Below, piece by piece: positions 1-64,000 of a stretch of 64,000 nt of DNA. A model generated the notes under the pieces. That model did not search any database. It saw only the letters and a program-made list of their open reading frames with translations, and had not been told where the DNA came from. A program made the translations under genes and the position numbers. The stretch covers positions 5,698,501 through 5,762,500 of the forward strand of contig NZ_CP021112.1 in assembly GCF_002119765.1 (NCBI RefSeq). Reading direction: 5' to 3'. Origin of the DNA: Pseudorhodoplanes sinuspersici. GTDB lineage: Bacteria; Pseudomonadota; Alphaproteobacteria; Rhizobiales; Xanthobacteraceae. The number at the start of each line of letters is the position of its first letter. Position 1 is the first letter of the stretch.

Positions 1-622
1 GATGAAAGTCGATGTCGATATCGAAGCGCTTGGCGACGGCGAAGATGCGAGCAATCTGTCCGTCGGGATCGCTGTCGGTATAAGGGCATCCGCCGATCAC
101 ATCGGCGCCCTGCCCGCAGGCCTCGACCAGCAGTTCCTCAGCGCCGGGATCGTTCAGCAGCCCTTCCTGCGGGAACACGCAGATCTGCAGATCGATGGCA
201 AAGGCATAGTCGGCTTTCAGCCGCTTGATGGCGCGGAAGCTGGTCAGGCCAATGCGCGGGTCGACTTCCACATGCGTGCGCATATGCGTCGTGCCTTGCA
301 GGATCGCTTTTTCCAGCGTGCGCTTCGCACGGGCATAAACATCGTCTTCGGTGAAGGTTTTCTTGGCCGCCGCCGTCTCGGCAATCGCTTCGGTGAGCGT
401 GCCCTCTCTGCAATTGCAGCGGCCGAGAATGCAGGACTTGTCGAGATGGACGTGCGTGTCGACAAAGCCCGGCACCGCGAGGCGCCCGCCCGCATCCGTA
501 CTTGGTGCATCGCAAATCAGCTTTCGCTCAATCGCCGCGATGCGGCCATCGCGCCAGCCGATGTCGCATGGCTCGCTGTCGCTCATGATACGCGCATTGC
601 GCAGGATATGATCGAAGTTCAT
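1..622 (-). CDS. CodA-like amidohydrolase, C-terminus beyond window edge
   Basis: N-terminal 207 residues of a metal-dependent hydrolase of the cytosine deaminase/N-isopropylammelide hydrolase branch of the amidohydrolase superfamily. It starts at ATG 622 (MNFDHILRNARI) and runs off the left edge. A small N-terminal composite domain is followed by the strand-1 metal motif FVDTHVHLDKS (His-x-His) typical of cytosine deaminase-like enzymes. Further on, MRTHVEVDPRIG is the next conserved segment of this branch. Such enzymes hydrolyse exocyclic or ring amidine/amide bonds of N-heterocycles. It lies 25 bp downstream of the fused Liv transporter gene on the same strand, so it is probably the enzyme partner of that importer. 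The substrate cannot be told from half a protein. Confidence 0.85.
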   Translation of the reverse strand, partial: MNFDHILRNARIMSDSEPCDIGWRDGRIAAIERKLICDAPSTDAGGRLAVPGFVDTHVHLDKSCILGRCNCREGTLTEAIAETAAAKKTFTEDDVYARAKRTLEKAILQGTTHMRTHVEVDPRIGLTSFRAIKRLKADYAFAIDLQICVFPQEGLLNDPGAEELLVEACGQGADVIGGCPYTDSDPDGQIARIFAVAKRFDIDIDFH

Positions 623-647
623 GTCCGGTCTTTTCTTGTTATTCGGC

Positions 648-3134
648 TTATTGAGCGGCTTCGACGCGCCCGAGATAGGCGGCTTCAAGCGCCGGATCGC
701 TGGCGAGCGCCGCAGCGGTATCGGCGTGGACGATCTTGCCCGATTCAAGGACATAGCCGCGATCGACAACCGTCAGCGCCAGCGCGGCCATTTGATCCAC
801 GAGAAGGATCGTCACGCCCTCATCGCGCAATTCGGCGAGCACATCGAACAATTCATTGATCATCGCCGGCGCAAGCCCGAGCGAAGGTTCATCCAGCAGC
901 AGCACGCGCGGATTGGCCATCAGGCCTCGGGCGATGGCGAGCATCTGCTGCTCGCCGCCGGAGAGCAGACCTGCTCTGCTGGTGATGCGATCGCGCAAGC
1001 GCGGGAAGCGCTTGAGCAAGGCTTCGATCTCGTTATCGAGATCGGCGTCCTTGCGCGAGAAGGCGCCAAGCACGAGGTTGTCGCGCACATCGATTTCGCC
1101 GAAAACCTGGCGGCCCTCCGGCACGAGCGCGAGGCCAGCCCGCGCAATCCTGTAGGCTTCGAGTGCCTGGACCGCCTTGTCGTCAAGCACGATGTTGCCG
1201 TCCACCGGCCGCAGCAATCCGGACAAGGCGCGCATGATGGTCGACTTGCCGGCGCCGTTGGCACCCAGCAGCGCCACCATCTCGCCGGGTCGCACGTCGA
1301 AGGTGACATCGTCGAGCACCGGCGCCGCGCCATAGCCGGCGGTCAGTTTGACGACGGAGAGGATAGCATTCGCCTCCGGCTCGAATTCTGCTTTGCGCGG
1401 CCGCTCGCGCATGTCGCCGCCGCCGAGATACGCCTTCAGAACACGCGGATTGTGCCGCACTTCCGCCGCCGTTCCTCTCGCAATAACGGTCCCGGCATCC
1501 AGCACGACGACATGATCGGAGATGCTCATGACCATCGTCATGTCATGTTCTACGAGGATGACGGCGATGCCGAAATTCGCAATCTGGCGCAAAAGCTTCG
1601 TCAGACTGTCCTTGTCGGCCCGCATCAATCCCGCAGCGGGTTCATCCAGCAGCAGCACGTCCGGCCGGCATGCGAGCGCGCGGGCGATCTCGACCAGCCT
1701 GCGATCGACATGCGGCAGATCGCCGGCCGGCGTCGCCAGCGGCCCGAAATAGCCCACGAAAGCGAGCAAAGCCTCCGCCGCTTTATGCTCTTCGTTCTTG
1801 TCGCCTGACACGCCGAATTGTCCCCGGCGCAACGCGATCAGAACATTGTCCAGAACGCTCAATGAACCGAACAGCTTGGTCGTCTGATAAGTGCGGGCAA
1901 TCCCCGCTCGTGCGACTTTCCAGGCTGGCGCGCCTGCCAGTTCTTTGTCCCCGAGCCGCACCGAACCGGTATCGGCACGATAAAAGCCGCCGACAATATT
2001 GAGAACCGTGGTTTTACCCGCTCCGTTCGGACCGATGATGCTGGTCACCTTGCCGGGACTGGCTTCGAAACTGACATCAGAAGCGGCCCGAATGCCACCG
2101 AATGCAATGCCGACATCGCGGACCACAAGCGCATGTGGCGTTGTCGGTTTGAGGAATGCCGCAAGATCGAAATGACCCGCCACGGCCGAACGCGGATCGA
2201 TCCGGCGCCAGAGCTTGGCGACGGTGCCGATCACACCATCCGGCGCCAGCCACAGCACGACCAGCAGAAGACTGCCGAAGAACAGCAGCCGGTATTCGGC
2301 AAGACCTGCCAGCATTTCCGGCAAAACGACGCTGACGATCGCGCCGACCACCGGCCCCAGCGTCCAGCCGGCACCGCCGACGATCACCGCGAGAAGGAAC
2401 AGGATGGACTGCGAAAACGGAAAGTTGCTCGGTGCGACGAACATCAGCAGCGGCGCAAACATCGCACCCGCAAGTCCGGTCAGAACGGCCGATAAAGCAA
2501 AAGCCGTCGTCTTCACGATCACCGGATTGAGACCAATGGAGCGCGCTGCAACCTCCGCATCGCGCACCGCCACCATGCCCTTGCCCCAGGCACTTGCGGC
2601 AAATCGATAAAAGAACAACACCGCAAGCCCGGCGCAGACCACGGCCATCGAGGCAATCTCGCGCTCGCCGAACGCATAGTCGCCGATCGTGGGCGGCACG
2701 ATTCCCATCAGGCCGTTCTGGCCGCCGGTCAGATCGCGCCACTCGATGGTGCCGTGCTCGACGATGAAGGCGAAGGCAATGGTCACCATGGCCAGATACG
2801 GTCCGGTGACACGCAACGCCGGCAGCGCCAGAAGACCGCCGACAATGCCAGCGATCAGCCCCGCAACGGGAAAAGCAATCCAGAAGCTCACGCCTTTCAG
2901 GGTAAGGATTGCGGCGGTATAGGCGCCGATCGAATAGAAACCAACATGGCCGAGCGAGACCTGCCCGGTCAGACCGAGGAGAATATTCAGACCAACGCCG
3001 ACGATGGTGGTCAGTGCGACCAGCGCAAGAATGAAATGCGTATAGCCTTCGCCATAAGCTCCCACGGCAAGACCGGCGGCGGTGATCAGGAGAATGGCGA
3101 TCGGCGTCGCGATCTGACGAAGGATGTCCTGCAT
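648..3134 (-). CDS. LivM-LivG-LivF triple fusion (ABC permease plus two ATPases)
   Basis: 828-residue single chain holding three normally separate parts of a branched-chain amino acid-type (HAAT) importer. Residues 1-310 are a LivM permease with many hydrophobic segments. Residues about 335-570 are a LivG-type ATPase (Walker A GPNGAGKT near 368, Walker B VLLLDEP near 493). Residues about 592-828 are a LivF-type ATPase (Walker A GANGAGKS near 624, LSGGE near 724, Walker B near 744). In the first ATPase the signature loop reads GDLPHVDRR instead of the usual LAYG/LSGG form, so that site may be degenerate. The gene lies 4 bp after livH and before a CodA-like hydrolase. Ligand unknown; N-heterocycles or amides are as likely as amino acids. 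Confidence 0.92.
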   Translation of the reverse strand: MQDILRQIATPIAILLITAAGLAVGAYGEGYTHFILALVALTTIVGVGLNILLGLTGQVSLGHVGFYSIGAYTAAILTLKGVSFWIAFPVAGLIAGIVGGLLALPALRVTGPYLAMVTIAFAFIVEHGTIEWRDLTGGQNGLMGIVPPTIGDYAFGEREIASMAVVCAGLAVLFFYRFAASAWGKGMVAVRDAEVAARSIGLNPVIVKTTAFALSAVLTGLAGAMFAPLLMFVAPSNFPFSQSILFLLAVIVGGAGWTLGPVVGAIVSVVLPEMLAGLAEYRLLFFGSLLLVVLWLAPDGVIGTVAKLWRRIDPRSAVAGHFDLAAFLKPTTPHALVVRDVGIAFGGIRAASDVSFEASPGKVTSIIGPNGAGKTTVLNIVGGFYRADTGSVRLGDKELAGAPAWKVARAGIARTYQTTKLFGSLSVLDNVLIALRRGQFGVSGDKNEEHKAAEALLAFVGYFGPLATPAGDLPHVDRRLVEIARALACRPDVLLLDEPAAGLMRADKDSLTKLLRQIANFGIAVILVEHDMTMVMSISDHVVVLDAGTVIARGTAAEVRHNPRVLKAYLGGGDMRERPRKAEFEPEANAILSVVKLTAGYGAAPVLDDVTFDVRPGEMVALLGANGAGKSTIMRALSGLLRPVDGNIVLDDKAVQALEAYRIARAGLALVPEGRQVFGEIDVRDNLVLGAFSRKDADLDNEIEALLKRFPRLRDRITSRAGLLSGGEQQMLAIARGLMANPRVLLLDEPSLGLAPAMINELFDVLAELRDEGVTILLVDQMAALALTVVDRGYVLESGKIVHADTAAALASDPALEAAYLGRVEAAQ

Positions 3135-3138
3135 CGCG

Positions 3139-4011
3139 TCAGACCTTGTTCACGGCGGCGCGGCCGAGCAGACCATTCGGCATGACCGCGAGCGCAATGA
3201 TGATCACCGAGAACACCACGATCTGCGTGTAGGTCGAACCGAGATAAGCGGTCACCAGCGCCTCGATCAGACCATAGGCAAGACCGGCCAGAACAACGCC
3301 CCAGGCCGAGGTCATGCCGCCGAGAATGGCCACCGCGAAGGCCTTGATGCCGAACAGAACGCCCATTTCAGAGTGAACGCTGAACAGCGGCGCAATCAGA
3401 AGCCCGGCCACGCCAGCCAGCATTGTCGAAATCGCGAAGGAGGCGGCCACGATCATTCGCACGTTGATACCCATCAGCCGCGCGGCGTCGGGGTTCTGCA
3501 CCACGGCCAGCAGAGCCTTGCCGTAACGGGTGCGATGCGCGAGCAGATGGAACGCGAGCGCAGCGCCGACGCCGACCACGGGGATAACAAGCTGCAGCGG
3601 ATAAACACCGGCGCCGAAAATCTCGACCGGTTTTTGCGCCAGGAACGACGGAAAACTCCGCGGCTCCTTGCCGAACGTGAACAGGACGACGTTATCGAGC
3701 ACGATGCCGCCGGCGACTGTGGCCATCAGCCAGGCATTCGAGCCACGCTCTGCGAAAGGCCGGACGAGCGTTCGTTCAACCAACAGCCCAAACAACCCGC
3801 AAAGCAACAGCGAAGCGACCACCGCAAGCGGGATCGGCCAGCCCAGCGTGACGCCGAATGTATAGCCCAGTACGGCGCCCAGCATCATCGCCGAGCCCTG
3901 CGAAAAATTCACAGTGTGCGAGACGACATAGGTGACGTGAAAGCCGAGAGCGATCAGTCCGTACATGGAGCCGAGGCCGATGCCCGAAATGATCGCGGAC
4001 GTGATCAGCAT
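3139..4011 (-). CDS. LivH-type ABC transporter permease
   Basis: 290-residue inner-membrane permease of the LivH family. It opens with MLITSAIISGIGLGSMYGLIALG and has the NFSQGSAMMLGA segment typical of LivH, plus about eight hydrophobic segments. It pairs with the LivM domain of the downstream fusion protein (4 bp gap) to form the membrane channel. The ATG at 4011 follows a weak purine-rich stretch. It is separated from the binding-protein gene by a 110-bp spacer that carries two hairpins, which may lower permease expression relative to the binding protein. Confidence 0.93.
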   Translation of the reverse strand: MLITSAIISGIGLGSMYGLIALGFHVTYVVSHTVNFSQGSAMMLGAVLGYTFGVTLGWPIPLAVVASLLLCGLFGLLVERTLVRPFAERGSNAWLMATVAGGIVLDNVVLFTFGKEPRSFPSFLAQKPVEIFGAGVYPLQLVIPVVGVGAALAFHLLAHRTRYGKALLAVVQNPDAARLMGINVRMIVAASFAISTMLAGVAGLLIAPLFSVHSEMGVLFGIKAFAVAILGGMTSAWGVVLAGLAYGLIEALVTAYLGSTYTQIVVFSVIIIALAVMPNGLLGRAAVNKV

Positions 4012-4041
4012 GCTTTGTTGGTCCCCTGGCTCTTAACGCCG

Positions 4042-4102
4042 CTCGTCCCCGCGACAGCGGGGACCCAGCACAAACTGGATTCCCGCATGTGCGGGAATGA
4101 GC
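4042..4102. repeat. Double-hairpin intergenic palindromic repeat
   Basis: Two consecutive hairpins in the spacer between the binding-protein gene and livH: GTCCCCGC-gaca-GCGGGGAC (4045-4064) and ATTCCCGCA-tg-TGCGGGAAT (4079-4098). From memory, this paired layout matches a dispersed repeat common in Bradyrhizobium-type genomes. The position inside an operon suggests an effect on mRNA processing or stability, not an operator. Confidence 0.75.
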
Positions 4103-4121
4103 GGAGAGAAGTGTCGTCGCC

Positions 4122-5306
4122 TCAGTTCGTCAGCGGAAGGATTTCGCCTTCCCTGAAGTGGGTGAAGAGGTAATCGTCCGGCCCAAGCGCGTCGTGCTGG
4201 GTCGGGCTGAACGGCTTGTTGTAGGTCTTGATCAGACCTTCATACTTGTCGATGCCATAGAAGCCTTCACGAATCTTGGGGCCTTCGGTCGAACCTGCCT
4301 TTGCGATTGCCAGCGCCGTGAGATGCATCGCGTCATAGGCATTGGCGATGCCGACAGCCGGCGTCACATCAGCGAGCGATTTGATCTCCGGATATTTCTT
4401 CTTCAGCGAGGCCAGAACAGTTTCGCCCTTCGGCGCGAGCTTGCCGGAGAAGCTGTAGGTCTGGATGAAATGGACCTTTGCGGCGCTCGGGCCTGCAAGT
4501 TCCGAGAAACGGCCACCCGCCGGTCCCCAATGCGAGACGATCGGCACATCCCAACCCATGCGATCGAGCGACTTCACCACCTGTGCAGAAGGGGCGACGT
4601 TGGCGACGAGATACAGAACATCGGCGCCGGCCTGCTTCAGACGCGTTAGTTGTGGCACCACATCGACGTCATTGGTCTCGAATTTCTCGACCGCCGCATA
4701 TTCCATCTTCTTGTCGGCGAGCGCGGCCTTCAGGCCCTTCTCGTTCGATTCGCCCCAGGGATTGTTGATCAGGATCATCCCGGGCTTTTTCGCCGCGTAT
4801 TTTTTGACCGAATAATCGACCAGCGCCTTGTCGACGATTTCATCCACGGCGGAGACACGGAATGCGTAGTTTTCCGCCGCACCATTCTTGGTGATTGGCG
4901 TCCCGGCCGCCCACACGCCCATGAACGGGATCTTCGCCTGATTCACGAATGGCACGATGGCGAGGGAGACCGGCGTATCGAGGCCGCCGAACAAGGCGAC
5001 CACTTTCTCCCGTTGCGCCAGTTCGCGCGCGGCCACAACACCCTTGGCCGGATTGCTTTCGTCATCGCGCACGACGAGTTCGAGCTTCTTGCCGAGCACA
5101 CCGCCCTTGGCGTTGATCTCATCGATCGCGACGCTGAGGCCGCGCACGATGGCTTCACCGGATTTGGCGGACTGGCCCGACATCGCGGCGACAAGTCCGA
5201 CTTTCATCGTATCTTGCGCAGCGGCAGGCGATATGGCGAAGACGCTGACGGCAGCGCCCGCAAGGAGCAATCGACGGGTCAGACAATGCGGCAAACGAGA
5301 TATCAT
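4122..5306 (-). CDS. Periplasmic LivK-type substrate-binding protein
   Basis: 394-residue periplasmic ligand-binding protein of the Leu/Ile/Val-binding (type I) fold. I start it at ATG 5306 because GGGAGGTT lies just upstream; longer in-frame forms have no ribosome site. Signal peptide: MISRLPHCLTRRLLLAGA, hydrophobic core, then AAAQ at the likely cleavage site. The mature protein opens TMKVGLVAAMSGQSAKSGE, typical of the family, and contains GGVLGKKLELVVRDDESNPAKG. It heads the importer operon with livH and the LivMGF fusion. Three adjacent palindromes upstream suggest GntR control. Ligand unknown. Confidence 0.92.
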   Translation of the reverse strand: MISRLPHCLTRRLLLAGAAVSVFAISPAAAQDTMKVGLVAAMSGQSAKSGEAIVRGLSVAIDEINAKGGVLGKKLELVVRDDESNPAKGVVAARELAQREKVVALFGGLDTPVSLAIVPFVNQAKIPFMGVWAAGTPITKNGAAENYAFRVSAVDEIVDKALVDYSVKKYAAKKPGMILINNPWGESNEKGLKAALADKKMEYAAVEKFETNDVDVVPQLTRLKQAGADVLYLVANVAPSAQVVKSLDRMGWDVPIVSHWGPAGGRFSELAGPSAAKVHFIQTYSFSGKLAPKGETVLASLKKKYPEIKSLADVTPAVGIANAYDAMHLTALAIAKAGSTEGPKIREGFYGIDKYEGLIKTYNKPFSPTQHDALGPDDYLFTHFREGEILPLTN

Positions 5307-5450
5307 AGCGAACCTCCCGGATCGGGTGACAACTCCACTCCTTGACGCAAGTCGCATGCCAAACCGCATGCACTGAAATTCCAGAAGAATCCGCAATTTT
5401 CGTCACCCAATCGCACATCTTCTGGGCAGAACGGCGCGGATCAAGGCAAA

Positions 5451-5496
5451 ATCGTATGCGATATTGCATGCAATTTATAGTGCTATTGTATCCGAT
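5451..5496. promoter_or_regulatory. Three related 12-bp palindromes, probable GntR operator
   Basis: ATCGTATGCGAT (5451-5462) and ATTGCATGCAAT (5463-5474, a perfect palindrome) abut directly, and ATTGTATCCGAT follows at 5485-5496. They fit a shared pattern ATYGYATSCRAT. They sit in the divergent promoter between the binding-protein gene (5306, leftward) and the SnoaL-like gene (5579, rightward). FCD-type GntR proteins bind short sites of this style, and one is encoded two genes away at 6013-6756. Confidence 0.6.
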
Positions 5497-5578
5497 TTCT
5501 GGCAGGATTTGTGCATGAGCCGGAAAGAAAGATTGAGGCTGCCGTGGCCCCGTCACGGCCAGGATGAAAGGATGCGAC

Positions 5579-6010
5579 ATGTCACCCGCCACCGCTCAAG
5601 TGATTGCAGCCACTGACGAAACCGCGGAAGCCGCCGATATCGTGGAGCGGTTTCTTGTTGCGTCGATGGTGCCGGACCCGCAGACCGCCGCACTCTACAT
5701 TGCCGACGATCTTGCCATCACCTTCACCGGCGGCCGCAAATATGGGCATCCGCGCGAGACCGCGGCGTTCAATGCCGGCCGCTACAAATGGGTGAAGAAG
5801 AATATGCAGCGGACCGATGTCGTGCCCGGCCACGGCGAGACCATCGTGTACAATCTCGGAACGCTTTATGGCGAATGGCCGGATGGCACTCCGTTCGAAG
5901 GCAACCGCTATGTCGATCGCTTCGTCGTGCGCGGCGGCAAGATCGTGCAGATGGATGTCTGGAACGACAGTGCCGAACGGATTCTGACGATGCGGGGTAT
6001 CGAGGCTTAG
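5579..6010 (+). CDS. SnoaL-like / NTF2-fold protein
   Basis: 143-residue cytoplasmic protein with the cone-shaped alpha+beta fold of the SnoaL/ketosteroid-isomerase/NTF2 superfamily. It shows an N-terminal helix (ADIVERFLVASMVPDPQTAALYI), a middle FTGGRKYGHPRETAAF segment and C-terminal strands ending GTPFEGNRYVDRFVVRGGKIVQMDVW. The ATG at 5579 is preferred over 5564 because AAAGGA lies 6 bp before it. It is transcribed away from the importer operon from a shared promoter region and ends 2 bp before the convergent GntR gene. The role, possibly isomerase or dehydratase in the catabolic pathway, is not determined. Confidence 0.75.
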   Translation: MSPATAQVIAATDETAEAADIVERFLVASMVPDPQTAALYIADDLAITFTGGRKYGHPRETAAFNAGRYKWVKKNMQRTDVVPGHGETIVYNLGTLYGEWPDGTPFEGNRYVDRFVVRGGKIVQMDVWNDSAERILTMRGIEA

Positions 6011-6012
6011 AT

Positions 6013-6756
6013 TTACCGCCTCGCGCCGTTCTTGCCGCGCGCGCTTTCGTCGTCGGTGTAGCCGGCAAGAATATCCTTGATATCACGGCCCTTGTTCGGC
6101 CGCGCCACAATCAAGGCGCGCCCGGCCACCGCCTCAAGGTGCTGATCCATCATGGCGATCGCCCGATCGGCATCGCCCTTGGCCAGCGCATCGATAATCT
6201 GACGATGCTCGCTCACCGCGCATTCGGATGAATGCGGACGGCTGTAAAGCGCCAGGATCAATCCGCAGCGCGACGACACTTCGCTGACATAGCGCTCGAG
6301 CACTTCGCTGCCGGTCATTTCGGCCAGAACGATATGAAATTCGGTCGCCAGCCGGATCGACATCGGCTCGTCCCGGCCGCGGGCCTTTTCTTCTTCGGCG
6401 ACATGGGTCTTGAGCTGATCGATCTGCTGCCGGGTCAGGCGGCCGGCCAGCCGTGACATGACCAGGCGCTCCATGGCGATGCGGACATCGAAGATATCGC
6501 GCGCCTGATCCCAGCTCGGGGTAGCAACAGCCGCCCCCTTGTTGCGGCGAAGTTCGACCAGACCTTCCGACGCAAGCTGGCCGAGCGCATGCCGTACGAT
6601 GGTGCGGCTGGCGCCAAACCGTTCACCGATGGCGTCTTCCGGCAGTTTCGCACCGGGCTCCAGCGCCTGCTCGATGATGGCCCGACGCAGCGCGCGGTAG
6701 ATCGTGCCGACCCGGTCCGTCGTTACACCGCGCTTCGGTTTGCTGCTCTTCGCCAC
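6013..6756 (-). CDS. GntR-family transcriptional regulator (FCD type)
   Basis: 247-residue repressor or activator with an N-terminal winged helix (residues about 15-80: TIYRALRRAIIEQALEPGAK, then IGERFGASRTIVRHALGQL) and a C-terminal all-helical FCD effector domain. The FCD domain shows conserved ligand/metal positions such as RLATEFHIVLAEMTGSE and HRQIIDALAKGDADRAIAMM. Start is GTG 6756 with a weak ribosome site. It is convergent with the SnoaL-like gene and probably controls the divergent promoter at 5307-5578, where three palindromes lie. The effector is presumably the importer's ligand or a product of it. Confidence 0.9.
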   Translation of the reverse strand: MAKSSKPKRGVTTDRVGTIYRALRRAIIEQALEPGAKLPEDAIGERFGASRTIVRHALGQLASEGLVELRRNKGAAVATPSWDQARDIFDVRIAMERLVMSRLAGRLTRQQIDQLKTHVAEEEKARGRDEPMSIRLATEFHIVLAEMTGSEVLERYVSEVSSRCGLILALYSRPHSSECAVSEHRQIIDALAKGDADRAIAMMDQHLEAVAGRALIVARPNKGRDIKDILAGYTDDESARGKNGARR

Positions 6757-6841
6757 GATCTAGCTATCGCGAATATTGGCTCTGCCCCTGCATGCCACGG
6801 CTTACAGGGCGTCGCAATCAATCTCCGCGTCTCGTCGGCGC

Positions 6842-9800
6842 CTATTCGGCAGGCGTGGTTGCAACTGACCCGTGCGCATGTCCATGAGCGGGCGCCTCAT
6901 GATGCAACGCCTTGCCGTGCGACGGCAGCGGCTTGTTCCCCGACGCTGCCCGCAGCAGCACATAGAAGACCGGCGTCAGGAACAGACCGAAGGCGGTGAC
7001 GCCGATCATGCCTGCGAACACAGCAACGCCCATCGCCTGACGCATTTCCGCGCCGGCGCCCGTTGCCAGCACAAGCGGCAGCACACCCATGACGAAGGCC
7101 AGCGAGGTCATCAGGATCGGCCGCAACCGTAACCGGCTGGCCTCAACGGCGGCCTGAAACGGCGTCCGTCCCGCAAATTCGAGCTCGCGCGCGAATTCCA
7201 CGATCAGGATCGAGTTCTTGGCCGACAAGCCGACCAGCACGATCAAGCCGATCTGGGTGAAGATGTTGTTGTCACCACCCGAGAGCCACACACCTGTCAT
7301 CGCCGCCAGCAATCCCATCGGCACGATCATGATGATCGACAGCGGCAGCGCGAGCGACTCGTACAACGCGGCGAGCACGAGAAAGACGAGGAAGACCGCC
7401 AGCGGGAAAACCCAGAGCGCCGAGTTGCCGGCCAGGATTTCCTGATAAGTCAGTTCAGTCCACTCGAAGTCGAATCCTTTCGGCAGTGTCTCAGCCGCGA
7501 TCTTGGCCACAGCCGCTTGCGCCTGGCCCGTCGAGAAGCCTGGCGCTGCACCGCCATTGATGTCGGCGGTGAGGAAGCCGTTGTACCGCATCGCACGCTC
7601 CGGCCCGGCGCTCGATTTCACACGCAACACCGCAGCCAGCGGCACCATTTCGCCGGACGCCGACCGAACCTTGAGCTGGCCGATATCATCAGCGCGTGCG
7701 CGGAACTGCGCATCGGCTTGCACCCGCACCGAGTAAGTACGGCCGAACCGGTTGAAGTCGTTCACGTAAAGCGAACCGAGATAGATCTGCATCGTCTCGA
7801 AGATATCGGTGACGGCAACGCCAAGCTGCCGCGCCTTGACGCGATCGATATCGGCATAAAGCTGCGGCACGTTGACCTGATAGCCTGAGAACATGCCGGC
7901 CAGTTCCGGCGCCTTCATCGCACGCGCAAGAAAAGCCTTCGTTGCTTCATCGAGAGCGTCGTAGCCAAGCCCCGCGCGGTCTTCAATTTGCAGCTTGAAG
8001 CCGCCAATGGTGCCGAGACCCGCGACCGGCGGCGGCGGGAACATGGCGATGAACGCTTCCTGAATCGCGCTGTATTTCTGGTTGAGCTGCAGCGCAATCG
8101 CGTTGCCACTCAGTTCGCGCGACCGCCGTTCCTCGAATGGTTTCAGGACCGCAAAGACGATGCCGGCATTGGACGAGTTGGTGAACCCATTGATTGACAG
8201 CCCTGGAAAGGCGACGGCGCTTTCCACGCCGGGAGTTTGCAGGGCGATATCGCTCATCCGGCGGATGACTTCTTCGGTCCGGTCAAGCGTCGCGCCGTCC
8301 GGCAATTGCGCAAAGCCGACAAGATATTGCTTGTCCTGGCCCGGCACGAAACCGCCGGGCACGGCGCGGAACAGCACCACCGTCAGGCCGATCAGGACGA
8401 GATACACGCCCATCATGATCGCTTTGCGCGACAACATACGACGCACACCGCCGCCATAGGCTTCGGAACCGCGACGGAAGACGGTATTGAAGCCGCGGAA
8501 CAGCCAGCCGAACGCAAAGTCCATCACACGCGTCAGCCGGTCCTTCGGCGCATCATGCGCCTTCAGCAGCAAGGCCGAGAGCGCCGGCGACAAGGTCAGC
8601 GAGTTGATGGCCGAAATCACGGTCGAGATCGCGATGGTCAGCGCGAACTGCTTGTAGAACTGGCCCGTCAAGCCACTGATGAAGGCGAGCGGCACGAACA
8701 CCGCGCACAGCACAAGCGCGATGGCGATGATCGGCCCCGACACTTCGCTCATGGCGCGATAGGTCGCCTCGCGGGGGGACAACCCCTCCTCGATGTTGCG
8801 TTCGACATTCTCGACCACGACGATCGCATCATCGACGACGATACCGATCGCCAGCACGAGGCCGAACAGCGACAGGGCGTTGATCGAAAACCCGAACACA
8901 TACATCACGGCGAAAGTGCCGATGATCGAGACCGGCACAGCCAGCAGCGGGATGATCGAAGCGCGCCAGGTCTGCAGGAACAGGATCACGACGAGCACGA
9001 CCAGCGCGATCGCTTCAAGCAGCGTATGGATCACCGCTTCAATCGACGCGCGCACGAATTGCGTCGGATCATAGACGATGGAGTAATCCACGCCTTCCGG
9101 CATATTCTTCTTCATGTCGGCCATGGCGGCGCGGACATTGTCCGAGATCGCAATGGCATTCGAAGACGGCGCCTGAAAAATACCGATCGCCACCGCGGAC
9201 TTGTTATCCAGCAGCGACCGCAGCGCATATTCCGACGCACCAAGCTCGATACGGGCAATGTCGCGCAGGCGCGTCACGTCACCGTTTGCGCCGCTCTTGA
9301 CGACGATATCGCCGAATTCTTCCTCGCTTTGCAGGCGTCCCTGCGCATTGATGGAGAGCTGCAGGTCAAGCCCCGGCAAGCTCGGTGACGCGCCGACCAC
9401 ACCCGCAGCAGCCTGAACATTCTGGGCACGAATTTCGCGCACCACGTCGCCAGCGGAAAGACCGCGCTCCGCGATCTTCTGCGGATCGAGCCAGACCCGC
9501 ATCGAATAGTCGCCCGCCCCCCACATCAGCACCTGACCGACACCGTCGATCCGGGCCAGACGATCCTTCACGTTCAGGATCGCGTAGTTGCGCAGATAGG
9601 TCATGTCGTAGCGGTCGTTCGGAGACAGCAAGTGAACGACCATCGTCAGGTCCGGCGAACTCTTCACCGTGGTGACGCCGAGACGCCGCACCTCTTCCGG
9701 CAACCGCGGCTCGGCCTGAGACACGCGGTTCTGGACAAGCTGCTGCGCCTTGTCGGGATCGGTGCCAAGCTTGAAGGTGACGGTCAGCATCATCAGACCG

Positions 9801-10060
9801 TCGGTCGTCGCCTGACTGCTCATGTAAAGCATGCCTTCGACGCCGTTGATCTGTTCCTCGATCGGCGTCGCCACCGTTTCGGCGATGACCTTCGGATTGG
9901 CGCCCGGATATTGCGCGCGCACAACGACCGATGGTGGCGCGACTTCCGGGTATTCCGAAATCGGAATGACGCGCAGCGCCAGCAAGCCGGCAAGGAAAAT
10001 CAGCACCGACAAGACGCCGGCAAAAATCGGCCGGTCGATGAAAAATCTGGACAGGTTCAT
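6842..10060 (-). CDS. RND multidrug efflux pump, inner-membrane subunit (HAE1)
   Basis: 1072-residue proton-driven efflux pump of the AcrB/MexF class. It starts at ATG 10060 (MNLSRFFIDRPIFAGVLS) behind GAGGGGTGAC. The family signature FFIDRPIFA is at the N-terminus. The TM4 proton-relay aspartate pair is in AIGIVVDDAIVVVENVE, and the TM10 lysine is in LSAKNSILIVEFA. It has two large periplasmic loops and a histidine-rich tail. The adaptor gene lies just upstream on the same strand, but no outer-membrane factor is encoded here, so a TolC-like protein from elsewhere is needed. Exported compounds are unknown. Confidence 0.95.
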   Translation of the reverse strand: MNLSRFFIDRPIFAGVLSVLIFLAGLLALRVIPISEYPEVAPPSVVVRAQYPGANPKVIAETVATPIEEQINGVEGMLYMSSQATTDGLMMLTVTFKLGTDPDKAQQLVQNRVSQAEPRLPEEVRRLGVTTVKSSPDLTMVVHLLSPNDRYDMTYLRNYAILNVKDRLARIDGVGQVLMWGAGDYSMRVWLDPQKIAERGLSAGDVVREIRAQNVQAAAGVVGASPSLPGLDLQLSINAQGRLQSEEEFGDIVVKSGANGDVTRLRDIARIELGASEYALRSLLDNKSAVAIGIFQAPSSNAIAISDNVRAAMADMKKNMPEGVDYSIVYDPTQFVRASIEAVIHTLLEAIALVVLVVILFLQTWRASIIPLLAVPVSIIGTFAVMYVFGFSINALSLFGLVLAIGIVVDDAIVVVENVERNIEEGLSPREATYRAMSEVSGPIIAIALVLCAVFVPLAFISGLTGQFYKQFALTIAISTVISAINSLTLSPALSALLLKAHDAPKDRLTRVMDFAFGWLFRGFNTVFRRGSEAYGGGVRRMLSRKAIMMGVYLVLIGLTVVLFRAVPGGFVPGQDKQYLVGFAQLPDGATLDRTEEVIRRMSDIALQTPGVESAVAFPGLSINGFTNSSNAGIVFAVLKPFEERRSRELSGNAIALQLNQKYSAIQEAFIAMFPPPPVAGLGTIGGFKLQIEDRAGLGYDALDEATKAFLARAMKAPELAGMFSGYQVNVPQLYADIDRVKARQLGVAVTDIFETMQIYLGSLYVNDFNRFGRTYSVRVQADAQFRARADDIGQLKVRSASGEMVPLAAVLRVKSSAGPERAMRYNGFLTADINGGAAPGFSTGQAQAAVAKIAAETLPKGFDFEWTELTYQEILAGNSALWVFPLAVFLVFLVLAALYESLALPLSIIMIVPMGLLAAMTGVWLSGGDNNIFTQIGLIVLVGLSAKNSILIVEFARELEFAGRTPFQAAVEASRLRLRPILMTSLAFVMGVLPLVLATGAGAEMRQAMGVAVFAGMIGVTAFGLFLTPVFYVLLRAASGNKPLPSHGKALHHEAPAHGHAHGSVATTPAE

Positions 10061-10105
10061 GTCACCCCTCCCCCCAACAACGTGGCGGGTCAAGTCAAAG
10101 CAAAA

Positions 10106-11299
10106 TCAGTTGGACGTAGAGCGCACGTCCATCGACACAATCTGCGGCTCGACGACGGCACCCGGACGCACGCGCTGCAATCCATTGACGACAATGCGCT
10201 CGCCGGATTTCAGCCCTTGTGTGACAACGCGCAATCCCTGCACCGACGGGCCAAGAACCACTTCGCGATAGGTCGCCTTGTTGTCGGCGTCGACAACGAG
10301 AACGTATTTCTTGTCCTGGTCCGTGCCGATCGCGCGCTCGCTGACCGCCAGCGCCGGCTCGGCCTTTGCCTGTCCCATGCGAAGACGTGCGAACTGACCG
10401 GGGATCAAACGGCCGTCAGCATTGTCGAACACCGCACGAACGCGCACCGTGCCGGTGCCGGCATCGAACTGATTGTCGATCAACTGCATCTTGCCCTTGA
10501 AAGAGGTCCCATTGCTGGTGATCGTGCTCATCTCCACGGGGATGCGTTCGATCTGATCATAGTTGTATCCGTTGTCGCCGAGCGATTGCAGCGCGCGAGA
10601 CACGATCTGCTCGTCGGCGTTGAAGCTCGCATAGATCGGATTGACGGACACCAGCGTCGTCAGCACGGGTGCACCGGGGCCCGCGGCAACGAGATTTCCG
10701 ACGGTGATTTCCAGCTTCCCGACGCGGCCCGCAACCGGCGCCCGCACCTGCGTATAATCGAGATTGAGCTTAGCCGATTGCAGCGCCGCCTGCGCTGCGC
10801 GCAGGTTAGCCTCGGCCTCACGGTACGCATTCTGCCGCTGATCGAGATCGCGCACCGAAATGATGCGCGTATCGGAAAGCTGCCGGCCACGATCCATTTC
10901 GGCTTTGGTCAACGCGACACGCGCCTCCGCCGCCACCACCTGCGCTTCGGCGCGTTCGACCTCCGCGGCATACGGCGCCGGATCGATGGTGATCAGCAGA
11001 TCGTTCTGTTTGACCAATGCACCTTCACGGAAGTGCACGGACTGCACGGCGCCGGCCACGCGCGAACGCACTTCCACGCGTTCGATCGCCTCGAGACGAC
11101 CAGAGAATTCGTCCCAGACCGAAACATCGCGCTGTTGAACCACGGAAACAGACACCGGAAGGGCTGCGGCCTGCTTTGCCGGCGCTTCATCGCTGGATGC
11201 GTTGCCGGAAAAAGACAAAATCGCTCCTGTCGTTCCGGCGAGCGCAAGAACAGCGACACTGCCAAGCAACAGCTTTCGGCGAATCGTTGAAGTCGTCAT
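10106..11299 (-). CDS. RND efflux periplasmic adaptor (membrane fusion protein)
   Basis: 397-residue adaptor linking the RND pump to an outer-membrane channel. ATG 11299 is chosen because AGGAG lies 7 bp upstream; a TTG six bases earlier would be too close. An N-terminal uncleaved anchor or signal (RRKLLLGSVAVLALAGTTG) is followed by a lipoyl half-motif (VRSRVAGAVQSVHFREGALV), a helical hairpin rich in E/A/R, the second lipoyl half (VRAPVAGRVGKLEITVGNLV) and beta-barrel domains. It is 18 bp from the upstream hydrolase and 45 bp from the pump gene, so the three are one operon. Confidence 0.94.
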   Translation of the reverse strand: MTTSTIRRKLLLGSVAVLALAGTTGAILSFSGNASSDEAPAKQAAALPVSVSVVQQRDVSVWDEFSGRLEAIERVEVRSRVAGAVQSVHFREGALVKQNDLLITIDPAPYAAEVERAEAQVVAAEARVALTKAEMDRGRQLSDTRIISVRDLDQRQNAYREAEANLRAAQAALQSAKLNLDYTQVRAPVAGRVGKLEITVGNLVAAGPGAPVLTTLVSVNPIYASFNADEQIVSRALQSLGDNGYNYDQIERIPVEMSTITSNGTSFKGKMQLIDNQFDAGTGTVRVRAVFDNADGRLIPGQFARLRMGQAKAEPALAVSERAIGTDQDKKYVLVVDADNKATYREVVLGPSVQGLRVVTQGLKSGERIVVNGLQRVRPGAVVEPQIVSMDVRSTSN

Positions 11300-11317
11300 C
11301 GTCAAACTCCTGGCCGT

Positions 11318-12223
11318 TCAGGCCTGAACGTGATGTTGCTGAAAGGAAAGCGGTGACGGACACGTCACCGTGTCCGCAAAGAATTCCGAGAAGCTTTGGC
11401 GCAAGGCGCCGGCCCAGGGTGCGTCATCGGCGCCGTCATGAAGCGCACAAGGCCAGCCCGTCGGGGCGGATAGAAGATGCTGACGGACCGGGACACCCGA
11501 TTCCCGCAGGCGGCGCGCATAGTTCAATGTCTCATCGCGAAGAAGGTCATCTTCCGCGGACACAAGCAAGGCGGGGGCAACACCTGCGAGGCGAGATGAG
11601 ACGATCGGCGATGCGTAAGGATGCGCGGCCTTTGCCGGCGACCCGAGATATTTGTGCCAGCCATCGGCCCATTGGCAGTCGGCCGGCCCCGCTTTGGCTT
11701 CGCGCACCGAGCAGGTTGCAAGGCATGCATCCAGCATCGGCGACAGCAGGATCTGACCGGCGAGCGTTGGCGATCGCTGGTCGCGCGCCATAAGCGCAAG
11801 CGCCGCGGCCAGATTGCCGCCGGCCTCTTCACCGGCCACATAAAGATGAGGTTTCTTTCCGGCCCAGGCGGCACGCCCACGGCCGATATGCGTCAGCACA
11901 TCGAAAGCCGCATCCAACGCCTGTGGGAACGGATGCTCCGGCGCCAGCGGATAATCGACCGATGCGACCACGGCGCCAGCTTCCGCCAGCAACTGCGCAA
12001 CGGTGCGCCCCGAATCCAGCGAACCGGCAACAAAAGCGCCGCTATGCAGATGCACAACCACCGGGGCGGTGTGCGATAAGACCGCGCCGCCTCTATAGAC
12101 TCGGACCTTGACCGGCGCGCCAACAGAGCCCTGAACCGTTTCATCGGCCCAAGTCACTCTATTCTCCGCGGTTTTGGTCTGTTGGTCCGGTGTCATCTGG
12201 CGTCTTGGGCCAAAGCCCTTCAT
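11318..12223 (-). CDS. HSL-type alpha/beta hydrolase lacking the nucleophile serine
   Basis: About 301 residues of the hormone-sensitive-lipase/Aes branch of alpha/beta hydrolases, first gene of the efflux operon. The oxyanion region reads VHLHSGAFVAG (usual HGGGF). The nucleophile elbow reads VAGEEAGGNLAAALAL where active relatives have GDSAGG, so the serine position (codon 11825-11827) is glutamate. The acid-loop VSAEDDLLRDE is kept, but the normal HGF histidine region is altered (TGWPCALHDG). It is therefore probably not a standard esterase; a binding or regulatory role is possible. Start is uncertain: ATG 12223 or ATG 12196, neither with a strong ribosome site. Confidence 0.8.
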   Translation of the reverse strand: MKGFGPRRQMTPDQQTKTAENRVTWADETVQGSVGAPVKVRVYRGGAVLSHTAPVVVHLHSGAFVAGSLDSGRTVAQLLAEAGAVVASVDYPLAPEHPFPQALDAAFDVLTHIGRGRAAWAGKKPHLYVAGEEAGGNLAAALALMARDQRSPTLAGQILLSPMLDACLATCSVREAKAGPADCQWADGWHKYLGSPAKAAHPYASPIVSSRLAGVAPALLVSAEDDLLRDETLNYARRLRESGVPVRQHLLSAPTGWPCALHDGADDAPWAGALRQSFSEFFADTVTCPSPLSFQQHHVQA

Positions 12224-12313
12224 ATTGCGACGCAGCACAGTTAGTTTACCCAACCACAGGAATAAATAACCGTATATTGGCTTCACTGTTTCCATATGTG
12301 AACAATAGGTCAG

Positions 12314-13258
12314 ATGCCTGCGCCAAACCACACCTCTGGACCCCGATACGACCAGCTTCTGGCCATGCGCGCCTTCGCCAGAGTTGTGGAAGCTGGCACC
12401 TTCACCCGCGCCTCACTCTCGCTGGAGATGCCCAAAGCGACCCTGACCAAGCTGATCCAGACCCTCGAGGCGCACCTGCGGACCCGGCTTTTGAACCGCA
12501 CCACCCGCAGGGTCACGGTGACGCCGGACGGCGCCGCCTATTACGAGCGCGTCGTCCAGCTTCTCGCCGATCTCGACGAACTCGATGGCAGCATGGCGCT
12601 GTCACAGAAGTCTCCGAAGGGACGGCTGCGCATCGACATCAGCGGCTCTCTCGCAAACCTGGTGATCATCCCCGCCCTTCCGGATTTCCACGCCCGCTAT
12701 CCCGATATCCAGATCGATATCGGCGTGACCGACCGCCCGGTAAACCTCGTCGCGGAAAATGTCGATTGCGTCGTGCGCGGCGGCGAGATCACCGATCAAT
12801 CGCTGATCGCGCGGCGGATCGCGGAGTTGTCATTCGTGACGTGCGCGGCGCCGTCCTATCTGGCACGCCACGGCGAGCCACAGCATCCAAGAGACATCGA
12901 GCAGAACCACACCATTGTCGGTTACTTCAGCGAGTCAGGCCGTCGCTGGCCGCCGAATTTCATCATCGATGGCGAGCCGACCGATATCCATGCGAGATAC
13001 ATCGCCGCTTTCAACGATGGCAGTGCCTATGTCGCCGCCGGTGTTGCGGGTCTTGGAATCATGCAGGTGCCGCTCTTTATGGTGCAGCAGCATTTCGACA
13101 ACGGCAGCTTGCGCAGGATCCTGTCGGACTGGCAGACGGAGCCCATGCCGCTGCATGTCGTCTATCCGCCGAACCGGCATCTGAGCACGAAGCTCAGAAC
13201 ATTCGTGGACTGGATCGCCGAAGTCTTCGGCAAAAACGATCTGATCCGAAACGGGTGA
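12314..13258 (+). CDS. LysR-family transcriptional regulator
   Basis: 314-residue LysR regulator. The N-terminal winged helix covers residues about 13-72 (LLAMRAFARVVEAGTFTRAS, then LTKLIQTLEAHLRTRLLNRT), followed by a linker helix and a two-lobed effector-binding domain from about residue 95. It is divergent from the hydrolase-adaptor-pump operon with about 90 bp between the two starts. The usual reading is that it controls that operon and itself from the shared region. ATG 12314 follows AGGT; an ATG at 12365 is an alternative. No convincing T-N11-A box was picked out by eye. Confidence 0.92.
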   Translation: MPAPNHTSGPRYDQLLAMRAFARVVEAGTFTRASLSLEMPKATLTKLIQTLEAHLRTRLLNRTTRRVTVTPDGAAYYERVVQLLADLDELDGSMALSQKSPKGRLRIDISGSLANLVIIPALPDFHARYPDIQIDIGVTDRPVNLVAENVDCVVRGGEITDQSLIARRIAELSFVTCAAPSYLARHGEPQHPRDIEQNHTIVGYFSESGRRWPPNFIIDGEPTDIHARYIAAFNDGSAYVAAGVAGLGIMQVPLFMVQQHFDNGSLRRILSDWQTEPMPLHVVYPPNRHLSTKLRTFVDWIAEVFGKNDLIRNG

Positions 13259-13288
13259 TGTGCAGCCGCCGTCACCGCTACGGACAAT

Positions 13289-14491
13289 TCAGGGACGTCT
13301 GACGCTTTCCAGCAGCGAGGTCTTCAGAAGGAATGCCCGATGCGCAACGGGATCGGCCGCGGTCTGACGCAAAAATTCGAAATTCTTCTCGCGCTGTTCC
13401 TGGCTCTTCTCCTCAAGCCGCTTCTTGTTCGCGATGGTCTGCTGCTGCACATATTCGATATTCATCGGCCGCCGGCGCTCCTCGTAGCCAAGCAACGTCT
13501 CTTCCGACGCTTTGCCTTCCATGACGGCAGCAAGCCGGCCGGCAAGATCCATCGCGTCGTGAATGCCGCAATTGAGACCAAGGCCGCCGATCGGATTGTT
13601 CACATGCGCTGAATCGCCGGCCAGAAAGACGCGACCCTTCTGGAACTTGGCCGCGACACGCTGATGCACGTTATAGATATTGCGATGGACGACAATGTAG
13701 TCGCTCCCTTTCGGGAAAAACTTCTGCAACCGCCTCTGGACAGCTTCGTCGCTCAGAACCTCTTCATCCGTTTCACCCGGCACCGTCGGCATCACTACAC
13801 GCCACAACCCGCTGCCATCCTCGCCGGCGACCTTGAACAGGTTGCACCACTCGTCGGGGTCGGAGAAATAAGCGCGATAGCCCGCCCCCCGCTCCTTCTC
13901 GAAATCGACCGGCGTCGTCAGAACCAGAAACCGCTCGGGGAACGTATAGCCTTCGAACTCGATATCGAGCGCCTTTCGCACCGTCGACCGGCCGCCATCG
14001 GCGCCGACGAGATAACTGCCTGAGACGACCTCCTGCTCGCCGTCCCGATCGATCGTGACCGCGACGCCATCGGCGGTCTGTTCCACCGCGCTCACCCGTG
14101 CCGAGAAATGCACTTGCGCATGCGGCATGGCCTTGAGGCGGTCGATCGCCATCAAAGCCACTTTGTGCTGCTCGCATTGAACGACGAAGGGATGCGGCGT
14201 GTCGTCTTTCAGGATCGCATGGTCGAACTCCGCGACGACCGTGCCGCTTGGCCTGTCCCAGAACTGAAAGGTGCGCGCGACAAGCCCGCGCGTCACCACG
14301 TCGTCCAGCAATCCCAGCGATGCCAGCATTTCCAGCGTCGCCGGATGCAGCGTCGACGCCCGCGGCGCGGAATTGACCTGATCGCCGGCTTCATAAACCC
14401 GCACGGGAATGCCCTTTTGCGCAAGCGCAAGAGCCGTGACGACGCCGACGGGACCGCCGCCGGCGATAATGACTGATTGCTGTGAGGCCAT
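13289..14491 (-). CDS. FAD-dependent aromatic-ring monooxygenase
   Basis: 400-residue class A flavoprotein hydroxylase of the PheA/TfdB/MhpA family. It carries the N-terminal dinucleotide motif GGGPVGVVTALALAQ with the Glu of VRVYEAG, the central DG motif GADGGRSTVRK, and the FAD ribityl motif GD (VFLAGDSAHVNNPIGGLGLN). The length fits the short members lacking a thioredoxin-like tail. Known relatives use NAD(P)H and O2 to hydroxylate phenolic or N-heteroaromatic rings. It is the last gene of the leftward set DUF1185 protein, enamidase-like hydrolase, TTT binding protein, monooxygenase, and likely acts early in that pathway. Substrate unknown. Confidence 0.9.
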   Translation of the reverse strand: MASQQSVIIAGGGPVGVVTALALAQKGIPVRVYEAGDQVNSAPRASTLHPATLEMLASLGLLDDVVTRGLVARTFQFWDRPSGTVVAEFDHAILKDDTPHPFVVQCEQHKVALMAIDRLKAMPHAQVHFSARVSAVEQTADGVAVTIDRDGEQEVVSGSYLVGADGGRSTVRKALDIEFEGYTFPERFLVLTTPVDFEKERGAGYRAYFSDPDEWCNLFKVAGEDGSGLWRVVMPTVPGETDEEVLSDEAVQRRLQKFFPKGSDYIVVHRNIYNVHQRVAAKFQKGRVFLAGDSAHVNNPIGGLGLNCGIHDAMDLAGRLAAVMEGKASEETLLGYEERRRPMNIEYVQQQTIANKKRLEEKSQEQREKNFEFLRQTAADPVAHRAFLLKTSLLESVRRP

Positions 14492-14502
14492 ATCGAACCC
14501 GG

Positions 14503-15477
14503 TTACTGCTGCTTGATACCGGCCGCTTCGAGCGCACTCGCCCAGAGCGCCACATCGCCTTCGAGTTCTTTGGCGAACTGCTCAGGCGTGTTGCCCAAAG
14601 GGTCAACGCCGTAACCTGCAAGTTTCTCTGCGAACTTCGGATCCTTCACCGCATCGATGACGACTTTGGCGGCCTTGTCGACCACCTCCTTCGGCGTCCC
14701 GGCCGGCGCCATCAGCGCGTTCCAGGTCAGCGATTTGTATTTCGGATAGCCGGATTCCGCGACAGTCGGCACGTTCGGGAGCTGCGGCGCCCGCTTGTCG
14801 CCGGACACGGCCAGCAGCTTCAAATTTCCGCCCGCTGCATGCGGCAATGTATCGGACAGGTTCGAGAACATCGCCGGGACGTGGCCGGCAATAACGTCCG
14901 AAAGCGCGGGCGCATTGCCTTTATAGGGCACGTGAACCATGTCGATGCCCGCCTCTTTCAGGAACAGGGCCATCGAAAGATGCGCAAGGCTGCCTTGGCC
15001 GGCCGATGCATAAGAGACTTTGTCCTTCTGCGCCTTCACGTATTTCACGAATTCGGCAACGTTGTTGACCGGCATGTCCTTGTGGACCACCAGCACGAAC
15101 GGATTGGTCGCCACATTGCTGATCGTCGCAAAATCCTTCAGCGGGTCGTATTTCACCTTCATCATCTTCGGCACGACGGTGAGAACCGAATGCGCCGTCA
15201 GGAATAGCGTGTAGCCGTCGGGTTGCGCGCGCGCGACAAAATCAGCCGCCAATGCGCCACCGGCACCGCCCTTGTTCTCGACCACGAATTGCTGATTGAG
15301 ACCCTCGGTCAGTTTCTGCGCGACCATACGCGCAATGCCATCCGTGTTACCGCCCGCAGCGAAGGGCACAATCACCGTCACCGGCTTTTGCGGCCAACTC
15401 TGCGCAAAAGCAGTCGCGGGCAGCAACGCTGTTGAGAGCGCAGCAATCGAAGCCAAAACAATTCGCCGTGTCGTCAT
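14503..15477 (-). CDS. Bug-family (TTT) periplasmic binding protein
   Basis: 324-residue extracytoplasmic solute receptor of the tripartite tricarboxylate transporter/Bug family. ATG 15477 has AAAGGA 9 bp upstream. The signal peptide MTTRRIVLASIAALSTALLP ends at AFAQ. The mature protein starts SWPQKPVTVIVPFAAGGNTD, the family hallmark, and contains VENKGGAGGALAADFVARAQ. No TctA or TctB membrane subunit is in the window, so it either works with a distant pair or acts as a receptor only. It is 11 bp upstream of the monooxygenase gene. Confidence 0.93.
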   Translation of the reverse strand: MTTRRIVLASIAALSTALLPATAFAQSWPQKPVTVIVPFAAGGNTDGIARMVAQKLTEGLNQQFVVENKGGAGGALAADFVARAQPDGYTLFLTAHSVLTVVPKMMKVKYDPLKDFATISNVATNPFVLVVHKDMPVNNVAEFVKYVKAQKDKVSYASAGQGSLAHLSMALFLKEAGIDMVHVPYKGNAPALSDVIAGHVPAMFSNLSDTLPHAAGGNLKLLAVSGDKRAPQLPNVPTVAESGYPKYKSLTWNALMAPAGTPKEVVDKAAKVVIDAVKDPKFAEKLAGYGVDPLGNTPEQFAKELEGDVALWASALEAAGIKQQ

Positions 15478-15546
15478 CACTTTCATCCTTTCAGAAAAGG
15501 TTTGAACAATCCCGGCACTAAAAAGCAAACAACATACCAACGCGCA

Positions 15547-16743
15547 TCAATGCGCGGCGGCGCTGAAGTCCTGAATGACATTGCTGCGCGCAACACGAAC
15601 GCGACGAATTCCTTCCGGTGTGTTGCGGCTACGACCGACAAAGCGCGGCACACCATCGGTAATGACTGCGCTCACTGCGGCAACATCACCATTGGCGAGG
15701 GCCGAAAGCGCGTCATCCTTCGAGCCGCCGGAACATGCGTCAATGACAACGACATCGGCGTCCTTGCCCGGCGCCATGAAGCCCGAATTCAATCCATAGA
15801 CTCTTGCATTGTTGCCGGTGGCAGCGGCAATCGCCCATTCCACCGGCAGACCGGCGAGACTGGCCAGATGCGTGATCGTGTACATCATGCCGAGCGGCAT
15901 GATGCCGCTGCCGGTCGGCGTGTCCGTCGCGATCAGGAAGCGGTCGAATTGATCAGCCTCGCGCACCAGCTTGCTCAGCCACAATGTCGTCCGCAGATTG
16001 CCTGCGGTACAAACCTGCAGTGCAACTTTCGATTCATTGACCAGACGCGGAAAGCCCTCATCCGGCATGGCGATCGGTCCGCCGTTGACGTGGAACGACA
16101 CATCAGGATCGAGCGCCAGAATGTGTTCGGACCAGATGCCCGATGAACCGGGAATGGAGGAACCGCCGGTGTGCACAGTCGTCACCATGCCGCGCGCCTT
16201 GGCCCAGGCGATCATCGGCTTGTAGTCATAAGGCGTCGGGAACGCACCAAAGCCTGCCTTGGCGAGCCACACACCTTTCGACTTCAGGTCGTCGAAATCG
16301 GCCTCTGTCAGACCTGGCTCGAGAATGATCGAGCCGGCATGAACGCGCATGCCGCCCGGCCGCCAGCCCTGAAAGCTCTTCAGCGCGGCAACGGCCAGCG
16401 CTTTCACACCTTCCGGATCCTTGGGGCGCCCCGGCACATGCACTTCGGATGCGGTGATCGACGTCGTCACGCCGCCATGCGTATAGCTTTCAAGAAAGCC
16501 GACTGTCTTCTGGCGCGGGGTGTAATCCCCGAAGGTGATGTGGACATGCGAGTCGATCAGCCCGGGGATCGCAACGGCCCCGGCCGCATCGATCACGACA
16601 TCGCAGGTTTCGAGCGCCTTTGCGTCAGCCGTTCCGACGGCAGTAATCTTGCCGCCATCCATCACAATCGTATCGCCGTTGGCGAAAGGCTGACGCCAGT
16701 CGCCGGTGACAATGGTCTTGAGATTGGTGACGGCTGTTTTCAT
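15547..16743 (-). CDS. Enamidase-like amidohydrolase
   Basis: 398-residue binuclear-metal amidohydrolase. The strand-1 metal motif is IPGLIDSHVHITFGDYTPRQ. Other shared landmarks are FLESYTHGGVTT, the segment TTVHTGGSSIPGSS, FHVNGGP, ATDTPTGSGIMPLG and the C-terminal SRNTP. As I recall it, the Eubacterium barkeri enamidase (which opens 6-oxo-1,4,5,6-tetrahydronicotinate to 2-formylglutarate and ammonia) has the same landmarks, including GDYAPRQK and HTGGTSIPGSS. This supports hydrolysis of a partly reduced lactam ring or enamide. It lies 7 bp from the DUF1185 gene and in line with a monooxygenase and solute receptor. Exact substrate unproven. Confidence 0.82.
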   Translation of the reverse strand: MKTAVTNLKTIVTGDWRQPFANGDTIVMDGGKITAVGTADAKALETCDVVIDAAGAVAIPGLIDSHVHITFGDYTPRQKTVGFLESYTHGGVTTSITASEVHVPGRPKDPEGVKALAVAALKSFQGWRPGGMRVHAGSIILEPGLTEADFDDLKSKGVWLAKAGFGAFPTPYDYKPMIAWAKARGMVTTVHTGGSSIPGSSGIWSEHILALDPDVSFHVNGGPIAMPDEGFPRLVNESKVALQVCTAGNLRTTLWLSKLVREADQFDRFLIATDTPTGSGIMPLGMMYTITHLASLAGLPVEWAIAAATGNNARVYGLNSGFMAPGKDADVVVIDACSGGSKDDALSALANGDVAAVSAVITDGVPRFVGRSRNTPEGIRRVRVARSNVIQDFSAAAH

Positions 16744-16750
16744 CTCGTGA

Positions 16751-17326
16751 TCAATCCTTGCGGCGCTTCACGGCTTCGTCATAGGTCATGCCGCCGACGC
16801 GCGCGTTGATGCGACCGCGATTGGCCAGGCAGAAGATCAGTGCGATTTCATCCGGCATCGGCGCATCCGGCAACATCAGCGTCATGCCGTCATAATGCGA
16901 CCGGACATAGACATCCTCGATGCAATTCATCGGAATGTCGATCGGCGTGCCCGGCGCAACCACCTTGGTCATCGACGAGATCCACGCATCGGCGCGGCCG
17001 ATAGCGTCGCGGAACGGATTGGCGAAAACGGTCGTCAGAAGCGCATTGGCATGTTCTTGCTCGCCAGCGGTGCCGACCAGTCCACCCTTGCCATAGCTCT
17101 GCACGCCATAGGGCGCCATCGCCGCCATTGCCGGCTTGGCCATCTGCGCACCGAGCGCCGGGCTGGCATTGATCAGAGGCGACAGATCCTCGACATAACG
17201 GCCGAGATAGGGGTTTTCGATAATCGCGACGACGGCAACCTTGCGGAGCGGAAGGTCGGCATCGCGGCCGGCCTCGACGAAGCGCTCTTCCACAATCGTC
17301 GACGTCCGGCGAATCTTCAACTCCAT
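16751..17326 (-). CDS. DUF1185 / 'amino acid synthesis' family protein
   Basis: 191-residue protein of PF06684 (formerly DUF1185), whose family name does not describe a proven reaction. Recognisable segments are PLRKVAVVAIIENPYLGRY, YGVQSYGKGGLVGTAGEQEH, and GTPIDIPMNCIEDVYVRSHY. ATG 17326 has GGAGAGGAAGG directly upstream, so it is well translated and is the first gene of the leftward operon. It faces a palindrome at 17375-17389 in the divergent promoter. In this context it probably serves cyclic amide or imide catabolism; the sequence shows no known catalytic motif. Confidence 0.8.
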   Translation of the reverse strand: MELKIRRTSTIVEERFVEAGRDADLPLRKVAVVAIIENPYLGRYVEDLSPLINASPALGAQMAKPAMAAMAPYGVQSYGKGGLVGTAGEQEHANALLTTVFANPFRDAIGRADAWISSMTKVVAPGTPIDIPMNCIEDVYVRSHYDGMTLMLPDAPMPDEIALIFCLANRGRINARVGGMTYDEAVKRRKD

Positions 17327-17374
17327 GACCTTCCTCTCCCCAGCGTTGCGAAAGACAACAGTTTAAGATAGTCT

Positions 17375-17389
17375 GATTGTCAGACAATC
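17375..17389. promoter_or_regulatory. Perfect palindrome GATTGTC-A-GACAATC, GntR operator candidate
   Basis: A 7+1+7 perfect inverted repeat lies in the 93-bp divergent region between the DUF1185 operon (start 17326, leftward) and the tandem-barrel gene (start 17420, rightward). TTGTCNGACAA sites are typical of FCD-type GntR regulators, and one is encoded at 18093-18749, second gene of the rightward unit. This would allow control of both directions from one site. Confidence 0.7.
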
Positions 17390-17419
17390 GGCAAGCAAAG
17401 ATTTGTGACGGAGCTGGAA

Positions 17420-18088
17420 ATGACAATGGGAAAGGCGATCCTGTTTTCGGAAATGACGCCGGACGCCTCTTTCGAGAGCGACTTTCACCATTGGTACGAT
17501 ACCGAGCACATCCCGATCCGCATGAAATGCGATGGGTTCGTCAGTGGTCAACGCTACAGGTCGGATGCCGGTCCAGGCTTCCTGGCCGTTTATGACATGA
17601 CGGACCTTTCTGCGCTCAAGACGCCCGACTATACCAAGATCAAGACCCAGCCGAGCGAGCAGACGCGCTGGATGCTGGACAATGTCCGTGGCTTTACGCG
17701 CTATCTCGGCAATGAAATCCATCGCAACACCAAGGATGCCGGCGCGATCGATGCCCCTATTCTCTACGCCGTCTGGTTCAATGTGCCGCAGGACCGCGCC
17801 AGCGAGTTCAACGACTGGTACGAAAGCGAGCACATCCCGCTGCTCATGAAGGCGCAAGACTGGCGCATGGTCCGCCGGTTCCGGATCGTCGATGGCGAGC
17901 CCGGGACTTGGAGCCACCTCGCCCTGCACTATCTAGCGAGCATAGCTGCCCTGCAATCGCCGGAACGCGAGGTCGCGCGAAAAACAGCATGGCGCGATAA
18001 GCTAGCAGCCGAATCGTGGTTCAAGGGAAATTATTCTATTTTTGAAAGGCACGGCGACCGTCACATTGGAATCAGCGCCGTAATCTGA
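17420..18088 (+). CDS. Tandem dimeric alpha+beta barrel protein, unknown function
   Basis: 222-residue protein built of two copies of a ferredoxin-like (EthD/DUF4286-type) domain. The repeat is visible as FHHWYDTEHIPIRMK in the first half and FNDWYESEHIPLLMK in the second, each with the conserved W-Y-x-x-E-H-I-P core. Such barrels act as small isomerases, decarboxylases, dehydrochlorinases or oxidases on aromatic intermediates, but none can be named here. ATG 17420 is preferred because GGAG lies 7 bp upstream, over a GTG at 17405. It is 4 bp upstream of the GntR gene and divergent from the DUF1185-enamidase operon. Confidence 0.75.
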   Translation: MTMGKAILFSEMTPDASFESDFHHWYDTEHIPIRMKCDGFVSGQRYRSDAGPGFLAVYDMTDLSALKTPDYTKIKTQPSEQTRWMLDNVRGFTRYLGNEIHRNTKDAGAIDAPILYAVWFNVPQDRASEFNDWYESEHIPLLMKAQDWRMVRRFRIVDGEPGTWSHLALHYLASIAALQSPEREVARKTAWRDKLAAESWFKGNYSIFERHGDRHIGISAVI

Positions 18089-18092
18089 AGTC

Positions 18093-18749
18093 ATGGATCT
18101 CAAGGTTTCGCCAGTCAGCGTTCAGCAACAGGCCGCAAGCAAATTGCGAGCCGCCATTTTGGCGGGCGTGTTTCAGCCAGGAGAACGTCTGGTCGAAGCC
18201 GATCTTTGCGAACGTCTCGGCGTCAGCCGGCCGTCCGTCCGGGAAGCCTTGCGGAGTCTCGAAGCCGAGAAGCTTGTCGCGATTGTTCCGAACCGCGGGC
18301 CCCTTGTTCCCCTGATCACGTGGGAACAGGCCAGGGAAATTTACCAGGTACGTGTTCTTCTGGAGGCTGAAGCCGCCGCTGCCTGTGCGCAAAGCCTGAC
18401 TCCCGACAGCATCAGACGGATGCAGGATGCTCTGGCCGACTTCATCAAGGCGGACAAAGAGGACAATGCGGTCGAGCGCGTCAACGCCACCTCGCGCTTT
18501 TACGACGAAATATTGAATGGCTGCGGCAACAGCGTCATCAAGGACATTCTCAACGGACTGCTTGCACGAGTAACGTTCCTGCGTTCACGTACGATGTCTG
18601 CCCCCGGACGCGCAAAGCACAGCGCGCAGGAGATGGCGGCTATGCTCCAGGCCATCCAGAAACGTGATTCAGATGCGGCACGAAAAGCCGCTGCGCAGCA
18701 TGTCGAGCGTGCAAGTCGTGCAGCCCAGGCGATATTTGAAAAACAATAG
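18093..18749 (+). CDS. GntR-family transcriptional regulator (FCD type)
   Basis: 218-residue regulator with winged helix at residues about 8-70 (AASKLRAAILAGVFQPGERL, LCERLGVSRPSVREALRSLE) and a helical FCD domain (ATSRFYDEILNGCGNSVI). It is co-transcribed with the tandem-barrel gene. The palindrome GATTGTCAGACAATC upstream of that gene is its probable operator, so it would regulate both itself and the divergent DUF1185-enamidase-TTT-monooxygenase operon. Confidence 0.92.
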   Translation: MDLKVSPVSVQQQAASKLRAAILAGVFQPGERLVEADLCERLGVSRPSVREALRSLEAEKLVAIVPNRGPLVPLITWEQAREIYQVRVLLEAEAAAACAQSLTPDSIRRMQDALADFIKADKEDNAVERVNATSRFYDEILNGCGNSVIKDILNGLLARVTFLRSRTMSAPGRAKHSAQEMAAMLQAIQKRDSDAARKAAAQHVERASRAAQAIFEKQ

Positions 18750-18764
18750 AAGGGGATGCGAAGG

Positions 18765-19178
18765 TCAGGCGGCTTGGAAATCAATGTCGAGCGCTCCGTG
18801 CCACAGCACATGCTCGCCAAGTTTCCGCAACTGGTCGCGCCCCTCTTCAATCGTCATGAAATGGTTGCCGGCAAGCTGTCCCACCTTGCTGCTGAAACTC
18901 AAGGCCCCGTAAGCGATCAGAATCTCGGTTTCGCTGATCCCACCCGGATGCACGATGATATCGCCCGGCGCCGGATGGCTGGTCGCATTCTCGTAGGTCA
19001 GCCCGAGATCGAGCCCTCCGAGTGGAATCCAGACGCCTTCACCGCTCCAGCGCACATGAATGATCTTCTGACGATACGGCAGCAGCGAGCGGAATATCGC
19101 GCAGGTCTTCGGCGCAGCTTCCAGTTCGAGTTTCGCCTTGAAACTGAAATCGCCGGCTTTGATGGCAACGTGCGTCAC
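18765..19178 (-). CDS. DUF3830 family protein (cyclophilin-like fold)
   Basis: 137-residue protein of the DUF3830 family, a compact beta-barrel related to the cyclophilin-like fold. Segments typical of the family are AAPKTCAIFRSLLPY, HVRWSGEGVWIPLG, NATSHPAPGDIIVHPGG and the C-terminal RKLGEHVLWHGALDI. GTG 19178 lies behind an AGGGG stretch. Family members recur beside amidohydrolases and TTT receptors, but no reaction is known to me. It is convergent with the GntR gene and divergent from the ring-opening amidohydrolase across a 455-bp gap. Confidence 0.8.
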   Translation of the reverse strand: MTHVAIKAGDFSFKAKLELEAAPKTCAIFRSLLPYRQKIIHVRWSGEGVWIPLGGLDLGLTYENATSHPAPGDIIVHPGGISETEILIAYGALSFSSKVGQLAGNHFMTIEEGRDQLRKLGEHVLWHGALDIDFQAA

Positions 19179-19634
19179 AGATTGTGTCCCCTACAGCGCG
19201 TTCAAATAAGCAGCCCGAGGTCTGTTTAACGGCTCGTCGCCTGCAACAGCAAGCTCTCGTTTCAATGCCATGCGAGCTTTGGATATGCCGCGTGATCGAC
19301 GATGCCCGCGCCGGGACCAGATTGCCGCGGAGACGCTGGCGGCGACGTGTCGTGACATCTGAACGTACTGATCATCGCCTCGATGTTGGTGTCGTAGGCC
19401 GCTCGATGCGCGAATAACCCGGCTTCTACGAGGATTAAAACAGCCGGAATTCCGGCCAATAGGAATATTTTCACGTGAAACGGGGCCTGAAAAGTTCTTG
19501 TTTCATTGACGATTCAGCCATCCCGCCGATCCGGTCCAAAGACCGGGAAGGGCTCGCCGCCCGCCCTTGCGACATCGACAAGGTCATTGCGACGCATTAC
19601 CACGGCGACACGCCGCTGTTGAACGGAGTTGAAC
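19179..19634. other. Gene-poor 455-bp gap, possibly decayed sequence
   Basis: No convincing gene. A leftward frame at 19262-19474 begins with a hydrophobic stretch (KIFLLAGIPAVLILVEAGLF) from a GTG but lacks family features. A rightward frame near 19570-19630 spells DIDKVIATHYHGDTPLLNG, which resembles a metallo-beta-lactamase metal loop yet lacks the final His and any flanking fold. This may be a relic or chance. The gap must also hold the promoters for the DUF3830 gene and the ring-opening amidohydrolase. Confidence 0.5.
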
Positions 19635-20723
19635 GTGCCGATCGCCAAAGTCCATCGTATTTCCGCATATTCTCCCGACGACGCCTCCGGCATTGCGGAC
19701 GCGATCGCGCGCGGCGATATCGATCCGCGCGGCGTCATGGCGGTATTCGGCAAGACCGAGGGCAATGGCTGCGTCAACGATTTCAGCCGCGGCTTTGCGA
19801 CCGCGACGCTGACGCAGTTTTTCAGCCGCTACATGCCCGCCGATGACGCTGCGAAAATCTGCTTCGTGATGTCCGGCGGCACGGAAGGCGCGATGGCGCC
19901 GCACTGGACCATCTTCGAACGCGCGGAAGGGGACGGCGCAGCAGGGCCGGCGCTCGCCATCGGCCGCGCGCATACGCCCGCCCTGCCCGCCGAACATCTT
20001 GGACACGCCGGCCAGATCGCGATGGTCGCTGATGGCGTCCGCACAGCGATGCAAGATGCCGGAATCACGAATGCGGACGATGTCCATTTCGTGCAGATCA
20101 AATGCCCGCTCCTCACCGCACAGCGCATCGGCGAAGCGACATCGCGCGGCGCCACGGTCGCCACCACCAGCACGCTGAAGTCGATGGGCCTGTCACGGGC
20201 CGCGAGCGCGCTTGGCGTCGCCGTGGCGCTCGGCGAACTCAAGGCCGATGCGATCACGCCATCCGATATCGGCGACAACTGGTCGTTATACTCGGGCCGC
20301 GCAAGCTGTTCTGCAGGGATCGAATTGCTCGGCCATGAGATCGTGGTGCTGGGCCTGTCGAAAGACTGGAGCGGCCCGCTCACCATCGACCACGCCGTCA
20401 TGGCCGACGCCATCGATATCGAACCCGTGCGCGGTGCGATGCAACGGCTCGGCTTTGCCGCCAACGGACAATTGTCATCGGCGGAACGCGACAAACTTGT
20501 CGCCCTTCTGGCGAAGGCGGAGCCAAGTCAGAACGCAATGCTGCGGGGCTTTCGTCACACGATGCTGGACGATTCCGATATCTCGCCGACACGGCATGCG
20601 CGTGCCTTTGTCTGCGGTGCGCTCGCCGGTCTTGTCGGCCATGCCGAGATCTATGTCTCGGGCGGCGCCGAGCATCAGGGCCCCGACGGCGGCGGCCCCG
20701 TCGCCGTGATTGCGCGGCGCTGA
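19635..20723 (+). CDS. Ring-opening amidohydrolase (barbiturase/cyanuric acid hydrolase family)
   Basis: 362-residue member of the AtzD/barbiturase family, enzymes that hydrolyse the ring amide of cyanuric acid or barbiturate with Ser-Lys pairs in a three-fold repeated barrel. Landmarks are GKTEGNGCVNDFSRGFA in domain 1, ATTSTLKSMGLSRAASALG in domain 2 (Ser and Lys of the catalytic unit) and the C-terminal metal-site region SGGAEHQGPDGGGPVAVIAR. Length matches the family (about 360). GTG 19635 has GGAG 6 bp upstream. Neighbours are amidohydrolases and not triazine genes, so barbiturate or another cyclic imide is as likely as cyanurate. Confidence 0.88.
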   Translation: MPIAKVHRISAYSPDDASGIADAIARGDIDPRGVMAVFGKTEGNGCVNDFSRGFATATLTQFFSRYMPADDAAKICFVMSGGTEGAMAPHWTIFERAEGDGAAGPALAIGRAHTPALPAEHLGHAGQIAMVADGVRTAMQDAGITNADDVHFVQIKCPLLTAQRIGEATSRGATVATTSTLKSMGLSRAASALGVAVALGELKADAITPSDIGDNWSLYSGRASCSAGIELLGHEIVVLGLSKDWSGPLTIDHAVMADAIDIEPVRGAMQRLGFAANGQLSSAERDKLVALLAKAEPSQNAMLRGFRHTMLDDSDISPTRHARAFVCGALAGLVGHAEIYVSGGAEHQGPDGGGPVAVIARR

Positions 20724-20826
20724 GACTCGCGTCCGTCAAGTCTGTTATCCTGATATCGAACGCACCAATATCGCGCCAGAACGCGCGGTGTATCATTGCG
20801 CGTTAAAGGACAGGACCAGTTTCGCC

Positions 20827-21648
20827 ATGATCATTCAGACAGCGCCGGCCGGGCAAAAGCGCCTTGCCATCATGATGAGCCAGCACACAGCGCTCTGTCA
20901 GCAATTCGCGCAGGTGTTCGGCAACGCGCAATTCGAGTCTCTCGACCCGCTGGATCTGATGATCTACGTCATTTCCAATCACGATGCCGGCTGGCTGGAA
21001 TTCGATCGCAATCCGGCCATCGATCCGGCGACCAGCCTGCCCTACAACCTTGTCGAGACACCACCGGAATACATCACCGTCACCAGCCGCCTTTCTCCGG
21101 ACTTCAATCAGCGTCACCATTCTTATTCCGGATTGATTTCCAGCATGCATAGCTGGGGGCTTTACAATGGCCGTTACGGCCTTTCGAAAATGGTGCTGCT
21201 CGACAAGATCGCGGAGCAGGATCGGCCGCTGGCCGACAAGATGCTCAACGGCGAACTCGATCGGCAGGCGCGGCTCAAGAGAGAACTCGAAAGGGATCCA
21301 AGCACAGCGGCCTGGCTCGACGGCCGCAAGCTGTTCCAGAACTATAAGCAGCTTCAGTTCATCGACACGCTGGCGCTTTATTTCAACCGCATCCATCCAT
21401 CGGAGCGGGCCGAGCAGGTGTTTGAAAATGTGCCGATGAGTGCGAATGAGGATGTATCCGTGAGCATTCGTCCGGTGGACGCCGGCATCTATGCGCTCTC
21501 GCCCTTCCCATTCGCAACCGACAATTCGGAGTTCGCTTACGCGGGCCGTCGTATCGCGCCTGACCTTGGCAACACTGAAGGCGGCTGGCCGGCAGCACTC
21601 AAGCGCACGCCGACGGAATGGGAACGCTTTCGTCTTGTCCCCGCGTGA
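20827..21648 (+). CDS. DUF3891 family protein
   Basis: 273-residue mostly helical protein of the DUF3891 family. Conserved histidines and acids occur in MSQHTALCQQFA, ISNHDAGWLEFD and RHHSYSGLISSMHS. This spacing resembles an HD-like metal site, although no metal-dependent reaction has been assigned that I know of. ATG 20827 is chosen as the first methionine of the conserved region, with AAAGGA further upstream. It lies 103 bp after the ring-opening amidohydrolase on the same strand, so co-transcription is likely. Function unknown. Confidence 0.75.
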   Translation: MIIQTAPAGQKRLAIMMSQHTALCQQFAQVFGNAQFESLDPLDLMIYVISNHDAGWLEFDRNPAIDPATSLPYNLVETPPEYITVTSRLSPDFNQRHHSYSGLISSMHSWGLYNGRYGLSKMVLLDKIAEQDRPLADKMLNGELDRQARLKRELERDPSTAAWLDGRKLFQNYKQLQFIDTLALYFNRIHPSERAEQVFENVPMSANEDVSVSIRPVDAGIYALSPFPFATDNSEFAYAGRRIAPDLGNTEGGWPAALKRTPTEWERFRLVPA

Positions 21649-21812
21649 ATGAGCGAAGGCGTCGCACATCAATGTAGCGGCTTGGATCGGAACACCGCTC
21701 CTCCGCGTGCGCTGCACAAACTGATCATCGAATAACAAACAAACCTCGGAGGAGAGGACGATCCGCCCTGCCTCCAAGCAAGGCTTGCGGTCCCCGAAAA
21801 TCCCGTTACGAT

Positions 21813-21832
21813 GTTGTTTGTACACATATGAA
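21813..21832. promoter_or_regulatory. MarR-type operator candidate, copy 1
   Basis: GTTGTTTGTACACATATGAA, 60 bp before the alpha/beta hydrolase start. Read on one strand it matches the reverse complement of the perfect palindrome at 24732-24751 at 15 of 20 positions, with the core TTTGTACACA identical. The two copies flank the transcription units of the hydrolase-crotonase-SDR genes and the second Liv importer. Confidence 0.6.
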
Positions 21833-21891
21833 CTCGTTTGCGCAGCGCGCTGCATAAATGAGTGGCATCGCGTGCGATCGGGGGAGGCAAC

Positions 21892-22752
21892 ATGCCGCAT
21901 CTGACCATGGCCGACGGCGTCAGGCTCTATTACGAAGAGACCGGCCGCGGCACACCGATTGTCTTCGTGCACGAATTTGCGGCGGATTATCGCACCTGGG
22001 AGCCGCAGCTCCGCTTCTTTTCCCGCTCGCATCGCTGCATCACGTTCAGCCAGCGTGGCTATCCGCCGTCCGACATCCCCGAAAAGCCGGAGATGTATTC
22101 GCAGGACATCGCGCGAAACGACGTTCTGGGCGTGATGGATGCGCTGAAGATCGACAAAGCGCATGTCGTCGGTCATTCCATGGGCGCCTATACCGCGCTG
22201 CATGTCGGCCTCAACCAACCGCAACGCTGTCTCTCGGTCACCGCGGCTGGATGCGGATGGGGATCGACGCCCGATCCGGCACAGCGCGACGCGATGAAGG
22301 CGATGGCGGCGGAAACCGGCAAGATGTTTCTCGAAGAAACCATGGCCTCGTCCGCTGCGAAATATGCCGACGCGCCGATGCGCCAGACGCACAAGCATAA
22401 AGACCCGCGCGGCTGGGCCGAGTTCGCCCGCATGCTGGCGGAGCATTCGCCGCTCGGTCACGGGTTGACCATGTACAATCTGCAGCTCAAGCGGCCGACC
22501 TTGTGGGAAATGGAAGAGCAACTGAAAGCTCTTTCCATTCCACTGCTGGTCGTGGTCGGAGATGAGGACTTTCCCTGCCTCGACGGCAGCCTGTTCCTCA
22601 AACGCACCGTGCCGACCGCAGCCCTACTGGTCGTTCCGCGCTCGGGTCATACCATCACCAGCGAGGAACCGGCGATCTTCAATGCGGCGCTTGCTGACCT
22701 CTTCTCTGCGGTGGAAAGCGGCCGCTGGATGTCGCATCGGCCTGCATCGTGA
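21892..22752 (+). CDS. Alpha/beta hydrolase
   Basis: 286-residue alpha/beta hydrolase. ATG 21892 sits behind GGGGAGG. The oxyanion segment is VFVHEFAADYRTW, the nucleophile elbow is VVGHSMGAYTAL (GHSMG), and the C-terminal His is in PRSGHTITSEEP. It resembles C-C bond or ester/lactone hydrolases such as MhpC or 3-oxoadipate enol-lactonase, but the specific reaction is unclear. It starts a rightward set with enoyl-CoA hydratase, SDR and the Liv importer. A palindrome shared with the importer promoter lies 60 bp upstream. Confidence 0.88.
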   Translation: MPHLTMADGVRLYYEETGRGTPIVFVHEFAADYRTWEPQLRFFSRSHRCITFSQRGYPPSDIPEKPEMYSQDIARNDVLGVMDALKIDKAHVVGHSMGAYTALHVGLNQPQRCLSVTAAGCGWGSTPDPAQRDAMKAMAAETGKMFLEETMASSAAKYADAPMRQTHKHKDPRGWAEFARMLAEHSPLGHGLTMYNLQLKRPTLWEMEEQLKALSIPLLVVVGDEDFPCLDGSLFLKRTVPTAALLVVPRSGHTITSEEPAIFNAALADLFSAVESGRWMSHRPAS

Positions 22753-22778
22753 TGCCGATCTTGAGGATATCCGCATAG

Positions 22779-23558
22779 ATGGCCGGCGATATCGCAATCA
22801 CGGTTGAGGACAACATCGCGACCTTGCGGGTGCGCAATCCCGAGCGCCGCAATGCGATCTCCGCGACGATGTGGCAGTCAATCGCGGCGTTCGCGCAGTC
22901 GGCACCTTCGCGCCGCGACATTCGTGTGGTCATCATCCGCGGCGACGGCGATCTCGCCTTCTCGGCTGGCGCGGACATCATCGGCTTCAATGAAGCGCGA
23001 TCGGGCACCGCCAATGCGAAGGGTTACGACGATCTGGTCGAGGACACCTGCCGTGCGATCGAGGCGATGCCGCAACCGGCGATCGCAATGATCAAAGGCG
23101 CCTGCATGGGCGCCGGCGCATCGCTCGCGGCATCTTGCGACCTGCGCGTCGCCTCGCAAAATGCGTTCTTTGCCGTGCCCGCCGGCCGTCTGGGCCTTGG
23201 CTATGATCCGCGCGGCATCAAACGCATGCTGCGTGTGTTCGGCCCGCTCACCGCACAGATTCTTTATACGGCACAGCGCATCCCGGCGCCCCGTTTCCAT
23301 GATGTCGGCGGCGTTCACGCCATCGCGGAGGACAACGATGTCGAAGCACTCGCCACGTCATTGGCCCGTACGATTGCCGACAATGCGCCACTGACATTGA
23401 AAGCCGTGAAGGCCTCGATCCGGGCGCTGAACGCGAATGATCCGGCGTTGCTAGCCGAGGCGGAGCGACTGTCCGCACAAGCCGACGCCAGCAACGATTA
23501 TGCGGAAGGGCGTGCAGCCTTCGCCGAAAAGCGCACGCCTCGATTTACCGGGAGCTGA
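22779..23558 (+). CDS. Enoyl-CoA hydratase/isomerase (crotonase family)
   Basis: 259-residue crotonase-fold protein. The CoA-binding segment is NPERRNAISATMWQSI, the first oxyanion half is DLAFSAGADIIGF, and the second is MIKGACMGAGASLAASCDLR. The catalytic Glu pair is not typical: the segment after the oxyanion is AVPAGRLGLGYDPRGIKRML, which is more like isomerases or hydrolases of the superfamily. It lies 26 bp downstream of the alpha/beta hydrolase and likely works on a CoA-bound ring-fission product. Confidence 0.88.
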   Translation: MAGDIAITVEDNIATLRVRNPERRNAISATMWQSIAAFAQSAPSRRDIRVVIIRGDGDLAFSAGADIIGFNEARSGTANAKGYDDLVEDTCRAIEAMPQPAIAMIKGACMGAGASLAASCDLRVASQNAFFAVPAGRLGLGYDPRGIKRMLRVFGPLTAQILYTAQRIPAPRFHDVGGVHAIAEDNDVEALATSLARTIADNAPLTLKAVKASIRALNANDPALLAEAERLSAQADASNDYAEGRAAFAEKRTPRFTGS

Positions 23559-23627
23559 AAGATACCGGTCTTTGCCTCCCCAACTATTTCGATCCTGAAA
23601 CACACGGCCATACAAAGGAGCTCACGA

Positions 23628-24440
23628 ATGGAACTAAAACTGACCGGAAAAACCGCCCTGGTTACAGGCGGCAGCGAAGGCATCGGCAAAGGCATTGCAC
23701 TTGCCCTCGCCAGGGAAGGCGTCGATGTCGCGATCTGCGCGCGGCGCATGGAACCATTGGAAGCAGCGGCGAAGGAAATCGCCGGTGAAACCGGCCGCAA
23801 GATCGTTCCGATCACCGCCGATCTGCGTAGCGACGCCGACGCCAAGAATTTCATCGCGCAGGCCCACAAGGCGCTCGGCAAGGTCGATATCATGGTCAAC
23901 AATGCCGGCTCCGCCGCTGGCGGGGTGATCGAACACCTGACCGAGGACGACTGGGAGAAAGGCCTCCAGCTCAAGTTCATGGGCTATGTACGATGCCTTC
24001 GCTACGTGCTGCCGATCATGGTCCAGCAGGGCGGTGGCCGCGTCGTGAATCTGATCGGCAATGACGGCGTGAAGCCCTCCTATTGGGAGATCTGCCCCGG
24101 CGCCGCCAATGCGGCCGGACAAAATTTGACTCTCTCGCTCGCCGGCCAATACGGAAAACACGGCATCAGCTTCTGCGCGGTCAATCCCGGTCCCGTGCGC
24201 ACCGAACGCTGGGCCGGTCTCGTCAAGGCGATGTCGCGCGACATGAACCTCTCCTATGACGAGGCCGATCAGCTCGCCCCCGCCTCGATCCCGATGGGCC
24301 GTATCGCCGAGGTGGAAGAGGTTGCCAATCTCGTTGTCATGCTGGCTTCGCCGCTGATGCACATGGTCAACGGCACGATGATCGAAATCGACGGTGGACA
24401 AGAAAAGTCGCTGATGGATCGCGCGCGCGACAAGCGGTGA
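23628..24440 (+). CDS. SDR-family oxidoreductase with atypical active site
   Basis: 270-residue short-chain dehydrogenase. The cofactor motif is TGGSEGIGKG, with NNAGSAAGG as the structural motif and AAKE/RRM residues nearby favouring NADP(H). The normal Tyr-x-x-x-Lys is not seen: the region reads PSYWEICPGAANAAGQN, with Cys (24093-24095) where Lys would follow the Tyr at 24081-24083. An AANAA subgroup of SDRs shares this form, and its chemistry may differ. ATG 23628 is preceded by AAAGGAG. A terminator follows 60 bp downstream. Confidence 0.88.
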   Translation: MELKLTGKTALVTGGSEGIGKGIALALAREGVDVAICARRMEPLEAAAKEIAGETGRKIVPITADLRSDADAKNFIAQAHKALGKVDIMVNNAGSAAGGVIEHLTEDDWEKGLQLKFMGYVRCLRYVLPIMVQQGGGRVVNLIGNDGVKPSYWEICPGAANAAGQNLTLSLAGQYGKHGISFCAVNPGPVRTERWAGLVKAMSRDMNLSYDEADQLAPASIPMGRIAEVEEVANLVVMLASPLMHMVNGTMIEIDGGQEKSLMDRARDKR

Positions 24441-24499
24441 TGAGTGTTGGGAGATGCAAAGTGACTATTCTTTGCACGCTCCTTTCAAAAAATGATCAT

Positions 24500-24531
24500 G
24501 CGGTGAAGGGACAACTCTTCACCGCTTTTTT
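24500..24531 (+). terminator. Rho-independent terminator after the SDR gene
   Basis: Stem GCGGTGAAG / CTTCACCGC with an 8-base loop, followed by six T residues. It ends the alpha/beta hydrolase-crotonase-SDR unit. Confidence 0.85.
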
Positions 24532-24731
24532 ATTCGCAGCGATGCTGGTGGCGGCGTCGATCATGCAAGCACACGGTCTTGGCAAAGGGATAGTAGCAAA
24601 GGCATGGTCTCGCATCGTCAAGACTGATACAAACTTCATCATGCGTGCTGACTTTTGCGGCATTGCAAACATCGCGCGATCAACCGTCGCATCCGTGCAG
24701 CTTTGCCTTGACAAGACAAAAGGTCCGCCGG

Positions 24732-24751
24732 ATTATTTGTGTACAAATAAT
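24732..24751. promoter_or_regulatory. MarR-type operator candidate, copy 2 (perfect palindrome)
   Basis: ATTATTTGT-GT-ACAAATAAT, 9-bp perfect arms, in the promoter of the second Liv importer. It is AT-rich against a GC-rich background and related to the site at 21813-21832. The MarR regulator encoded at the end of this operon (29778-30239) is the natural candidate to bind it. Confidence 0.7.
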
Positions 24752-24954
24752 TTCGCGACTGAGAGGCACATATTGTCGTGAGTGTTGATGGCATGCTGCA
24801 ACGCCTCGCGAAGTCCGCGCCACCGTCAAAATTTTCGGCGCCACAAAAACACGTCACCGGAGCCAGCCGGTCGAACCCTCAACGTTTCCGGCCATTTTTT
24901 CGTGGCCTTCAGTATCGCTCGGCGACTATCGTTCGCAGATCAAGGAGTCTGATC

Positions 24955-26163
24955 ATGTCGAGACGTTTTTCATTCTGTGCTGCCCTCACCGCTTCAATGG
25001 CCATTGGCCTTGCCAGTCCCGTATCGGCGCAGGGTACAATCAAGATTGGTGAACTAAACAGTTACAAGTCGCAGCCGGCCTTCCTCGACCCCTACAAGAA
25101 AGGCTGGGAATTGGCGGTCGAAGAGATCAATGCCAAAGGCGGCCTGCTCGGGAAAAAGCTTGAGATCGTTTCCCGGGATGACGGCGCCAATCCCGGTGAT
25201 GCAGTCCGCGTTGCCGAAGAGCTGATCACCCGCGAAGGCGTCAACATCATCACCGGCACCTTCCTCTCCCATATCGGTCTTGCGGTGACCGAGTTCGCCG
25301 GCAAGAAGCAGGTTTTCTTTCTTGCCGCTGAGCCGCTGACCGACAAGATCACCTGGTCGAATGGCAATCGCTATACATTCCGCCTTCGTGCATCGACGTA
25401 CATGCAAGTGGCGATGCTGATGCCGGACGCCGTTGCCGCGAAGAAGAAGCGCTGGGCGCTGGTCTATCCCAATTTCGAATACGGCCAATCGGCGGCAGCA
25501 GCCTTCAAGGACATGCTCAAGAAGGCGCAGCCGGATGTCGAGTTCGTGACCGAGCAGGCACCGCCGCTCGGCAAGGTCGATGCCGGCGCCGTGGTGCAGG
25601 CGATCGACGATGCCAAGCCGGACGCCATCTTCAATGTGCTGTTTGGTCCGGACCTCGCCAAGTTCGTTCGCGAGGGCAACACCCGCGACGTGTTCAAGAA
25701 CCGCATGGTGGTGAGTCTGCTCTCCGGCGAGCCGGAATATCTCGATCCATTGAAGGATGAATCGCCGGTCGGCTGGGTCGTGACCGGTTATCCCTGGAGC
25801 GAAATCAACACGCCGGAGCACAAGGCCTTCGTCGACGCCTACAGGAAGCGCTGGAACGACTATCCCCGCCTCGGCTCGATCGTCGGCTATGCGACGATGC
25901 ATTCGCTGGCAGAAGGCATCAAGAAGGCCGGCTCGACCGACACCGAAAAGATGATCGCGGCCTTCCGCGGCTTGAAGGTCGACAGTCCGTTCGGGCCGTT
26001 CGAATATCGCCCGAGCGATCATCAGGCGACGATGGGCGCCTATGTCGGCAAGATCGCCGTGAAGGACGGCAAGGGCACCATGTCCGACTTCAAATATGTC
26101 GACGGCAAGGACGTGCTGCCCGGACCGGAAGAAGTGAAGAAGCTGCGTCCGGCCGCACCATAA
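24955..26163 (+). CDS. Periplasmic LivK-type substrate-binding protein
   Basis: 402-residue periplasmic binding protein of the HAAT (Liv) class. ATG 24955 lies 8 bp after AAGGAG. The signal peptide is MSRRFSFCAALTASMAIGLA to VSAQ. The mature form opens TIKIGELNSYKSQPAFLDPY and includes GGLLGKKLEIVSRDDGANPG, typical of type I binding proteins. It heads a five-gene operon with a fused LivH-LivM permease, two ATPases and a MarR regulator. Similar receptors bind aromatic acids, amides or urea as well as amino acids; the ligand here is unknown. Confidence 0.94.
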   Translation: MSRRFSFCAALTASMAIGLASPVSAQGTIKIGELNSYKSQPAFLDPYKKGWELAVEEINAKGGLLGKKLEIVSRDDGANPGDAVRVAEELITREGVNIITGTFLSHIGLAVTEFAGKKQVFFLAAEPLTDKITWSNGNRYTFRLRASTYMQVAMLMPDAVAAKKKRWALVYPNFEYGQSAAAAFKDMLKKAQPDVEFVTEQAPPLGKVDAGAVVQAIDDAKPDAIFNVLFGPDLAKFVREGNTRDVFKNRMVVSLLSGEPEYLDPLKDESPVGWVVTGYPWSEINTPEHKAFVDAYRKRWNDYPRLGSIVGYATMHSLAEGIKKAGSTDTEKMIAAFRGLKVDSPFGPFEYRPSDHQATMGAYVGKIAVKDGKGTMSDFKYVDGKDVLPGPEEVKKLRPAAP

Positions 26164-26172
26164 GCTTTGCAA

Positions 26173-26200
26173 AGCCTCCCGGCTTCGCAGCCGGGAGGCT
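26173..26200 (+). terminator. Intra-operon hairpin after the binding-protein gene
   Basis: Perfect 12-bp stem AGCCTCCCGGCT / AGCCGGGAGGCT with loop TCGC, 10 bp after the binding-protein stop, without a T-run. Such hairpins in importer operons usually protect or attenuate the message so that the binding protein is made in excess over the permease. Confidence 0.7.
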
Positions 26201-26245
26201 CATCGTTTAACCACACTCTCCTCACTCCTGGTTCCGTAATCGCCC

Positions 26246-28132
26246 ATGTCATTTGACGTTGTATTCGTGTGGGCGCTGAATGGTCTCGCATCGGCGTCGG
26301 GACTGTTCTTCATCGCTGCCGGCCTGTCGCTCATTTTCGGCGTCACGCGCATCATCAACATTGCGCATGGCTCGCTTTACATGCTCGGCATCTATCTCGC
26401 CTATACCTTCGCGACCAAGATCGGCGGTGGACTGGGCTTCTGGGGCGGCATTATTGCGGCGGCTCTTATCGTCGCCGGCATCGGGGCGTTGATCGAAATC
26501 CTGCTGTTGCGGCGCATCTATCGCGCACCCGAACTGTTTCAGTTGCTCGCCACATTTGCGCTCGTTCTGGTCATCAACGATCTGACGCTTTGGATCTGGG
26601 GACCGGAGGATCTGCTTGGCCCGCGCGCACCCGGCCTTCGCGGCGCTGTCGAAATTTTCGGTCGCCGCGTTCCAAGCTATGACCTGTTCCTGATCGCGAT
26701 GGGTCCGGCGGTCCTCATCATTCTTCATCTGGCACTCGCCAAGACACGCTTCGGCCGGCTGGTGCGGGCGGCGACGCAGGATCGCGAGATGGTCGGCGCA
26801 CTCGGCGTCAATCAGGCAGTCCTGTTCACCGCGGTATTTGCATTGGGCTCGTTTCTGGCCGGCCTTGGCGGCGCGCTGCAAGTCGCACGTGAGCCCGCCA
26901 ACCTGCTGATGGATCTGAGCGTGATCGGCGACGCATTCGTCGTCGTCGTGGTGGGCGGTATGGGCTCCATCACCGGCGCCTATCTCGCGGCCGTCCTTAT
27001 TGCCGAGATCAAGGCCATCTGCATCGGCATCGGCGTCGTCCATATTGGCGATTTCAGCATCAATTTCTCGAAGCTGACGCTGGTGGCGGAATTCATCGTC
27101 ATGGCGGTCGTGCTGATCATCCGGCCGCACGGACTTTTGGGGCGCGCGCAAGGCGCGGTGCGCAGCACCGCCGAGGTCGAAGCGCCGATCCGGCCCGCGA
27201 CGAATGTGGTCAAGATCATCGGCTTTGCAGCACTGATCATGCTGGCCTGCCTGCCGCTCTTCGCCAAGACCTCACCCTATTCCATCGTGCTCGGCACTGA
27301 CGTCTTGATCGCGATTATCTTCGCCACCAGCCTGCATTTCATCATGGGGCCGGGTGGCATGCATTCCTTCGGCCACGCCGCCTATTTCGGTCTCGGCGCT
27401 TATGGTGCGGCCTTGCTGGTCAAGTTTGCCGCGATGCCGATGCTTGGCGCCATTGTGCTGGCGCCTTTTGTCGCGCTCGCCGGCGCGTTGCTGTTCGGCT
27501 GGTTCGCGGTGCGGCTCTCCGGCGTTTATCTCGCGATGCTGACGCTCGCTTTCGCCCAGATTGTCTGGTCGATCGTATTCCAGTGGGAGAATGTCACCGG
27601 CGGCTCGAACGGGGTTGTCGGCATCTGGCCGACCGCGCCGTTCAACACCTACGCGACTTATTATCTGCTGACGCTCTGCTTTGCGGTTCTGAGTGTGCTG
27701 ATCCTGCGGCGCATCCTGTTCGCGCCCTTCGGCTATGCCATGCGGGCCGGACGTGACTCGCCCTTGCGTGCGGAAAGCATCGGTATCGACGTGAAACGCG
27801 TGCACTGGCTTGGCTTTGCCATTGCGGGAGCGATCTGCGGCATTGCCGGCGGACTGTTTGCCTTTGCCAAAGGCTCGATCTCGCCGGAAACGATCGCCGT
27901 CGGCCGCTCGATCGATGGCCTTGTCATGGTGCTGCTCGGCGGCATCCAGACGTTGACCGGCCCGATCGTCGGCGCGACGGCGCTGACCTTGCTGCAGGAT
28001 ACGATCATGCGGCAGGCGGAATACTGGCGCGCGCTGCTCGGCGGCATCATCCTGCTCCTGGTGCTGGTCTTCCCCGGCGGGCTGGTCGGTGGCCTGACCA
28101 AACTGTTCAACGACAGGAAGCAGCGCGCATGA
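26246..28132 (+). CDS. LivH-LivM fused ABC transporter permease
   Basis: 628-residue membrane protein combining both permeases of a Liv-type importer. Residues about 1-300 are LivH-like (LSLIFGVTRIINIAHGSLYM, FVVVVVGGMGSITGAYLA). Residues about 310-628 are LivM-like (FIMGPGGMHSFGHAAYFGLG, TGGSNGVVGIWPT, GLVMVLLGGIQTLTGPIVGA). It is the mirror of the first importer in this window, where LivM is fused to the ATPases instead. It overlaps the next gene by 4 bp. Confidence 0.94.
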   Translation: MSFDVVFVWALNGLASASGLFFIAAGLSLIFGVTRIINIAHGSLYMLGIYLAYTFATKIGGGLGFWGGIIAAALIVAGIGALIEILLLRRIYRAPELFQLLATFALVLVINDLTLWIWGPEDLLGPRAPGLRGAVEIFGRRVPSYDLFLIAMGPAVLIILHLALAKTRFGRLVRAATQDREMVGALGVNQAVLFTAVFALGSFLAGLGGALQVAREPANLLMDLSVIGDAFVVVVVGGMGSITGAYLAAVLIAEIKAICIGIGVVHIGDFSINFSKLTLVAEFIVMAVVLIIRPHGLLGRAQGAVRSTAEVEAPIRPATNVVKIIGFAALIMLACLPLFAKTSPYSIVLGTDVLIAIIFATSLHFIMGPGGMHSFGHAAYFGLGAYGAALLVKFAAMPMLGAIVLAPFVALAGALLFGWFAVRLSGVYLAMLTLAFAQIVWSIVFQWENVTGGSNGVVGIWPTAPFNTYATYYLLTLCFAVLSVLILRRILFAPFGYAMRAGRDSPLRAESIGIDVKRVHWLGFAIAGAICGIAGGLFAFAKGSISPETIAVGRSIDGLVMVLLGGIQTLTGPIVGATALTLLQDTIMRQAEYWRALLGGIILLLVLVFPGGLVGGLTKLFNDRKQRA

Positions 28133-28902
28133 GCGTTCTTGCCGTCGACACATTATGCAAGTCGTTCGGCGGCGTTCACGCCGTCGATCACGTCAGCTTT
28201 GCCGTCGGCGAGAGCGAGTTTCTGGCGCTGATCGGGCCAAACGGCGCCGGCAAATCCACCTGCTTCAACATGATCAACGGCCAATTGCCGCCCGATAGCG
28301 GCAAGATCCTGCTCGACGGACAGGATGTGACCGGGCTGACGCCGCGGCAAATCTGGCGGCGGGGCGTCGGACGCACATTCCAGATCGCCGCGACCTTCGG
28401 CTCGATGACCGTTGCCGAGAATGTGCAGATGGCGCTGCTCTCGCATGCCGGGCAGATCTTCGCGCTGTGGCGTCCCGCCGCATCGTACTATCGCGAACGC
28501 GCGCTGGAGTTGCTGGCGCAGGTCGGCATGGCCGATGCCGCCGACCGGCCCTGTCATGAACTCGCTTATGGCGACGTAAAGCGTGTCGAGCTTGCGATCG
28601 CGCTCGCCAACGAGCCGCGCTTGCTGCTGATGGACGAACCCACCGCCGGCATGGCGCCAGGCGAGCGCAACAAGCTGATTGCCCTGGTGAAGGAACTTGT
28701 GGTCAAGCGCCGGATGTCGGTGCTGTTCACCGAGCATTCGATGGATGTCGTTTTTGCCTTCGCCGACCGCATCATCGTGCTGGCGCGCGGCAAGCTGATC
28801 GCCGATGGCGATGCCGCCGCGATCCGCAAGAACCCGCAGGTGCAGGAGGTTTATTTCGGCACCGGCAGGACGTTCGAACGCAGAGGCGCTGCGGCAACAT
28901 GA
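28129..28902 (+). CDS. LivG-type ABC transporter ATPase
   Basis: 257-residue ATP-binding protein. Walker A is GPNGAGKS, the signature loop ELAYGDVKRVELAIAL is the LivG form, Walker B is LLLMDEPTAGM, and the switch His is in LFTEHSMD. It overlaps the permease stop by ATGA and the next ATPase by the same device, indicating translational coupling. It energises uptake together with the LivF-type partner. Confidence 0.94.
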   Translation: MSVLAVDTLCKSFGGVHAVDHVSFAVGESEFLALIGPNGAGKSTCFNMINGQLPPDSGKILLDGQDVTGLTPRQIWRRGVGRTFQIAATFGSMTVAENVQMALLSHAGQIFALWRPAASYYRERALELLAQVGMADAADRPCHELAYGDVKRVELAIALANEPRLLLMDEPTAGMAPGERNKLIALVKELVVKRRMSVLFTEHSMDVVFAFADRIIVLARGKLIADGDAAAIRKNPQVQEVYFGTGRTFERRGAAAT

Positions 28903-29630
28903 CCGTGAACACAATGCTCACCGTGCAAGACCTGAGCGCATGGTATGGCGGCGCCCGTATTCTCTATGACATGACACTGGACGTCGCGCCCGGCGAAGTC
29001 GTCGCGCTGATGGGCCGCAACGGTGCCGGCAAGTCGACGACGATGAAAGCGATCATGGGTTTGATCGGCAAGCGCGCCGGCCATGTCGAATTCTGCGGCC
29101 GCGATATCTCGCGGCTGAAGCCGTTCGAGATCGCGCGGCTCGGCCTCGGCTTCGTGCCGGAAGATCGCCGCATCTTCTCCGAACTGACGGTGATGGAAAA
29201 TCTCGATATCGGCCGCCAGCCGCCGCGCAATCTGCTGGACGGCAAGCCCGCGCCGATGTGGACACCGGAGGCTCTCTTCACACTCTTTCCCAATCTCGGC
29301 CGTATGCCGGATCGACAGGGCAGCCATATGAGCGGCGGCGAGCAGCAGATGCTCACAGTCGCCCGCACGCTGATGGGCAATCCCCTGCTGGTCCTGCTCG
29401 ACGAGCCCTCCGAGGGCGTCGCGCCGGTGATCGTCGAGCAGATGGTGATCACCATTCTGGAGCTGAAAAAGCAGGGCCTTTCGATTCTCCTGTCCGAGCA
29501 GAACATCCATTTTGCCGAACTCGTCTCGGACAGGGCCTATGTCCTCGAGAAGGGCCAGATTCGCTGGCAGGGAAGCATGCAGGACCTCGCCGACAATATT
29601 GATGTCCAGCGAAGTTTTCTGACCGTCTGA
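28899..29630 (+). CDS. LivF-type ABC transporter ATPase
   Basis: 243-residue second ATPase of the importer. Walker A is GRNGAGKS, the canonical signature is MSGGEQQMLTVARTL, Walker B is LVLLDEPSEGV, and the LivF-type Q replaces the switch His (LLSEQNIHFAELVSDRAYVLEKG). The start overlaps the LivG stop. The MarR gene follows after a spacer with a dispersed repeat. Confidence 0.94.
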   Translation: MTVNTMLTVQDLSAWYGGARILYDMTLDVAPGEVVALMGRNGAGKSTTMKAIMGLIGKRAGHVEFCGRDISRLKPFEIARLGLGFVPEDRRIFSELTVMENLDIGRQPPRNLLDGKPAPMWTPEALFTLFPNLGRMPDRQGSHMSGGEQQMLTVARTLMGNPLLVLLDEPSEGVAPVIVEQMVITILELKKQGLSILLSEQNIHFAELVSDRAYVLEKGQIRWQGSMQDLADNIDVQRSFLTV

Positions 29631-29704
29631 ACGGGCTGGGACAAAACCGATGGCCGGATGGAGCAAAGCACGTTATGCCATCCGCCGAATCGCCTCGAAT
29701 ACGT

Positions 29705-29763
29705 TAGAGCATGATGTTGTCCGAAAACCGCTTCGCACTTGTCAGCATCATGTTCTAGAGCGG
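29705..29763. repeat. Rhizobiales-style intergenic palindromic repeat
   Basis: AGAGCATGATG near 29706 pairs with CATCATGTTCT near 29746, around a centre containing TTGTCCGAAAACCGCTTCG. From memory this is a member of the dispersed 'gagcatgat...gcggttttcgg' palindrome family frequent in Bradyrhizobium-like genomes. It lies between the LivF gene and the MarR gene. Confidence 0.7.
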
Positions 29764-29777
29764 CAGGAAAGCTGTTG

Positions 29778-30239
29778 ATGCTCAACCAGGCTCGTCCGAA
29801 ATCGGTCTCCCGCAAGCCGGCTGCGAAGCCGCCCTATGTGCTTGACGACCAGGTTGGCTTCCTGATGCGCGTGGCGATGCAGCGCCATACCTCGATTTTC
29901 ATGTCGGAGATGACCGACAAGCTCACGCAGACGCAGTTTGCGGCGCTGGCAAGGCTCCTCGAAGTCGGCCCCTGTTCGCAAAATCATCTCGGCCGGCTCA
30001 TTTATCTCGATGCGGCAACGATCAAGGGGGTGGTGGACCGGCTGAAGCTGCGCCGCCTCATTACCACGCAGGACGACCCGAATGACCGCAGACGGCGCGC
30101 GGTCACGCTGACCGAGAAGGGTCGCAATGTCGCAAAAGCCGCCGTTGAACATGCGGCAGAGATTACCGCGACAACACTGAAGCCGCTGTCACCCGACGAG
30201 CAGGAAACGATTGTCCGGCTGCTGAAGAAGCTAACGTAG
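29778..30239 (+). CDS. MarR-family transcriptional regulator
   Basis: 153-residue MarR regulator. The winged helix runs through LTQTQFAALARLLEVGPCSQ, NHLGRLIYLDAATIKGVVDR, and the wing DPNDRRRRAVTLTEKG. ATG 29778 is the likely start, with AGGA 10 bp upstream. It closes the second Liv importer operon. MarR proteins of aromatic catabolism respond to aromatic acids or their CoA esters, and the paired palindromes at 21813 and 24732 are its probable targets. This would tie the hydrolase-crotonase-SDR unit to the importer. Confidence 0.92.
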   Translation: MLNQARPKSVSRKPAAKPPYVLDDQVGFLMRVAMQRHTSIFMSEMTDKLTQTQFAALARLLEVGPCSQNHLGRLIYLDAATIKGVVDRLKLRRLITTQDDPNDRRRRAVTLTEKGRNVAKAAVEHAAEITATTLKPLSPDEQETIVRLLKKLT

Positions 30240-30292
30240 AGCGTTTTCAAGCGAAGTTGCGGTTCGCGTGAAGAAAACGCGTCAAAACAATA
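30236..30292. repeat. Rhizobiales-style intergenic palindromic repeat
   Basis: GCGTTTTC at 30241 pairs with GAAAACGC at 30273; the text reads agagcgttttcaagcgaag through cgcgtcaaaacaa. From memory this is a well-known dispersed repeat of Bradyrhizobium-type genomes. It overlaps the MarR stop codon and fills the gap to the convergent molybdenum hydroxylase operon, so it may serve as a terminator. Confidence 0.7.
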
Positions 30293-30294
30293 AG

Positions 30295-32601
30295 CTAGCG
30301 CTTTTCCGGCAAGACGCGATCGAGAATATCCCGCATCCGCTGCGGCGTAACCGGCAATTGCGTGACGGCGCCGGGCACGCCGAGCGCGTCATCAATCGCG
30401 GACGCAATGGCGGCCCCCACGGCATTGGTACCGCCTTCGCCCGCGCCTTTGAGGCCCAGCGGGTTGAGCGGGCTCGGTGCATCCTCGCAGATCAGCACAT
30501 CGAGGGCCGGAACTTCCCTTGCTGTGGGCATCAGGTAATCGGCGAACGTAACGTTCATCGGCTCACCGCGTTCGTCATAGGTGAACTCCTCGAACAACGT
30601 GCCACCGAGTCCCTGCGCAAACCCGCCGGCGATCTGGCCTTCGACCAGCATCGGATTGACCGCACGGCCGATGTCATAAGCGACGAGATAGCGTTCGACT
30701 GCGACATGGCCAGTCTCGCGGTCAAGGCTCACAACGGCGACATGAACGCCATAGGGATAATTCATGTGGTTGGAGAAGAACCACCCCTCTCCGGTAAGAC
30801 CGGGCTCGCGGCTGCCACGCGTCTTTGAAGTCGGAAGAAGATGCCTTGCGATCTCGGCCAGGGAAATGGACGGACCGGACGCTTTTGCCGTCTTCCTGAT
30901 TTCGCCATTCACGATGCCGAGCTCATCCACCGTGCATTGCAGGAGTTCGGCGGCCATTTCGGTCGCCTTTTGCCGAACCTTGAGCGCGCCAAGCCGTGTG
31001 GCCTCTCCCGTCATCACGGTGACGCGCGAGGCGAAGGCCCCGAGTCCTTCATCGATCCGGTCGGTCTGGCCGTGGATGACGCGGATGCGGTCGAAATCGA
31101 CGCCAAGCGTGTCGGCGCAGATCTGTGCAATGACGGTCTCGACACCCTGCCCGACCGACGCCGCGCCGGTGACGATCTCGACCGCGCCGCCGGGATCGAC
31201 GGTGATCTTCACGTTGTCGAATGGACCAAGGCCGCTTTTCTCTACAAAAATGCCAAGACCCGCGCCGACCAGTTCGCCTTTCGCGCGGCGTGACTTCAAT
31301 TCATCTTGCAGTGTCGTCCAGCCGATCCGCTTCAGCGCCTTGTCGAGCAGTCCCGCATATTCGCCAGAATCGAGCACGACTTCCGTGCCCAGCGTATCGA
31401 TCGGACGCTTGTATGGCATTTCCGCGGACGCGATCAGATTGCGGCGGCGCGCTTCAACCGGCGTAATGCCGGCCCTTGCCGCGATGGCATCCATCAGGCG
31501 CTCACGCACGAAGGTGCTTTCGAAGCGCCCCGGCGCACGATAGGTGCCCGCGGGCGTCTTGTTGGTCAGCCTGATATGGCCGACGGCACGATAATTCGGA
31601 ATCCGGTAGGGACCGAGCAGCATGGCCGCCGCAAGATCGGGAACGGTCGCTGCATGCGTCCGTACATAGGCGCCCTGATCGTGAAAGAACTCATTCTCGA
31701 TGCCGAGGATTCGACCTTCTACGTCGATTGCAGCCCGGACATGATGGCATTGTTGGCGCGAATGATTGGCGGCAATAAGGTGCTCGCGCCGGTCTTCGAT
31801 CCATTTCACCGGCCGCCCGAGGCGCAGCGCAGCCGCGCAGACCAATACATCTTCGGGGTAAAGTTCGCCGCGGATACCAAATCCGCCACCGACATGGCCT
31901 TCGTGGAGGTGCATCGCGGTCCGGTCGCGGCCGAGCATGCGGGCGAGCTGATCGCGGTTCCAATGCGGCACTTTTGCGGCGCCATACATCTCCAATATGT
32001 CACGCGCAGCATCATAGCGGCCGATCGCCCCGCGTGTCTCCATCGGCACGCCCGAATGCCGCCCGATCGACAGATCGAGTTCGACAACGGCATGCGCTGC
32101 GCCGAAAGCGCCATCCACATCGCCATAGCCTTTGCGAATGACGGCAGGCTCCGTCAGGCGTCCCGGTTCAAACTCGGTCGGCGCGTCACTTGCATCAAGC
32201 GTAACCGGCAGTTCCTCGATCTCTAGGTCAACGAGATCGGCGGCGTCTTCCGCGACATAGGCGTCCGTCGCAAAAACGGCAGCGACCGGCTCGCCAACAT
32301 AGCGCACCCGGTTCTGCGCCAGTACATGCTGGCGATAGCTTTCCAGCCCTTCGATCCGCGTCAGGCGGAAATCGATCGGCGGAATATCGGCGACATCGTC
32401 ACCGGTCCATATCGCAACGACGCCCGGCAATGCGGATGCAGTTTGCGTATCGATGCTCCTGATCAAGCCATGGGCAAAGGGCGAGCGCACGATCCGCATA
32501 TGCAGTTGCCGCGGAAACGAGACATCCGCGGCAAACATTCCCTTCCCGGTCACGAGAGGGGGGTCCTCCTTGCGGCGGATCGATCGTCCGATCAGCGACA
32601 T
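30295..32601 (-). CDS. Molybdenum hydroxylase large subunit A (XdhB/CoxL type)
   Basis: 768-residue molybdopterin-binding subunit of the xanthine dehydrogenase family. ATG 32601 overlaps the small-subunit stop as TGATG. Landmarks are IGRSIRRKEDPPLVTGKGMF at the start, GGGFGIRG (cofactor binding), GTYRAPGRFE in the active-site loop, GQGVETVIAQI, and the catalytic Glu in LKGAGEGGTNAVGAA. The loop is not AYRCSFR, so this is not a CO dehydrogenase. It hydroxylates a ring carbon with water, typically next to ring nitrogen. It is the last of four genes and the second large subunit of the operon. Confidence 0.93.
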   Translation of the reverse strand: MSLIGRSIRRKEDPPLVTGKGMFAADVSFPRQLHMRIVRSPFAHGLIRSIDTQTASALPGVVAIWTGDDVADIPPIDFRLTRIEGLESYRQHVLAQNRVRYVGEPVAAVFATDAYVAEDAADLVDLEIEELPVTLDASDAPTEFEPGRLTEPAVIRKGYGDVDGAFGAAHAVVELDLSIGRHSGVPMETRGAIGRYDAARDILEMYGAAKVPHWNRDQLARMLGRDRTAMHLHEGHVGGGFGIRGELYPEDVLVCAAALRLGRPVKWIEDRREHLIAANHSRQQCHHVRAAIDVEGRILGIENEFFHDQGAYVRTHAATVPDLAAAMLLGPYRIPNYRAVGHIRLTNKTPAGTYRAPGRFESTFVRERLMDAIAARAGITPVEARRRNLIASAEMPYKRPIDTLGTEVVLDSGEYAGLLDKALKRIGWTTLQDELKSRRAKGELVGAGLGIFVEKSGLGPFDNVKITVDPGGAVEIVTGAASVGQGVETVIAQICADTLGVDFDRIRVIHGQTDRIDEGLGAFASRVTVMTGEATRLGALKVRQKATEMAAELLQCTVDELGIVNGEIRKTAKASGPSISLAEIARHLLPTSKTRGSREPGLTGEGWFFSNHMNYPYGVHVAVVSLDRETGHVAVERYLVAYDIGRAVNPMLVEGQIAGGFAQGLGGTLFEEFTYDERGEPMNVTFADYLMPTAREVPALDVLICEDAPSPLNPLGLKGAGEGGTNAVGAAIASAIDDALGVPGAVTQLPVTPQRMRDILDRVLPEKR

Positions 32602-33080
32602 CAGCTTGACCGCATCTGCTCCGCCGCCATGCGGACGGCCTTGATGATGTTCTGGTAGCCCGTGCAACGGCAGAGATTCGATGACAGCACATCAACGAGA
32701 TCCTCGTCGCTGATATCCGGCTCGCGCTCCAGTACGCCGGTCGCCAGCATCAGAAATCCCGGTGTGCAGAAACCGCATTGCAGACCGTGACAATCCATGA
32801 AGGCCTGTTGTAGCGGATGAAGCTTGCCACCCTCGGCAAGACCCTCGACGGTGCGGATCGCCTTGCCGTCAGCCTGCACGGCGAACATCAGGCAGGACCG
32901 CGCCGGGACGCCTTCGATCAGGACGGTGCATGCCCCGCAGACACCATGCTCGCAGCCGATATGCGTGCCGGTCTGGCCGCAATCCTCGCGGATCGCATCG
33001 GCCAGCGTGCGGCGCGGTTCCACAGAGACGTTGTGCGTCTGACCGTTGATGTTGAGCGTTACATCGGTTTTCTTCGTCAC
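32601..33080 (-). CDS. Molybdenum hydroxylase small 2Fe-2S subunit (CoxS type)
   Basis: 159-residue iron-sulfur subunit with two 2Fe-2S sites. The plant-ferredoxin type is GCEHGVCGACTVLIEG with a later Cys (RSCLMF). The C-terminal helical type is QCGFCTPGFLM followed by NLCRCTGYQNI. I prefer GTG 33080, which overlaps the previous stop as GTGA and has GGAAG upstream, over GTG 33086. It passes electrons from the Mo site to FAD and serves both large subunits, since only one small subunit is encoded. Confidence 0.93.
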   Translation of the reverse strand: MTKKTDVTLNINGQTHNVSVEPRRTLADAIREDCGQTGTHIGCEHGVCGACTVLIEGVPARSCLMFAVQADGKAIRTVEGLAEGGKLHPLQQAFMDCHGLQCGFCTPGFLMLATGVLEREPDISDEDLVDVLSSNLCRCTGYQNIIKAVRMAAEQMRSS

Positions 33081-35407
33081 GACCACTTCCCTGACTGTTG
33101 CAGCGCCGTGTGAATCCGCTGCGGCGTTGCCGGGGCTTCGTTAAGTGTAATGTCGAACGGCGACAGCGCGTCGTTGATGGCATTGATGATCGCCGCCGGT
33201 GCACCAATGGCGCCGCCCTCGCCCAGACCCTTCGCCTGAGTGAGCGTGTCGCCAGTCAGCGTCTCGAGGTGAAAAATCTCAATGGCCGGAATTTCGTGCG
33301 ATGTGGGCGGCAGATAATCGGCAAGCGTTGTTGTCAGGATATTGCCGGTCTCGTCATAGATGATTTCCTCATAGAGCGCGTTGGCGATGCCCTGCGCGAC
33401 GCCGCCATGGATCTGGCCTTCGGCGATCATCGGATTGATCAGCCGCCCTGCATCTTCTGCAACGATGTACCGCTCGATCTTCACGCCACCCGTTTCGACA
33501 TCAACCTCGACAATAACGGCATGGCAGGCATTGGAGAAAGTGCCGCCCGGATCATAGCTCGCCGTCTCGCTTAAGCCCGGCCCAAGATCGGTAAACAAAT
33601 GCGCCTTGTGATAGGCCGCCCGCGCAACCTGCTCGACCGGGAGAAAGCGATTGGTGCCTTTCACCTTTGCCGCGCCATCCTCCAGCTCGATCTCGTCGGG
33701 ATCGGCCTCCAGCAAGCGCCCCGCAATCTGCAGGAGCTTGCTGCGGACCTTTCGTGCCGCGAGCAAGGTCGCGCCGCCGGCGATCACCGCAGAACGGCTG
33801 GCGAAGGTGCCAAAGCCGTAGGGTGTGCGGTCCGTGTCGCCGTGCACCACAGTGACCTTCGACGGATCGACGCCAACCTGATCGGCGACGATCTGCGCCA
33901 AGGTCGTCCGCAAACCTTGACCATGCGGCGACGCGCCAATGCGCGCTTCGACACGGCCGGACGGGTCCATGCTGAGATCGACGACCTCCCAGCCAGGCGT
34001 GATCTCCATGCCGCGAGCAGCAAAAGCCGGCGTGCCATAACCGGTGCGCTCGGAGAAGGTTGCGAGGCCGATACCAAGATAGCGGTTGTGCTTGCGGGCC
34101 TCGGCTTGGCGCTGCCGGAAGCCCGGAATGTCGAGCGCCTCGACCGCGATCTCCATCGTCTCCCGATACGATGCATCGTCAAAGACGAGACCCGTCGCCG
34201 AGGTGTAAGGAAACGTGGTGATGAGATTGCGCCGCCTGATGTCGACCAGATCGAGCGCCAGCGTCTTTGCGGCCTTGTCCATCAATCGTTCAAGGGCAAG
34301 GGTGATGACCGGCCGCGACACACCGCGATACGGTGCCATCGGGCAGGTGTTGGTGACAACGCCGCGCGCATGACAGGCATAAGCGCGCACGTCATAGGGG
34401 CCGGGCATTTCCGCCATTGCCATCAGCGGTTCGACGGCGCAGGTGGTCGGGAAGCAGGAATAGGCGCCGATATTGGCGAGGACATCCGCGGACAAGGCCA
34501 GCAGCTTGCCGTCGGAGGCGAACGCTCCTTGTAGCGTGACATACTGATCGCGGCTATGGAAACAGGCGATCAGATTCTCGCGCCTGTCCTCGGTCCATGC
34601 CACCGACATGCGCAACCGCCTGGCGAGCCATACCAGCGCGACATATTCCGGCGTCAGTGACATTTTCTGACCGAAGCCGCCGCCGACATCGGGAGCGATC
34701 ACCCGCAGATCCGATTCCGGGATACCCACGAGATCGGCAATCGCCGTCCGCATCAGATGCGGCATCTGCGTCGAGCAGGTCAGCGTGATGCGTCCCGAGA
34801 CGGAATCGAAGGCCGCGTGCGCGCCGCGCGGCTCCAGCGGCAGGGCGTTCTGACGCCGTGACCGGATGTCGACGCTGACGATTTGTGCGGCGCTCGTCCA
34901 GACGTCATCGAAGCCTGGCGTTTTTACACGCCCCTCAACAATGACATTGGCCGGCGCTTCACTGTGCACTGCTGGCGCGCCCTCACCGATCGCCGCTCTT
35001 GCATCGACCAGCGGCGGCGTTTCCTCGATCTCGAGTTCGACCTGCTCGGCGATATCCTCGGCATCTTCCTCGCTGTCGGCGACCACGACCGCAACCGGCT
35101 CACCCATGAAGCGAACGACGCCGTCGGCGAGAACGGGATGACTGATCGGGATATAGTTGAACTTGTGCAGCATCGGCCGGATCGGCTTCACGCCATCAAG
35201 ATCCGCAGCCGTGATCACCATCGCGCCTGGCGGTAGGGTGATCGCCTTGATGCGCCCGGATGCAACGGGGCTGCGCACGAAGCTCACCCAGCGCTGCGCG
35301 GCAAGATCTCCGGTGAAACGGCCACGGCCTGTAATCAGAGCCGGGTCTTCAACGCGCCGGATGGAGCGGCCAACCCAGGTTTTGATGTCGTGATCGTGGG
35401 CGCTCAT
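33077..35407 (-). CDS. Molybdenum hydroxylase large subunit B (XdhB/CoxL type)
   Basis: 776-residue molybdopterin-binding subunit, paralogous to but clearly different from the one at 30295-32601. Landmarks: VGRSIRRVEDPALITGRGRF at the start, GGGFGQKM, the active-site loop MAPYRGVSRP, PHGQGLRTTLAQIVADQVGV, and the catalytic Glu in AKGLGEGGAIGAPAA. The loop differs from subunit A (YRAPGRFE) so the substrate or position of attack probably differs. It overlaps the medium subunit by ATGA and the small subunit by GTGA. Confidence 0.93.
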   Translation of the reverse strand: MSAHDHDIKTWVGRSIRRVEDPALITGRGRFTGDLAAQRWVSFVRSPVASGRIKAITLPPGAMVITAADLDGVKPIRPMLHKFNYIPISHPVLADGVVRFMGEPVAVVVADSEEDAEDIAEQVELEIEETPPLVDARAAIGEGAPAVHSEAPANVIVEGRVKTPGFDDVWTSAAQIVSVDIRSRRQNALPLEPRGAHAAFDSVSGRITLTCSTQMPHLMRTAIADLVGIPESDLRVIAPDVGGGFGQKMSLTPEYVALVWLARRLRMSVAWTEDRRENLIACFHSRDQYVTLQGAFASDGKLLALSADVLANIGAYSCFPTTCAVEPLMAMAEMPGPYDVRAYACHARGVVTNTCPMAPYRGVSRPVITLALERLMDKAAKTLALDLVDIRRRNLITTFPYTSATGLVFDDASYRETMEIAVEALDIPGFRQRQAEARKHNRYLGIGLATFSERTGYGTPAFAARGMEITPGWEVVDLSMDPSGRVEARIGASPHGQGLRTTLAQIVADQVGVDPSKVTVVHGDTDRTPYGFGTFASRSAVIAGGATLLAARKVRSKLLQIAGRLLEADPDEIELEDGAAKVKGTNRFLPVEQVARAAYHKAHLFTDLGPGLSETASYDPGGTFSNACHAVIVEVDVETGGVKIERYIVAEDAGRLINPMIAEGQIHGGVAQGIANALYEEIIYDETGNILTTTLADYLPPTSHEIPAIEIFHLETLTGDTLTQAKGLGEGGAIGAPAAIINAINDALSPFDITLNEAPATPQRIHTALQQSGKWS

Positions 35408-36261
35408 GCGGCCGCGCGTTCCAACGCCCGACGCGTGACCGTGCGAACGAGATCGCGCCGGAATTTCGCATTCGCTTGCAGGTCCTCCATTGGATCGACA
35501 GTCGCAGACGCTGCTTCCCCTGCGGCGGCAAACGCTTCCGCGCTCGGCGCTCTTCCACTCAGAGCAGCCTCAGCTTCGCTGATGCGGCGCGGACGCCCCT
35601 CGGCACCACCAACACCAACGCGTGGCTCGACAATAAGACCGTCCTCCAGACGATACGTCACGAGCGACATAGCAATGGCATAATCGCCCGCGCGCCGGCT
35701 GAATTCGTAAAAGCCAAAATGCGTATCCGGCGGCAGAAGCGGCAGACTAGCCTCAGTCAAAAGCTCGTTCTCGGCGAGATTGGTCGTCATCGCCCAGTCG
35801 AAAAAATCGTCGGCCGCAAGCTGGCGCGTCCCGCTCACACTGCGCGCGGTGATCGTTGCGCCGAGCGTTGCGGCGACCAGGCACCATTCCGACGCCGGAT
35901 CGGCATGCGCAAGGCTGCCGCAGAAGGTGCCACGCGTTCGGATCGGGTAATGGGCGATGTGCCGCATCACGAACGACAAAAGTGAGCCCAGCGGCCCCTC
36001 AACCACCGGACGCTGAAAGGCCGCGTGCCGCGTGCCCGCGCCGATCACCAGACGACCGTCAGCCACCGCAAGCTTATCGAGCGCGGCGATGCCGTTGATA
36101 TCGACCAGATGCGCCGGACGCGCCATGCGGAACGCCATTGTCGGAACAAGGCTCTGCCCCCCCGCCAGCACGCGCCCGTCGCTCGGGGCCACCTCGCCAA
36201 GGATCGCGACAGCATCCTCGACCGTTTTTGGCGCGTGATAGGTAAAGGCCGCAGGCTTCAT
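35404..36261 (-). CDS. Molybdenum hydroxylase FAD subunit (CoxM type)
   Basis: 285-residue medium subunit binding FAD. Motifs are AGGQSLVPTMAFRMARP (pyrophosphate loop) and TRGTFCGSLAHADPASEW, followed by the CO_deh_flav C-terminal domain. It is the first gene of the four-gene operon M-L-S-L. The promoter region carries a 28-bp inverted repeat at 36292-36319, 30 bp before the start. Confidence 0.93.
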   Translation of the reverse strand: MKPAAFTYHAPKTVEDAVAILGEVAPSDGRVLAGGQSLVPTMAFRMARPAHLVDINGIAALDKLAVADGRLVIGAGTRHAAFQRPVVEGPLGSLLSFVMRHIAHYPIRTRGTFCGSLAHADPASEWCLVAATLGATITARSVSGTRQLAADDFFDWAMTTNLAENELLTEASLPLLPPDTHFGFYEFSRRAGDYAIAMSLVTYRLEDGLIVEPRVGVGGAEGRPRRISEAEAALSGRAPSAEAFAAAGEAASATVDPMEDLQANAKFRRDLVRTVTRRALERAAA

Positions 36262-36291
36262 CGGATCGGGCTCGTACCAGGCTTCTCACCA

Positions 36292-36319
36292 GGAGATTGC
36301 TTGTATGCTAACAATCTCC
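36292..36319. promoter_or_regulatory. Inverted repeat upstream of the molybdenum hydroxylase operon
   Basis: GGAGATTG and CAATCTCC (8-bp perfect arms, 12-bp spacer) with an inner TTGTATGCTAACAA. The inner part resembles GntR-type half-sites (GT...AC) and the 5451-5496 sites. It overlaps the expected promoter of the leftward operon, so an operator is more likely than a terminator. Confidence 0.55.
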
Positions 36320-36443
36320 CCGCCAGCGTCAATGCGTGTTTTTCTTCACTCCAAACTGAAAAATGCCGACGATCGCGGCACCCTGCATCGTCGATCATCA
36401 GCCTAGGATAAAAAAGCGCGGCAGCCCGCGACGGACGCAGAAG

Positions 36444-36475
36444 CGGCTGCGGTGGCCGTCGTCGCGCCGCAGCCG
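36444..36475 (-). terminator. Possible hairpin after the frameshifted amidohydrolase
   Basis: CGGCTGCGG / CCGCAGCCG arms (9 bp) with a 14-base GC-rich loop, just past the stop of the leftward gene at 36482. There is no clear T-run, so factor-independent termination is uncertain. Confidence 0.4.
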
Positions 36476-36481
36476 TTTGCG

Positions 36482-37446
36482 CTACATTTTCAGCAGCCTC
36501 TTGGCGTTTCCGCTCAGGATCTTGACCTTGTCGTCGTCGCAGAGCGGCACGCCGCGCATCCAGTCCACCGCCGGTTTGCTCTCAGACACGAACGGCCAGT
36601 CGACGGCAAAGAGGATGCGGTCGACGCCCATTTCCATGACGCTGCACAGCAAAGCCGGATTGGAGAAAAAGCCACTCGTCGTAACCCAGAAATTCCGGCA
36701 GAAAATATCACGGAAGCTCAATGACTTTTGCCCCGGCCGCGACAGGGCCTGATCGATGCGCCACACCAGAAATGGCAGCGTCTCGCCGAAATGCCCGACG
36801 ATAATCTTGAGATTGGGGTGATGCTCGAAGATGCCCGACAGGATCAGCCGGATCGCCTGCGTGCCGTTCTCGATCGTGTAGCCCCAGGCCGGACGCGCGA
36901 AACTCGGAAACTGCTTTTCGTAATCCTGGAAATAGGCACCCCTGACCGCGTCATGCGGGACGGCGGGGTGAAGATAAATCGGCACATCCAGTTTTCGGCG
37001 CGTGTGAAAATCGGCCAGGATTTCGGCAGGTCGAGAAATTCGCCGTTGGACAGCCCGTTAATGATCGCCCCCTTGAAGCCGAGCCCCACGCAGCGTTCGA
37101 GTTCGTCGGCCGCGGCCTCCGGCGCATTGGTCGGTAGCGACGCAAAGCCGGCGAAGCGGTCCGGTTTGTCAGCAACCACCGCGGCCAACCTGTCATTGAC
37201 GCGCTTCATCAAAGGTATGGCGACATCTGGAGCGAGCTTCTGCCCGGCCGGTGCGCCATGCGACAGCACCTGGATATCGATGCCGGCTTCATCCATGTCG
37301 CGAATGCGTTCGCCACCGAAATCCTCCAGTCGCTTCTGTATTTTGTCGCCTTTGCCGATCTCGCTTCCGGTGAAGTGAGACGCGAGTTCCGGATCCCAGT
37401 AATGTTCTTCTATCGCGATAACTGAACAATGCGGTTTCGCAAACAT
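36482..37446 (-). pseudogene. Frameshifted decarboxylase-type amidohydrolase (ACMSD/gamma-resorcylate decarboxylase family)
   Basis: The family's features are split over two frames. The N-terminal part from ATG 37446 has IAIEEHYWDPEL (metal Glu/His) and IRDMDEAGIDIQVLSHGAPA. The C-terminal part has VPIYLHPAVP (metal His), VGHFGETLPFLVWRIDQAL and FAVDWPF (metal Asp). They join if one A is added in the GAAAAC run at 36992-36995, restoring RAEKLDVPIYLHP in place of RAENWMCRF. This family removes CO2 without oxidation from aromatic acids. A one-base loss in a homopolymer could be a sequencing error or a recent inactivation. Confidence 0.82.
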
Positions 37447-37467
37447 GCCGTTCCTTCGCCGCAGCCG

Positions 37468-38382
37468 CTAGGTCAAGATGGCCTTCGCAGCATTGCCCAT
37501 CGCTTCCACCGAGGCATCGCCAGTATCGAGGAACGCAACGATACGGCACGGGCAGCCTTCAAGGCCTTCGTAGCGCCAGGGGAAGGCCCCGATCAGGCAG
37601 CGCTGGTTGAGCACCAGCTCGATGTCACCGCCGAGATTCTCCGCATGCAGCAGGCCTTCCTGGAACGCCCAGCTATGGAACGGAAACATATCCTGCTGCA
37701 CTTTTCTGCCGGATTTCTTGTGTGTGTATTCGAAGATTCCGAAGAATTCTGCCGGCGTTTTGCCATGCTTCTTGGTGAATTCATCCGCGAGATCTGGCCG
37801 CATACGGCGGATCGACGTGTTCATCGCGTGATCGCATGACCCCGTATCCATGCCCCACCACTTGATTTTTTTGTTCAGCATCCAGTGGAGCGTGTCGAGA
37901 TTCGGCCCCGGGTGATAGCAGAAGTATTTCACGAGATCCTGCTGCGACTGCCCCTCATAATGCTTGTGCCAGCCGGTATGCAGGATGAGGATATCGCCTT
38001 CGCGGATATCGGCGCCGGCGCTTTCGATGATCTCCGGCGTGATCACCGCCCAGTCATGCATATACCCGGAGATATCGACGACCACCGCCTTGTTGAACAG
38101 ATAATCGAGCGGCAGATGCGCCATGTCGCCATTGCGGTTGTCGGTCGCATGCATCGCGCCGTCGAAATGGGTACCGACGTGCAGGGCGGTGTCGATGCGT
38201 TGCGCGACGATCATCTGCGTCTGCAGGTTCTGAGCATAATACATCTTGTTGCCGGCATAGCCGACCCAACCCGGCGTATGCACGTTCATGACGTGCGTGA
38301 GATCGACGATTTTCAAGAGACCCTCCACAAACTTCGAACCAACCGGCAAGCGCTTCAGATGATGTGAACCGGCAAGCTTCAC
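37468..38382 (-). CDS. Cyclase-family hydrolase (kynurenine formamidase-like)
   Basis: 304-residue PF04199 cyclase-family protein. GTG 38382 is chosen because GGGAGG lies 8 bp upstream; a longer form from ATG 38430 has no ribosome site and enters AT-rich regulatory DNA. The metal motif is LHVGTHFDGAMHATD (HxGTHxDxxxH). Also present are WGMDTGSCDHAMN and GDILILHTGWHKHY. Family members are zinc or manganese hydrolases such as arylformamidase (KynB) and isatin or creatinine hydrolases, acting on N-formyl or cyclic amide bonds. It is divergent from the XRE-cupin regulator. Confidence 0.88.
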   Translation of the reverse strand: MKLAGSHHLKRLPVGSKFVEGLLKIVDLTHVMNVHTPGWVGYAGNKMYYAQNLQTQMIVAQRIDTALHVGTHFDGAMHATDNRNGDMAHLPLDYLFNKAVVVDISGYMHDWAVITPEIIESAGADIREGDILILHTGWHKHYEGQSQQDLVKYFCYHPGPNLDTLHWMLNKKIKWWGMDTGSCDHAMNTSIRRMRPDLADEFTKKHGKTPAEFFGIFEYTHKKSGRKVQQDMFPFHSWAFQEGLLHAENLGGDIELVLNQRCLIGAFPWRYEGLEGCPCRIVAFLDTGDASVEAMGNAAKAILT

Positions 38383-38479
38383 ACCCCGGCCCTCCCGAAT
38401 TTGAATATTATTAATGAATAGTTTAATCATGTCAAAATTGGTATTTGCAGCACTCAAGGACGCGCACGAGGAACATTCC

Positions 38480-39082
38480 ATGACCGGCGAATCCGCGCCG
38501 AAGGATCAGGTCGATTTCGACGGCACAACCGCGACCACGCTCAGCGCAATCGGCAACCGAATTCGCGAATTGCGTCAGGCACGCGGACTGACGTTGCAAT
38601 CGCTTGCCGATGCCTGCGCCCTGAGCCAATCAATGTTGAGTCTGGTTGAACGCGGACGCGCCTCCCCCTCGATCGGCTCTTTGATCGTCATCGCCAATGC
38701 GCTCGGCGTGCCAATGTCCGAACTCATCGTCGCGCAGACGACCGACGATACGCGGTTTGTCGTGCGTCGCGAGGATCAGCGCGTGATCAAGACCGCGACC
38801 AATGTCATTCGACGCCTCCTTCGTGAAGATCGCATGCGTGGCGTTTCCATCGCGATGAACGAATATCAGCCGAATACGGGCGCCAACGCCGCCCCGATCA
38901 CGCATGACGGATACGAATACGGCGTTGTCCTGGAGGGCACGCTGACGGTGGAAATCAACGGCGCGGCGTATATCCTGAACGAGGGAGATTTGATCTCCTA
39001 TGGCTCGCGGCGTCCGCACCGAATCTGGAATCACGGGTCCACAAAAGTGCGCACGCTCTGGATCAATCTTCAGCAGGACTAG
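38480..39082 (+). CDS. XRE-family regulator with cupin sensor domain
   Basis: 200-residue regulator: helix-turn-helix at residues about 22-80 (IGNRIRELRQARGLTLQSLA, LSQSMLSLVERGRASPSIGS) and a C-terminal small-molecule-binding cupin (HDGYEYGVVLEGTLTVEING, GDLISYGSRRPHRIWNHG). ATG 38480 is preceded by GAGGAA. It is divergent from the cyclase-family gene across an AT-rich stretch with ATTAA/TTAAT arms at 38410-38427, and just upstream of the amidase. It probably controls both in response to a metabolite bound by the cupin. Confidence 0.93.
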   Translation: MTGESAPKDQVDFDGTTATTLSAIGNRIRELRQARGLTLQSLADACALSQSMLSLVERGRASPSIGSLIVIANALGVPMSELIVAQTTDDTRFVVRREDQRVIKTATNVIRRLLREDRMRGVSIAMNEYQPNTGANAAPITHDGYEYGVVLEGTLTVEINGAAYILNEGDLISYGSRRPHRIWNHGSTKVRTLWINLQQD

Positions 39083-39116
39083 ACCGTTGCACGTGACTGA
39101 TCGGCGAGAAAGCTCC

Positions 39117-40433
39117 ATGTCCATTCGTGATCTGGTCGAGACCTGCCTGGCCAACATCCACAATCTCGACGGCGAAGGCTCTCGCGCGTTCACGCGAATC
39201 TATCACGAAGCGGCCCGACAACGGGCGGACGTTCTCGACCGGACACAAGCACGCGAGAAAGGGCTGCCATTGGCAGGCATGCCAATATCGATCAAGGATC
39301 TTTTCGATATCGCAGGAGAGCCGACGCTGGCCGGTTCTCAGGTCTTAAGAGACGCGCCCCCCGCAGCAGACGATGCCGAGATCGTCCAACACCTGCGAAA
39401 CGCCGGCGCGATCATTATCGGCAAGACCAACATGACCGAGTTCGCATTAAGCGGCCTCGGGCTCAACCCGCATTATGGCACACCGGCCAGTCCATGGCAG
39501 CGCGAGACGCGGCGCATTCCCGGCGGCTCGTCATCCGGCGCCGGCATTTCCGTCGCATACAACATGGCAATCGCCGCGATCGGCACCGACACCGGCGGCT
39601 CCATCCGCATTCCGGCTGCGATATGCGGCCTTGTTGGATTCAAGCCGACCGCCGCAACCATTCCTCAACGCGGCATGCTGCCGCTGTCGCGCAGTTTCGA
39701 TTCCATCGGTCCGATCGCCCGTGACGTCAGCACCTGCGCAACCATCTATTCCGTGCTGTCGGGGCAGCAACAAACTTCGCTAACACCTCTCCCACTCCCA
39801 TCGATCCGGCTGGGCGTTGTGAAGAACATTGTCCTTGATGATCTCGATGCTCAGGTCGCAAAGACATACGAGGCTGCGTTAAGCCGTCTGTCGGCGACCG
39901 GCATTCAATTGCAGGATATGGCACTGCCGGTGCTGGATGGGCATTCCCTCTATTCCGTTCACGGTGGCATGATCGTAGCCGAAGCCTATGCCTGGCATGA
40001 GAAGCTTTTCGCCGAGCGCAGCCATGCGTACGATCCGCGGGTCGCTTCCCGGATTGCACACGGACGTCGTATTTCTGCGGACGACTACAAGGCCTTTCAG
40101 GCCGAGCGCGCCCGCCTGATCAGGCAATGGGACATTGAGACGGGGTCCGTGGACGCAGTCATCATGCCGACGATCCCGATCATTGCGCCGACCATCAGGG
40201 AAGCGGACGCTGATGCAAACTACAACCGGCTCGACCGACTCATCCTGCGCAACCCGACAATCGGCAATCTCATGGATGCATGCAGCATCACCCTGCCATG
40301 CCATGAAGCATTAGACGCGCCCGTCGGCCTGATGCTGACTGCGCGCGGCGGACGCGATCGTGAACTCCTCCGTATTGCCAAGATGCTGGAGGGAGTCTTG
40401 CCACCGCGACAGGATGCGATGATCCAGTCCTGA
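39117..40433 (+). CDS. Amidase (amidase-signature family)
   Basis: 438-residue amidase-signature enzyme that hydrolyses carboxamides to acid and ammonia. The catalytic triad is visible: Lys in MPISIKDLFDIAG, cis-Ser in PGGSSSGAGISVAY, and the nucleophile Ser in IGTDTGGSIRIPA. Length fits free-standing amidases such as AtzF/GatA-like enzymes. ATG 39117 follows GAGAA, a weak ribosome site. It lies 34 bp after the XRE-cupin regulator. Substrate unknown; a ring-fission amide would suit the neighbourhood. Confidence 0.93.
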   Translation: MSIRDLVETCLANIHNLDGEGSRAFTRIYHEAARQRADVLDRTQAREKGLPLAGMPISIKDLFDIAGEPTLAGSQVLRDAPPAADDAEIVQHLRNAGAIIIGKTNMTEFALSGLGLNPHYGTPASPWQRETRRIPGGSSSGAGISVAYNMAIAAIGTDTGGSIRIPAAICGLVGFKPTAATIPQRGMLPLSRSFDSIGPIARDVSTCATIYSVLSGQQQTSLTPLPLPSIRLGVVKNIVLDDLDAQVAKTYEAALSRLSATGIQLQDMALPVLDGHSLYSVHGGMIVAEAYAWHEKLFAERSHAYDPRVASRIAHGRRISADDYKAFQAERARLIRQWDIETGSVDAVIMPTIPIIAPTIREADADANYNRLDRLILRNPTIGNLMDACSITLPCHEALDAPVGLMLTARGGRDRELLRIAKMLEGVLPPRQDAMIQS

Positions 40434-40632
40434 TCGGCCGGCACGGCTTCACGTCGCCTGCGCGATCTCGTCAACCGAACGAAACGCCGCGAGCAGCCGG
40501 TCGCTACGCCAGCCGGTCGCAGGAGGTCCAAGTATGCCAAATTATCCAGCGATACGTGACTGTTTACGCAAGAAGATATATTATATTGATACCAAATACG
40601 GGCCTGTCATTTTGGCCCCTGGAGTACTGAAA

Positions 40633-40800
40633 ATGCGCACCTTTATTTTCGCACTCGTTGTTGCCGCGTTGCTTGGTCTGGGTTGGGCCTTCGGTTTGAA
40701 TTCCTTCCAGCGGAGCGTCGCAACGGCTGACACCAGCAGCAGCGGATCGGTTCGTCTGGATCAGCAGGAAGTCGTCAATTATTACGGCCGCGAAGGCTGA
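40633..40800 (+). CDS. Small membrane-anchored or secreted protein, unknown function
   Basis: 55-residue protein starting MRTFIFALVVAALLGLGWAF, a hydrophobic N-terminus with an immediately preceding TGGAG ribosome site, then a short polar tail ending VNYYGREG. It is followed by a strong bidirectional terminator, so it is a single-gene unit; TATATT-rich DNA near 40575 may be its promoter. I cannot assign a family with certainty. Similar short anchored proteins are frequent in Bradyrhizobium-like genomes. Confidence 0.6.
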   Translation: MRTFIFALVVAALLGLGWAFGLNSFQRSVATADTSSSGSVRLDQQEVVNYYGREG

Positions 40801-40847
40801 CCGTAAAACAGAAGAACAGCAAAAAACGCTCCAGTTTCATCATTCGT

Positions 40848-40889
40848 AAAACAATCGCCCGGCGGAGCGATCCGCCGGGCGATTGTTTT
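40848..40889. terminator. Strong bidirectional terminator
   Basis: Perfect 19-bp stem (AAAACAATCGCCCGGCGGA and its complement) with loop GCGA, A-run on the left and T-run on the right. It separates the small rightward gene from the leftward formate dehydrogenase operon and can serve both. Confidence 0.92.
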
Positions 40890-40906
40890 AAAGCTCCGAT
40901 TGCGGC

Positions 40907-41920
40907 CTATTCAGCCGGCGTTGCGCGTGGCTCCGCCCCGTGGGTACGGCGATTTTCCTCTTCGAGCCACAAGGCGTGATGCTGCTTGGCCCAGTTCACG
41001 TCGACCTCGCCAGTACCCATCGCCTCGAACGCGCCCTCCATGCCGATAGTGCCGATATAGATGTGAGCGAGCATCACGGCGATGAAGAGCACGCCGACGA
41101 CGCTATGCACGATCTGGGCAATCTGCATGCCCGAGATGGTCAACCCGCCATAGAAGGGGAACATCAGGATATAGCCGCTGATCGCCACAGCCGCACCGCC
41201 CAGAACGACGATCCAATAGATCCCCTTCTGGCCGGCATTGAAGCGATAGGCCGGCGGATGATCATCGCCGACGATGCCGCCGCCCCGCTTGAGCCAGTCG
41301 ATGTCGACGCGGTTCGGGATATTGCCGGCGAGCCACATCAGAAAGATCACGACAACGCCGATTGTGAACGGGAAGCTGAGATAATTGTGGGCGTATTTGC
41401 CCCACTGTGACCAGCCGGCAAAGGCGGCCTCGCCCATCAACGGTAACAGCAAGGCCTTGCCGAAGGTGATGTTAAGGCCGGAGATCGCGAGGACGATGAA
41501 ACAGGCTGCCGTCATCCAATGGATGAACCGCTCGAAAGCGTTGAACCGGACGATGGTTCGGCCGGAGCGTCCATTCTGCAGCTTGACCATGCCGCGGACG
41601 AGATAGAAGCCGACCAGCAATGCAAGCATGCCAATGATGGCGATCGCGCCGATCCAATAGAGCGTGACCTGATGAAATTCACGCCATTCGCGCCCTGCCG
41701 GCTGCTCGATATTGTAGGACTTGGTGTCGGGAATCGTACCCCGCCCCCGGATGATCCGCAGTTGCTGGAGAAGTTGATCCTCCTTGACCGAACTTGCCGT
41801 CGGATTCACCGAATGATCCGGATTTAGCTGCTGTGCGCTGACCGGGGCCGCGATGGCAAGGACGCAGAACATCACAATCGCGCCGATGGCAACGCGAATT
41901 GAAGTTATCGATTTGGCCAT
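40907..41920 (-). CDS. Formate dehydrogenase cytochrome b subunit (gamma)
   Basis: 337-residue membrane subunit of a respiratory formate dehydrogenase. ATG 41920 is chosen because GAGGAG lies 6 bp upstream. A signal-like N-terminus (VMFCVLAIAAPVSAQQ) is followed by a periplasmic stretch and four membrane helices with haem-ligand histidines (FNAFERFIHWMTAACF, YAHNYLSFPF, IAQIVHSVVGVLFIAVMLAH). It takes electrons from the FdhAB dimer into the membrane. It is the last gene of the leftward operon. Confidence 0.92.
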   Translation of the reverse strand: MAKSITSIRVAIGAIVMFCVLAIAAPVSAQQLNPDHSVNPTASSVKEDQLLQQLRIIRGRGTIPDTKSYNIEQPAGREWREFHQVTLYWIGAIAIIGMLALLVGFYLVRGMVKLQNGRSGRTIVRFNAFERFIHWMTAACFIVLAISGLNITFGKALLLPLMGEAAFAGWSQWGKYAHNYLSFPFTIGVVVIFLMWLAGNIPNRVDIDWLKRGGGIVGDDHPPAYRFNAGQKGIYWIVVLGGAAVAISGYILMFPFYGGLTISGMQIAQIVHSVVGVLFIAVMLAHIYIGTIGMEGAFEAMGTGEVDVNWAKQHHALWLEEENRRTHGAEPRATPAE

Positions 41921-41996
41921 CCCCATCTCCTCGTTGTCCATTATCGTTCCGAAAAGCGGCCGACGGGAACGTCCCATCGGCCGTATCGTCAGGAAA

Positions 41997-42593
41997 TCAG
42001 GATGCAATCGTCTCTTTGTACGCGGTCTTCCAACCCCAGGCACCGGAGCCATAGCCGCGCTTGACGACACGCTCCTTGTAGATCTGCGCGATGATCTCGC
42101 CATCGCCGGCCAGCAGCGATTTGGTCGAGCACATCTCGGCACACATCGGCAGCTTGCCTTCGGCCAGACGATTGGCGCCATACTTGTCGAATTCGGCCTG
42201 CGATCCATCGGCCTCCGGACCACCGGCGCAATAGGTGCATTTGTCCATCTTGCCGCGTGAGCCAAAGTTGCCAACGCGCGGATATTGCGGCGCACCGAAT
42301 GGACATGCGTAGAAGCAATATCCGCAACCGATGCACAAGTCCTTCGAGTGGAGTACGACCGCATCGGCCGTCGTGTAGAAGCAGTTCACGGGGCATACCG
42401 CCGCACAGGGCGCGTCAGTGCAGTGCATGCAGGCCATGGAGACCGAACGCTCGCCCGGCTTGCCGTCATTGATGGTGACAACGCGACGGCGATTGATGCC
42501 CCACGGCACTTCGTTTTCGTTCTTGCAGGCGGTGACGCAAGCGTTGCACTCGATGCAACGGTCGGCGTCGCAAAGGAATTTCATACGAGCCAT
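41997..42593 (-). CDS. Formate dehydrogenase iron-sulfur subunit (beta)
   Basis: 198-residue electron-transfer subunit with four 4Fe-4S clusters. Cysteine sets are CIECNACVTACKNEN, CMHCTDAPCAAVCPV, CIGCGYCFYACPFG, and KCTYC with later CAEMC. It lacks the C-terminal membrane helix of E. coli FdnH, which fits the shorter FDH3-type beta subunits. It bridges the FdhA molybdenum or tungsten subunit and the cytochrome b. Confidence 0.94.
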   Translation of the reverse strand: MARMKFLCDADRCIECNACVTACKNENEVPWGINRRRVVTINDGKPGERSVSMACMHCTDAPCAAVCPVNCFYTTADAVVLHSKDLCIGCGYCFYACPFGAPQYPRVGNFGSRGKMDKCTYCAGGPEADGSQAEFDKYGANRLAEGKLPMCAEMCSTKSLLAGDGEIIAQIYKERVVKRGYGSGAWGWKTAYKETIAS

Positions 42594-42605
42594 TGTTGCG
42601 TCTCC

Positions 42606-45578
42606 TTATGCTGCCCGGATTTGGCAGAGTGTTGCTTTCGGTTCCTGCATGCCGGTCACCGGATCAAAGCCATAGGTCGTGACCGTATTGGCGCTTTCGC
42701 CCAGTACGATCGGATCGGCCCCCTTCGGATAATTACCGCGCTGATCGACGCCCTGGAACCAGCCGGCGAAATGGAACGGGCACCAAGCCACGCCCTTGCC
42801 GACACGTTCGGTCACCAGTGCTTTCATGCGAGCCCGAGAGTTGTTCTCAGGTCCGGTAACCCAAACCCAGCCACCGTCCCTGATGCCGCGCTCGGCGGCG
42901 TCAGCAGGATTGATCTCAACAAACATGTCCTGCTGCAATTCGGCGAGCCACTTGTTGGAGCGGGTTTCCTCGCCGCCACCTTCATATTCGACGAGTCGGC
43001 CGGAGGTCATGACAATCGGGAATTGCTTGGCAATTCCCTTTTCCACAGCCGCCTTCTGCACGTCGAAACCGATGTTCGGTACGCGGAACTGCCGCGCATT
43101 CGGCAAGGTCGGATATTTCGCGACGAGATCGGGGCGCGGCGAGTAGATCGGCTCGCGATGCACCGGGATCGCGTCAGGAAGACCGTAGGCATTCGCCCGG
43201 GCCTTGCCGTTGCCGTAAGGGATGCAGCCGTGATTGATCGCCACGCGCTGGATGCCGCCGGAGAGATCGAGGGACCAGGACACGGCATCGGGATTGGCGG
43301 GATTGACCTTCTGGATCACAGCCATCTCGGCCTCCGTCAGATCCTTGTCCCAACCAAGTTTCTTCAGAACGGCGAGTGTGAATTCTGGATAGCCGTCCTG
43401 AATCTCAGAGTCCTTGGAATAGGAGCCCTCAGCGAGTAGGTTGAATTTCTGCTCCTTCTCGACTTCCTGGCCATTCTCCATGACTTTGGTCTTGACCACA
43501 CGCTCAACACCAAAGCGCGCGCGGAATGTGCCGCCGCCGTCCTTGACTGCCAGATTGGTGTTGTAGAGCGTGTGGGTGCCCGGATGCTTGAATTCTGGCG
43601 TGCCCCAGCAGGGCCACGGCAGACCATAGTAATCGCCCTTGGCCGGTCCGTCCTTGGCACGCAGTGAGACCAGATCAAAATCCTTCTGGTTCGCCATGTG
43701 CATCTTCAGGCGTTCCGGCGACTGCCCGCAATAGCCGGTCGACCAACCGCCGCGGTTGATCTCGCGGAGAATATCCTCGGGCTCCGGCTGATTGTTCTCG
43801 ACCTTGATGTTCTTAAACATCAAATCAGCGAAGCCGAGCTTCTTGGCCAGCAGATACATCACTTCATAGTCGTTCTTCGACTCAAAGATCGGCTTGACGA
43901 TCTGTTCGCCCCACTGGATCGAACGGTTCGAAGCCGTGCGCGAGCCGGAGGTTTCGAATTGGGTGCAGACCGGCAGCAGATAGGTGCCGTTCTTGCGCTC
44001 CGAGAGAGCCGCCCAGGTCGTGGGATGCGGGTCGGCGACGACAAGAAGATCGAGCTTCTCGATGCCTTCCGCCGCTTTCGGCATGCGGGTGATGGTGTTG
44101 CCACCATGCCCGAACACCATCATCGCCTTCACATTGTCTTTCTGAGACACCTGATCCTTCGGCAACATTGCGGCGTCGAACCACCGCGTCGACGGGATGC
44201 CAGGCGTATTCATCATCTTCACGGGCTTGCCGTCTGGACCGGTGAACGTGTCGAAGCGGCCTTCGAACCACGAATAATCAACTTCCCAAACGCGCGCCCA
44301 ATGCCGCCATGCACCTTCCGCGAGGCCATAGTAAAGCGGCAGTGTCACGATATCGAGGCCAAGGTCGGTCGCGCCCTGCACGTTGCAATGGCCGCGGAAG
44401 ATGTTTGCGCCACTGCCGAAGCCGCCGACATTGCCTGTCGCCAGCAGCAACACGCAGCTTGCGCGAACGTTCGCCGTACCAACCGTGTGCTGGGTCTGTC
44501 CCATCGCCCAGATCATCGTCGCGGGACGCTGCTTGGCGAACATCTCGGCGACGCGCTTGAGCTGCGCACCCGGCACACCGGAAACACGCTCCACCTCTTC
44601 TGGCGTCCACTTGGCGACTTCCTTGCGGATATCGTCCATTCCGTAGACACGCTGGTTGATGAACTCCTTGTCCTCCCAGCCGTTCTGGAAAATGTGCCAG
44701 AGCATGCCCCAGATCACCGGAATATCGGTGCCGGGACGCAAGCGGACATATTCGGTTGCATGCGCAGCCGTGCGCGTCATTCGCGGATCGATGACGACAA
44801 AGTTCGCCCGATTGAGTTCCTTGCCCTCAAGAAGATGCTGCAACGACACCGGATGCGCTTCGGCGGGATTGCCACCGAGGAAAACCAGGGTCTTCGAATT
44901 GCGGATGTCGTTGTAGCTGTTGGTCATCGCGCCGTAGCCCCAGGTATTGGCCACGCCCGCGACTGTCGTCGAATGGCAGATACGCGCCTGATGGTCGGAG
45001 TTATTCGTCCCCCAGAAGGCTGCGAATTTGCGGTTCAAATAGGCGCCCTCGTTGGAGAATTTTGCCGAACCGAGCCAATAGACCGAGTCCGGCCCCGACT
45101 TGCTGCGGATCTCCATCAGCTTGTCGCCTATTTCATTGATGGCGGAATCCCAGGAAACCCGGGTCCATTGTCCGTCGACCAGCTTCATCGGATATTTCAG
45201 CCGGCGGTCGCCGTGCACGAGTTCGCGCACCGACGCACCCTTGGCGCAATGCGAACCGCGATTGATCGGGGAGTCCCAGCCGGGCTCCTGACCTACCCAC
45301 ACGCCGTTCTGGACTTCGCCGATGACGGTGCAGCCAACCGAACAATGCGTGCAGATATTCTTGCGGACAGTGACGCCCGCGCCCGTCGGCATCGTGCCCG
45401 CAGCGTCAGCCTTGCGCATGCCGGCGAGCGGCAACGCTCCAACCAGGGCCACTCCGCCCGCGGCCAAACCGGAGCGGCGCAAGAAGGTACGGCGATCGAG
45501 ACCGCCGACGGATTGATTGCCAAGCGAGTCCGCAAGACTGCCGCGGCGTTTCTCGCGTTCTGTTCTTCTGATCAGCAC
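42606..45578 (-). CDS. Formate dehydrogenase catalytic subunit (alpha), Cys type, Tat-exported
   Basis: 990-residue Mo/W-bis-MGD catalytic subunit. GTG 45578 follows GGGAGG by 7 bp and gives a Tat signal (DRRTFLRRSGLAAGG, residues about 28-42). A 4Fe-4S site is formed by CTHCSVGC (76-83) and HCAKG (111). The active-site ligand is Cys 201 in HQARICHSTTVAG, encoded by TGC and not by TGA, so it is not a selenoprotein. The C-terminal molydopterin-binding domain is intact. It oxidises formate to CO2 in the periplasm and is encoded in line with FdhB and cytochrome b. Confidence 0.94.
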   Translation of the reverse strand: MLIRRTEREKRRGSLADSLGNQSVGGLDRRTFLRRSGLAAGGVALVGALPLAGMRKADAAGTMPTGAGVTVRKNICTHCSVGCTVIGEVQNGVWVGQEPGWDSPINRGSHCAKGASVRELVHGDRRLKYPMKLVDGQWTRVSWDSAINEIGDKLMEIRSKSGPDSVYWLGSAKFSNEGAYLNRKFAAFWGTNNSDHQARICHSTTVAGVANTWGYGAMTNSYNDIRNSKTLVFLGGNPAEAHPVSLQHLLEGKELNRANFVVIDPRMTRTAAHATEYVRLRPGTDIPVIWGMLWHIFQNGWEDKEFINQRVYGMDDIRKEVAKWTPEEVERVSGVPGAQLKRVAEMFAKQRPATMIWAMGQTQHTVGTANVRASCVLLLATGNVGGFGSGANIFRGHCNVQGATDLGLDIVTLPLYYGLAEGAWRHWARVWEVDYSWFEGRFDTFTGPDGKPVKMMNTPGIPSTRWFDAAMLPKDQVSQKDNVKAMMVFGHGGNTITRMPKAAEGIEKLDLLVVADPHPTTWAALSERKNGTYLLPVCTQFETSGSRTASNRSIQWGEQIVKPIFESKNDYEVMYLLAKKLGFADLMFKNIKVENNQPEPEDILREINRGGWSTGYCGQSPERLKMHMANQKDFDLVSLRAKDGPAKGDYYGLPWPCWGTPEFKHPGTHTLYNTNLAVKDGGGTFRARFGVERVVKTKVMENGQEVEKEQKFNLLAEGSYSKDSEIQDGYPEFTLAVLKKLGWDKDLTEAEMAVIQKVNPANPDAVSWSLDLSGGIQRVAINHGCIPYGNGKARANAYGLPDAIPVHREPIYSPRPDLVAKYPTLPNARQFRVPNIGFDVQKAAVEKGIAKQFPIVMTSGRLVEYEGGGEETRSNKWLAELQQDMFVEINPADAAERGIRDGGWVWVTGPENNSRARMKALVTERVGKGVAWCPFHFAGWFQGVDQRGNYPKGADPIVLGESANTVTTYGFDPVTGMQEPKATLCQIRAA

Positions 45579-45591
45579 GGCTATGCCTCCC

Positions 45592-45801
45592 TCAGCTCGG
45601 ATACCGGTTGACCCGGTAAAAAGTCTGAATCTCTGCGGAATTTGGCTGATAACGAGCCTTCCGTTTTTGGTCGGTGGTCTCGCTGTCCGCTTGCGCAGGT
45701 GTGGCAAGCGGAGCTGCAGCCGTGACGGCAGCGCCTGCACCGGCGCCAAGGACTCGCAGGACATCGCGGCGTCCGATTGCCGTTTTGCTGTCTCGTTTCA
45801 T
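45592..45801 (-). CDS. Small formate dehydrogenase-associated Tat-signal protein
   Basis: 69-residue protein found beside FDH operons. It has a Tat signal GRRDVLRVLGAGAGAAVTAA, a cleavage-like AQA, and a short basic tail ending QTFYRVNRYPS. The family (TIGR02811-type) is known only by its link to formate dehydrogenase; assembly or export help is presumed. ATG 45801 lies behind GGAGACGG. It sits 13 bp before fdhA and 35 bp after the TorD-type gene. Confidence 0.88.
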   Translation of the reverse strand: MKRDSKTAIGRRDVLRVLGAGAGAAVTAAAPLATPAQADSETTDQKRKARYQPNSAEIQTFYRVNRYPS

Positions 45802-45836
45802 CGCCGTCTCCTTTGTGGTCCTCGTTCGCCTCGCGC

Positions 45837-46613
45837 TCAGACCGGTAACGCGAAGGACTCGATCTCGATCTCGATAAAAACCCGGCCAAGCGTGCCAACG
45901 CGCCGGTAGAAATTGGCCTCTTGCGCATTTTCAAGATCGGCGAAGAAGCGGCCGATCCATGGCGCGAGGTGCTTTTCGAAAATTGCCTGATCCGTTCCGG
46001 CAGGGGCCGGGAAACGACCGCTGGCAAGACCAGACATGATCTCGCACAGGATTGCAGCGTGATCCTCCGGCTCGGCATTGCCCTCGTTGCGTTCAAGGTC
46101 AATCTTCAGAAGATCCTCGCGCAGACGGGCGAGCGGCCGCTCGTGCAAGAAGCCAGTCAGATAATAGGAGCCGTAGGGCAACAACTCGCCGCGACCGAGA
46201 CCAATGAAGAGATTGAAGTACTCGCGTTCAACAGCTTGCACGCTGATTCGCGACGCTGCCTCCGCGAGTTCGATATGAGCCATGCCCAACGGCGTCGCGT
46301 CCCCTTTTAATCGGGTCAGCGTCTTGAGCAGCGCAGCGTCAGGGGCGCGCGACAACAATGCAGAAAGCAGCGCATATTCATGCGCGCGCGCGACATCGAT
46401 TTCATCGACATCGGTGTCCGCTCCATTGTCGCTGAAAAGATCGGGCCGCAGGACGGCGCGGCCGACATTCGTCGCGGACTCAACGGCCAGCACTCGCTCG
46501 GCAGGCACGCGGTCCCAATTGGAAACCGATGGTTGGGAGATACCAATCCGGCGCGCCAGTTCGGTGATACCGCCGGCGGCCTTTATTGCTTCCTCAAGCC
46601 CGAAGTCACGCAT
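45837..46613 (-). CDS. TorD-type chaperone fused to an N-terminal HTH domain
   Basis: 258-residue protein. Residues about 1-65 form a Cro/YdaS-like helix-turn-helix (AIKAAGGITELARRIGISQP, SVSNWDRVPAERVLAVESAT). Residues about 75-258 are a TorD/DmsD-like helical chaperone (REYFNLFIGLGRGELLPYGS, YYLTGFLHERPLARLREDL, EDHAAILCEIMSGLASG). The chaperone part would bind the Tat signal and aid cofactor insertion into FdhA. The DNA-binding part suggests direct coupling of enzyme assembly to transcription of this operon. Length is above the usual TorD (about 200) by just the HTH domain. Confidence 0.85.
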   Translation of the reverse strand: MRDFGLEEAIKAAGGITELARRIGISQPSVSNWDRVPAERVLAVESATNVGRAVLRPDLFSDNGADTDVDEIDVARAHEYALLSALLSRAPDAALLKTLTRLKGDATPLGMAHIELAEAASRISVQAVEREYFNLFIGLGRGELLPYGSYYLTGFLHERPLARLREDLLKIDLERNEGNAEPEDHAAILCEIMSGLASGRFPAPAGTDQAIFEKHLAPWIGRFFADLENAQEANFYRRVGTLGRVFIEIEIESFALPV

Positions 46614-46736
46614 GGCATTGCCGAAAAAGAGTGCACCAGCTTCACATCAGAAGCCTTCAAAACAATGATCCCTAGATTGGAATCGGTCAATAGTCAGAGG
46701 CTATAGGAAGGAAATTTGCCACATCAGACCAAAGGA

Positions 46737-47426
46737 TTAGGTCGGAAGCGCTCCGCCATGGCGGCGCCTCGGCGCGGCATTCGGAAGCTCGTCAGCGCGC
46801 GTTTCCTGCTGCGTTGCAGGATTAGTTTTTGTGCGATGCAATGCAGCTTCCAATTGCGTTCGATCCCCGCTGTGGGTTGCAACGGAATCCCGATCGATCT
46901 CAACCCCTTGAGAGATAGCCACCTCGTCCCGCGCCTCGGTATCGGGTTGCTGCAGTGCCGTCCCCGACGTCTGCTCTTGCTCGTCTTTGTCGTCGCGGAT
47001 GATGCTCGCCAGCAGTTTTTTGACGTTGTCCGTTGGCAAAAGCGGACCAAATCCCGTCATGCTGTCGGGTTTGGTGAAGTCCCAGGAGTTCTCTGACAGG
47101 CCGATAAAGTCGCAAATGGCAGGGTCGGCAGACCACGCGCGACGAAGCGCCGCACGCGAAAGCGACGCCGGCACACCAGGCTGCATAAAAAGACTCAAGT
47201 CGGAATCGGGGCCGATCGAATCCAATGACGGCAGCTTGCTGAGATCGAATCGTGGCTCGGTCTTGGGCGTTTCAGGAGCAGCAGTATCAGCTGCAGATAC
47301 GACAGCCTGATCCGCCTTTTCGGCTTTGTCCTTTAGAGACGCAGCCTCCTTCAGGGACGCAGCTTCTTTCGTCGCCTGCTGCTTGCGGCGCGACCAGCGC
47401 GAAAGAAAATCGTCAGACTGGCTCAT
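46737..47426 (-). CDS. DUF3306 domain protein of the formate dehydrogenase locus
   Basis: 229-residue acidic protein. The N-terminus FLSRWSRRKQQATK and the DLSKLPSLDSIGPDSDLSLF / FMQPGVPASLSRAALRRAWS segments identify DUF3306. The C-terminal third is low-complexity, charged and probably disordered. It overlaps the DUF3305 gene by ATGA. It recurs with periplasmic formate dehydrogenases; its role is unknown, with maturation the usual guess. Confidence 0.85.
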   Translation of the reverse strand: MSQSDDFLSRWSRRKQQATKEAASLKEAASLKDKAEKADQAVVSAADTAAPETPKTEPRFDLSKLPSLDSIGPDSDLSLFMQPGVPASLSRAALRRAWSADPAICDFIGLSENSWDFTKPDSMTGFGPLLPTDNVKKLLASIIRDDKDEQEQTSGTALQQPDTEARDEVAISQGVEIDRDSVATHSGDRTQLEAALHRTKTNPATQQETRADELPNAAPRRRHGGALPT

Positions 47427-47953
47427 GACTTCGGTCCATCCGACTTCGATTTGCTCATATCATAGAGCGGACTATGCCGGGCGAGCGCTTCTGGATCCGC
47501 TTCTGTTCGCTTGCGCTTGAAAAACGGCTGCTCGACGTGATGCTCCGCGATGAAGGCGGCTACAAGCTCACGCAAATTCTCCGGCATTGACAAGCTCTCG
47601 ACGATATTGTCGCCGACGCTCGCAAAGGCCTCGCCCTCGGTTGGATCGGCCGTCACCTTGATGAGATCGTATGGGAAGTCACCGACTGAGGGCTGCAAAA
47701 CGACCCATACGGCGTTATCGCCCGAGAGGTTATCGCGATAATTTGCCGTCTCACTACGATACAATTCAAAGACCGCACCTCCCGCGTAAAACATCGCGGT
47801 GTCGCCGTCGTCTGACAATTTCGTCCAGGGCATCGTTTCCGGCTGCCCGACCAGTATCGAAACCGGCTGCCACGTATAGTCGATCCATTTGCTGGCCGCT
47901 TTGCGCCGAGCGACGACAACCCCAACCGGAATCTGGGCAAACGCTGTGCTCAT
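47423..47953 (-). CDS. DUF3305 domain protein of the formate dehydrogenase locus
   Basis: 176-residue protein of the DUF3305 family. Landmarks are IPVGVVVARRKAASKWIDY, FYAGGAVFELYRSETANYRDNL and LWVVLQ-like AVWVVLQPSVGD. ATG 47953 overlaps the preceding DUF6352 stop as ATGA. It pairs with DUF3306 in this genome and in other FDH loci. Function unknown. Confidence 0.88.
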   Translation of the reverse strand: MSTAFAQIPVGVVVARRKAASKWIDYTWQPVSILVGQPETMPWTKLSDDGDTAMFYAGGAVFELYRSETANYRDNLSGDNAVWVVLQPSVGDFPYDLIKVTADPTEGEAFASVGDNIVESLSMPENLRELVAAFIAEHHVEQPFFKRKRTEADPEALARHSPLYDMSKSKSDGPKS

Positions 47954-48957
47954 GACACCATATCGAGTTGGTGGATCGGAAGACCGGTAATGAGATTCTG
48001 CGGCTTCATGCGAATGACCTTGGCCTGCGACATTGCAAGGATCAGATAAACCGGTTCTTGGCCCACTTGCTGCAGAACGATATGTGGGTCGTGGAATGTC
48101 AAACGGAAGAGGCCCACCACCTGGGCCTGCGTGGCCTCGCTGAGGTTCTCGCCGTTCCACAAGGCATCGCCGATGCGCGTTGCGTCGGCATCCAGGCCAA
48201 CATACCAGGTGAGATTGACGTCGTGCATCTGCGTCAGCGGCTCGACGTCAACCTCGATCGCCATGACATGTCCAATCCAGCGCTGAATGACGCTGGCCAG
48301 TGCCGCAAGACCGTTGCGCCCGGCCGTCAGATCGATGGCACTGTGGAACAGGTCGCTATGCTCCCAATAGAGATGCGCATTGTCGTCGTTCAGCACATCG
48401 ATATCGGCCTGCGCTGGGATACCCAGCATCGACACCAACGGGGAAGCCGGTGTGGCGCCGGTCCCGCCAATGGTTTCCTCGTCGGCCGCGATCAGTGAGC
48501 CATCATGCAAAGTCAGACGCTGCGGACGGAAAAAGATTTCCGCTGCGCGCAGCACCAAGGGTTCCTCGCAACCATCCAGCGCATTGCGCAGGATCACATG
48601 CACAAGCTGATTGAGAAAAAGCGGCGGCGTCGAGCCCGCGCCATTCCGCACCAGGTCAAGATAGGCTGATTCGAGCGTCCTATGCCGGATGAGATGATCG
48701 CGGAAAGCGATCATGAAGGACCAGTTTTCACGCGCGTCGGCATCCGCAATTGCGGCAATATCGCTCTTGGAGACAGCACGGCGCGGTTCGGCCAGCAGCG
48801 CGGCATGGAGCGTCTTTTCCACGGTACAGGCCTCCGGCGGGGGCGCGAGTTCGGGCCGCGCTAGATAAACCTTCAGAAATTCATCGGTGACGACGAGACC
48901 GCCGCCCTCCTCCCGGTCGAGCAGATGATGTCCGCAGGCAAACCAGAAATCCCTCAC
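47950..48957 (-). CDS. DUF6352 family protein of the formate dehydrogenase locus
   Basis: 335-residue protein beginning RDFWFACGHHLLDREEGGGL, the hallmark of DUF6352, from a GTG that overlaps the preceding stop (GTGA). No catalytic motif is evident; a His-His-x-x-Asp start could bind metal. It is one of four tightly overlapping genes with DUF3305, DUF6505 and a ligase-fold protein, and is probably needed for formate dehydrogenase assembly. Confidence 0.85.
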   Translation of the reverse strand: MRDFWFACGHHLLDREEGGGLVVTDEFLKVYLARPELAPPPEACTVEKTLHAALLAEPRRAVSKSDIAAIADADARENWSFMIAFRDHLIRHRTLESAYLDLVRNGAGSTPPLFLNQLVHVILRNALDGCEEPLVLRAAEIFFRPQRLTLHDGSLIAADEETIGGTGATPASPLVSMLGIPAQADIDVLNDDNAHLYWEHSDLFHSAIDLTAGRNGLAALASVIQRWIGHVMAIEVDVEPLTQMHDVNLTWYVGLDADATRIGDALWNGENLSEATQAQVVGLFRLTFHDPHIVLQQVGQEPVYLILAMSQAKVIRMKPQNLITGLPIHQLDMVS

Positions 48958-49493
48958 TTGCTGTTCTCCCGCACCAGATTCATCAGATCGATTGTCTCGT
49001 CCGGCTCCTCCTCTTCACCTTCGACCTCCATGAAGGAAAAAGCCCGGAGCGGCTTCGGACCGCCGCGATGCTGCAAGCTGCGAAACGCCTCGCGCAATTC
49101 TCCATTTTCAAAGCTTCGATGCACGGCGATCAGGGTATCGCTGGGATGGGTGCAAAGCGCTTCAGAAAAGCTCACCTCTTCTTCGGCCGCGGCCCGCGCT
49201 GTCTCGAGATCCGGCGCGCCGAAATTCCGCATCAGTCGCTGCGCCAATGCATTAACCAGATTGGCGCGATCCTCGGTACTAGCATCGACGATTTGCACCA
49301 GAGTAGACCACCCCAGCGAGTCGACGCCCAGAAAGCCCGCGCGAAAAGCGGTCCGTGCCTTGCCCTGCAAACTCGCCGGATCGGTATCGGAAAATACAAA
49401 GCCGCCAGCGACCGCCCATTCACCGGGTTCGGCCGCACGCTCGAACACGAACGTGTCGGAGGGGTCAAGACGAATGGTTCGCAACAATTTCAC
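48954..49493 (-). CDS. DUF6505 family protein of the formate dehydrogenase locus
   Basis: 179-residue protein beginning KLLRTIRLDPSDTFVFERAA with FRAGFLGVDSLGWSTLVQIV, typical of DUF6505. GTG start with GTGA overlap. The C-terminus is strongly acidic (EVEGEEEEPDETIDL). It has no known function and is coupled to DUF6352 and the ligase-fold gene. Confidence 0.82.
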   Translation of the reverse strand: MKLLRTIRLDPSDTFVFERAAEPGEWAVAGGFVFSDTDPASLQGKARTAFRAGFLGVDSLGWSTLVQIVDASTEDRANLVNALAQRLMRNFGAPDLETARAAAEEEVSFSEALCTHPSDTLIAVHRSFENGELREAFRSLQHRGGPKPLRAFSFMEVEGEEEEPDETIDLMNLVRENSK

Positions 49494-50266
49494 GAACGCG
49501 GTCCTCGTGTCTGCGGGTCGAACCAGGTCGGCTGCGTCAAGGCCGGCAGCAATTTCTGCCGCTGCACGTCCGCTTTGCCCATTTGGCGAACAAGCAGGTC
49601 GCCATCCTGGTCGATGTCGCGCCGCACACCTTTTTCGGAAACGGTGGCAAGATAAGGCAGGTAAGTTTTCGCGACGCCGTCGAAGCCTTGTTCCTGCCAG
49701 GTGTCCAGAATCATCATGAAATGGCGGGTAAACGCCTCAACCATCCGGTCGGAAGCTTCGCCATCGAACCCCTCATCTTCAAGGGCCGACGTGAGGGGAC
49801 GCAATCCGGCCTCACCTTCGGACAGCGACACGAGGCGGATCATTGCACTGAAGACCATCCATTGCGGCGGCTCATTCTCATCGGCGTCTGCCGGCCAGCC
49901 CAATCGACCACCCCCGACTAGACCGAGATTGACCCTGATGGCGTCGGGCCAGTCGATCGTGATCGGCGTCTCCGGTGGTGCGATCACCGACAGCGCGTCA
50001 GCAAGCGCCGCCATGCCCGCATATAATGTGCGACGCGCCATGCGGAGTGGTTCGTCCGGCTCCAGCACCACTGCGAATTCCGCTAGATCGAAGCGCCCGA
50101 CATAAATGAGGGTTCCCGCCCCCTCCTCCGCCGCATGCGCCATGGCATGTGCAAAGGCATCCCCGACCTCACGCAAGGTGACCAGCCGGAATGGTGGCGG
50201 CAACGCGAGGGTCGGCGCCGTGGAACTGGAAATGCGGGTGCGCGTGGCTGGCGGCATCTGCGACAT
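49490..50266 (-). CDS. Biotin/lipoate-ligase-fold protein of the formate dehydrogenase locus
   Basis: 258-residue protein of the bacterial BPL_LplA_LipB-like family. Landmarks are LPPPFRLVTLREVGDAFAHA, LAEFAVVLEPDEPLRMARR and the internal WPDAIRVNLGLVGGGRLGWP. This last matches the ligase-fold strand region but lacks the GRGRxGR ATP loop of BirA, so ligase activity is doubtful. It is the first gene of the DUF-rich leftward operon, divergent from the 4Fe-4S protein. Confidence 0.78.
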   Translation of the reverse strand: MSQMPPATRTRISSSTAPTLALPPPFRLVTLREVGDAFAHAMAHAAEEGAGTLIYVGRFDLAEFAVVLEPDEPLRMARRTLYAGMAALADALSVIAPPETPITIDWPDAIRVNLGLVGGGRLGWPADADENEPPQWMVFSAMIRLVSLSEGEAGLRPLTSALEDEGFDGEASDRMVEAFTRHFMMILDTWQEQGFDGVAKTYLPYLATVSEKGVRRDIDQDGDLLVRQMGKADVQRQKLLPALTQPTWFDPQTRGPRS

Positions 50267-50355
50267 GACCTATCTTTAGTTTGGTATAGTTATAAGCTAT
50301 TGATCAACAAGGCCACCCGGACATCCGATCCGGCCGGGGCGAGTTTGGAGAGCCG

Positions 50356-52380
50356 ATGGCAGACGGTAAGCGGCAGATCGTGGTGTGTTCCTGCGAGGAC
50401 ACCATGCCGCTCGATATCGACACAATCCGACAGTCTTGCCGCGGCGCCGAGGTGACGGCCGGTCGCCAATTTTGCCGGTCCGAGCTTGACCGATTCCGCA
50501 AACTGGCAACATCCGGCGATCCCATGACCGTGGCCTGCACGCAGGAAACTCCGGTTTTTTCCGAAGTCGCTGCCACGACCGGCGGTCCTGCCATCAGCTT
50601 CGTCAATATCCGCGAGAATGCCGGATGGTCGAAGGACGCTGCACGCGCCACGCCGAAAATGGCAGCGCTCCTTGCCGCCGCGGCCGAGCCTGTCTCGGAC
50701 ATTCCCTTTGTCAGTTTCAGCAGCGAAGGCATCGTCCTGATTTACGGCGTCGACGAGAAGGCGATCGATGCGGCCGACCTGTTGAAGGATCATCTCGACG
50801 TAACCGTGATGATCTCGCGGCCAAAGGACATCGCACCCCGCCGAACTACCGAGTTTCCCGTGGTGCAGGGGACGATTCGCTCCGCCAAAGGCTTTCTCGG
50901 ACAATTCGAGATTGCGGTCGACGATTACGCGACGCCGGCGCCATCCTCGCGCGCGGCATTGTCATTCAGCAACGCGCGCGATGGTGCAACATCCCATTGC
51001 GACATTATTCTCGATCTATCCGGCGGCACGCCGCTTTTTGCGGCCTCCGACCTGCGCGACGGCTATCTGCGCGCCGATCAGCGCGATCCTGCGGCCGTTT
51101 TGCGTGCAGCACTGAAGGCGCGCGATCTCGTCGGAACGTTCGACAAGCCGCGTTACATCGAATTTAAGGAAGATTTGTGCGCACATTCGCGCTCGCGTCT
51201 GGTCGGCTGCCACCGCTGCCTGGATCTTTGTCCCGCCGGCGCAATCACGCCCGCGGGCGACCATGTCGCCATCGATCCGCATATCTGCGCCGGCTGTGGC
51301 CAATGTGCGGCTGCATGCCCCACCGGCGCAGCCGGATATGCCTTGCCGGCAGCCGATGCCTTGATGCGACGGCTGCGTACGATGCTGACCACTTATGGCG
51401 AGGCCGGCGGCAGCAATCCGGTTCTGCTCATTCACGACGAAACGCATGGCATCGAGATGATCGACGCCCTTGCGCGCTATGGCGACGGGTTACCGGCCAA
51501 TGTCATTCCAGCCACCGTCAATGAAACAACACAGGTGGGGCTAGAGACGATTGCCGCCGCGTTCGCTTACGGAGCGACGGCGATTCGGTTTCTGCTGCGG
51601 GCGCGACCGCGGCACGACGTCGCCGGCCTGCGCAGAACGATGGAGCTGGCGGAGACAATCCTGGTTGGCCTCGGCTTCAGCGGCGGTGCCGTTGCGACAA
51701 TCGAAACGGACGATCCCGATGCACTGGGTGAAGCCCTGCACAGCATGGCGCGGGGCATCGCCACAGCCCATCCCGCATCATTTCTTCCGGTCGGCGGCAA
51801 GCGTGATGTGCAACGGCTCGCGTTGCGTGAATTGCACCGTGCCGCGCCTTCACCGGTCGACGTGATTGCGCTACCGGCCGGAGCCCCGTTTGGTACCGTC
51901 GAGGTCAATGTCGAAGGCTGCACGTTGTGCCTTGCCTGCGTATCTGCTTGTCCCACCGGCGCGCTCTCGGCCGATCCCGAACGGCCGATGCTGAAATTCA
52001 CCGAAGATGCCTGCGTGCAATGCGGACTTTGTGCGGCCACCTGCCCGGAGAAGGTGATCACCTTGCAGCCGCAGCTCGATTTCCGCGCCGCGACCGCCGC
52101 ATCACGTGTCATCAAGGAAGAAGAGCCCTTCCATTGTATCCGCTGCGCCAAGCCCTTCGGTGTGAAAAGCACCATCGAACGCGTCACAGCAAAGCTTGAA
52201 GGCAAGCACTGGATGTTCAAAGGCCAGGCCACACGCCTTGAAGTCCTCAAAATGTGCGAGGATTGCCGCGTGATCGCCATGACCGAAGATTCATTCGATC
52301 CTTATGGCGCACCGGAGCGTCCGAAGCCGCGGACGACCGACGATTATCTGCGCGAGCGGGAAGAAAACCCGCAGGGCTGA
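50356..52380 (+). CDS. 4Fe-4S dicluster protein of the formate dehydrogenase locus
   Basis: 674-residue cytoplasmic iron-sulfur protein. The N-terminus has CSCEDTMPLD and CTQETP. A 4Fe-4S pair is formed by CHRCLDLCPAGAI and CAGCGQCAAACPTG (about 290-320), and another by CTLCLACVSACPTG and CVQCGLCAATCPEK (about 520-565). CIRCAKPFG and CEDC add a possible zinc or rubredoxin-like site. ATG 50356 follows GGAGAG. It is divergent from the ligase-fold gene. It probably feeds electrons or sulfur during enzyme maturation, or links formate oxidation to other carriers; unproven. Confidence 0.85.
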   Translation: MADGKRQIVVCSCEDTMPLDIDTIRQSCRGAEVTAGRQFCRSELDRFRKLATSGDPMTVACTQETPVFSEVAATTGGPAISFVNIRENAGWSKDAARATPKMAALLAAAAEPVSDIPFVSFSSEGIVLIYGVDEKAIDAADLLKDHLDVTVMISRPKDIAPRRTTEFPVVQGTIRSAKGFLGQFEIAVDDYATPAPSSRAALSFSNARDGATSHCDIILDLSGGTPLFAASDLRDGYLRADQRDPAAVLRAALKARDLVGTFDKPRYIEFKEDLCAHSRSRLVGCHRCLDLCPAGAITPAGDHVAIDPHICAGCGQCAAACPTGAAGYALPAADALMRRLRTMLTTYGEAGGSNPVLLIHDETHGIEMIDALARYGDGLPANVIPATVNETTQVGLETIAAAFAYGATAIRFLLRARPRHDVAGLRRTMELAETILVGLGFSGGAVATIETDDPDALGEALHSMARGIATAHPASFLPVGGKRDVQRLALRELHRAAPSPVDVIALPAGAPFGTVEVNVEGCTLCLACVSACPTGALSADPERPMLKFTEDACVQCGLCAATCPEKVITLQPQLDFRAATAASRVIKEEEPFHCIRCAKPFGVKSTIERVTAKLEGKHWMFKGQATRLEVLKMCEDCRVIAMTEDSFDPYGAPERPKPRTTDDYLREREENPQG

Positions 52381-52437
52381 GCAGGATCGGGCCCCGCCAG
52401 ATTGGAACGACCGGGCCTGCCGTGTTATTCTGACATA

Positions 52438-53727
52438 ATGATTTCTTGCAAGCGCGCACTGATCGCCGTTTCGCTAATCTTGATGCTTCCAACCGCGGCT
52501 CACGCCCAACTGCGTGGCCATGGCGGTCCGGTGCGGGCCGTAGCCATCGGTAGTAACGGCCAGACCGCAATCTCCGGCAGCTTCGATACATCGGCAATCC
52601 GCTGGTCGCTCACGCGCAACGCAGCGGAAGAAGTACTGCGCTTTCACGACAGCGCAGTGAATGCTGTCGCCATCATCGATGCCGAGCGGCAGGCGACCGG
52701 CGGCGAAGATGGCAAGATCGCGATCTGGCGAAATGGCAATCCCGTTCCCGAACACAGCCTCGAGGGCCATACCGCTCCAATCGTCTCGCTTGCGATCTCG
52801 CCGGACGGCAACACTATCGCTTCGGCATCGTGGGATCGCAGCATTCGGCTCTGGCCTCTGTCGGGCGGCGAAGCACGCGTACTGAACGGTCACGACCAAA
52901 ATGTGAATGGTGTCGTCTTCACGCGCGACGGAAAATCACTCGTCAGTGCCTCATATGATGCAACCATACGCATCTGGCCGCTCGACCAGGGCGAGCCGAT
53001 AGTCGTGACATTGCCAACACCGCTCAATGCCGTCGCTGTGTCACCGGAGGGCGAAATCGCTGCTGGTGGCGCCGACGGTCGCGTCTATCTCCTCGGTCTC
53101 GATGGCAAACAACGCGGCGAAATCCAAGTTGCCGACAGCCCCATCATCTCCGTTGCGGTATCGCCCGACGGTTCGCTGATCGCTGCTGCAAGCATCCGAG
53201 GTTCGGTCGGCATTCTCGATCGCAAGGACCGCAAGATCCTGCGCACGCTTGTCGGACCAGGGCTGCCGGTCTGGTCGGTCGCTTTTTTTGGCGACAGCAA
53301 AACGCTCCTCACCGGTGGAACGGACCGGCTCGTACGCCGGTGGGATACGCTGACTGGCGATCAACTCGGCTCGGCCGTTGCGAATGGCGCGGATGATCCG
53401 CTCGCCGCTTTTGCCGGTCATCGCGGCGCTGAAGTCTACAGGGCCTGCGTTGCCTGCCACACACTTTCCCCCGACGAAGGCAATCGGGCTGGGCCAACCC
53501 TGCATGGCATTTTCGGTCGCCGCATCGCGACACTGCCCGGCTACAATTTTTCTCCAGCGCTCAAGCAGATGAACATCGTCTGGACCAGAGAAACGGTTGC
53601 CGAGCTGTTTGAGAAGGGCCCGATGCACTACACGCCTGGCACCAAAATGCCCGAACAGCGCATCACATCCGCGGACGATCGCAACGCATTGATGGACTTT
53701 CTCGAGAAAGCGACAGCCAAAAAATAA
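52438..53727 (+). CDS. WD40 propeller-cytochrome c fusion, periplasmic
   Basis: 429-residue exported protein. Signal peptide MISCKRALIAVSLILMLPTA to AHAQ. A WD40 beta-propeller of about seven repeats follows (for example ASWDRSIRLWPL, SASYDATIRIWPL). A class I cytochrome c domain covers the last about 100 residues: haem site CVACH (Cys 337, Cys 340, His 341) and distal Met in PGTKMPEQ. It is 58 bp downstream of the 4Fe-4S gene. A role as electron acceptor from the periplasmic formate dehydrogenase is plausible, with the propeller as docking surface. Confidence 0.9.
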   Translation: MISCKRALIAVSLILMLPTAAHAQLRGHGGPVRAVAIGSNGQTAISGSFDTSAIRWSLTRNAAEEVLRFHDSAVNAVAIIDAERQATGGEDGKIAIWRNGNPVPEHSLEGHTAPIVSLAISPDGNTIASASWDRSIRLWPLSGGEARVLNGHDQNVNGVVFTRDGKSLVSASYDATIRIWPLDQGEPIVVTLPTPLNAVAVSPEGEIAAGGADGRVYLLGLDGKQRGEIQVADSPIISVAVSPDGSLIAAASIRGSVGILDRKDRKILRTLVGPGLPVWSVAFFGDSKTLLTGGTDRLVRRWDTLTGDQLGSAVANGADDPLAAFAGHRGAEVYRACVACHTLSPDEGNRAGPTLHGIFGRRIATLPGYNFSPALKQMNIVWTRETVAELFEKGPMHYTPGTKMPEQRITSADDRNALMDFLEKATAKK

Positions 53728-53766
53728 TCTGACAGCTTGTGCTCATCCGATAGTGCTTATCGTATC

Positions 53767-54378
53767 TCACCACATCGTTCGCGCCGCGCGGCCGGGCCAT
53801 TCGCGATCGTAGTTCTCGCCACCGACCCGGTTTTCGCTGAGCGTCGCAAGGATTTTACCGGGTGTCGGCAAGGTCCTGGGATCGACGCGCAGTTCGGGAT
53901 TCCACAGGTCCGATCGCACGATGGCACGCGCACATTGAAAGTAGACCGCTTCCACAGTGATCACCAGCACCGAGCGCGGCGCCTTGTTCTCGACCACGAA
54001 AGACCCCAGCAATTCCGGGGCGGTCGAGACGACGGCCGTGCCGTTGACCCGCAGCGTGGTGCCGGACCCCGGGATCAGAAACAACAGACCGACCCGCGGT
54101 TCGCGGACCACATTGCGCAGCGAATCGACGCGATTGTTGCCGTGCCGGTCTGGCAGCATCAGCGTGCGTTCGTCATGCACGCGGACAAAGCCAGCCTTGT
54201 CGCCACGCGGAGAGCAATCCAGCCCCTCCGGCCCGCAGGTTGCCAGGGCAACGAACGGAGACGCTTCAATGAGGGCTCGATATTCCGGCGTGATCCAGTT
54301 GACCTCCTTGACGAGCGATGTCTCGCCCGGCTCGTCATAGATCGCCTCCAAAGCCTCGATTGTTCTGATCACTGTCAT
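53767..54378 (-). CDS. PPOX-family FMN-binding protein (MSMEG_1061-like)
   Basis: 203-residue split-barrel flavoprotein of the pyridoxamine-phosphate-oxidase superfamily. Landmarks are ALIEASPFVALATCGPEGLD, CSPRGDKAGFVRVHDERTLM and DRHGNNRVDSLRNVVREPRVG. ATG 54378 overlaps the DUF1045 stop as TGATG, so it is translated with the phosphonate genes. FMN or a related cofactor is expected; the substrate is unknown. It is the distal gene of the phn operon and convergent with the WD40-cytochrome gene. Confidence 0.85.
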   Translation of the reverse strand: MTVIRTIEALEAIYDEPGETSLVKEVNWITPEYRALIEASPFVALATCGPEGLDCSPRGDKAGFVRVHDERTLMLPDRHGNNRVDSLRNVVREPRVGLLFLIPGSGTTLRVNGTAVVSTAPELLGSFVVENKAPRSVLVITVEAVYFQCARAIVRSDLWNPELRVDPRTLPTPGKILATLSENRVGGENYDREWPGRAARTMW

Positions 54379-55082
54379 CAACGCTTCCCTTGCAGATCTT
54401 TGCGCGCCATCACTTCGAAACAGGAATGGGAATCGGCCTGCCGCAGCAGCGACACCGCATCGACGTCATAGGTTTGACCGGCCAGCGGAGCGAACGCATC
54501 GGCGAGTGCTGTGAGAAAGCGCGATTTCTCGTCAGCAGCGAGCGAGCCCGTCAGCGTCATGTGGAAACGGAAATCCCCAAAAACATATGGATAGCCCCAC
54601 CGCGTCAGATGCGCCTGCTGCCGCGGCGTCAATCGGCCGTTGCTGCGGCGGGCAATATCGCCCGGGCCAAGTGGCGTGCGGAACGTATCGAAGAACGTGA
54701 CGCATTGACGCGCGAGTTCATCGACAAGCGATCCCCCATCGGGCGTCAGGGCAATGAAATCGCCGAGCGCGTTCACACGCAATGATCCAAGCAATACCGG
54801 GTTGGCCCGATCGCAGAACGTATCCAGAGCCTCCAGCAAATTCCCCTCGGTCCGATTGTCATGGAGATAGAACGGCGCCACCAACGTCGCATGAAATCCA
54901 TACTTGCGTGGTGCGGCGGTTGCCGCTTCAAGCGCCGCCGCTGCAATGCCATCAAGGGCAAGACGCGTGACACTCTCACCTGCAAATGAATCATACCCGA
55001 GGACGGACGCTCCAAATTGCGCAAGCGATGTCGAAGGCTGCGGCGTAAAATAGATGGCGTAACGGGGCGACGAATCCTGCAT
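54378..55082 (-). CDS. DUF1045 2H-phosphoesterase-like phosphonate protein
   Basis: 234-residue protein of the DUF1045 family usually found at the end of rhizobial phn operons. Both HxT/S motifs of the 2H phosphoesterase fold are visible: KYGFHATLVAPF and FRFHMTLTGSL. The reaction is presumably on a cyclic or linear ribose phosphate intermediate (the equivalent role to PhnP), but this is inferred. It overlaps phnN by one base. Confidence 0.88.
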   Translation of the reverse strand: MQDSSPRYAIYFTPQPSTSLAQFGASVLGYDSFAGESVTRLALDGIAAAALEAATAAPRKYGFHATLVAPFYLHDNRTEGNLLEALDTFCDRANPVLLGSLRVNALGDFIALTPDGGSLVDELARQCVTFFDTFRTPLGPGDIARRSNGRLTPRQQAHLTRWGYPYVFGDFRFHMTLTGSLAADEKSRFLTALADAFAPLAGQTYDVDAVSLLRQADSHSCFEVMARKDLQGKR

Positions 55083-55690
55083 CAGATCTTCAATGTGGAG
55101 GTGAGCCGCGATTCCAAGGCATCCAGCAATTGGCGCGCGCCGTCATCGATCGAGCCGGTGTTTTCGATTACAAGATCAACATCGAGATTGTCACTCACCT
55201 TGGCGGATCGCGCCATGCGTTGTGACAGATCGCCGTCGGTTGCGCGGCCCCGCGCTGCCAGACGTGCCTGGAGGACGTCTTGCGGGGCGGTGACTAGAAC
55301 AGCCACAACGTGGGAATACTTGTGGCGAAGTCCGGGGATCACTGTCCGCGAGACATTACACATGACACAGCGCCCGGCACGAATGTCTTCGTCGATTGAG
55401 GCGGCAAGCCCATATTTCAGGCCATGCGCATCCCACCAGAACGCAAATCCGCCGCTTGCCAAAGTGCGGTCGAACTCCTCGGGAGTCGCGGTGTCGTGCT
55501 CCTCAAAATCGGAGACAAGCCGCGTCACGGTCCGGCGCGGAAACACAATCCACGCCGCGTCATTGTTTCTTTCCTGAACCCGGCGCAGCAATGAATCCTT
55601 CCCCGCCCCGCTCGGGCCGCAAACTGCGACCAGCGCACCCGGACCGATGCGTGCCTGTAGCGCCCGATCGGGGTTAGGTGACACACTCAC
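55082..55690 (-). CDS. phnN: Ribose 1,5-bisphosphate phosphokinase
   Basis: 202-residue guanylate-kinase-like enzyme that makes PRPP from ribose 1,5-bisphosphate, the exit step of the C-P lyase route. The P-loop is GPSGAGKDSLL. The GMP-kinase-like core has RRTVTRLVSDFEEHDTATPE and the lid region RLAARGRATDGDLSQRMAR. GTG 55690 overlaps the phnM stop as GTGA; a second GTG at 55684 is possible. Confidence 0.92.
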   Translation of the reverse strand: MSVSPNPDRALQARIGPGALVAVCGPSGAGKDSLLRRVQERNNDAAWIVFPRRTVTRLVSDFEEHDTATPEEFDRTLASGGFAFWWDAHGLKYGLAASIDEDIRAGRCVMCNVSRTVIPGLRHKYSHVVAVLVTAPQDVLQARLAARGRATDGDLSQRMARSAKVSDNLDVDLVIENTGSIDDGARQLLDALESRLTSTLKI

Positions 55691-56844
55691 GCGACACGCC
55701 TTCCGGCCCGCCAGACCGAGCGCACCGCTGGCACATCATGCGCCACATGCACCCGGATCAGGTCGGCGCGCTTGCCGGCAAGGATTTCGCCGCGGTCGGT
55801 AAAGCCCACCGCTTCGGCGGGCGTCTTGGTAACCGTCCGAATGGCCTTCGGCAAATCGATCTCGGCAACAAACTTCGGCATGGTCAGCGCGGCGGCCAGA
55901 AGGCTCGAGGGGACATAATCGGACGAGAGGATATCCAGCTTGTCCGCCTTCGCCAGATCCGCGGTGGCGATATTGCCGGAATGCGATCTGCCCCGCACGA
56001 GATTGGGCGCTCCCATCATCACACGCACGCCGGCCTCATGCAGCGCGCCGGCGGCTTCCAGCGTCGTCGGAAACTCTGCGATCGATACGCCATCGCTGAT
56101 CGCCTGCTCGACATGGTCGAGCGTCGTGTCGTCGTGGCTGGCCAGCGGCGTCGCCTGCTCGTGCGCCAGCTTCACCAGCGCGCGGTGATTGTTGTCGCCA
56201 TACTGCTTCTGATAGGCGATGCGCGTCGCGAACATGTTGTCGAGATCGGCTTCGGTCATGCCGGCATTCTTGCCGCGATAGTAAGTCCGAAGCTTCTCCT
56301 CGTCGCGAAACTGGCGCTGGCCCGGCGTGTGATCCATCAACGATGCCAGCCTGACCTCCGGCCGGACAAACAGCGATGTCGCTTCGTTGACCACGCCCGG
56401 CATCGGCACCTCGCAGCGAAGATGCAGATAATGGTCGGCGCGAAGCAATCCGGCCTCGCGTGCGGTGGCGATGGCATTGGCGAGCTTCATCGCCTCGCCG
56501 TCAACCTCGTCATCGGTGTCCTCGCGCCAGACCCTCAGCGAATCCAGAACGGTCGTAATGCCGCACGTCGCGAGCTGTCCGTCATAGGACACAACCGCCG
56601 CCAGCGGATTCCAGTAGACCTTGGGGCGCGGCACGTAATGCGCCTCAAGATGGTCAGTATGCAACTCGACTAGACCCGGCATCACGAGGTCACCATCCAC
56701 GTCTTCGCCTCGCTCAGGTGGGCATCCCTCTCCAATCTCGGCGATGCCTTCGCCTGATATTGCGAGCCAACCGTTCTCAATGATGGCGTCTGCAAGAACG
56801 ATCCGGGCGTTACTCAGAATATGGATGTTGCGATCATTGGTCAT
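55687..56844 (-). CDS. phnM: Alpha-D-ribose 1-methylphosphonate 5-triphosphate diphosphatase
   Basis: 385-residue amidohydrolase-superfamily enzyme that removes pyrophosphate from ribose-1-methylphosphonate 5-triphosphate before C-P cleavage. Landmarks: VMPGLVELHTDHLEAHYVPR (metal site), WNPLAAVVSYDGQLATCGIT, DHTPGQRQFR and ASHDDTTLDHVEQAISDGV, and HSGNIATADLAKADKLDILS near the end. It lies 2 bp after phnL and overlaps phnN. Confidence 0.95.
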   Translation of the reverse strand: MTNDRNIHILSNARIVLADAIIENGWLAISGEGIAEIGEGCPPERGEDVDGDLVMPGLVELHTDHLEAHYVPRPKVYWNPLAAVVSYDGQLATCGITTVLDSLRVWREDTDDEVDGEAMKLANAIATAREAGLLRADHYLHLRCEVPMPGVVNEATSLFVRPEVRLASLMDHTPGQRQFRDEEKLRTYYRGKNAGMTEADLDNMFATRIAYQKQYGDNNHRALVKLAHEQATPLASHDDTTLDHVEQAISDGVSIAEFPTTLEAAGALHEAGVRVMMGAPNLVRGRSHSGNIATADLAKADKLDILSSDYVPSSLLAAALTMPKFVAEIDLPKAIRTVTKTPAEAVGFTDRGEILAGKRADLIRVHVAHDVPAVRSVWRAGRRVA

Positions 56845-56846
56845 GG

Positions 56847-57545
56847 TCAGGCTGCTTTCGAGAATGCGGTCACGTCGACAAGCGTGTCGGCGATGGCGGC
56901 GCGGACATCGTCGTCATGCACGATGGCGACAATGCCGGCGCCCTGTTTCTTTTTCTGTTGGATGAGGTCGACGACGATGGCGCGGTTAACGGCGTCAAGC
57001 GACGCGGTCGGCTCGTCGAGTAGAAGTAATGGGCGCTCCGGCAGGAGTCCGCGCGCGATGTTGACCCGCTGCTGTTCGCCGCCGGAAAAGGTTGCGGGCG
57101 GCAACTGCCAGAGACGGTCTGGAAGGTTGAGCCGCGAAAGCATTTCACCCGCTTTGGCACAAGCCACTGCCGGCATTATCCCGTCGGCTTCCAGAGGCCC
57201 CGCGACAATATCGATGGTCGGCACGCGCGGTACCGCACGCAGGAACTGCGACACATAGCCGACCGACTTCCGCCGCAACGCCAGAACGCCACGTGGTCCC
57301 GCGCTGGCAATGTCGGTGACCTGGCTGTCATGGCGCAGCAGGATCTGGCCTTTATCGCAACGGTAGCTGCCGAAAATCATCTTAAGCAGCGACGACTTGC
57401 CGGTGCCAGACGGCCCCGCCAGCACCACGCATTCGCCGGGGTGCACGTGGAAGGTGGCGCCGTTCACCACCGGCAGGCGAATGCCGCCCTGCAAATGCAT
57501 GGTGAAGCTTTTCGAAACGTTCGCCAGTTGCAGGATTTTTGTCAC
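56847..57545 (-). CDS. phnL: C-P lyase subunit, ABC-type ATPase
   Basis: 232-residue ATP-binding protein of the C-P lyase complex. Walker A is AGPSGTGKSSLLK, the signature TFSGGEQQRVNIARGL, Walker B LLLLDEPTASL, and the switch His is in VAIVHDDDV. It works with PhnK on the PhnGHIJ core rather than in transport. GTG 57545. It is followed by phnM after 2 bp. Confidence 0.95.
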   Translation of the reverse strand: MTKILQLANVSKSFTMHLQGGIRLPVVNGATFHVHPGECVVLAGPSGTGKSSLLKMIFGSYRCDKGQILLRHDSQVTDIASAGPRGVLALRRKSVGYVSQFLRAVPRVPTIDIVAGPLEADGIMPAVACAKAGEMLSRLNLPDRLWQLPPATFSGGEQQRVNIARGLLPERPLLLLDEPTASLDAVNRAIVVDLIQQKKKQGAGIVAIVHDDDVRAAIADTLVDVTAFSKAA

Positions 57546-57552
57546 CGCTCCC

Positions 57553-58341
57553 TCATGCCGGCAAAATCGATGAGACCAAAAGCTGCGTGTAAGGTTCTTG
57601 CGGATCGTCGAGTACCTGATCGGTCAGCCCCGTCTCGATCACGCGGCCATCCTTCATCACGATCATACGATGCGACAGCAACCGCGCCACGCCGAGATCG
57701 TGCGTGACGATGACCACGGCAAGTCCGAGTTCGTGCACCAGCCGGCTCAACAGGTCGAGCAGCCGCGCCTGGACCGACACATCAAGACCGCCGGTCGGCT
57801 CGTCCATGAACACCAGCCGCGGAGCGGTGACCAGATTGCGCGCGATCTGCAGGCGCTGACGCATGCCGCCGGAGAACGTACGAGGCGCATCGTCGATACG
57901 GCCGGTATCGATCTCGACCCGCTCCAGCCATTGGGCAGCGGACCTTCTGATATTGCCATAATGACGCTGACCGACGGCCATCAGTCGTTCGCCGACATTG
58001 GCGCCGGCAGACACACCCATCCGCAGCCCCTGGGCGGCATCCTGGTGCACATAGCCCCAGTCGGTCCGAAACAGGAAGCGCCGCTCGGCTTCTCCGAGTT
58101 GCGCGAGATCGCGCGTTATACAGTCGCGCATGCGGTAGAGCACGCGGCCGGTGTCGGCTTCGAGTTGGCCCGAGAGAAGCTGCAGCAACGTCGACTTGCC
58201 GGACCCGGATTCTCCGACGACGGCAAGCACCTCGCCTTCGTAGAGCTCAAACGAGACGTTGCGACAACCAAGTTGGTGGCCGTAGAGCTTGGTGAGACCT
58301 TCGGCCACCAGAAGCGGCTGTTCGTTCGCGGCGAGCGTCAT
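57553..58341 (-). CDS. phnK: C-P lyase subunit, ABC-type ATPase
   Basis: 262-residue ATPase that binds the PhnGHIJ core. Walker A GESGSGKSTLLQ, signature TFSGGMRQRLQIARNL, Walker B LVFMDEPTGGLDV, and VTHDLG. The family-specific segment RTDWGYVHQDAAQGLRMGVS is present. ATG 58341. The start is 54 bp after the phnJ stop. Confidence 0.95.
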   Translation of the reverse strand: MTLAANEQPLLVAEGLTKLYGHQLGCRNVSFELYEGEVLAVVGESGSGKSTLLQLLSGQLEADTGRVLYRMRDCITRDLAQLGEAERRFLFRTDWGYVHQDAAQGLRMGVSAGANVGERLMAVGQRHYGNIRRSAAQWLERVEIDTGRIDDAPRTFSGGMRQRLQIARNLVTAPRLVFMDEPTGGLDVSVQARLLDLLSRLVHELGLAVVIVTHDLGVARLLSHRMIVMKDGRVIETGLTDQVLDDPQEPYTQLLVSSILPA

Positions 58342-58395
58342 ACCGGCGCTCCGTCAAACGCAACGTGGAAGCTGAAGCCCTTCCGCGAAGGGATG

Positions 58396-59277
58396 TCAGG
58401 CATGATTGCACTCTCCCGCGACGACCCATGGCGCCTCAATACCCGCATCGGCGCGATTGGCTTCGCAGAAATCCGTATCCGAACAGACAAACATTCGTCC
58501 GCCTCTGTCATCGGTGATGACCTCGTCAAGAAAGGTGTGATTTGCACCGCAGAGTGCACAAACCTCATCTGTGCGGCTCGCTTCAAAGGGATGATCTTCG
58601 AAATCGAGCGACACCACCTGGGTATAGGGCGGAATGGCGTAAATACGTTTCTCGCGGCCGGCGCCGAACAGTTGCAACGCCGGACTATTGTCCATCTTCG
58701 GATTGTCGAATTTCGGCGTCGGAGACGGATCCATGACGTAACGGCTATCGACCTTCACCGGATAGGCATAGGTCGTCGCGATATGGCCATGCCGCGCGAT
58801 GTCTTCATAGAGCTTCACGTGCATCAGCCCATAATCTTCATGCGCGTGCATACGGCGGGTTTCCGTCTCGCGCGGCTCAAGGAAACGCAGCGGCTCCGGA
58901 ATTGGGACCTGATAGACCAGCACTTGATCTTCGGCGAGCGCTGCCTCCGGAATGCGATGCCGCGTCTGGATCACGGTCGCTTCGTTTGTATGCGTCGTCG
59001 TCTCGATACCGGCGGTCTTCTTGAAAAACTGACGAATGGAAACGGCGTTGGTGGTGTCGTCCGAACCTTGATCGATCACCTTGAGGACGTCATCCGGACC
59101 AAGAATGGCGGCCGTGACCTGCACCCCGCCGGTGCCCCAGCCATAAGGCATCGGCATTTCACGACCGGCGAACGGCACCTGATAACCCGGGATCGCGATC
59201 GCTTTCAGGATCACACGCCGGATCATGCGCTTGGTCTGTTCATCGAGGTAGGCGAAATTGTAGGTCGGCGCGCTCAT
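58396..59277 (-). CDS. phnJ: C-P lyase catalytic radical-SAM subunit
   Basis: 293-residue subunit that cleaves the carbon-phosphorus bond using a 4Fe-4S cluster and S-adenosylmethionine. The four conserved cysteines are in VCALCGANHTF and MFVCSDTDFCE, in the spacing known for PhnJ. Other landmarks are PMPYGWGTGGVQVTAAILGP and YPVKVDSRYVMDPSPTPKFD. Overlaps phnI by ATGA. No truncation. Confidence 0.97.
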   Translation of the reverse strand: MSAPTYNFAYLDEQTKRMIRRVILKAIAIPGYQVPFAGREMPMPYGWGTGGVQVTAAILGPDDVLKVIDQGSDDTTNAVSIRQFFKKTAGIETTTHTNEATVIQTRHRIPEAALAEDQVLVYQVPIPEPLRFLEPRETETRRMHAHEDYGLMHVKLYEDIARHGHIATTYAYPVKVDSRYVMDPSPTPKFDNPKMDNSPALQLFGAGREKRIYAIPPYTQVVSLDFEDHPFEASRTDEVCALCGANHTFLDEVITDDRGGRMFVCSDTDFCEANRADAGIEAPWVVAGECNHA

Positions 59278-60386
59278 TCGGCAGCCTCGCGCACTGAACT
59301 CGTATCGACAGCGCCGGAAACCTGCGTCGTCTCGGCGCGCATGCGTCGCACAAGGCCAAGCTCAGCCTGGAAGTCGACGTAGTGCGGTAATTTGAGATGC
59401 TCGACGAACCCAGTCGCCTGCACATTGTCTGAGTGCGACAGCACGAATTCCTCGTCCTGTGCTGGCGCGGTGATATCCTCACCGAGTTCGCGCGCGCGCA
59501 GTGAGCGGTCAACGAGCGCCATCGACATGGCCTTGCGTTCGCTGTGACCGAAGGTCAGACCATAGCCGCGCGTGAAGCGCGGCGGCTCGGCAGCCGATCC
59601 CTTGAACTGGTTGATCATCTGGCATTCGGTGACGGTGATGCGCCCAAGCGGGACAGCAAACCCCACCTCTTCCGCAAAAAACTCGACCTCCACCTCGCCG
59701 AGACGAATTTCGCCGGCAAAGGGATGGGTGCGGCCATAGCCACGCTGTGTCGAATAGCCAAGCGCCAGCAGAAAGCCCTCGTCACCGCGGGCGAGATTCT
59801 GCAGGCGCAATTCACGGCTTGCCGGAAATTCCAGCGGCTCGCGGGTCAGGTCTTCAACAGGCTGATCGGGCGCGGCCGCAGGCGACGCCTCGATCAGATC
59901 ATCCGCACTCAAAAGATCGGTAACACGCGGCATCGGCTGCGACGACGCTTCCGCAACAGCCGGGGCTTCCGGCTTGGTGTTTTCGGCCAACGCTGTGTCG
60001 AGCAGCCGGTGCGTGTAGTCAAATGTCGGCCCCAGCAGCTGACCACCGGGAATATCCTTGAATGTCGCAGAGATACGCCGGCGAACCTGCATTGCTGCCG
60101 TATCAAGCGGCTCCGACGATCCAAAACGCGGCAACGTCGTACGATAAGCACGCGCCAGGAAGATCGCCTCAATCAGATCACCGCAAGCCTGCTTTATAGC
60201 CAGCGCAACCAGCTCTCGATCATAAAGCGAGCCTTCGCACATCACGCGATCGACGGCACGGCTGAGCTGTCCATCGATCTGCGATAGGCTGAGTTCGGGT
60301 GTGTTCTGGTCACCGCGCCGCTCATGCGCCAGCAGGCGATGCGCATTCGCAATCGCTGTCTCGCCGCCCTTGACTGCAACGTACAT
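59274..60386 (-). CDS. phnI: C-P lyase core subunit, nucleosidase
   Basis: 370-residue core subunit that, with PhnG and PhnH, forms 5-triphosphoribose-1-phosphonate from ATP and phosphonate. N-terminus MYVAVKGGETAIANAHRLLA is typical. The conserved middle LALGYSTQRGYGRTHPFAGE and late FTRGYGLTFGHSERKAMSMA are intact. ATG 60386 lies 2 bp after phnH. Confidence 0.96.
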   Translation of the reverse strand: MYVAVKGGETAIANAHRLLAHERRGDQNTPELSLSQIDGQLSRAVDRVMCEGSLYDRELVALAIKQACGDLIEAIFLARAYRTTLPRFGSSEPLDTAAMQVRRRISATFKDIPGGQLLGPTFDYTHRLLDTALAENTKPEAPAVAEASSQPMPRVTDLLSADDLIEASPAAAPDQPVEDLTREPLEFPASRELRLQNLARGDEGFLLALGYSTQRGYGRTHPFAGEIRLGEVEVEFFAEEVGFAVPLGRITVTECQMINQFKGSAAEPPRFTRGYGLTFGHSERKAMSMALVDRSLRARELGEDITAPAQDEEFVLSHSDNVQATGFVEHLKLPHYVDFQAELGLVRRMRAETTQVSGAVDTSSVREAAE

Positions 60387-60388
60387 AA

Positions 60389-60988
60389 CTAGGCGCTCCC
60401 TTCGATACGCGTCGAGCGCGGGACAGCGGCCACCGCGTTATCTGTCAACAGCAGCACATCGACACCACGTGGAAACAAAGCGCGGTTGTCGGTCATACGA
60501 TGAACGAAGTCCTCCGGTAGCGGTCGCGCTGACAGCATCTGCACGCCGTCAATACCCGGCCCCTTCAGAGCGATCGAAGGCCCGCTTGATAGGCTCTCAA
60601 CTTGCAGGATCAACGTTGTCGAGCGATCCGGATAATCCGGCGCTCCAAGCGCAAACCCCATAAAGTCAGGCGCATTCGCCGCATCCGCGATCAATGCGAA
60701 AGCCGCCTGCTGCGGATCATGCGTGATCGGCGCACCCGTGTGGAAACGCAGCCAGAGCGAAACATCGTTCGCATCGGCCAGAGCAGCGTCCAGCCAGACC
60801 GGGGTTTCGTAGTCAAGCAATGTCAGAATAGTCGCGGCAGCACCGCCAGACAACGGCGCTGGCGGCGACAGGTCGTGGCGCAGGTCGTGAACAAGACCCG
60901 GCCGCGACATTGCTTTCATGACCGCACGGAAGGCGGATTGCGATTCAAAAACCGGTTCGGAGAATGCAGGAGCGAGCGAGACGATCAT
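60389..60988 (-). CDS. phnH: C-P lyase core subunit
   Basis: 199-residue structural subunit of the PhnGHIJ core. ATG 60988 gives the normal N-terminus MIVSLAPAFSEPVFESQSAF with RAVMKAMSRPGL, and the family tail region LFPRGVDVLLLTDNAVAAVP. Upstream in-frame codons belong to the antisense of phnG and are not part of the gene. It follows phnG by 1 bp. Confidence 0.95.
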   Translation of the reverse strand: MIVSLAPAFSEPVFESQSAFRAVMKAMSRPGLVHDLRHDLSPPAPLSGGAAATILTLLDYETPVWLDAALADANDVSLWLRFHTGAPITHDPQQAAFALIADAANAPDFMGFALGAPDYPDRSTTLILQVESLSSGPSIALKGPGIDGVQMLSARPLPEDFVHRMTDNRALFPRGVDVLLLTDNAVAAVPRSTRIEGSA

Positions 60989-60989
60989 T

Positions 60990-61466
60990 CTAGTCCTCAC
61001 CCCGCACCATGGTGAAGAAATCAACGCGTGTCGCCGCCGTCCGGCACTCGTTCTCAGTGCGTTCTGCATCGATGCGCATCCGCACCGGCGACAACACATG
61101 ACGTTCGACAGCCTCACGGTGTTCATCGCTCTGCCACAGCGCGTCGCACACGGCTGCAAGCCGCGCTTTGTGCCGGTCACGACCAAGTGCGTAAGAGAAT
61201 CCAACTTGGCCCGACTGCAACTGTACGGCGCAACGCGTGACAGTCGCTTCACCGACGTTGAACGGGGCACCATCACCGCCGATCCGCCCGCGCAACATCA
61301 CAAGACCGGATTCCGGCGGACGCAGATCGGTATGCTGAATGACCTCGCCGATGACAGCCAAACCGTCGGCAATCTCTTGCAGCTTCGCCTCGGCCAGAAT
61401 CCGCATAGCGTTCTGCCGGGCAAGGCGAGAAGCGAGTTTCGTCTCTATGGATGCGCGCTCGGTCAT
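60990..61466 (-). CDS. phnG: C-P lyase core subunit
   Basis: 158-residue core subunit, first gene of the leftward phn operon. Landmarks are SGLVMLRGRIGGDGAPFNVG, EATVTRCAVQL and GFSYALGRDRHKARLAAVCD. Between its ATG (61466) and phnF lie a PhnF-type operator (61485-61510) and a Pho box on the minus strand (61526-61543), so the operon should respond to phosphate starvation and be repressed by PhnF. Confidence 0.95.
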   Translation of the reverse strand: MTERASIETKLASRLARQNAMRILAEAKLQEIADGLAVIGEVIQHTDLRPPESGLVMLRGRIGGDGAPFNVGEATVTRCAVQLQSGQVGFSYALGRDRHKARLAAVCDALWQSDEHREAVERHVLSPVRMRIDAERTENECRTAATRVDFFTMVRGED

Positions 61467-61484
61467 GAGAAAAAATGTAGCATG

Positions 61485-61510
61485 AAGTTGTCTAGTGTGA
61501 TAGACAACTT
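61485..61510. promoter_or_regulatory. PhnF operator candidate (perfect 10-bp arms)
   Basis: AAGTTGTCTA-gtgtga-TAGACAACTT, 10-bp perfect inverted repeat with 6-bp spacer, 19 bp upstream of phnG and 61 bp upstream of phnF. It fits a HutC/PhnF-type GntR site and would control both directions. Confidence 0.8.
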
Positions 61511-61525
61511 TCTAGCGCATGCACA

Positions 61526-61543
61526 ATGACGCTTTGATGACAT
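61526..61543 (-). promoter_or_regulatory. Pho box upstream of the phnG operon
   Basis: On the minus strand ATGTCAT-CAAA-GCGTCAT, two heptamers at an 11-bp period, close to the PhoB consensus CTGTCAT-N4-CTGTCAT. It is oriented toward phnG, about 60 bp upstream of its start. Confidence 0.75.
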
Positions 61544-61570
61544 TCCGCAGTCCGATGGGAACAAAAAAGC

Positions 61571-62314
61571 ATGGCGCATTCCGGTGAGGCCCTGAACACT
61601 GTGTCGCCGGCCGGCGTGATGCTATGGCGGAAAATTGCTGACGATATCGAACATGCGATCGTGCGTGGCGACTTCGCCACTGGTGAAAAACTGCCTAGCG
61701 AACAAGACATTGCAGATCGGTTTGGTGTAAATCGTCACACCGTGCGCCGGGCCTTGGCTGAGCTCACCGAACGCGGGCTGGTGCGTGCCGAGCGCGGCAG
61801 CGGAACCTATGTTGAACCTGCCCGGATTAGCTATCCCATCCGCGCACGCACACGCTTTTCCGAAATCATCAATGCATCCGGGCGCATGGCGGGCGGACGT
61901 TTACTGGCAAGCTCCAAGGAGCCTGCACCGCGTGACATCGCGCTCCGGCTCGATCTTCCGCCGAATGCGATGACGATCCGCCTCGAAATCCTGCGCAGCG
62001 CTAACCGCGTCCCGATTTCACTCGGAACGACCTGGCTACCAGCTGACCTCGCTCCCGATGCTGCCAAGATTTACCGAGCCGCGCGCTCGGTCAGCCGCCT
62101 GCTCGCGCATATCGGCTTTCGGGATTACAAGCGCCGCGACACACGCGTGTCCGCGGCCATGGCGGATGCGATCCACGCTGCAAAGTTGCAACTCACGCCT
62201 GGAAGGCCGCTGATTGTGGTCGACAGTGTCGATATTGCGTCCGATGGTAGGCCGATCCTCACGAGTCATGCACGCTTTGCTGCGGATCGTGTCGAACTTG
62301 TCATCGAGAACTGA
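61571..62314 (+). CDS. phnF: GntR/HutC-family regulator of phosphonate genes
   Basis: 247-residue regulator with an N-terminal winged helix (about 15-80: GEKLPSEQDIADRFGVNRHT, VRRALAELTERGLVRAERGS, GTYVEPARI) and a C-terminal UTRA effector domain (EILRSANRVPISLGTTWLPA). Length and layout match PhnF repressors. It is divergent from phnG-N and upstream of phnCD. The near palindrome between it and phnG is the likely operator. The gene ends 286 bp before phnC. Confidence 0.92.
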   Translation: MAHSGEALNTVSPAGVMLWRKIADDIEHAIVRGDFATGEKLPSEQDIADRFGVNRHTVRRALAELTERGLVRAERGSGTYVEPARISYPIRARTRFSEIINASGRMAGGRLLASSKEPAPRDIALRLDLPPNAMTIRLEILRSANRVPISLGTTWLPADLAPDAAKIYRAARSVSRLLAHIGFRDYKRRDTRVSAAMADAIHAAKLQLTPGRPLIVVDSVDIASDGRPILTSHARFAADRVELVIEN

Positions 62315-62445
62315 GCTGCACATCATTTAATCGCCGCGACAGCAAAATTTCAAAAATTAAAACTATTGATGTCAGCAGCCATCTTCAAACGATGGCAAAG
62401 CGCTTTTCCGGCCTGTTCACAAGCGCTTCGCCGGCAAAAGATCGA

Positions 62446-62474
62446 ATGACAATTCCGCGACAAGACAATGACGG
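62446..62474. promoter_or_regulatory. Weak triple 11-bp direct repeat, Pho-box-like, reverse orientation
   Basis: ATGACAA, GCGACAA and ATGACGG start at 62446, 62457 and 62468, an exact 11-bp period. On the minus strand they resemble CTGTCAT heptamers, so the orientation is opposite to phnC. This could be a Pho-like site with no clear promoter, or chance. Confidence 0.35.
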
Positions 62475-62540
62475 AAAAGTCGGCAGGGCTATAAATCCAG
62501 CAAAATCAACTGCTCAGAAGATAGACATCGCACGGCACCG

Positions 62541-62558
62541 CCTTCATCGCACTGTCAT
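62541..62558 (+). promoter_or_regulatory. Pho box upstream of phnC
   Basis: CCTTCAT-CGCA-CTGTCAT, two heptamers at an 11-bp period. The second is a perfect PhoB heptamer and the first matches at 5 of 7. It is in the same direction as phnC, 42 bp before its start. Confidence 0.7.
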
Positions 62559-62600
62559 ATACCACTGTTAGCCCCGTTTCATGGATGCGGGAGCTATGAC

Positions 62601-63530
62601 ATGAAGGCTGAACCAATTCTGGTCGTGCGACATGTCTCAAAGTCTTTCGGCAACTGCCAGGTTCTGGACGATGTCTCGTTCTCGCTGTCGCGGGGCGAGA
62701 TGGTTGGGTTGATCGGCGCATCCGGCTCCGGCAAATCCACACTCATTCGTACCATCGCTGCCCTGACGCCGATTGACCGCGAGAAAGACAAAGGCGCGCC
62801 CTGCTCGATTCACCTGTTTGATCAGGCGATTCAGAAGAATGGCTGCGTCACACGCGCAGCCGCCGGCTTGCGCTCGCGTGTCGGCGTGGTGTTTCAACAA
62901 TTCAACCTGGTGCCACGACTGTCGCTTTTGATGAATGTCTGCCTTGGTCTCCTCGGACGCATGTCCGTGATCCCGGCGACCTTCGGGTATTTCACGCAGG
63001 ATCAGAAGGTCAGTGCCATGACGGCGCTCAAGCGCGTCGGCATCGCCGAACATGCGTTGAAACGCGGCAGCCAATTATCGGGTGGACAACAGCAGCGTGC
63101 CGCGATTGCGCGTACATTGGTGCAAAACGCGGAAATCATCATCGCCGACGAGCCCATCGCCTCGCTAGATCCAAGCTCGGCCCGCCGCGTCATGGACATT
63201 CTCGCGGACCTGAACAAGCGCGACAACATTACCGTTCTGGTGTCGCTGCATCAGGTCGAATATGCGATGCGCTATTGTCCACGAACAATCGCCCTGAAAG
63301 GCGGCAAGATCATTTACGACGGCCCCTCAAGCGCGCTGACGCCGGAATTCCTGAGCGCACTCTATGGCGCGGAGAGCGAAGAGTTGTTCCTGCCGCCAAT
63401 TGAATCCTACGCAGCGACGATTCAGACCGGCGCAAAATCGATGCCCGACGCTGCTGTTGCAAATGGGCATCTTGCTGCGCTCGACCAGCAGCGCGCAGCC
63501 ATAAACGGCGCGCGACATTTGAACAGTTAG
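62601..63530 (+). CDS. phnC: Phosphonate ABC transporter ATPase
   Basis: 309-residue ATPase of the phosphonate importer. Walker A is GASGSGKSTLIRT, signature QLSGGQQQRAAIARTL, Walker B IIIADEPIASLDP, and the switch His is in VSLHQVEYAM. The VGVVFQQFNLVPRLSLLMNV segment is typical of PhnC. It is longer than usual by about 35 residues at the C-terminus. ATG 62601 follows GGGAG. Upstream lies a Pho box. Confidence 0.94.
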   Translation: MKAEPILVVRHVSKSFGNCQVLDDVSFSLSRGEMVGLIGASGSGKSTLIRTIAALTPIDREKDKGAPCSIHLFDQAIQKNGCVTRAAAGLRSRVGVVFQQFNLVPRLSLLMNVCLGLLGRMSVIPATFGYFTQDQKVSAMTALKRVGIAEHALKRGSQLSGGQQQRAAIARTLVQNAEIIIADEPIASLDPSSARRVMDILADLNKRDNITVLVSLHQVEYAMRYCPRTIALKGGKIIYDGPSSALTPEFLSALYGAESEELFLPPIESYAATIQTGAKSMPDAAVANGHLAALDQQRAAINGARHLNS

Positions 63531-63594
63531 ACGGCATGCCCCTCACAGGGCTGCACGTATTCTTTTGATCCTAGATACATAAGGGAGAATTGCG

Positions 63595-64000
63595 ATGTCT
63601 GGATTCACAGCCAAATTGTCGGCGCGGTCGGCTTTGGCCGCTGCCGCCTTGGCAATGACCGTCGCCACAGGCGCGGCGCAGGAACTCAAGGAGCTAAACT
63701 TCGGCATCATCTCCACCGAGACGTCTGCCAATCTCAAAAAGGGCTGGGAGCCGTTCTTACGGGCGATGGAGAAAGGCACAGGGCTAAAGGTGAATGGCTT
63801 CTATGCTTCCGACTATGCCGGCGTGATCGAGGCAATGCGCTTTGGAAAAGTGCATATCGCTTGGTACGGCAATAAGTCCGCAATGGAAGCCGTCGACCGC
63901 TCAAGCGGCGAGGTTTTCATCCAATCCGTCGATTCGGACGGCAATCCCGGTTATTGGTCGCATCTGATCGTTCACAAAGATTCACCAATTCAGACGCTCG
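63595..64000 (+). CDS. phnD: Phosphonate-binding periplasmic protein, C-terminus beyond window edge
   Basis: First 135 residues of the phosphonate importer's binding protein. The signal peptide MSGFTAKLSARSALAAAALA ends near GAAQE. The mature form opens LKELNFGIISTETSANLKKG, and GFYASDYAGVIEAMRFGKVH with AWYGNKSAMEAVDRSSGEVF are PhnD hallmarks. GGGAG precedes ATG 63595. The gene continues past the right edge, where phnE would be expected. Confidence 0.94.
   Translation, partial: MSGFTAKLSARSALAAAALAMTVATGAAQELKELNFGIISTETSANLKKGWEPFLRAMEKGTGLKVNGFYASDYAGVIEAMRFGKVHIAWYGNKSAMEAVDRSSGEVFIQSVDSDGNPGYWSHLIVHKDSPIQTL

Follow-up and report, generated by a model that had tools for sequence, protein, structure and literature searches.

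Do the enzymes encoded between 13.3 and 40.4 kb of a 64,000-nucleotide stretch of the Pseudorhodoplanes sinuspersici genome (the whole stretch analyzed, hereafter the window) form a single island for the breakdown of one N-heterocycle or cyclic amide, as a first-pass annotation had proposed? A Pfam scan of the open reading frames (ORFs) from 11318 to 42364 recovers the TTT receptor, DUF1185, DUF3891, crotonase, SDR, Liv importer and amidase named in that proposal. Its DUF3830 protein is not recovered: the single Pfam match of the ORF at 18756-19229 at E-values up to 5 is DUF7120 (E 0.057), and none of the families listed for the remaining scanned ORFs is DUF3830. The segment is a juxtaposition of separately conserved modules rather than a single conserved island (Table 1). 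Module I (13289-18749) comprises an FAD monooxygenase, a TTT receptor, an enamidase, a DUF1185 protein, an EthD-like protein and a GntR regulator. Module II (19635-21648) pairs a cyanuric-acid-hydrolase-type enzyme (CAH) with a DUF3891 protein, and module III (21862-36261) contains an alpha/beta hydrolase, a crotonase, an SDR, a Liv importer, a MarR regulator and a Mo hydroxylase with two large subunits. Genes are conserved above chance, but module by module: modules I and III each recur without the other and close relatives of the CAH mostly occur in a third context, so that a single island with one pathway is not supported. The proposed N-heterocycle theme is, given the enamidase family member, the HspB-like monooxygenase and Mo subunits close to 6-hydroxypseudooxynicotine dehydrogenase and quinoline 2-oxidoreductase.

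Table 1. Features of the segment. "Relatives" are the ten fetched close relatives of module III (L210-L219).
Feature	Module	Position	Strand	Basis
LysR-type regulator, divergent from module I	I (assigned by position)	12314..13258	+	Pfam HTH_1, LysR_substrate
FAD_binding_3 flavin monooxygenase	I	13289..14491	-	Pfam; solved relatives PnpA, HspB
TTT solute receptor (TctC)	I	14503..15540	-	Pfam TctC
Enamidase-family amidohydrolase, window-side clade	I	15547..16743	-	2vun match; tree
DUF1185 / AA_synth protein	I	16751..17326	-	Pfam PF06684, 218 bits
EthD/DUF4286-like protein	I	17405..18088	+	Pfam DUF4286
GntR/FCD regulator	I	18093..18749	+	Pfam; recurrent in enamidase neighbourhoods
ORF, 157 aa		18756..19229	+	No Pfam family at E 0.001
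Cyanuric-acid-hydrolase-type ring-opening amidohydrolase (AtzD/TrzD)	II	19635..20723	+	NF052395; 4nq3
DUF3891 protein	II	20710..21648	+	PF13030
Alpha/beta hydrolase	III	21862..22752	+	Pfam; 9/10 relatives
Crotonase-family protein	III	22779..23558	+	Pfam; 5/10 relatives
SDR dehydrogenase	III	23628..24440	+	Pfam; 10/10 relatives
Liv-type importer (receptor, fused permease, two ATPases)	III	24778..29630	+	Pfam; 10/10 relatives, 71-85% identity
MarR regulator	III	29739..30239	+	Pfam; 9/10 relatives
Mo hydroxylase large subunit 1	III	30295..32667	-	7dqx, 650 bits; 9/10 relatives
Mo hydroxylase [2Fe-2S] subunit	III	32601..33086	-	Pfam; 9/10 relatives
Mo hydroxylase large subunit 2	III	33077..35407	-	1t3q, 512 bits; 8/10 relatives
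Mo hydroxylase FAD subunit	III	35404..36261	-	Pfam; 7/10 relatives
Frameshifted Amidohydro_2 gene (decarboxylase type)		36482..37446	-	Pfam; two overlapping ORFs
Cyclase-family hydrolase		37468..38481	-	Pfam; near module III in 4/10 relatives, 82-84% identity
HTH-cupin regulator		38414..39082	+	Pfam
Amidase-signature enzyme		39000..40433	+	Pfam Amidase; NF005460, 560 bits, cut-off 447

Judged by sequence, the best-supported new element would be module I, whose enamidase clade lies apart from the side accompanied by 6-hydroxynicotinate reductase (HNR). The hydrolase first annotated as enamidase-like belongs, by sequence, to the genuine enamidase family: its match to 2vun, the solved enamidase of Eubacterium barkeri, covers almost its full length (348 bits, residues 2-383 of 398). 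His66, His68, His191, His218 and Asp274, which we take to be metal-binding positions, are identical to 2vun and invariant in 21 rows of the window clade. A 100/100 branch of the enamidase tree parts 28 sequences, including that of the window, from 56 others. Neighbours on the window side include an HNR in no case and a flavin monooxygenase in 16 (neither in 12), compared to 38 and three on the other side (neither in 15). Within about 10 kb of the enamidase, HNR occurs at 0/44 window-type loci vs. 38/53 other-type loci, and a FAD_binding_3 or HpaB-type monooxygenase at 26/44 vs. 1/53; the 18 window-type loci without such a monooxygenase at this distance include several on cut contigs. Module I recurs in other genomes without modules II and III, and its genes are repeated in records of Agrobacterium vitis pAt and Mariluticola. 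Homologues of the monooxygenase (at least 40% identity) lie near the enamidase at L062, L065 (= L121), L067-L069, L123, L139, L227 and L229, and the EthD/DUF4286-like protein near 13 of the 44 window-type enamidases. The FAD ring hydroxylase of the first-pass annotation is borne out as a FAD_binding_3 protein with HspB, a hydroxypyridine monooxygenase, as second-best solved match (191 bits) after PnpA (207 bits). Because these PnpA-like and HspB-like relatives reach only 191-207 bits, its substrate class is uncertain.

The DUF1185 gene precedes that of the enamidase by 7 bp, and its product matches PF06684 with 218 bits (residues 5-178 of 191). Each of the 20 enamidase neighbourhoods that were fetched (L062-L081) contains a DUF1185 gene, and the family accompanies enamidases of both sides of the tree. 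When PF06684 was searched in 30 hand-picked, mostly complete genomes, a match lay within 5 kb of 13/13 enamidases of the window type; for the other type, 19/20 had one within 40 kb. Three long enamidase loci (L128, L131 and L132) yielded no DUF1185 match, and 17 of 63 DUF1185 copies lie away from enamidases; the family is therefore not enamidase-specific. The structural model (pLDDT 94.4) matches 3byq with a TM-score of 0.91. Since the structure search gave significant links only to its own solved family, the chemistry of DUF1185 is left unconstrained. The 2010 paper that presented structures of the family (PMC2954203) proposed that it acts in amino-acid metabolism.

From this composition we infer, in both chemistry and substrate, that module I may encode an enamidase pathway that depends on oxygen. 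Its starting compound, a hydroxylated pyridine carboxylic acid, would be imported by a transporter with the TTT receptor as its binding component, and its end product would be a formyl acid or a semialdehyde. In place of the HNR of the THON route, the flavin monooxygenase would yield a dearomatized or ring-opened enamide, and hydrolysis of the enamide bond by the enamidase would then give an enamine or formyl acid. DUF1185 may aid the enamine, formyl-acid or semialdehyde stage, by analogy with its relative TgnF, which reportedly aids a semialdehyde dehydrogenase. The semialdehyde endpoint hinges on an aldehyde dehydrogenase that lies near only 4/44 loci and is absent from module I of the window. 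In module III, a pyridine or other N-heteroaromatic ring would be hydroxylated and the product passed to the hydrolase, crotonase and SDR. We consider the chances about even that the segment juxtaposes separately conserved modules with these two functions. A more far-reaching version, i.e., a widespread, so far undescribed oxidative enamidase pathway in which a FAD_binding_3 or HpaB monooxygenase replaces HNR, DUF1185 is a catalytic partner of the enamidase on the enamine or formyl acid and module III here supplies the hydroxylated ring, is tentative and would hold in a minority of outcomes.

Trigonelline degradation offers a related but unlikely model. In that pathway, a flavin oxygenase opens the ring and the product is split by a hydrolase into amine, formate and succinate semialdehyde; applied here, ring opening would give a formamidomethylene acid and a TgnF-like DUF1185 would assist the semialdehyde dehydrogenase. 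The tgn cluster of A. baylyi presumably carries a luciferase-like oxygenase, different in type from the oxygenase of the window, and a semialdehyde dehydrogenase beside DUF1185; neither marker occurs among the ORFs scanned from 11318 to 42364. One locus (L251) does combine a luciferase-like oxygenase, a flavin reductase, an alpha/beta hydrolase, DUF1185 and an aldehyde dehydrogenase, and two of the aldehyde dehydrogenases at the four window-type loci, found in plasmid records, are annotated as succinate-semialdehyde dehydrogenase. The window oxygenase, however, is of the FAD_binding_3 type, and the scanned genes of module I include no aldehyde dehydrogenase. By published description, the tgn pathway shares with the window a DUF1185-type helper. 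TgnF is reported to be homologous to HcdD, a DUF1185-type protein, and to stimulate the oxidation of succinic semialdehyde, but a similar effect could not be shown for HcdD by the authors of the same study (PMC7913881).

We regard a single integrated island as an improbable explanation of the segment; in such an island, one cyclic amide or N-heterocycle would be broken down jointly by the Mo and FAD hydroxylases, the enamidase, the ring-opening amidohydrolase, the amidase and the CoA-type enzymes. All genes are adjacent in the window, and co-occurrence in 198 genomes of the family (kinship ignored) exceeds expectation for modules I and III (16 vs. 8 expected), module I and CAH (12 vs. 6.6) and module III and CAH (13 vs. 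5.9). The independence of modules that the first-pass annotation had named as speaking against it is largely seen in their linkage and not in co-occurrence, and the excess of modules I and III leaves room for a functional link. Other Mo hydroxylase genes also lie near enamidases (L062, L064, L139 and L226). Yet, outside the window, contig coordinates place 0.8-5 Mb between modules I and III in four genomes (G066, G080, G140 and G169), and in 11 others the two modules are on different contigs. Mo genes are found at module III in 9/10 fetched relatives (L210-L219), with no enamidase, DUF1185, FAD monooxygenase or CAH at any of the ten. The Mo hydroxylase is of the XDH family with large (MoCo), small (2Fe-2S) and medium (FAD) subunits; as first annotated, it has two large subunits, with one small and one medium, unlike 7dqx (6-hydroxypseudooxynicotine dehydrogenase) and 1t3q (quinoline 2-oxidoreductase), the closest solved relatives of large subunits 1 (650 bits) and 2 (512 bits), respectively.

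Nor does module II tie the segment together. Its ring-opening enzyme is, by sequence criteria, of the cyanuric-acid-hydrolase type: the cyanurate half of the first assignment stands and "barbiturase-like" falls, with 550.9 bits for NCBIfam CyanAcHdlAtzD (NF052395, cut-off 360). The solved A. caulinodans enzyme 4nq3 scores 485.6 bits compared to 239 for barbiturase, and the three Ser-Lys dyads (K40/S80, K156/S226 and K294/S342) and R188 are present. These are features of cyanuric acid hydrolases (AtzD), Gln replacing Arg188 in the barbiturase subgroup, according to PMC4051656. Most fetched close relatives sit in another cluster, with LysR, an SDR, an allantoinase-like hydrolase, an ABC transporter and a deaminase, whereas the CAH of the window lies outside it. 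Among the enamidase loci counted, that of the window alone has a CAH within about 10 kb (1/44 window-type and 0/53 other-type loci); the 22 kb between both genes in G033 favours linkage, and the CAH there is in its usual cluster. The DUF3891 ORF as listed (TTG start) shares 14 bp with the CAH gene, and PF13030 occurs in 12/198 family genomes, with only one other close protein (61%). Beyond module III, the decarboxylase-type amidohydrolase was correctly placed in its family and is not intact: compared with an uninterrupted 322-aa relative, it is frameshifted and split in two frames. It lies outside conserved module III and has an intact relative near an enamidase in L063. The supposed kynurenine-formamidase-like hydrolase belongs to the cyclase family, its likeness to kynurenine formamidase being weak (29 bits, cut-off 223).

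Ordinary degradation of nicotinate by the THON route (nicotinate dehydrogenase, HNR and enamidase), known from E. barkeri and from a described cluster of Azorhizobium and Bradyrhizobium (PMC3511419), is very unlikely here. The enamidase family and DUF1185 are shared, and a Liv importer and MarR of this kind occur in many THON clusters. However, the HNR query has no match in the window's own genome; an empty search of this sort says little by itself, but that query recovers 38/53 other-type loci, and five of the ten plasmid records shown annotate it as 6-hydroxynicotinate reductase. The 100/100 branch places the enamidase on its HNR-free side, with a flavin monooxygenase and a TTT receptor that misfit a reductive pathway. 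The Liv permease is nearest to a group with 71-84% identity, ten fetched members of which (76-84%) lie in module III clusters, compared to about 50-67% for THON permeases. Two DUF1185 genes are common in THON clusters, though not at every locus, while the window's genome has one PF06684 match. Equally doubtful is an oxygenolytic ring cleaver resembling KpiC, an amidohydrolase-family 3,4-dihydroxypyridine dioxygenase that is 28% identical to enamidase and acts after the flavin monooxygenase KpiA (as described in PMC7356986), a pairing also seen in the window, as the window protein matches true enamidase (348 bits, residues 2-383) and KpiC, compared by description, is longer (475 aa).

The apparent 27-kb island of this soil-type bacterium is hence a neighbourhood of modules, of which modules I and III probably both serve the breakdown of pyridine-like molecules. 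If the oxygen-dependent route holds, the enamidase family would serve two kinds of metabolism, a reductive and an oxygen-dependent one, with the same partner protein, and the gene cluster that recurs in Alphaproteobacteria, Acidimicrobiia and one Bacillota genome would be defined. DUF1185 would gain a place in the catabolism of N-heterocycles that can be tested and, if its catalytic role is true, a reaction would become available for a family whose structures are solved but whose part in amino-acid metabolism is only a proposal.

The host genome consists of one contig of 5.97 Mb, of which the window is a part. Gene labels were checked on 30 translated ORFs, with a Pfam scan for all 30 and NCBIfam for 20, and nearly all labels of the first-pass annotation held, with three exceptions. 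The DUF3830 protein that had been claimed found no match in the Pfam scan. The decarboxylase-type amidohydrolase proved to be a gene split over two frames, the halves of which align, each in its own frame, with residues 1–162 and 148–322 of an intact relative; at locus L063, an intact relative lies near an enamidase and DUF1185. Finally, the ring-opening enzyme labeled 'barbiturase/cyanurate' is of the cyanuric acid hydrolase (CAH) type, as judged by a curated model and solved structures: it reaches 550.9 bits, over a cut-off of 360, with the curated model for cyanuric acid amidohydrolase and 485.6 bits to the solved A. caulinodans enzyme vs 239 to the solved barbiturase. All three Ser-Lys dyads are present, as is Arg188, at the position of which the barbiturase subgroup carries a glutamine according to the A. 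caulinodans enzyme paper (PMC4051656).

Locations of modules, genes and gene groups discussed in the text
Feature	Location	Strand	Remarks
Module I	window, 13289-18749		FAD monooxygenase, TTT receptor (TctC), enamidase, DUF1185 (PF06684), EthD-like, GntR
Enamidase	window, 15547-16743
Module II	window, 19635-21648		CAH and DUF3891
CAH	window, 19635-20723
Module III	window, 21862-36261		alpha/beta hydrolase, crotonase, SDR, Liv importer, MarR, Mo hydroxylase with two large subunits
Amidohydro_2, decarboxylase-type	window, 36482-37446	-	frameshifted
Allophanate hydrolase	G000:C1:3502210-3503883		host genome
UbiD-containing enamidase cluster	L139:2-3370
DUF1185 group with luciferase-like oxygenase	L251:4839-12505

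The enamidase of module I matches the solved Eubacterium barkeri enamidase (2vun) with 348 bits across residues 2–383. At E 1e-30, 101 of 198 genomes of the host's family match the enamidase family; 42 have an enamidase of the window type (at least 57% identity). DUF1185 is present in all 20 fetched neighborhoods of window-type enamidases, and the FAD monooxygenase, TctC, EthD-like and GntR genes each recur in subsets of these 20. The intergenic gaps between the DUF1185, enamidase, TctC and FAD monooxygenase genes measure 6–11 bp, which suggests that the four form one operon. PnpA and HspB, which hydroxylate at a substituted ring carbon, are the closest solved relatives of the FAD monooxygenase. 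The monooxygenase would ready a hydroxypyridine acid for enamide hydrolysis, with oxygenation in place of the reduction by 6-hydroxynicotinate reductase (HNR) in the known nicotinate (THON) route.

The distribution of HNR was assessed over a wider set, composed of the best 80 of 275 enamidase loci from a contig scan, the window, L062–L081 and five plasmid records, minus three duplicates. Neighbors were sought within a reach of ~10 kb on each side, inside which many contigs end, so that absence is not proof. The 44 window-type loci (at least 50% identity) in this set comprise DUF1185 in 38 cases, an FAD_binding_3 or HpaB-type monooxygenase in 26, an EthD-like gene in 13, a UbiD or Amidohydro_2 decarboxylase in six, and a Mo hydroxylase, an aldehyde dehydrogenase and an amidase in four each; within ~10 kb, CAH occurs once, in the window itself, and HNR in none. 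Loci below 44% identity (n = 53) carry HNR (38), DUF1185 (38), one such monooxygenase and no CAH, and the six at 44–50% are mixed (HNR, two; luciferase-like, two). In one genome (G033), 22 kb separate an enamidase from a CAH on the same contig, outside the ~10-kb reach. A compact cluster at L139 unites UbiD-type decarboxylase genes with FAD monooxygenase, EthD-like, DUF1185, enamidase and Mo hydroxylase genes.

A maximum-likelihood tree of 84 enamidases, which has long branches, above all L228 and L141, is divided by a 100/100 branch. The window side holds 28 rows (flavin monooxygenase 16, HNR 0, neither 12) and the other side 56 (HNR 38, flavin monooxygenase 3, neither 15). Each of the two labels requires fewer changes on the tree than in all 500 shuffles, to which near-copies contribute. 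No HNR match was found in the host genome, an empty result that by itself proves little. Judged by position, the DUF1185 pair found here probably corresponds to two proteins of the published THON nicotinate cluster. Three Rokubacteria enamidases (L142, L143 and L144) belong to the side of the tree with HNR; their neighbors include a Liv importer at L142 and L144, and DUF1185, a Mo subunit match and a luciferase-like monooxygenase at L142 and L143. These loci may represent another oxidative variant.

PF06684 was also searched in 30 hand-picked, mostly complete genomes and 14 control genomes, yielding 63 matches in 29 of the former and none in the latter. Forty-six of the 63 copies lie at most 40 kb from an enamidase. 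All 13 window-type enamidases in these 30 genomes have DUF1185 within 5 kb; for the other enamidases it lies within 40 kb in 19 of 20 and within 5 kb in only two of 20. Of the 17 distant copies, 12 had their neighborhoods fetched. Two of these adjoin Mo hydroxylase and Amidohydro_2 genes, one (L251) is accompanied by a luciferase-like oxygenase, a flavin reductase, an alpha/beta hydrolase and an aldehyde dehydrogenase, a group that resembles the trigonelline cluster, one has an alpha/beta hydrolase and an aldehyde dehydrogenase alongside, and the remaining eight show, by the reference set, transporters, SDRs, weak hydrolase matches or not much more.

One report describes the trigonelline pathway protein TgnF as a homolog of HcdD, a protein of the DUF1185 type, and states that TgnF enhances the oxidation of semialdehyde by TgnE; for HcdD, the authors could not demonstrate a similar effect (PMC7913881). 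The model of the window DUF1185 protein (pLDDT 94.4) gave significant-E matches to solved DUF1185 structures only. From its gene context alone, DUF1185 would act at the enamine or formyl-acid stage. The reported ancestry of CAH in a trimeric YjgF-like monomer (PMC3758960), together with the chorismate-mutase-like fold of DUF1185, prompted a test of their kinship. DUF1185 as a single-unit relative of CAH was rejected: the structure search gave just DUF1185 entries at E < 0.001, and no such hydrolase appears among the 50 of 420 matches listed.

CAH relatives (E ≤ 1e-30) occur in 54 of the 198 family genomes. In 20 fetched CAH neighborhoods, one of them that of a second copy in the host genome, an allantoinase-like gene (15/20), LysR (15/20), a permease (14/20), an SDR (12/20) and a TRZ/ATZ-type hydrolase (10/20) recur, mostly sharing one gene order with CAH. 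Their names were taken from one locus, L093, which also holds two additional members of an unnamed ~345-aa family. The window CAH gene lies outside this recurrent LysR/SDR/allantoinase-like/CAH setting. The cluster at L084–L098, with LysR, SDR, allantoinase-like hydrolase, ABC transporter, TRZ/ATZ-type hydrolase, CAH and the unnamed ~345-aa family, recurs in the host's family and may encode a route for triazines or pyrimidines that has not been described. The second CAH-family gene of the host (L100, 47%) lies away from the window, and its genome also encodes an allophanate hydrolase above the curated cut-off. CAH and DUF3891 as a conserved pair were rejected, as just 12 of the 198 genomes encode DUF3891 and the sole close relative (61%, L231) is on a different contig from the CAH genes of that genome. 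The DUF3891 relatives at L231 and L234 adjoin sequence matching a Mo hydroxylase large subunit (68 and ~400 residues, respectively).

At E 1e-120, 109 of the 198 family genomes have relatives of the fused Liv permease of module III, with 38 genomes in the 71–100% group. Fifteen neighborhoods were fetched, ten at 76–84% (L210–L219) and five at 64–73% (L220–L224). All ten of the former have the SDR and Liv genes, and the alpha/beta hydrolase, MarR, Mo large subunit 1 and the small subunit are each found in nine, large subunit 2 in eight, the medium subunit in seven, the crotonase in five and a cyclase in four, with some loci cut by contig ends and L218 without any Mo gene. None of the ten contains enamidase, DUF1185, FAD monooxygenase, EthD-like, CAH or DUF3891 genes, and no hydrolase, crotonase, SDR or Mo genes were found in the other five. 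The best match of large subunit 1 is 6-hydroxypseudooxynicotine dehydrogenase (650 bits); that of large subunit 2 is quinoline 2-oxidoreductase (512 bits), ahead of CO dehydrogenase (474). The substrate of module III is likely N-heteroaromatic. Matches of at most 72% gave a first hint that the window Liv importer is that of the THON cluster, a reading given up once module III clusters proved to hold closer relatives. The reading of module III as an auxin (iad) cluster was dismissed as well, since iad is described with a Rieske oxygenase (PMC12633357) and no such gene was seen in module III.

Over the 198 family genomes, modules I and III co-occur in 16 (8.06 expected; Fisher 0.0009), module I and CAH in 12 (6.6; 0.012) and module III and CAH in 13 (5.9; 0.001), all without correction for kinship. 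In four genomes (G066, G080, G140 and G169), modules I and III share one long contig, on which their coordinates differ by 0.8 to 5 Mb, and in the other 11 they are on different contigs; the window is the only case seen of the two side by side. In titles and opening lines of abstracts from the accessible literature on enamidase, trihydroxypyridine/nicotinic acid, 6-hydroxynicotinate reductase, DUF1185 and PF06684, with most subscription journals outside reach, and in passages of PMC7356986, PMC9304392, PMC3511419, PMC2954203 and PMC7913881, no description of the module I gene set was found. Against this background, the proposed module I route would be a new version of the known enamidase pathways rather than a system of a new type.
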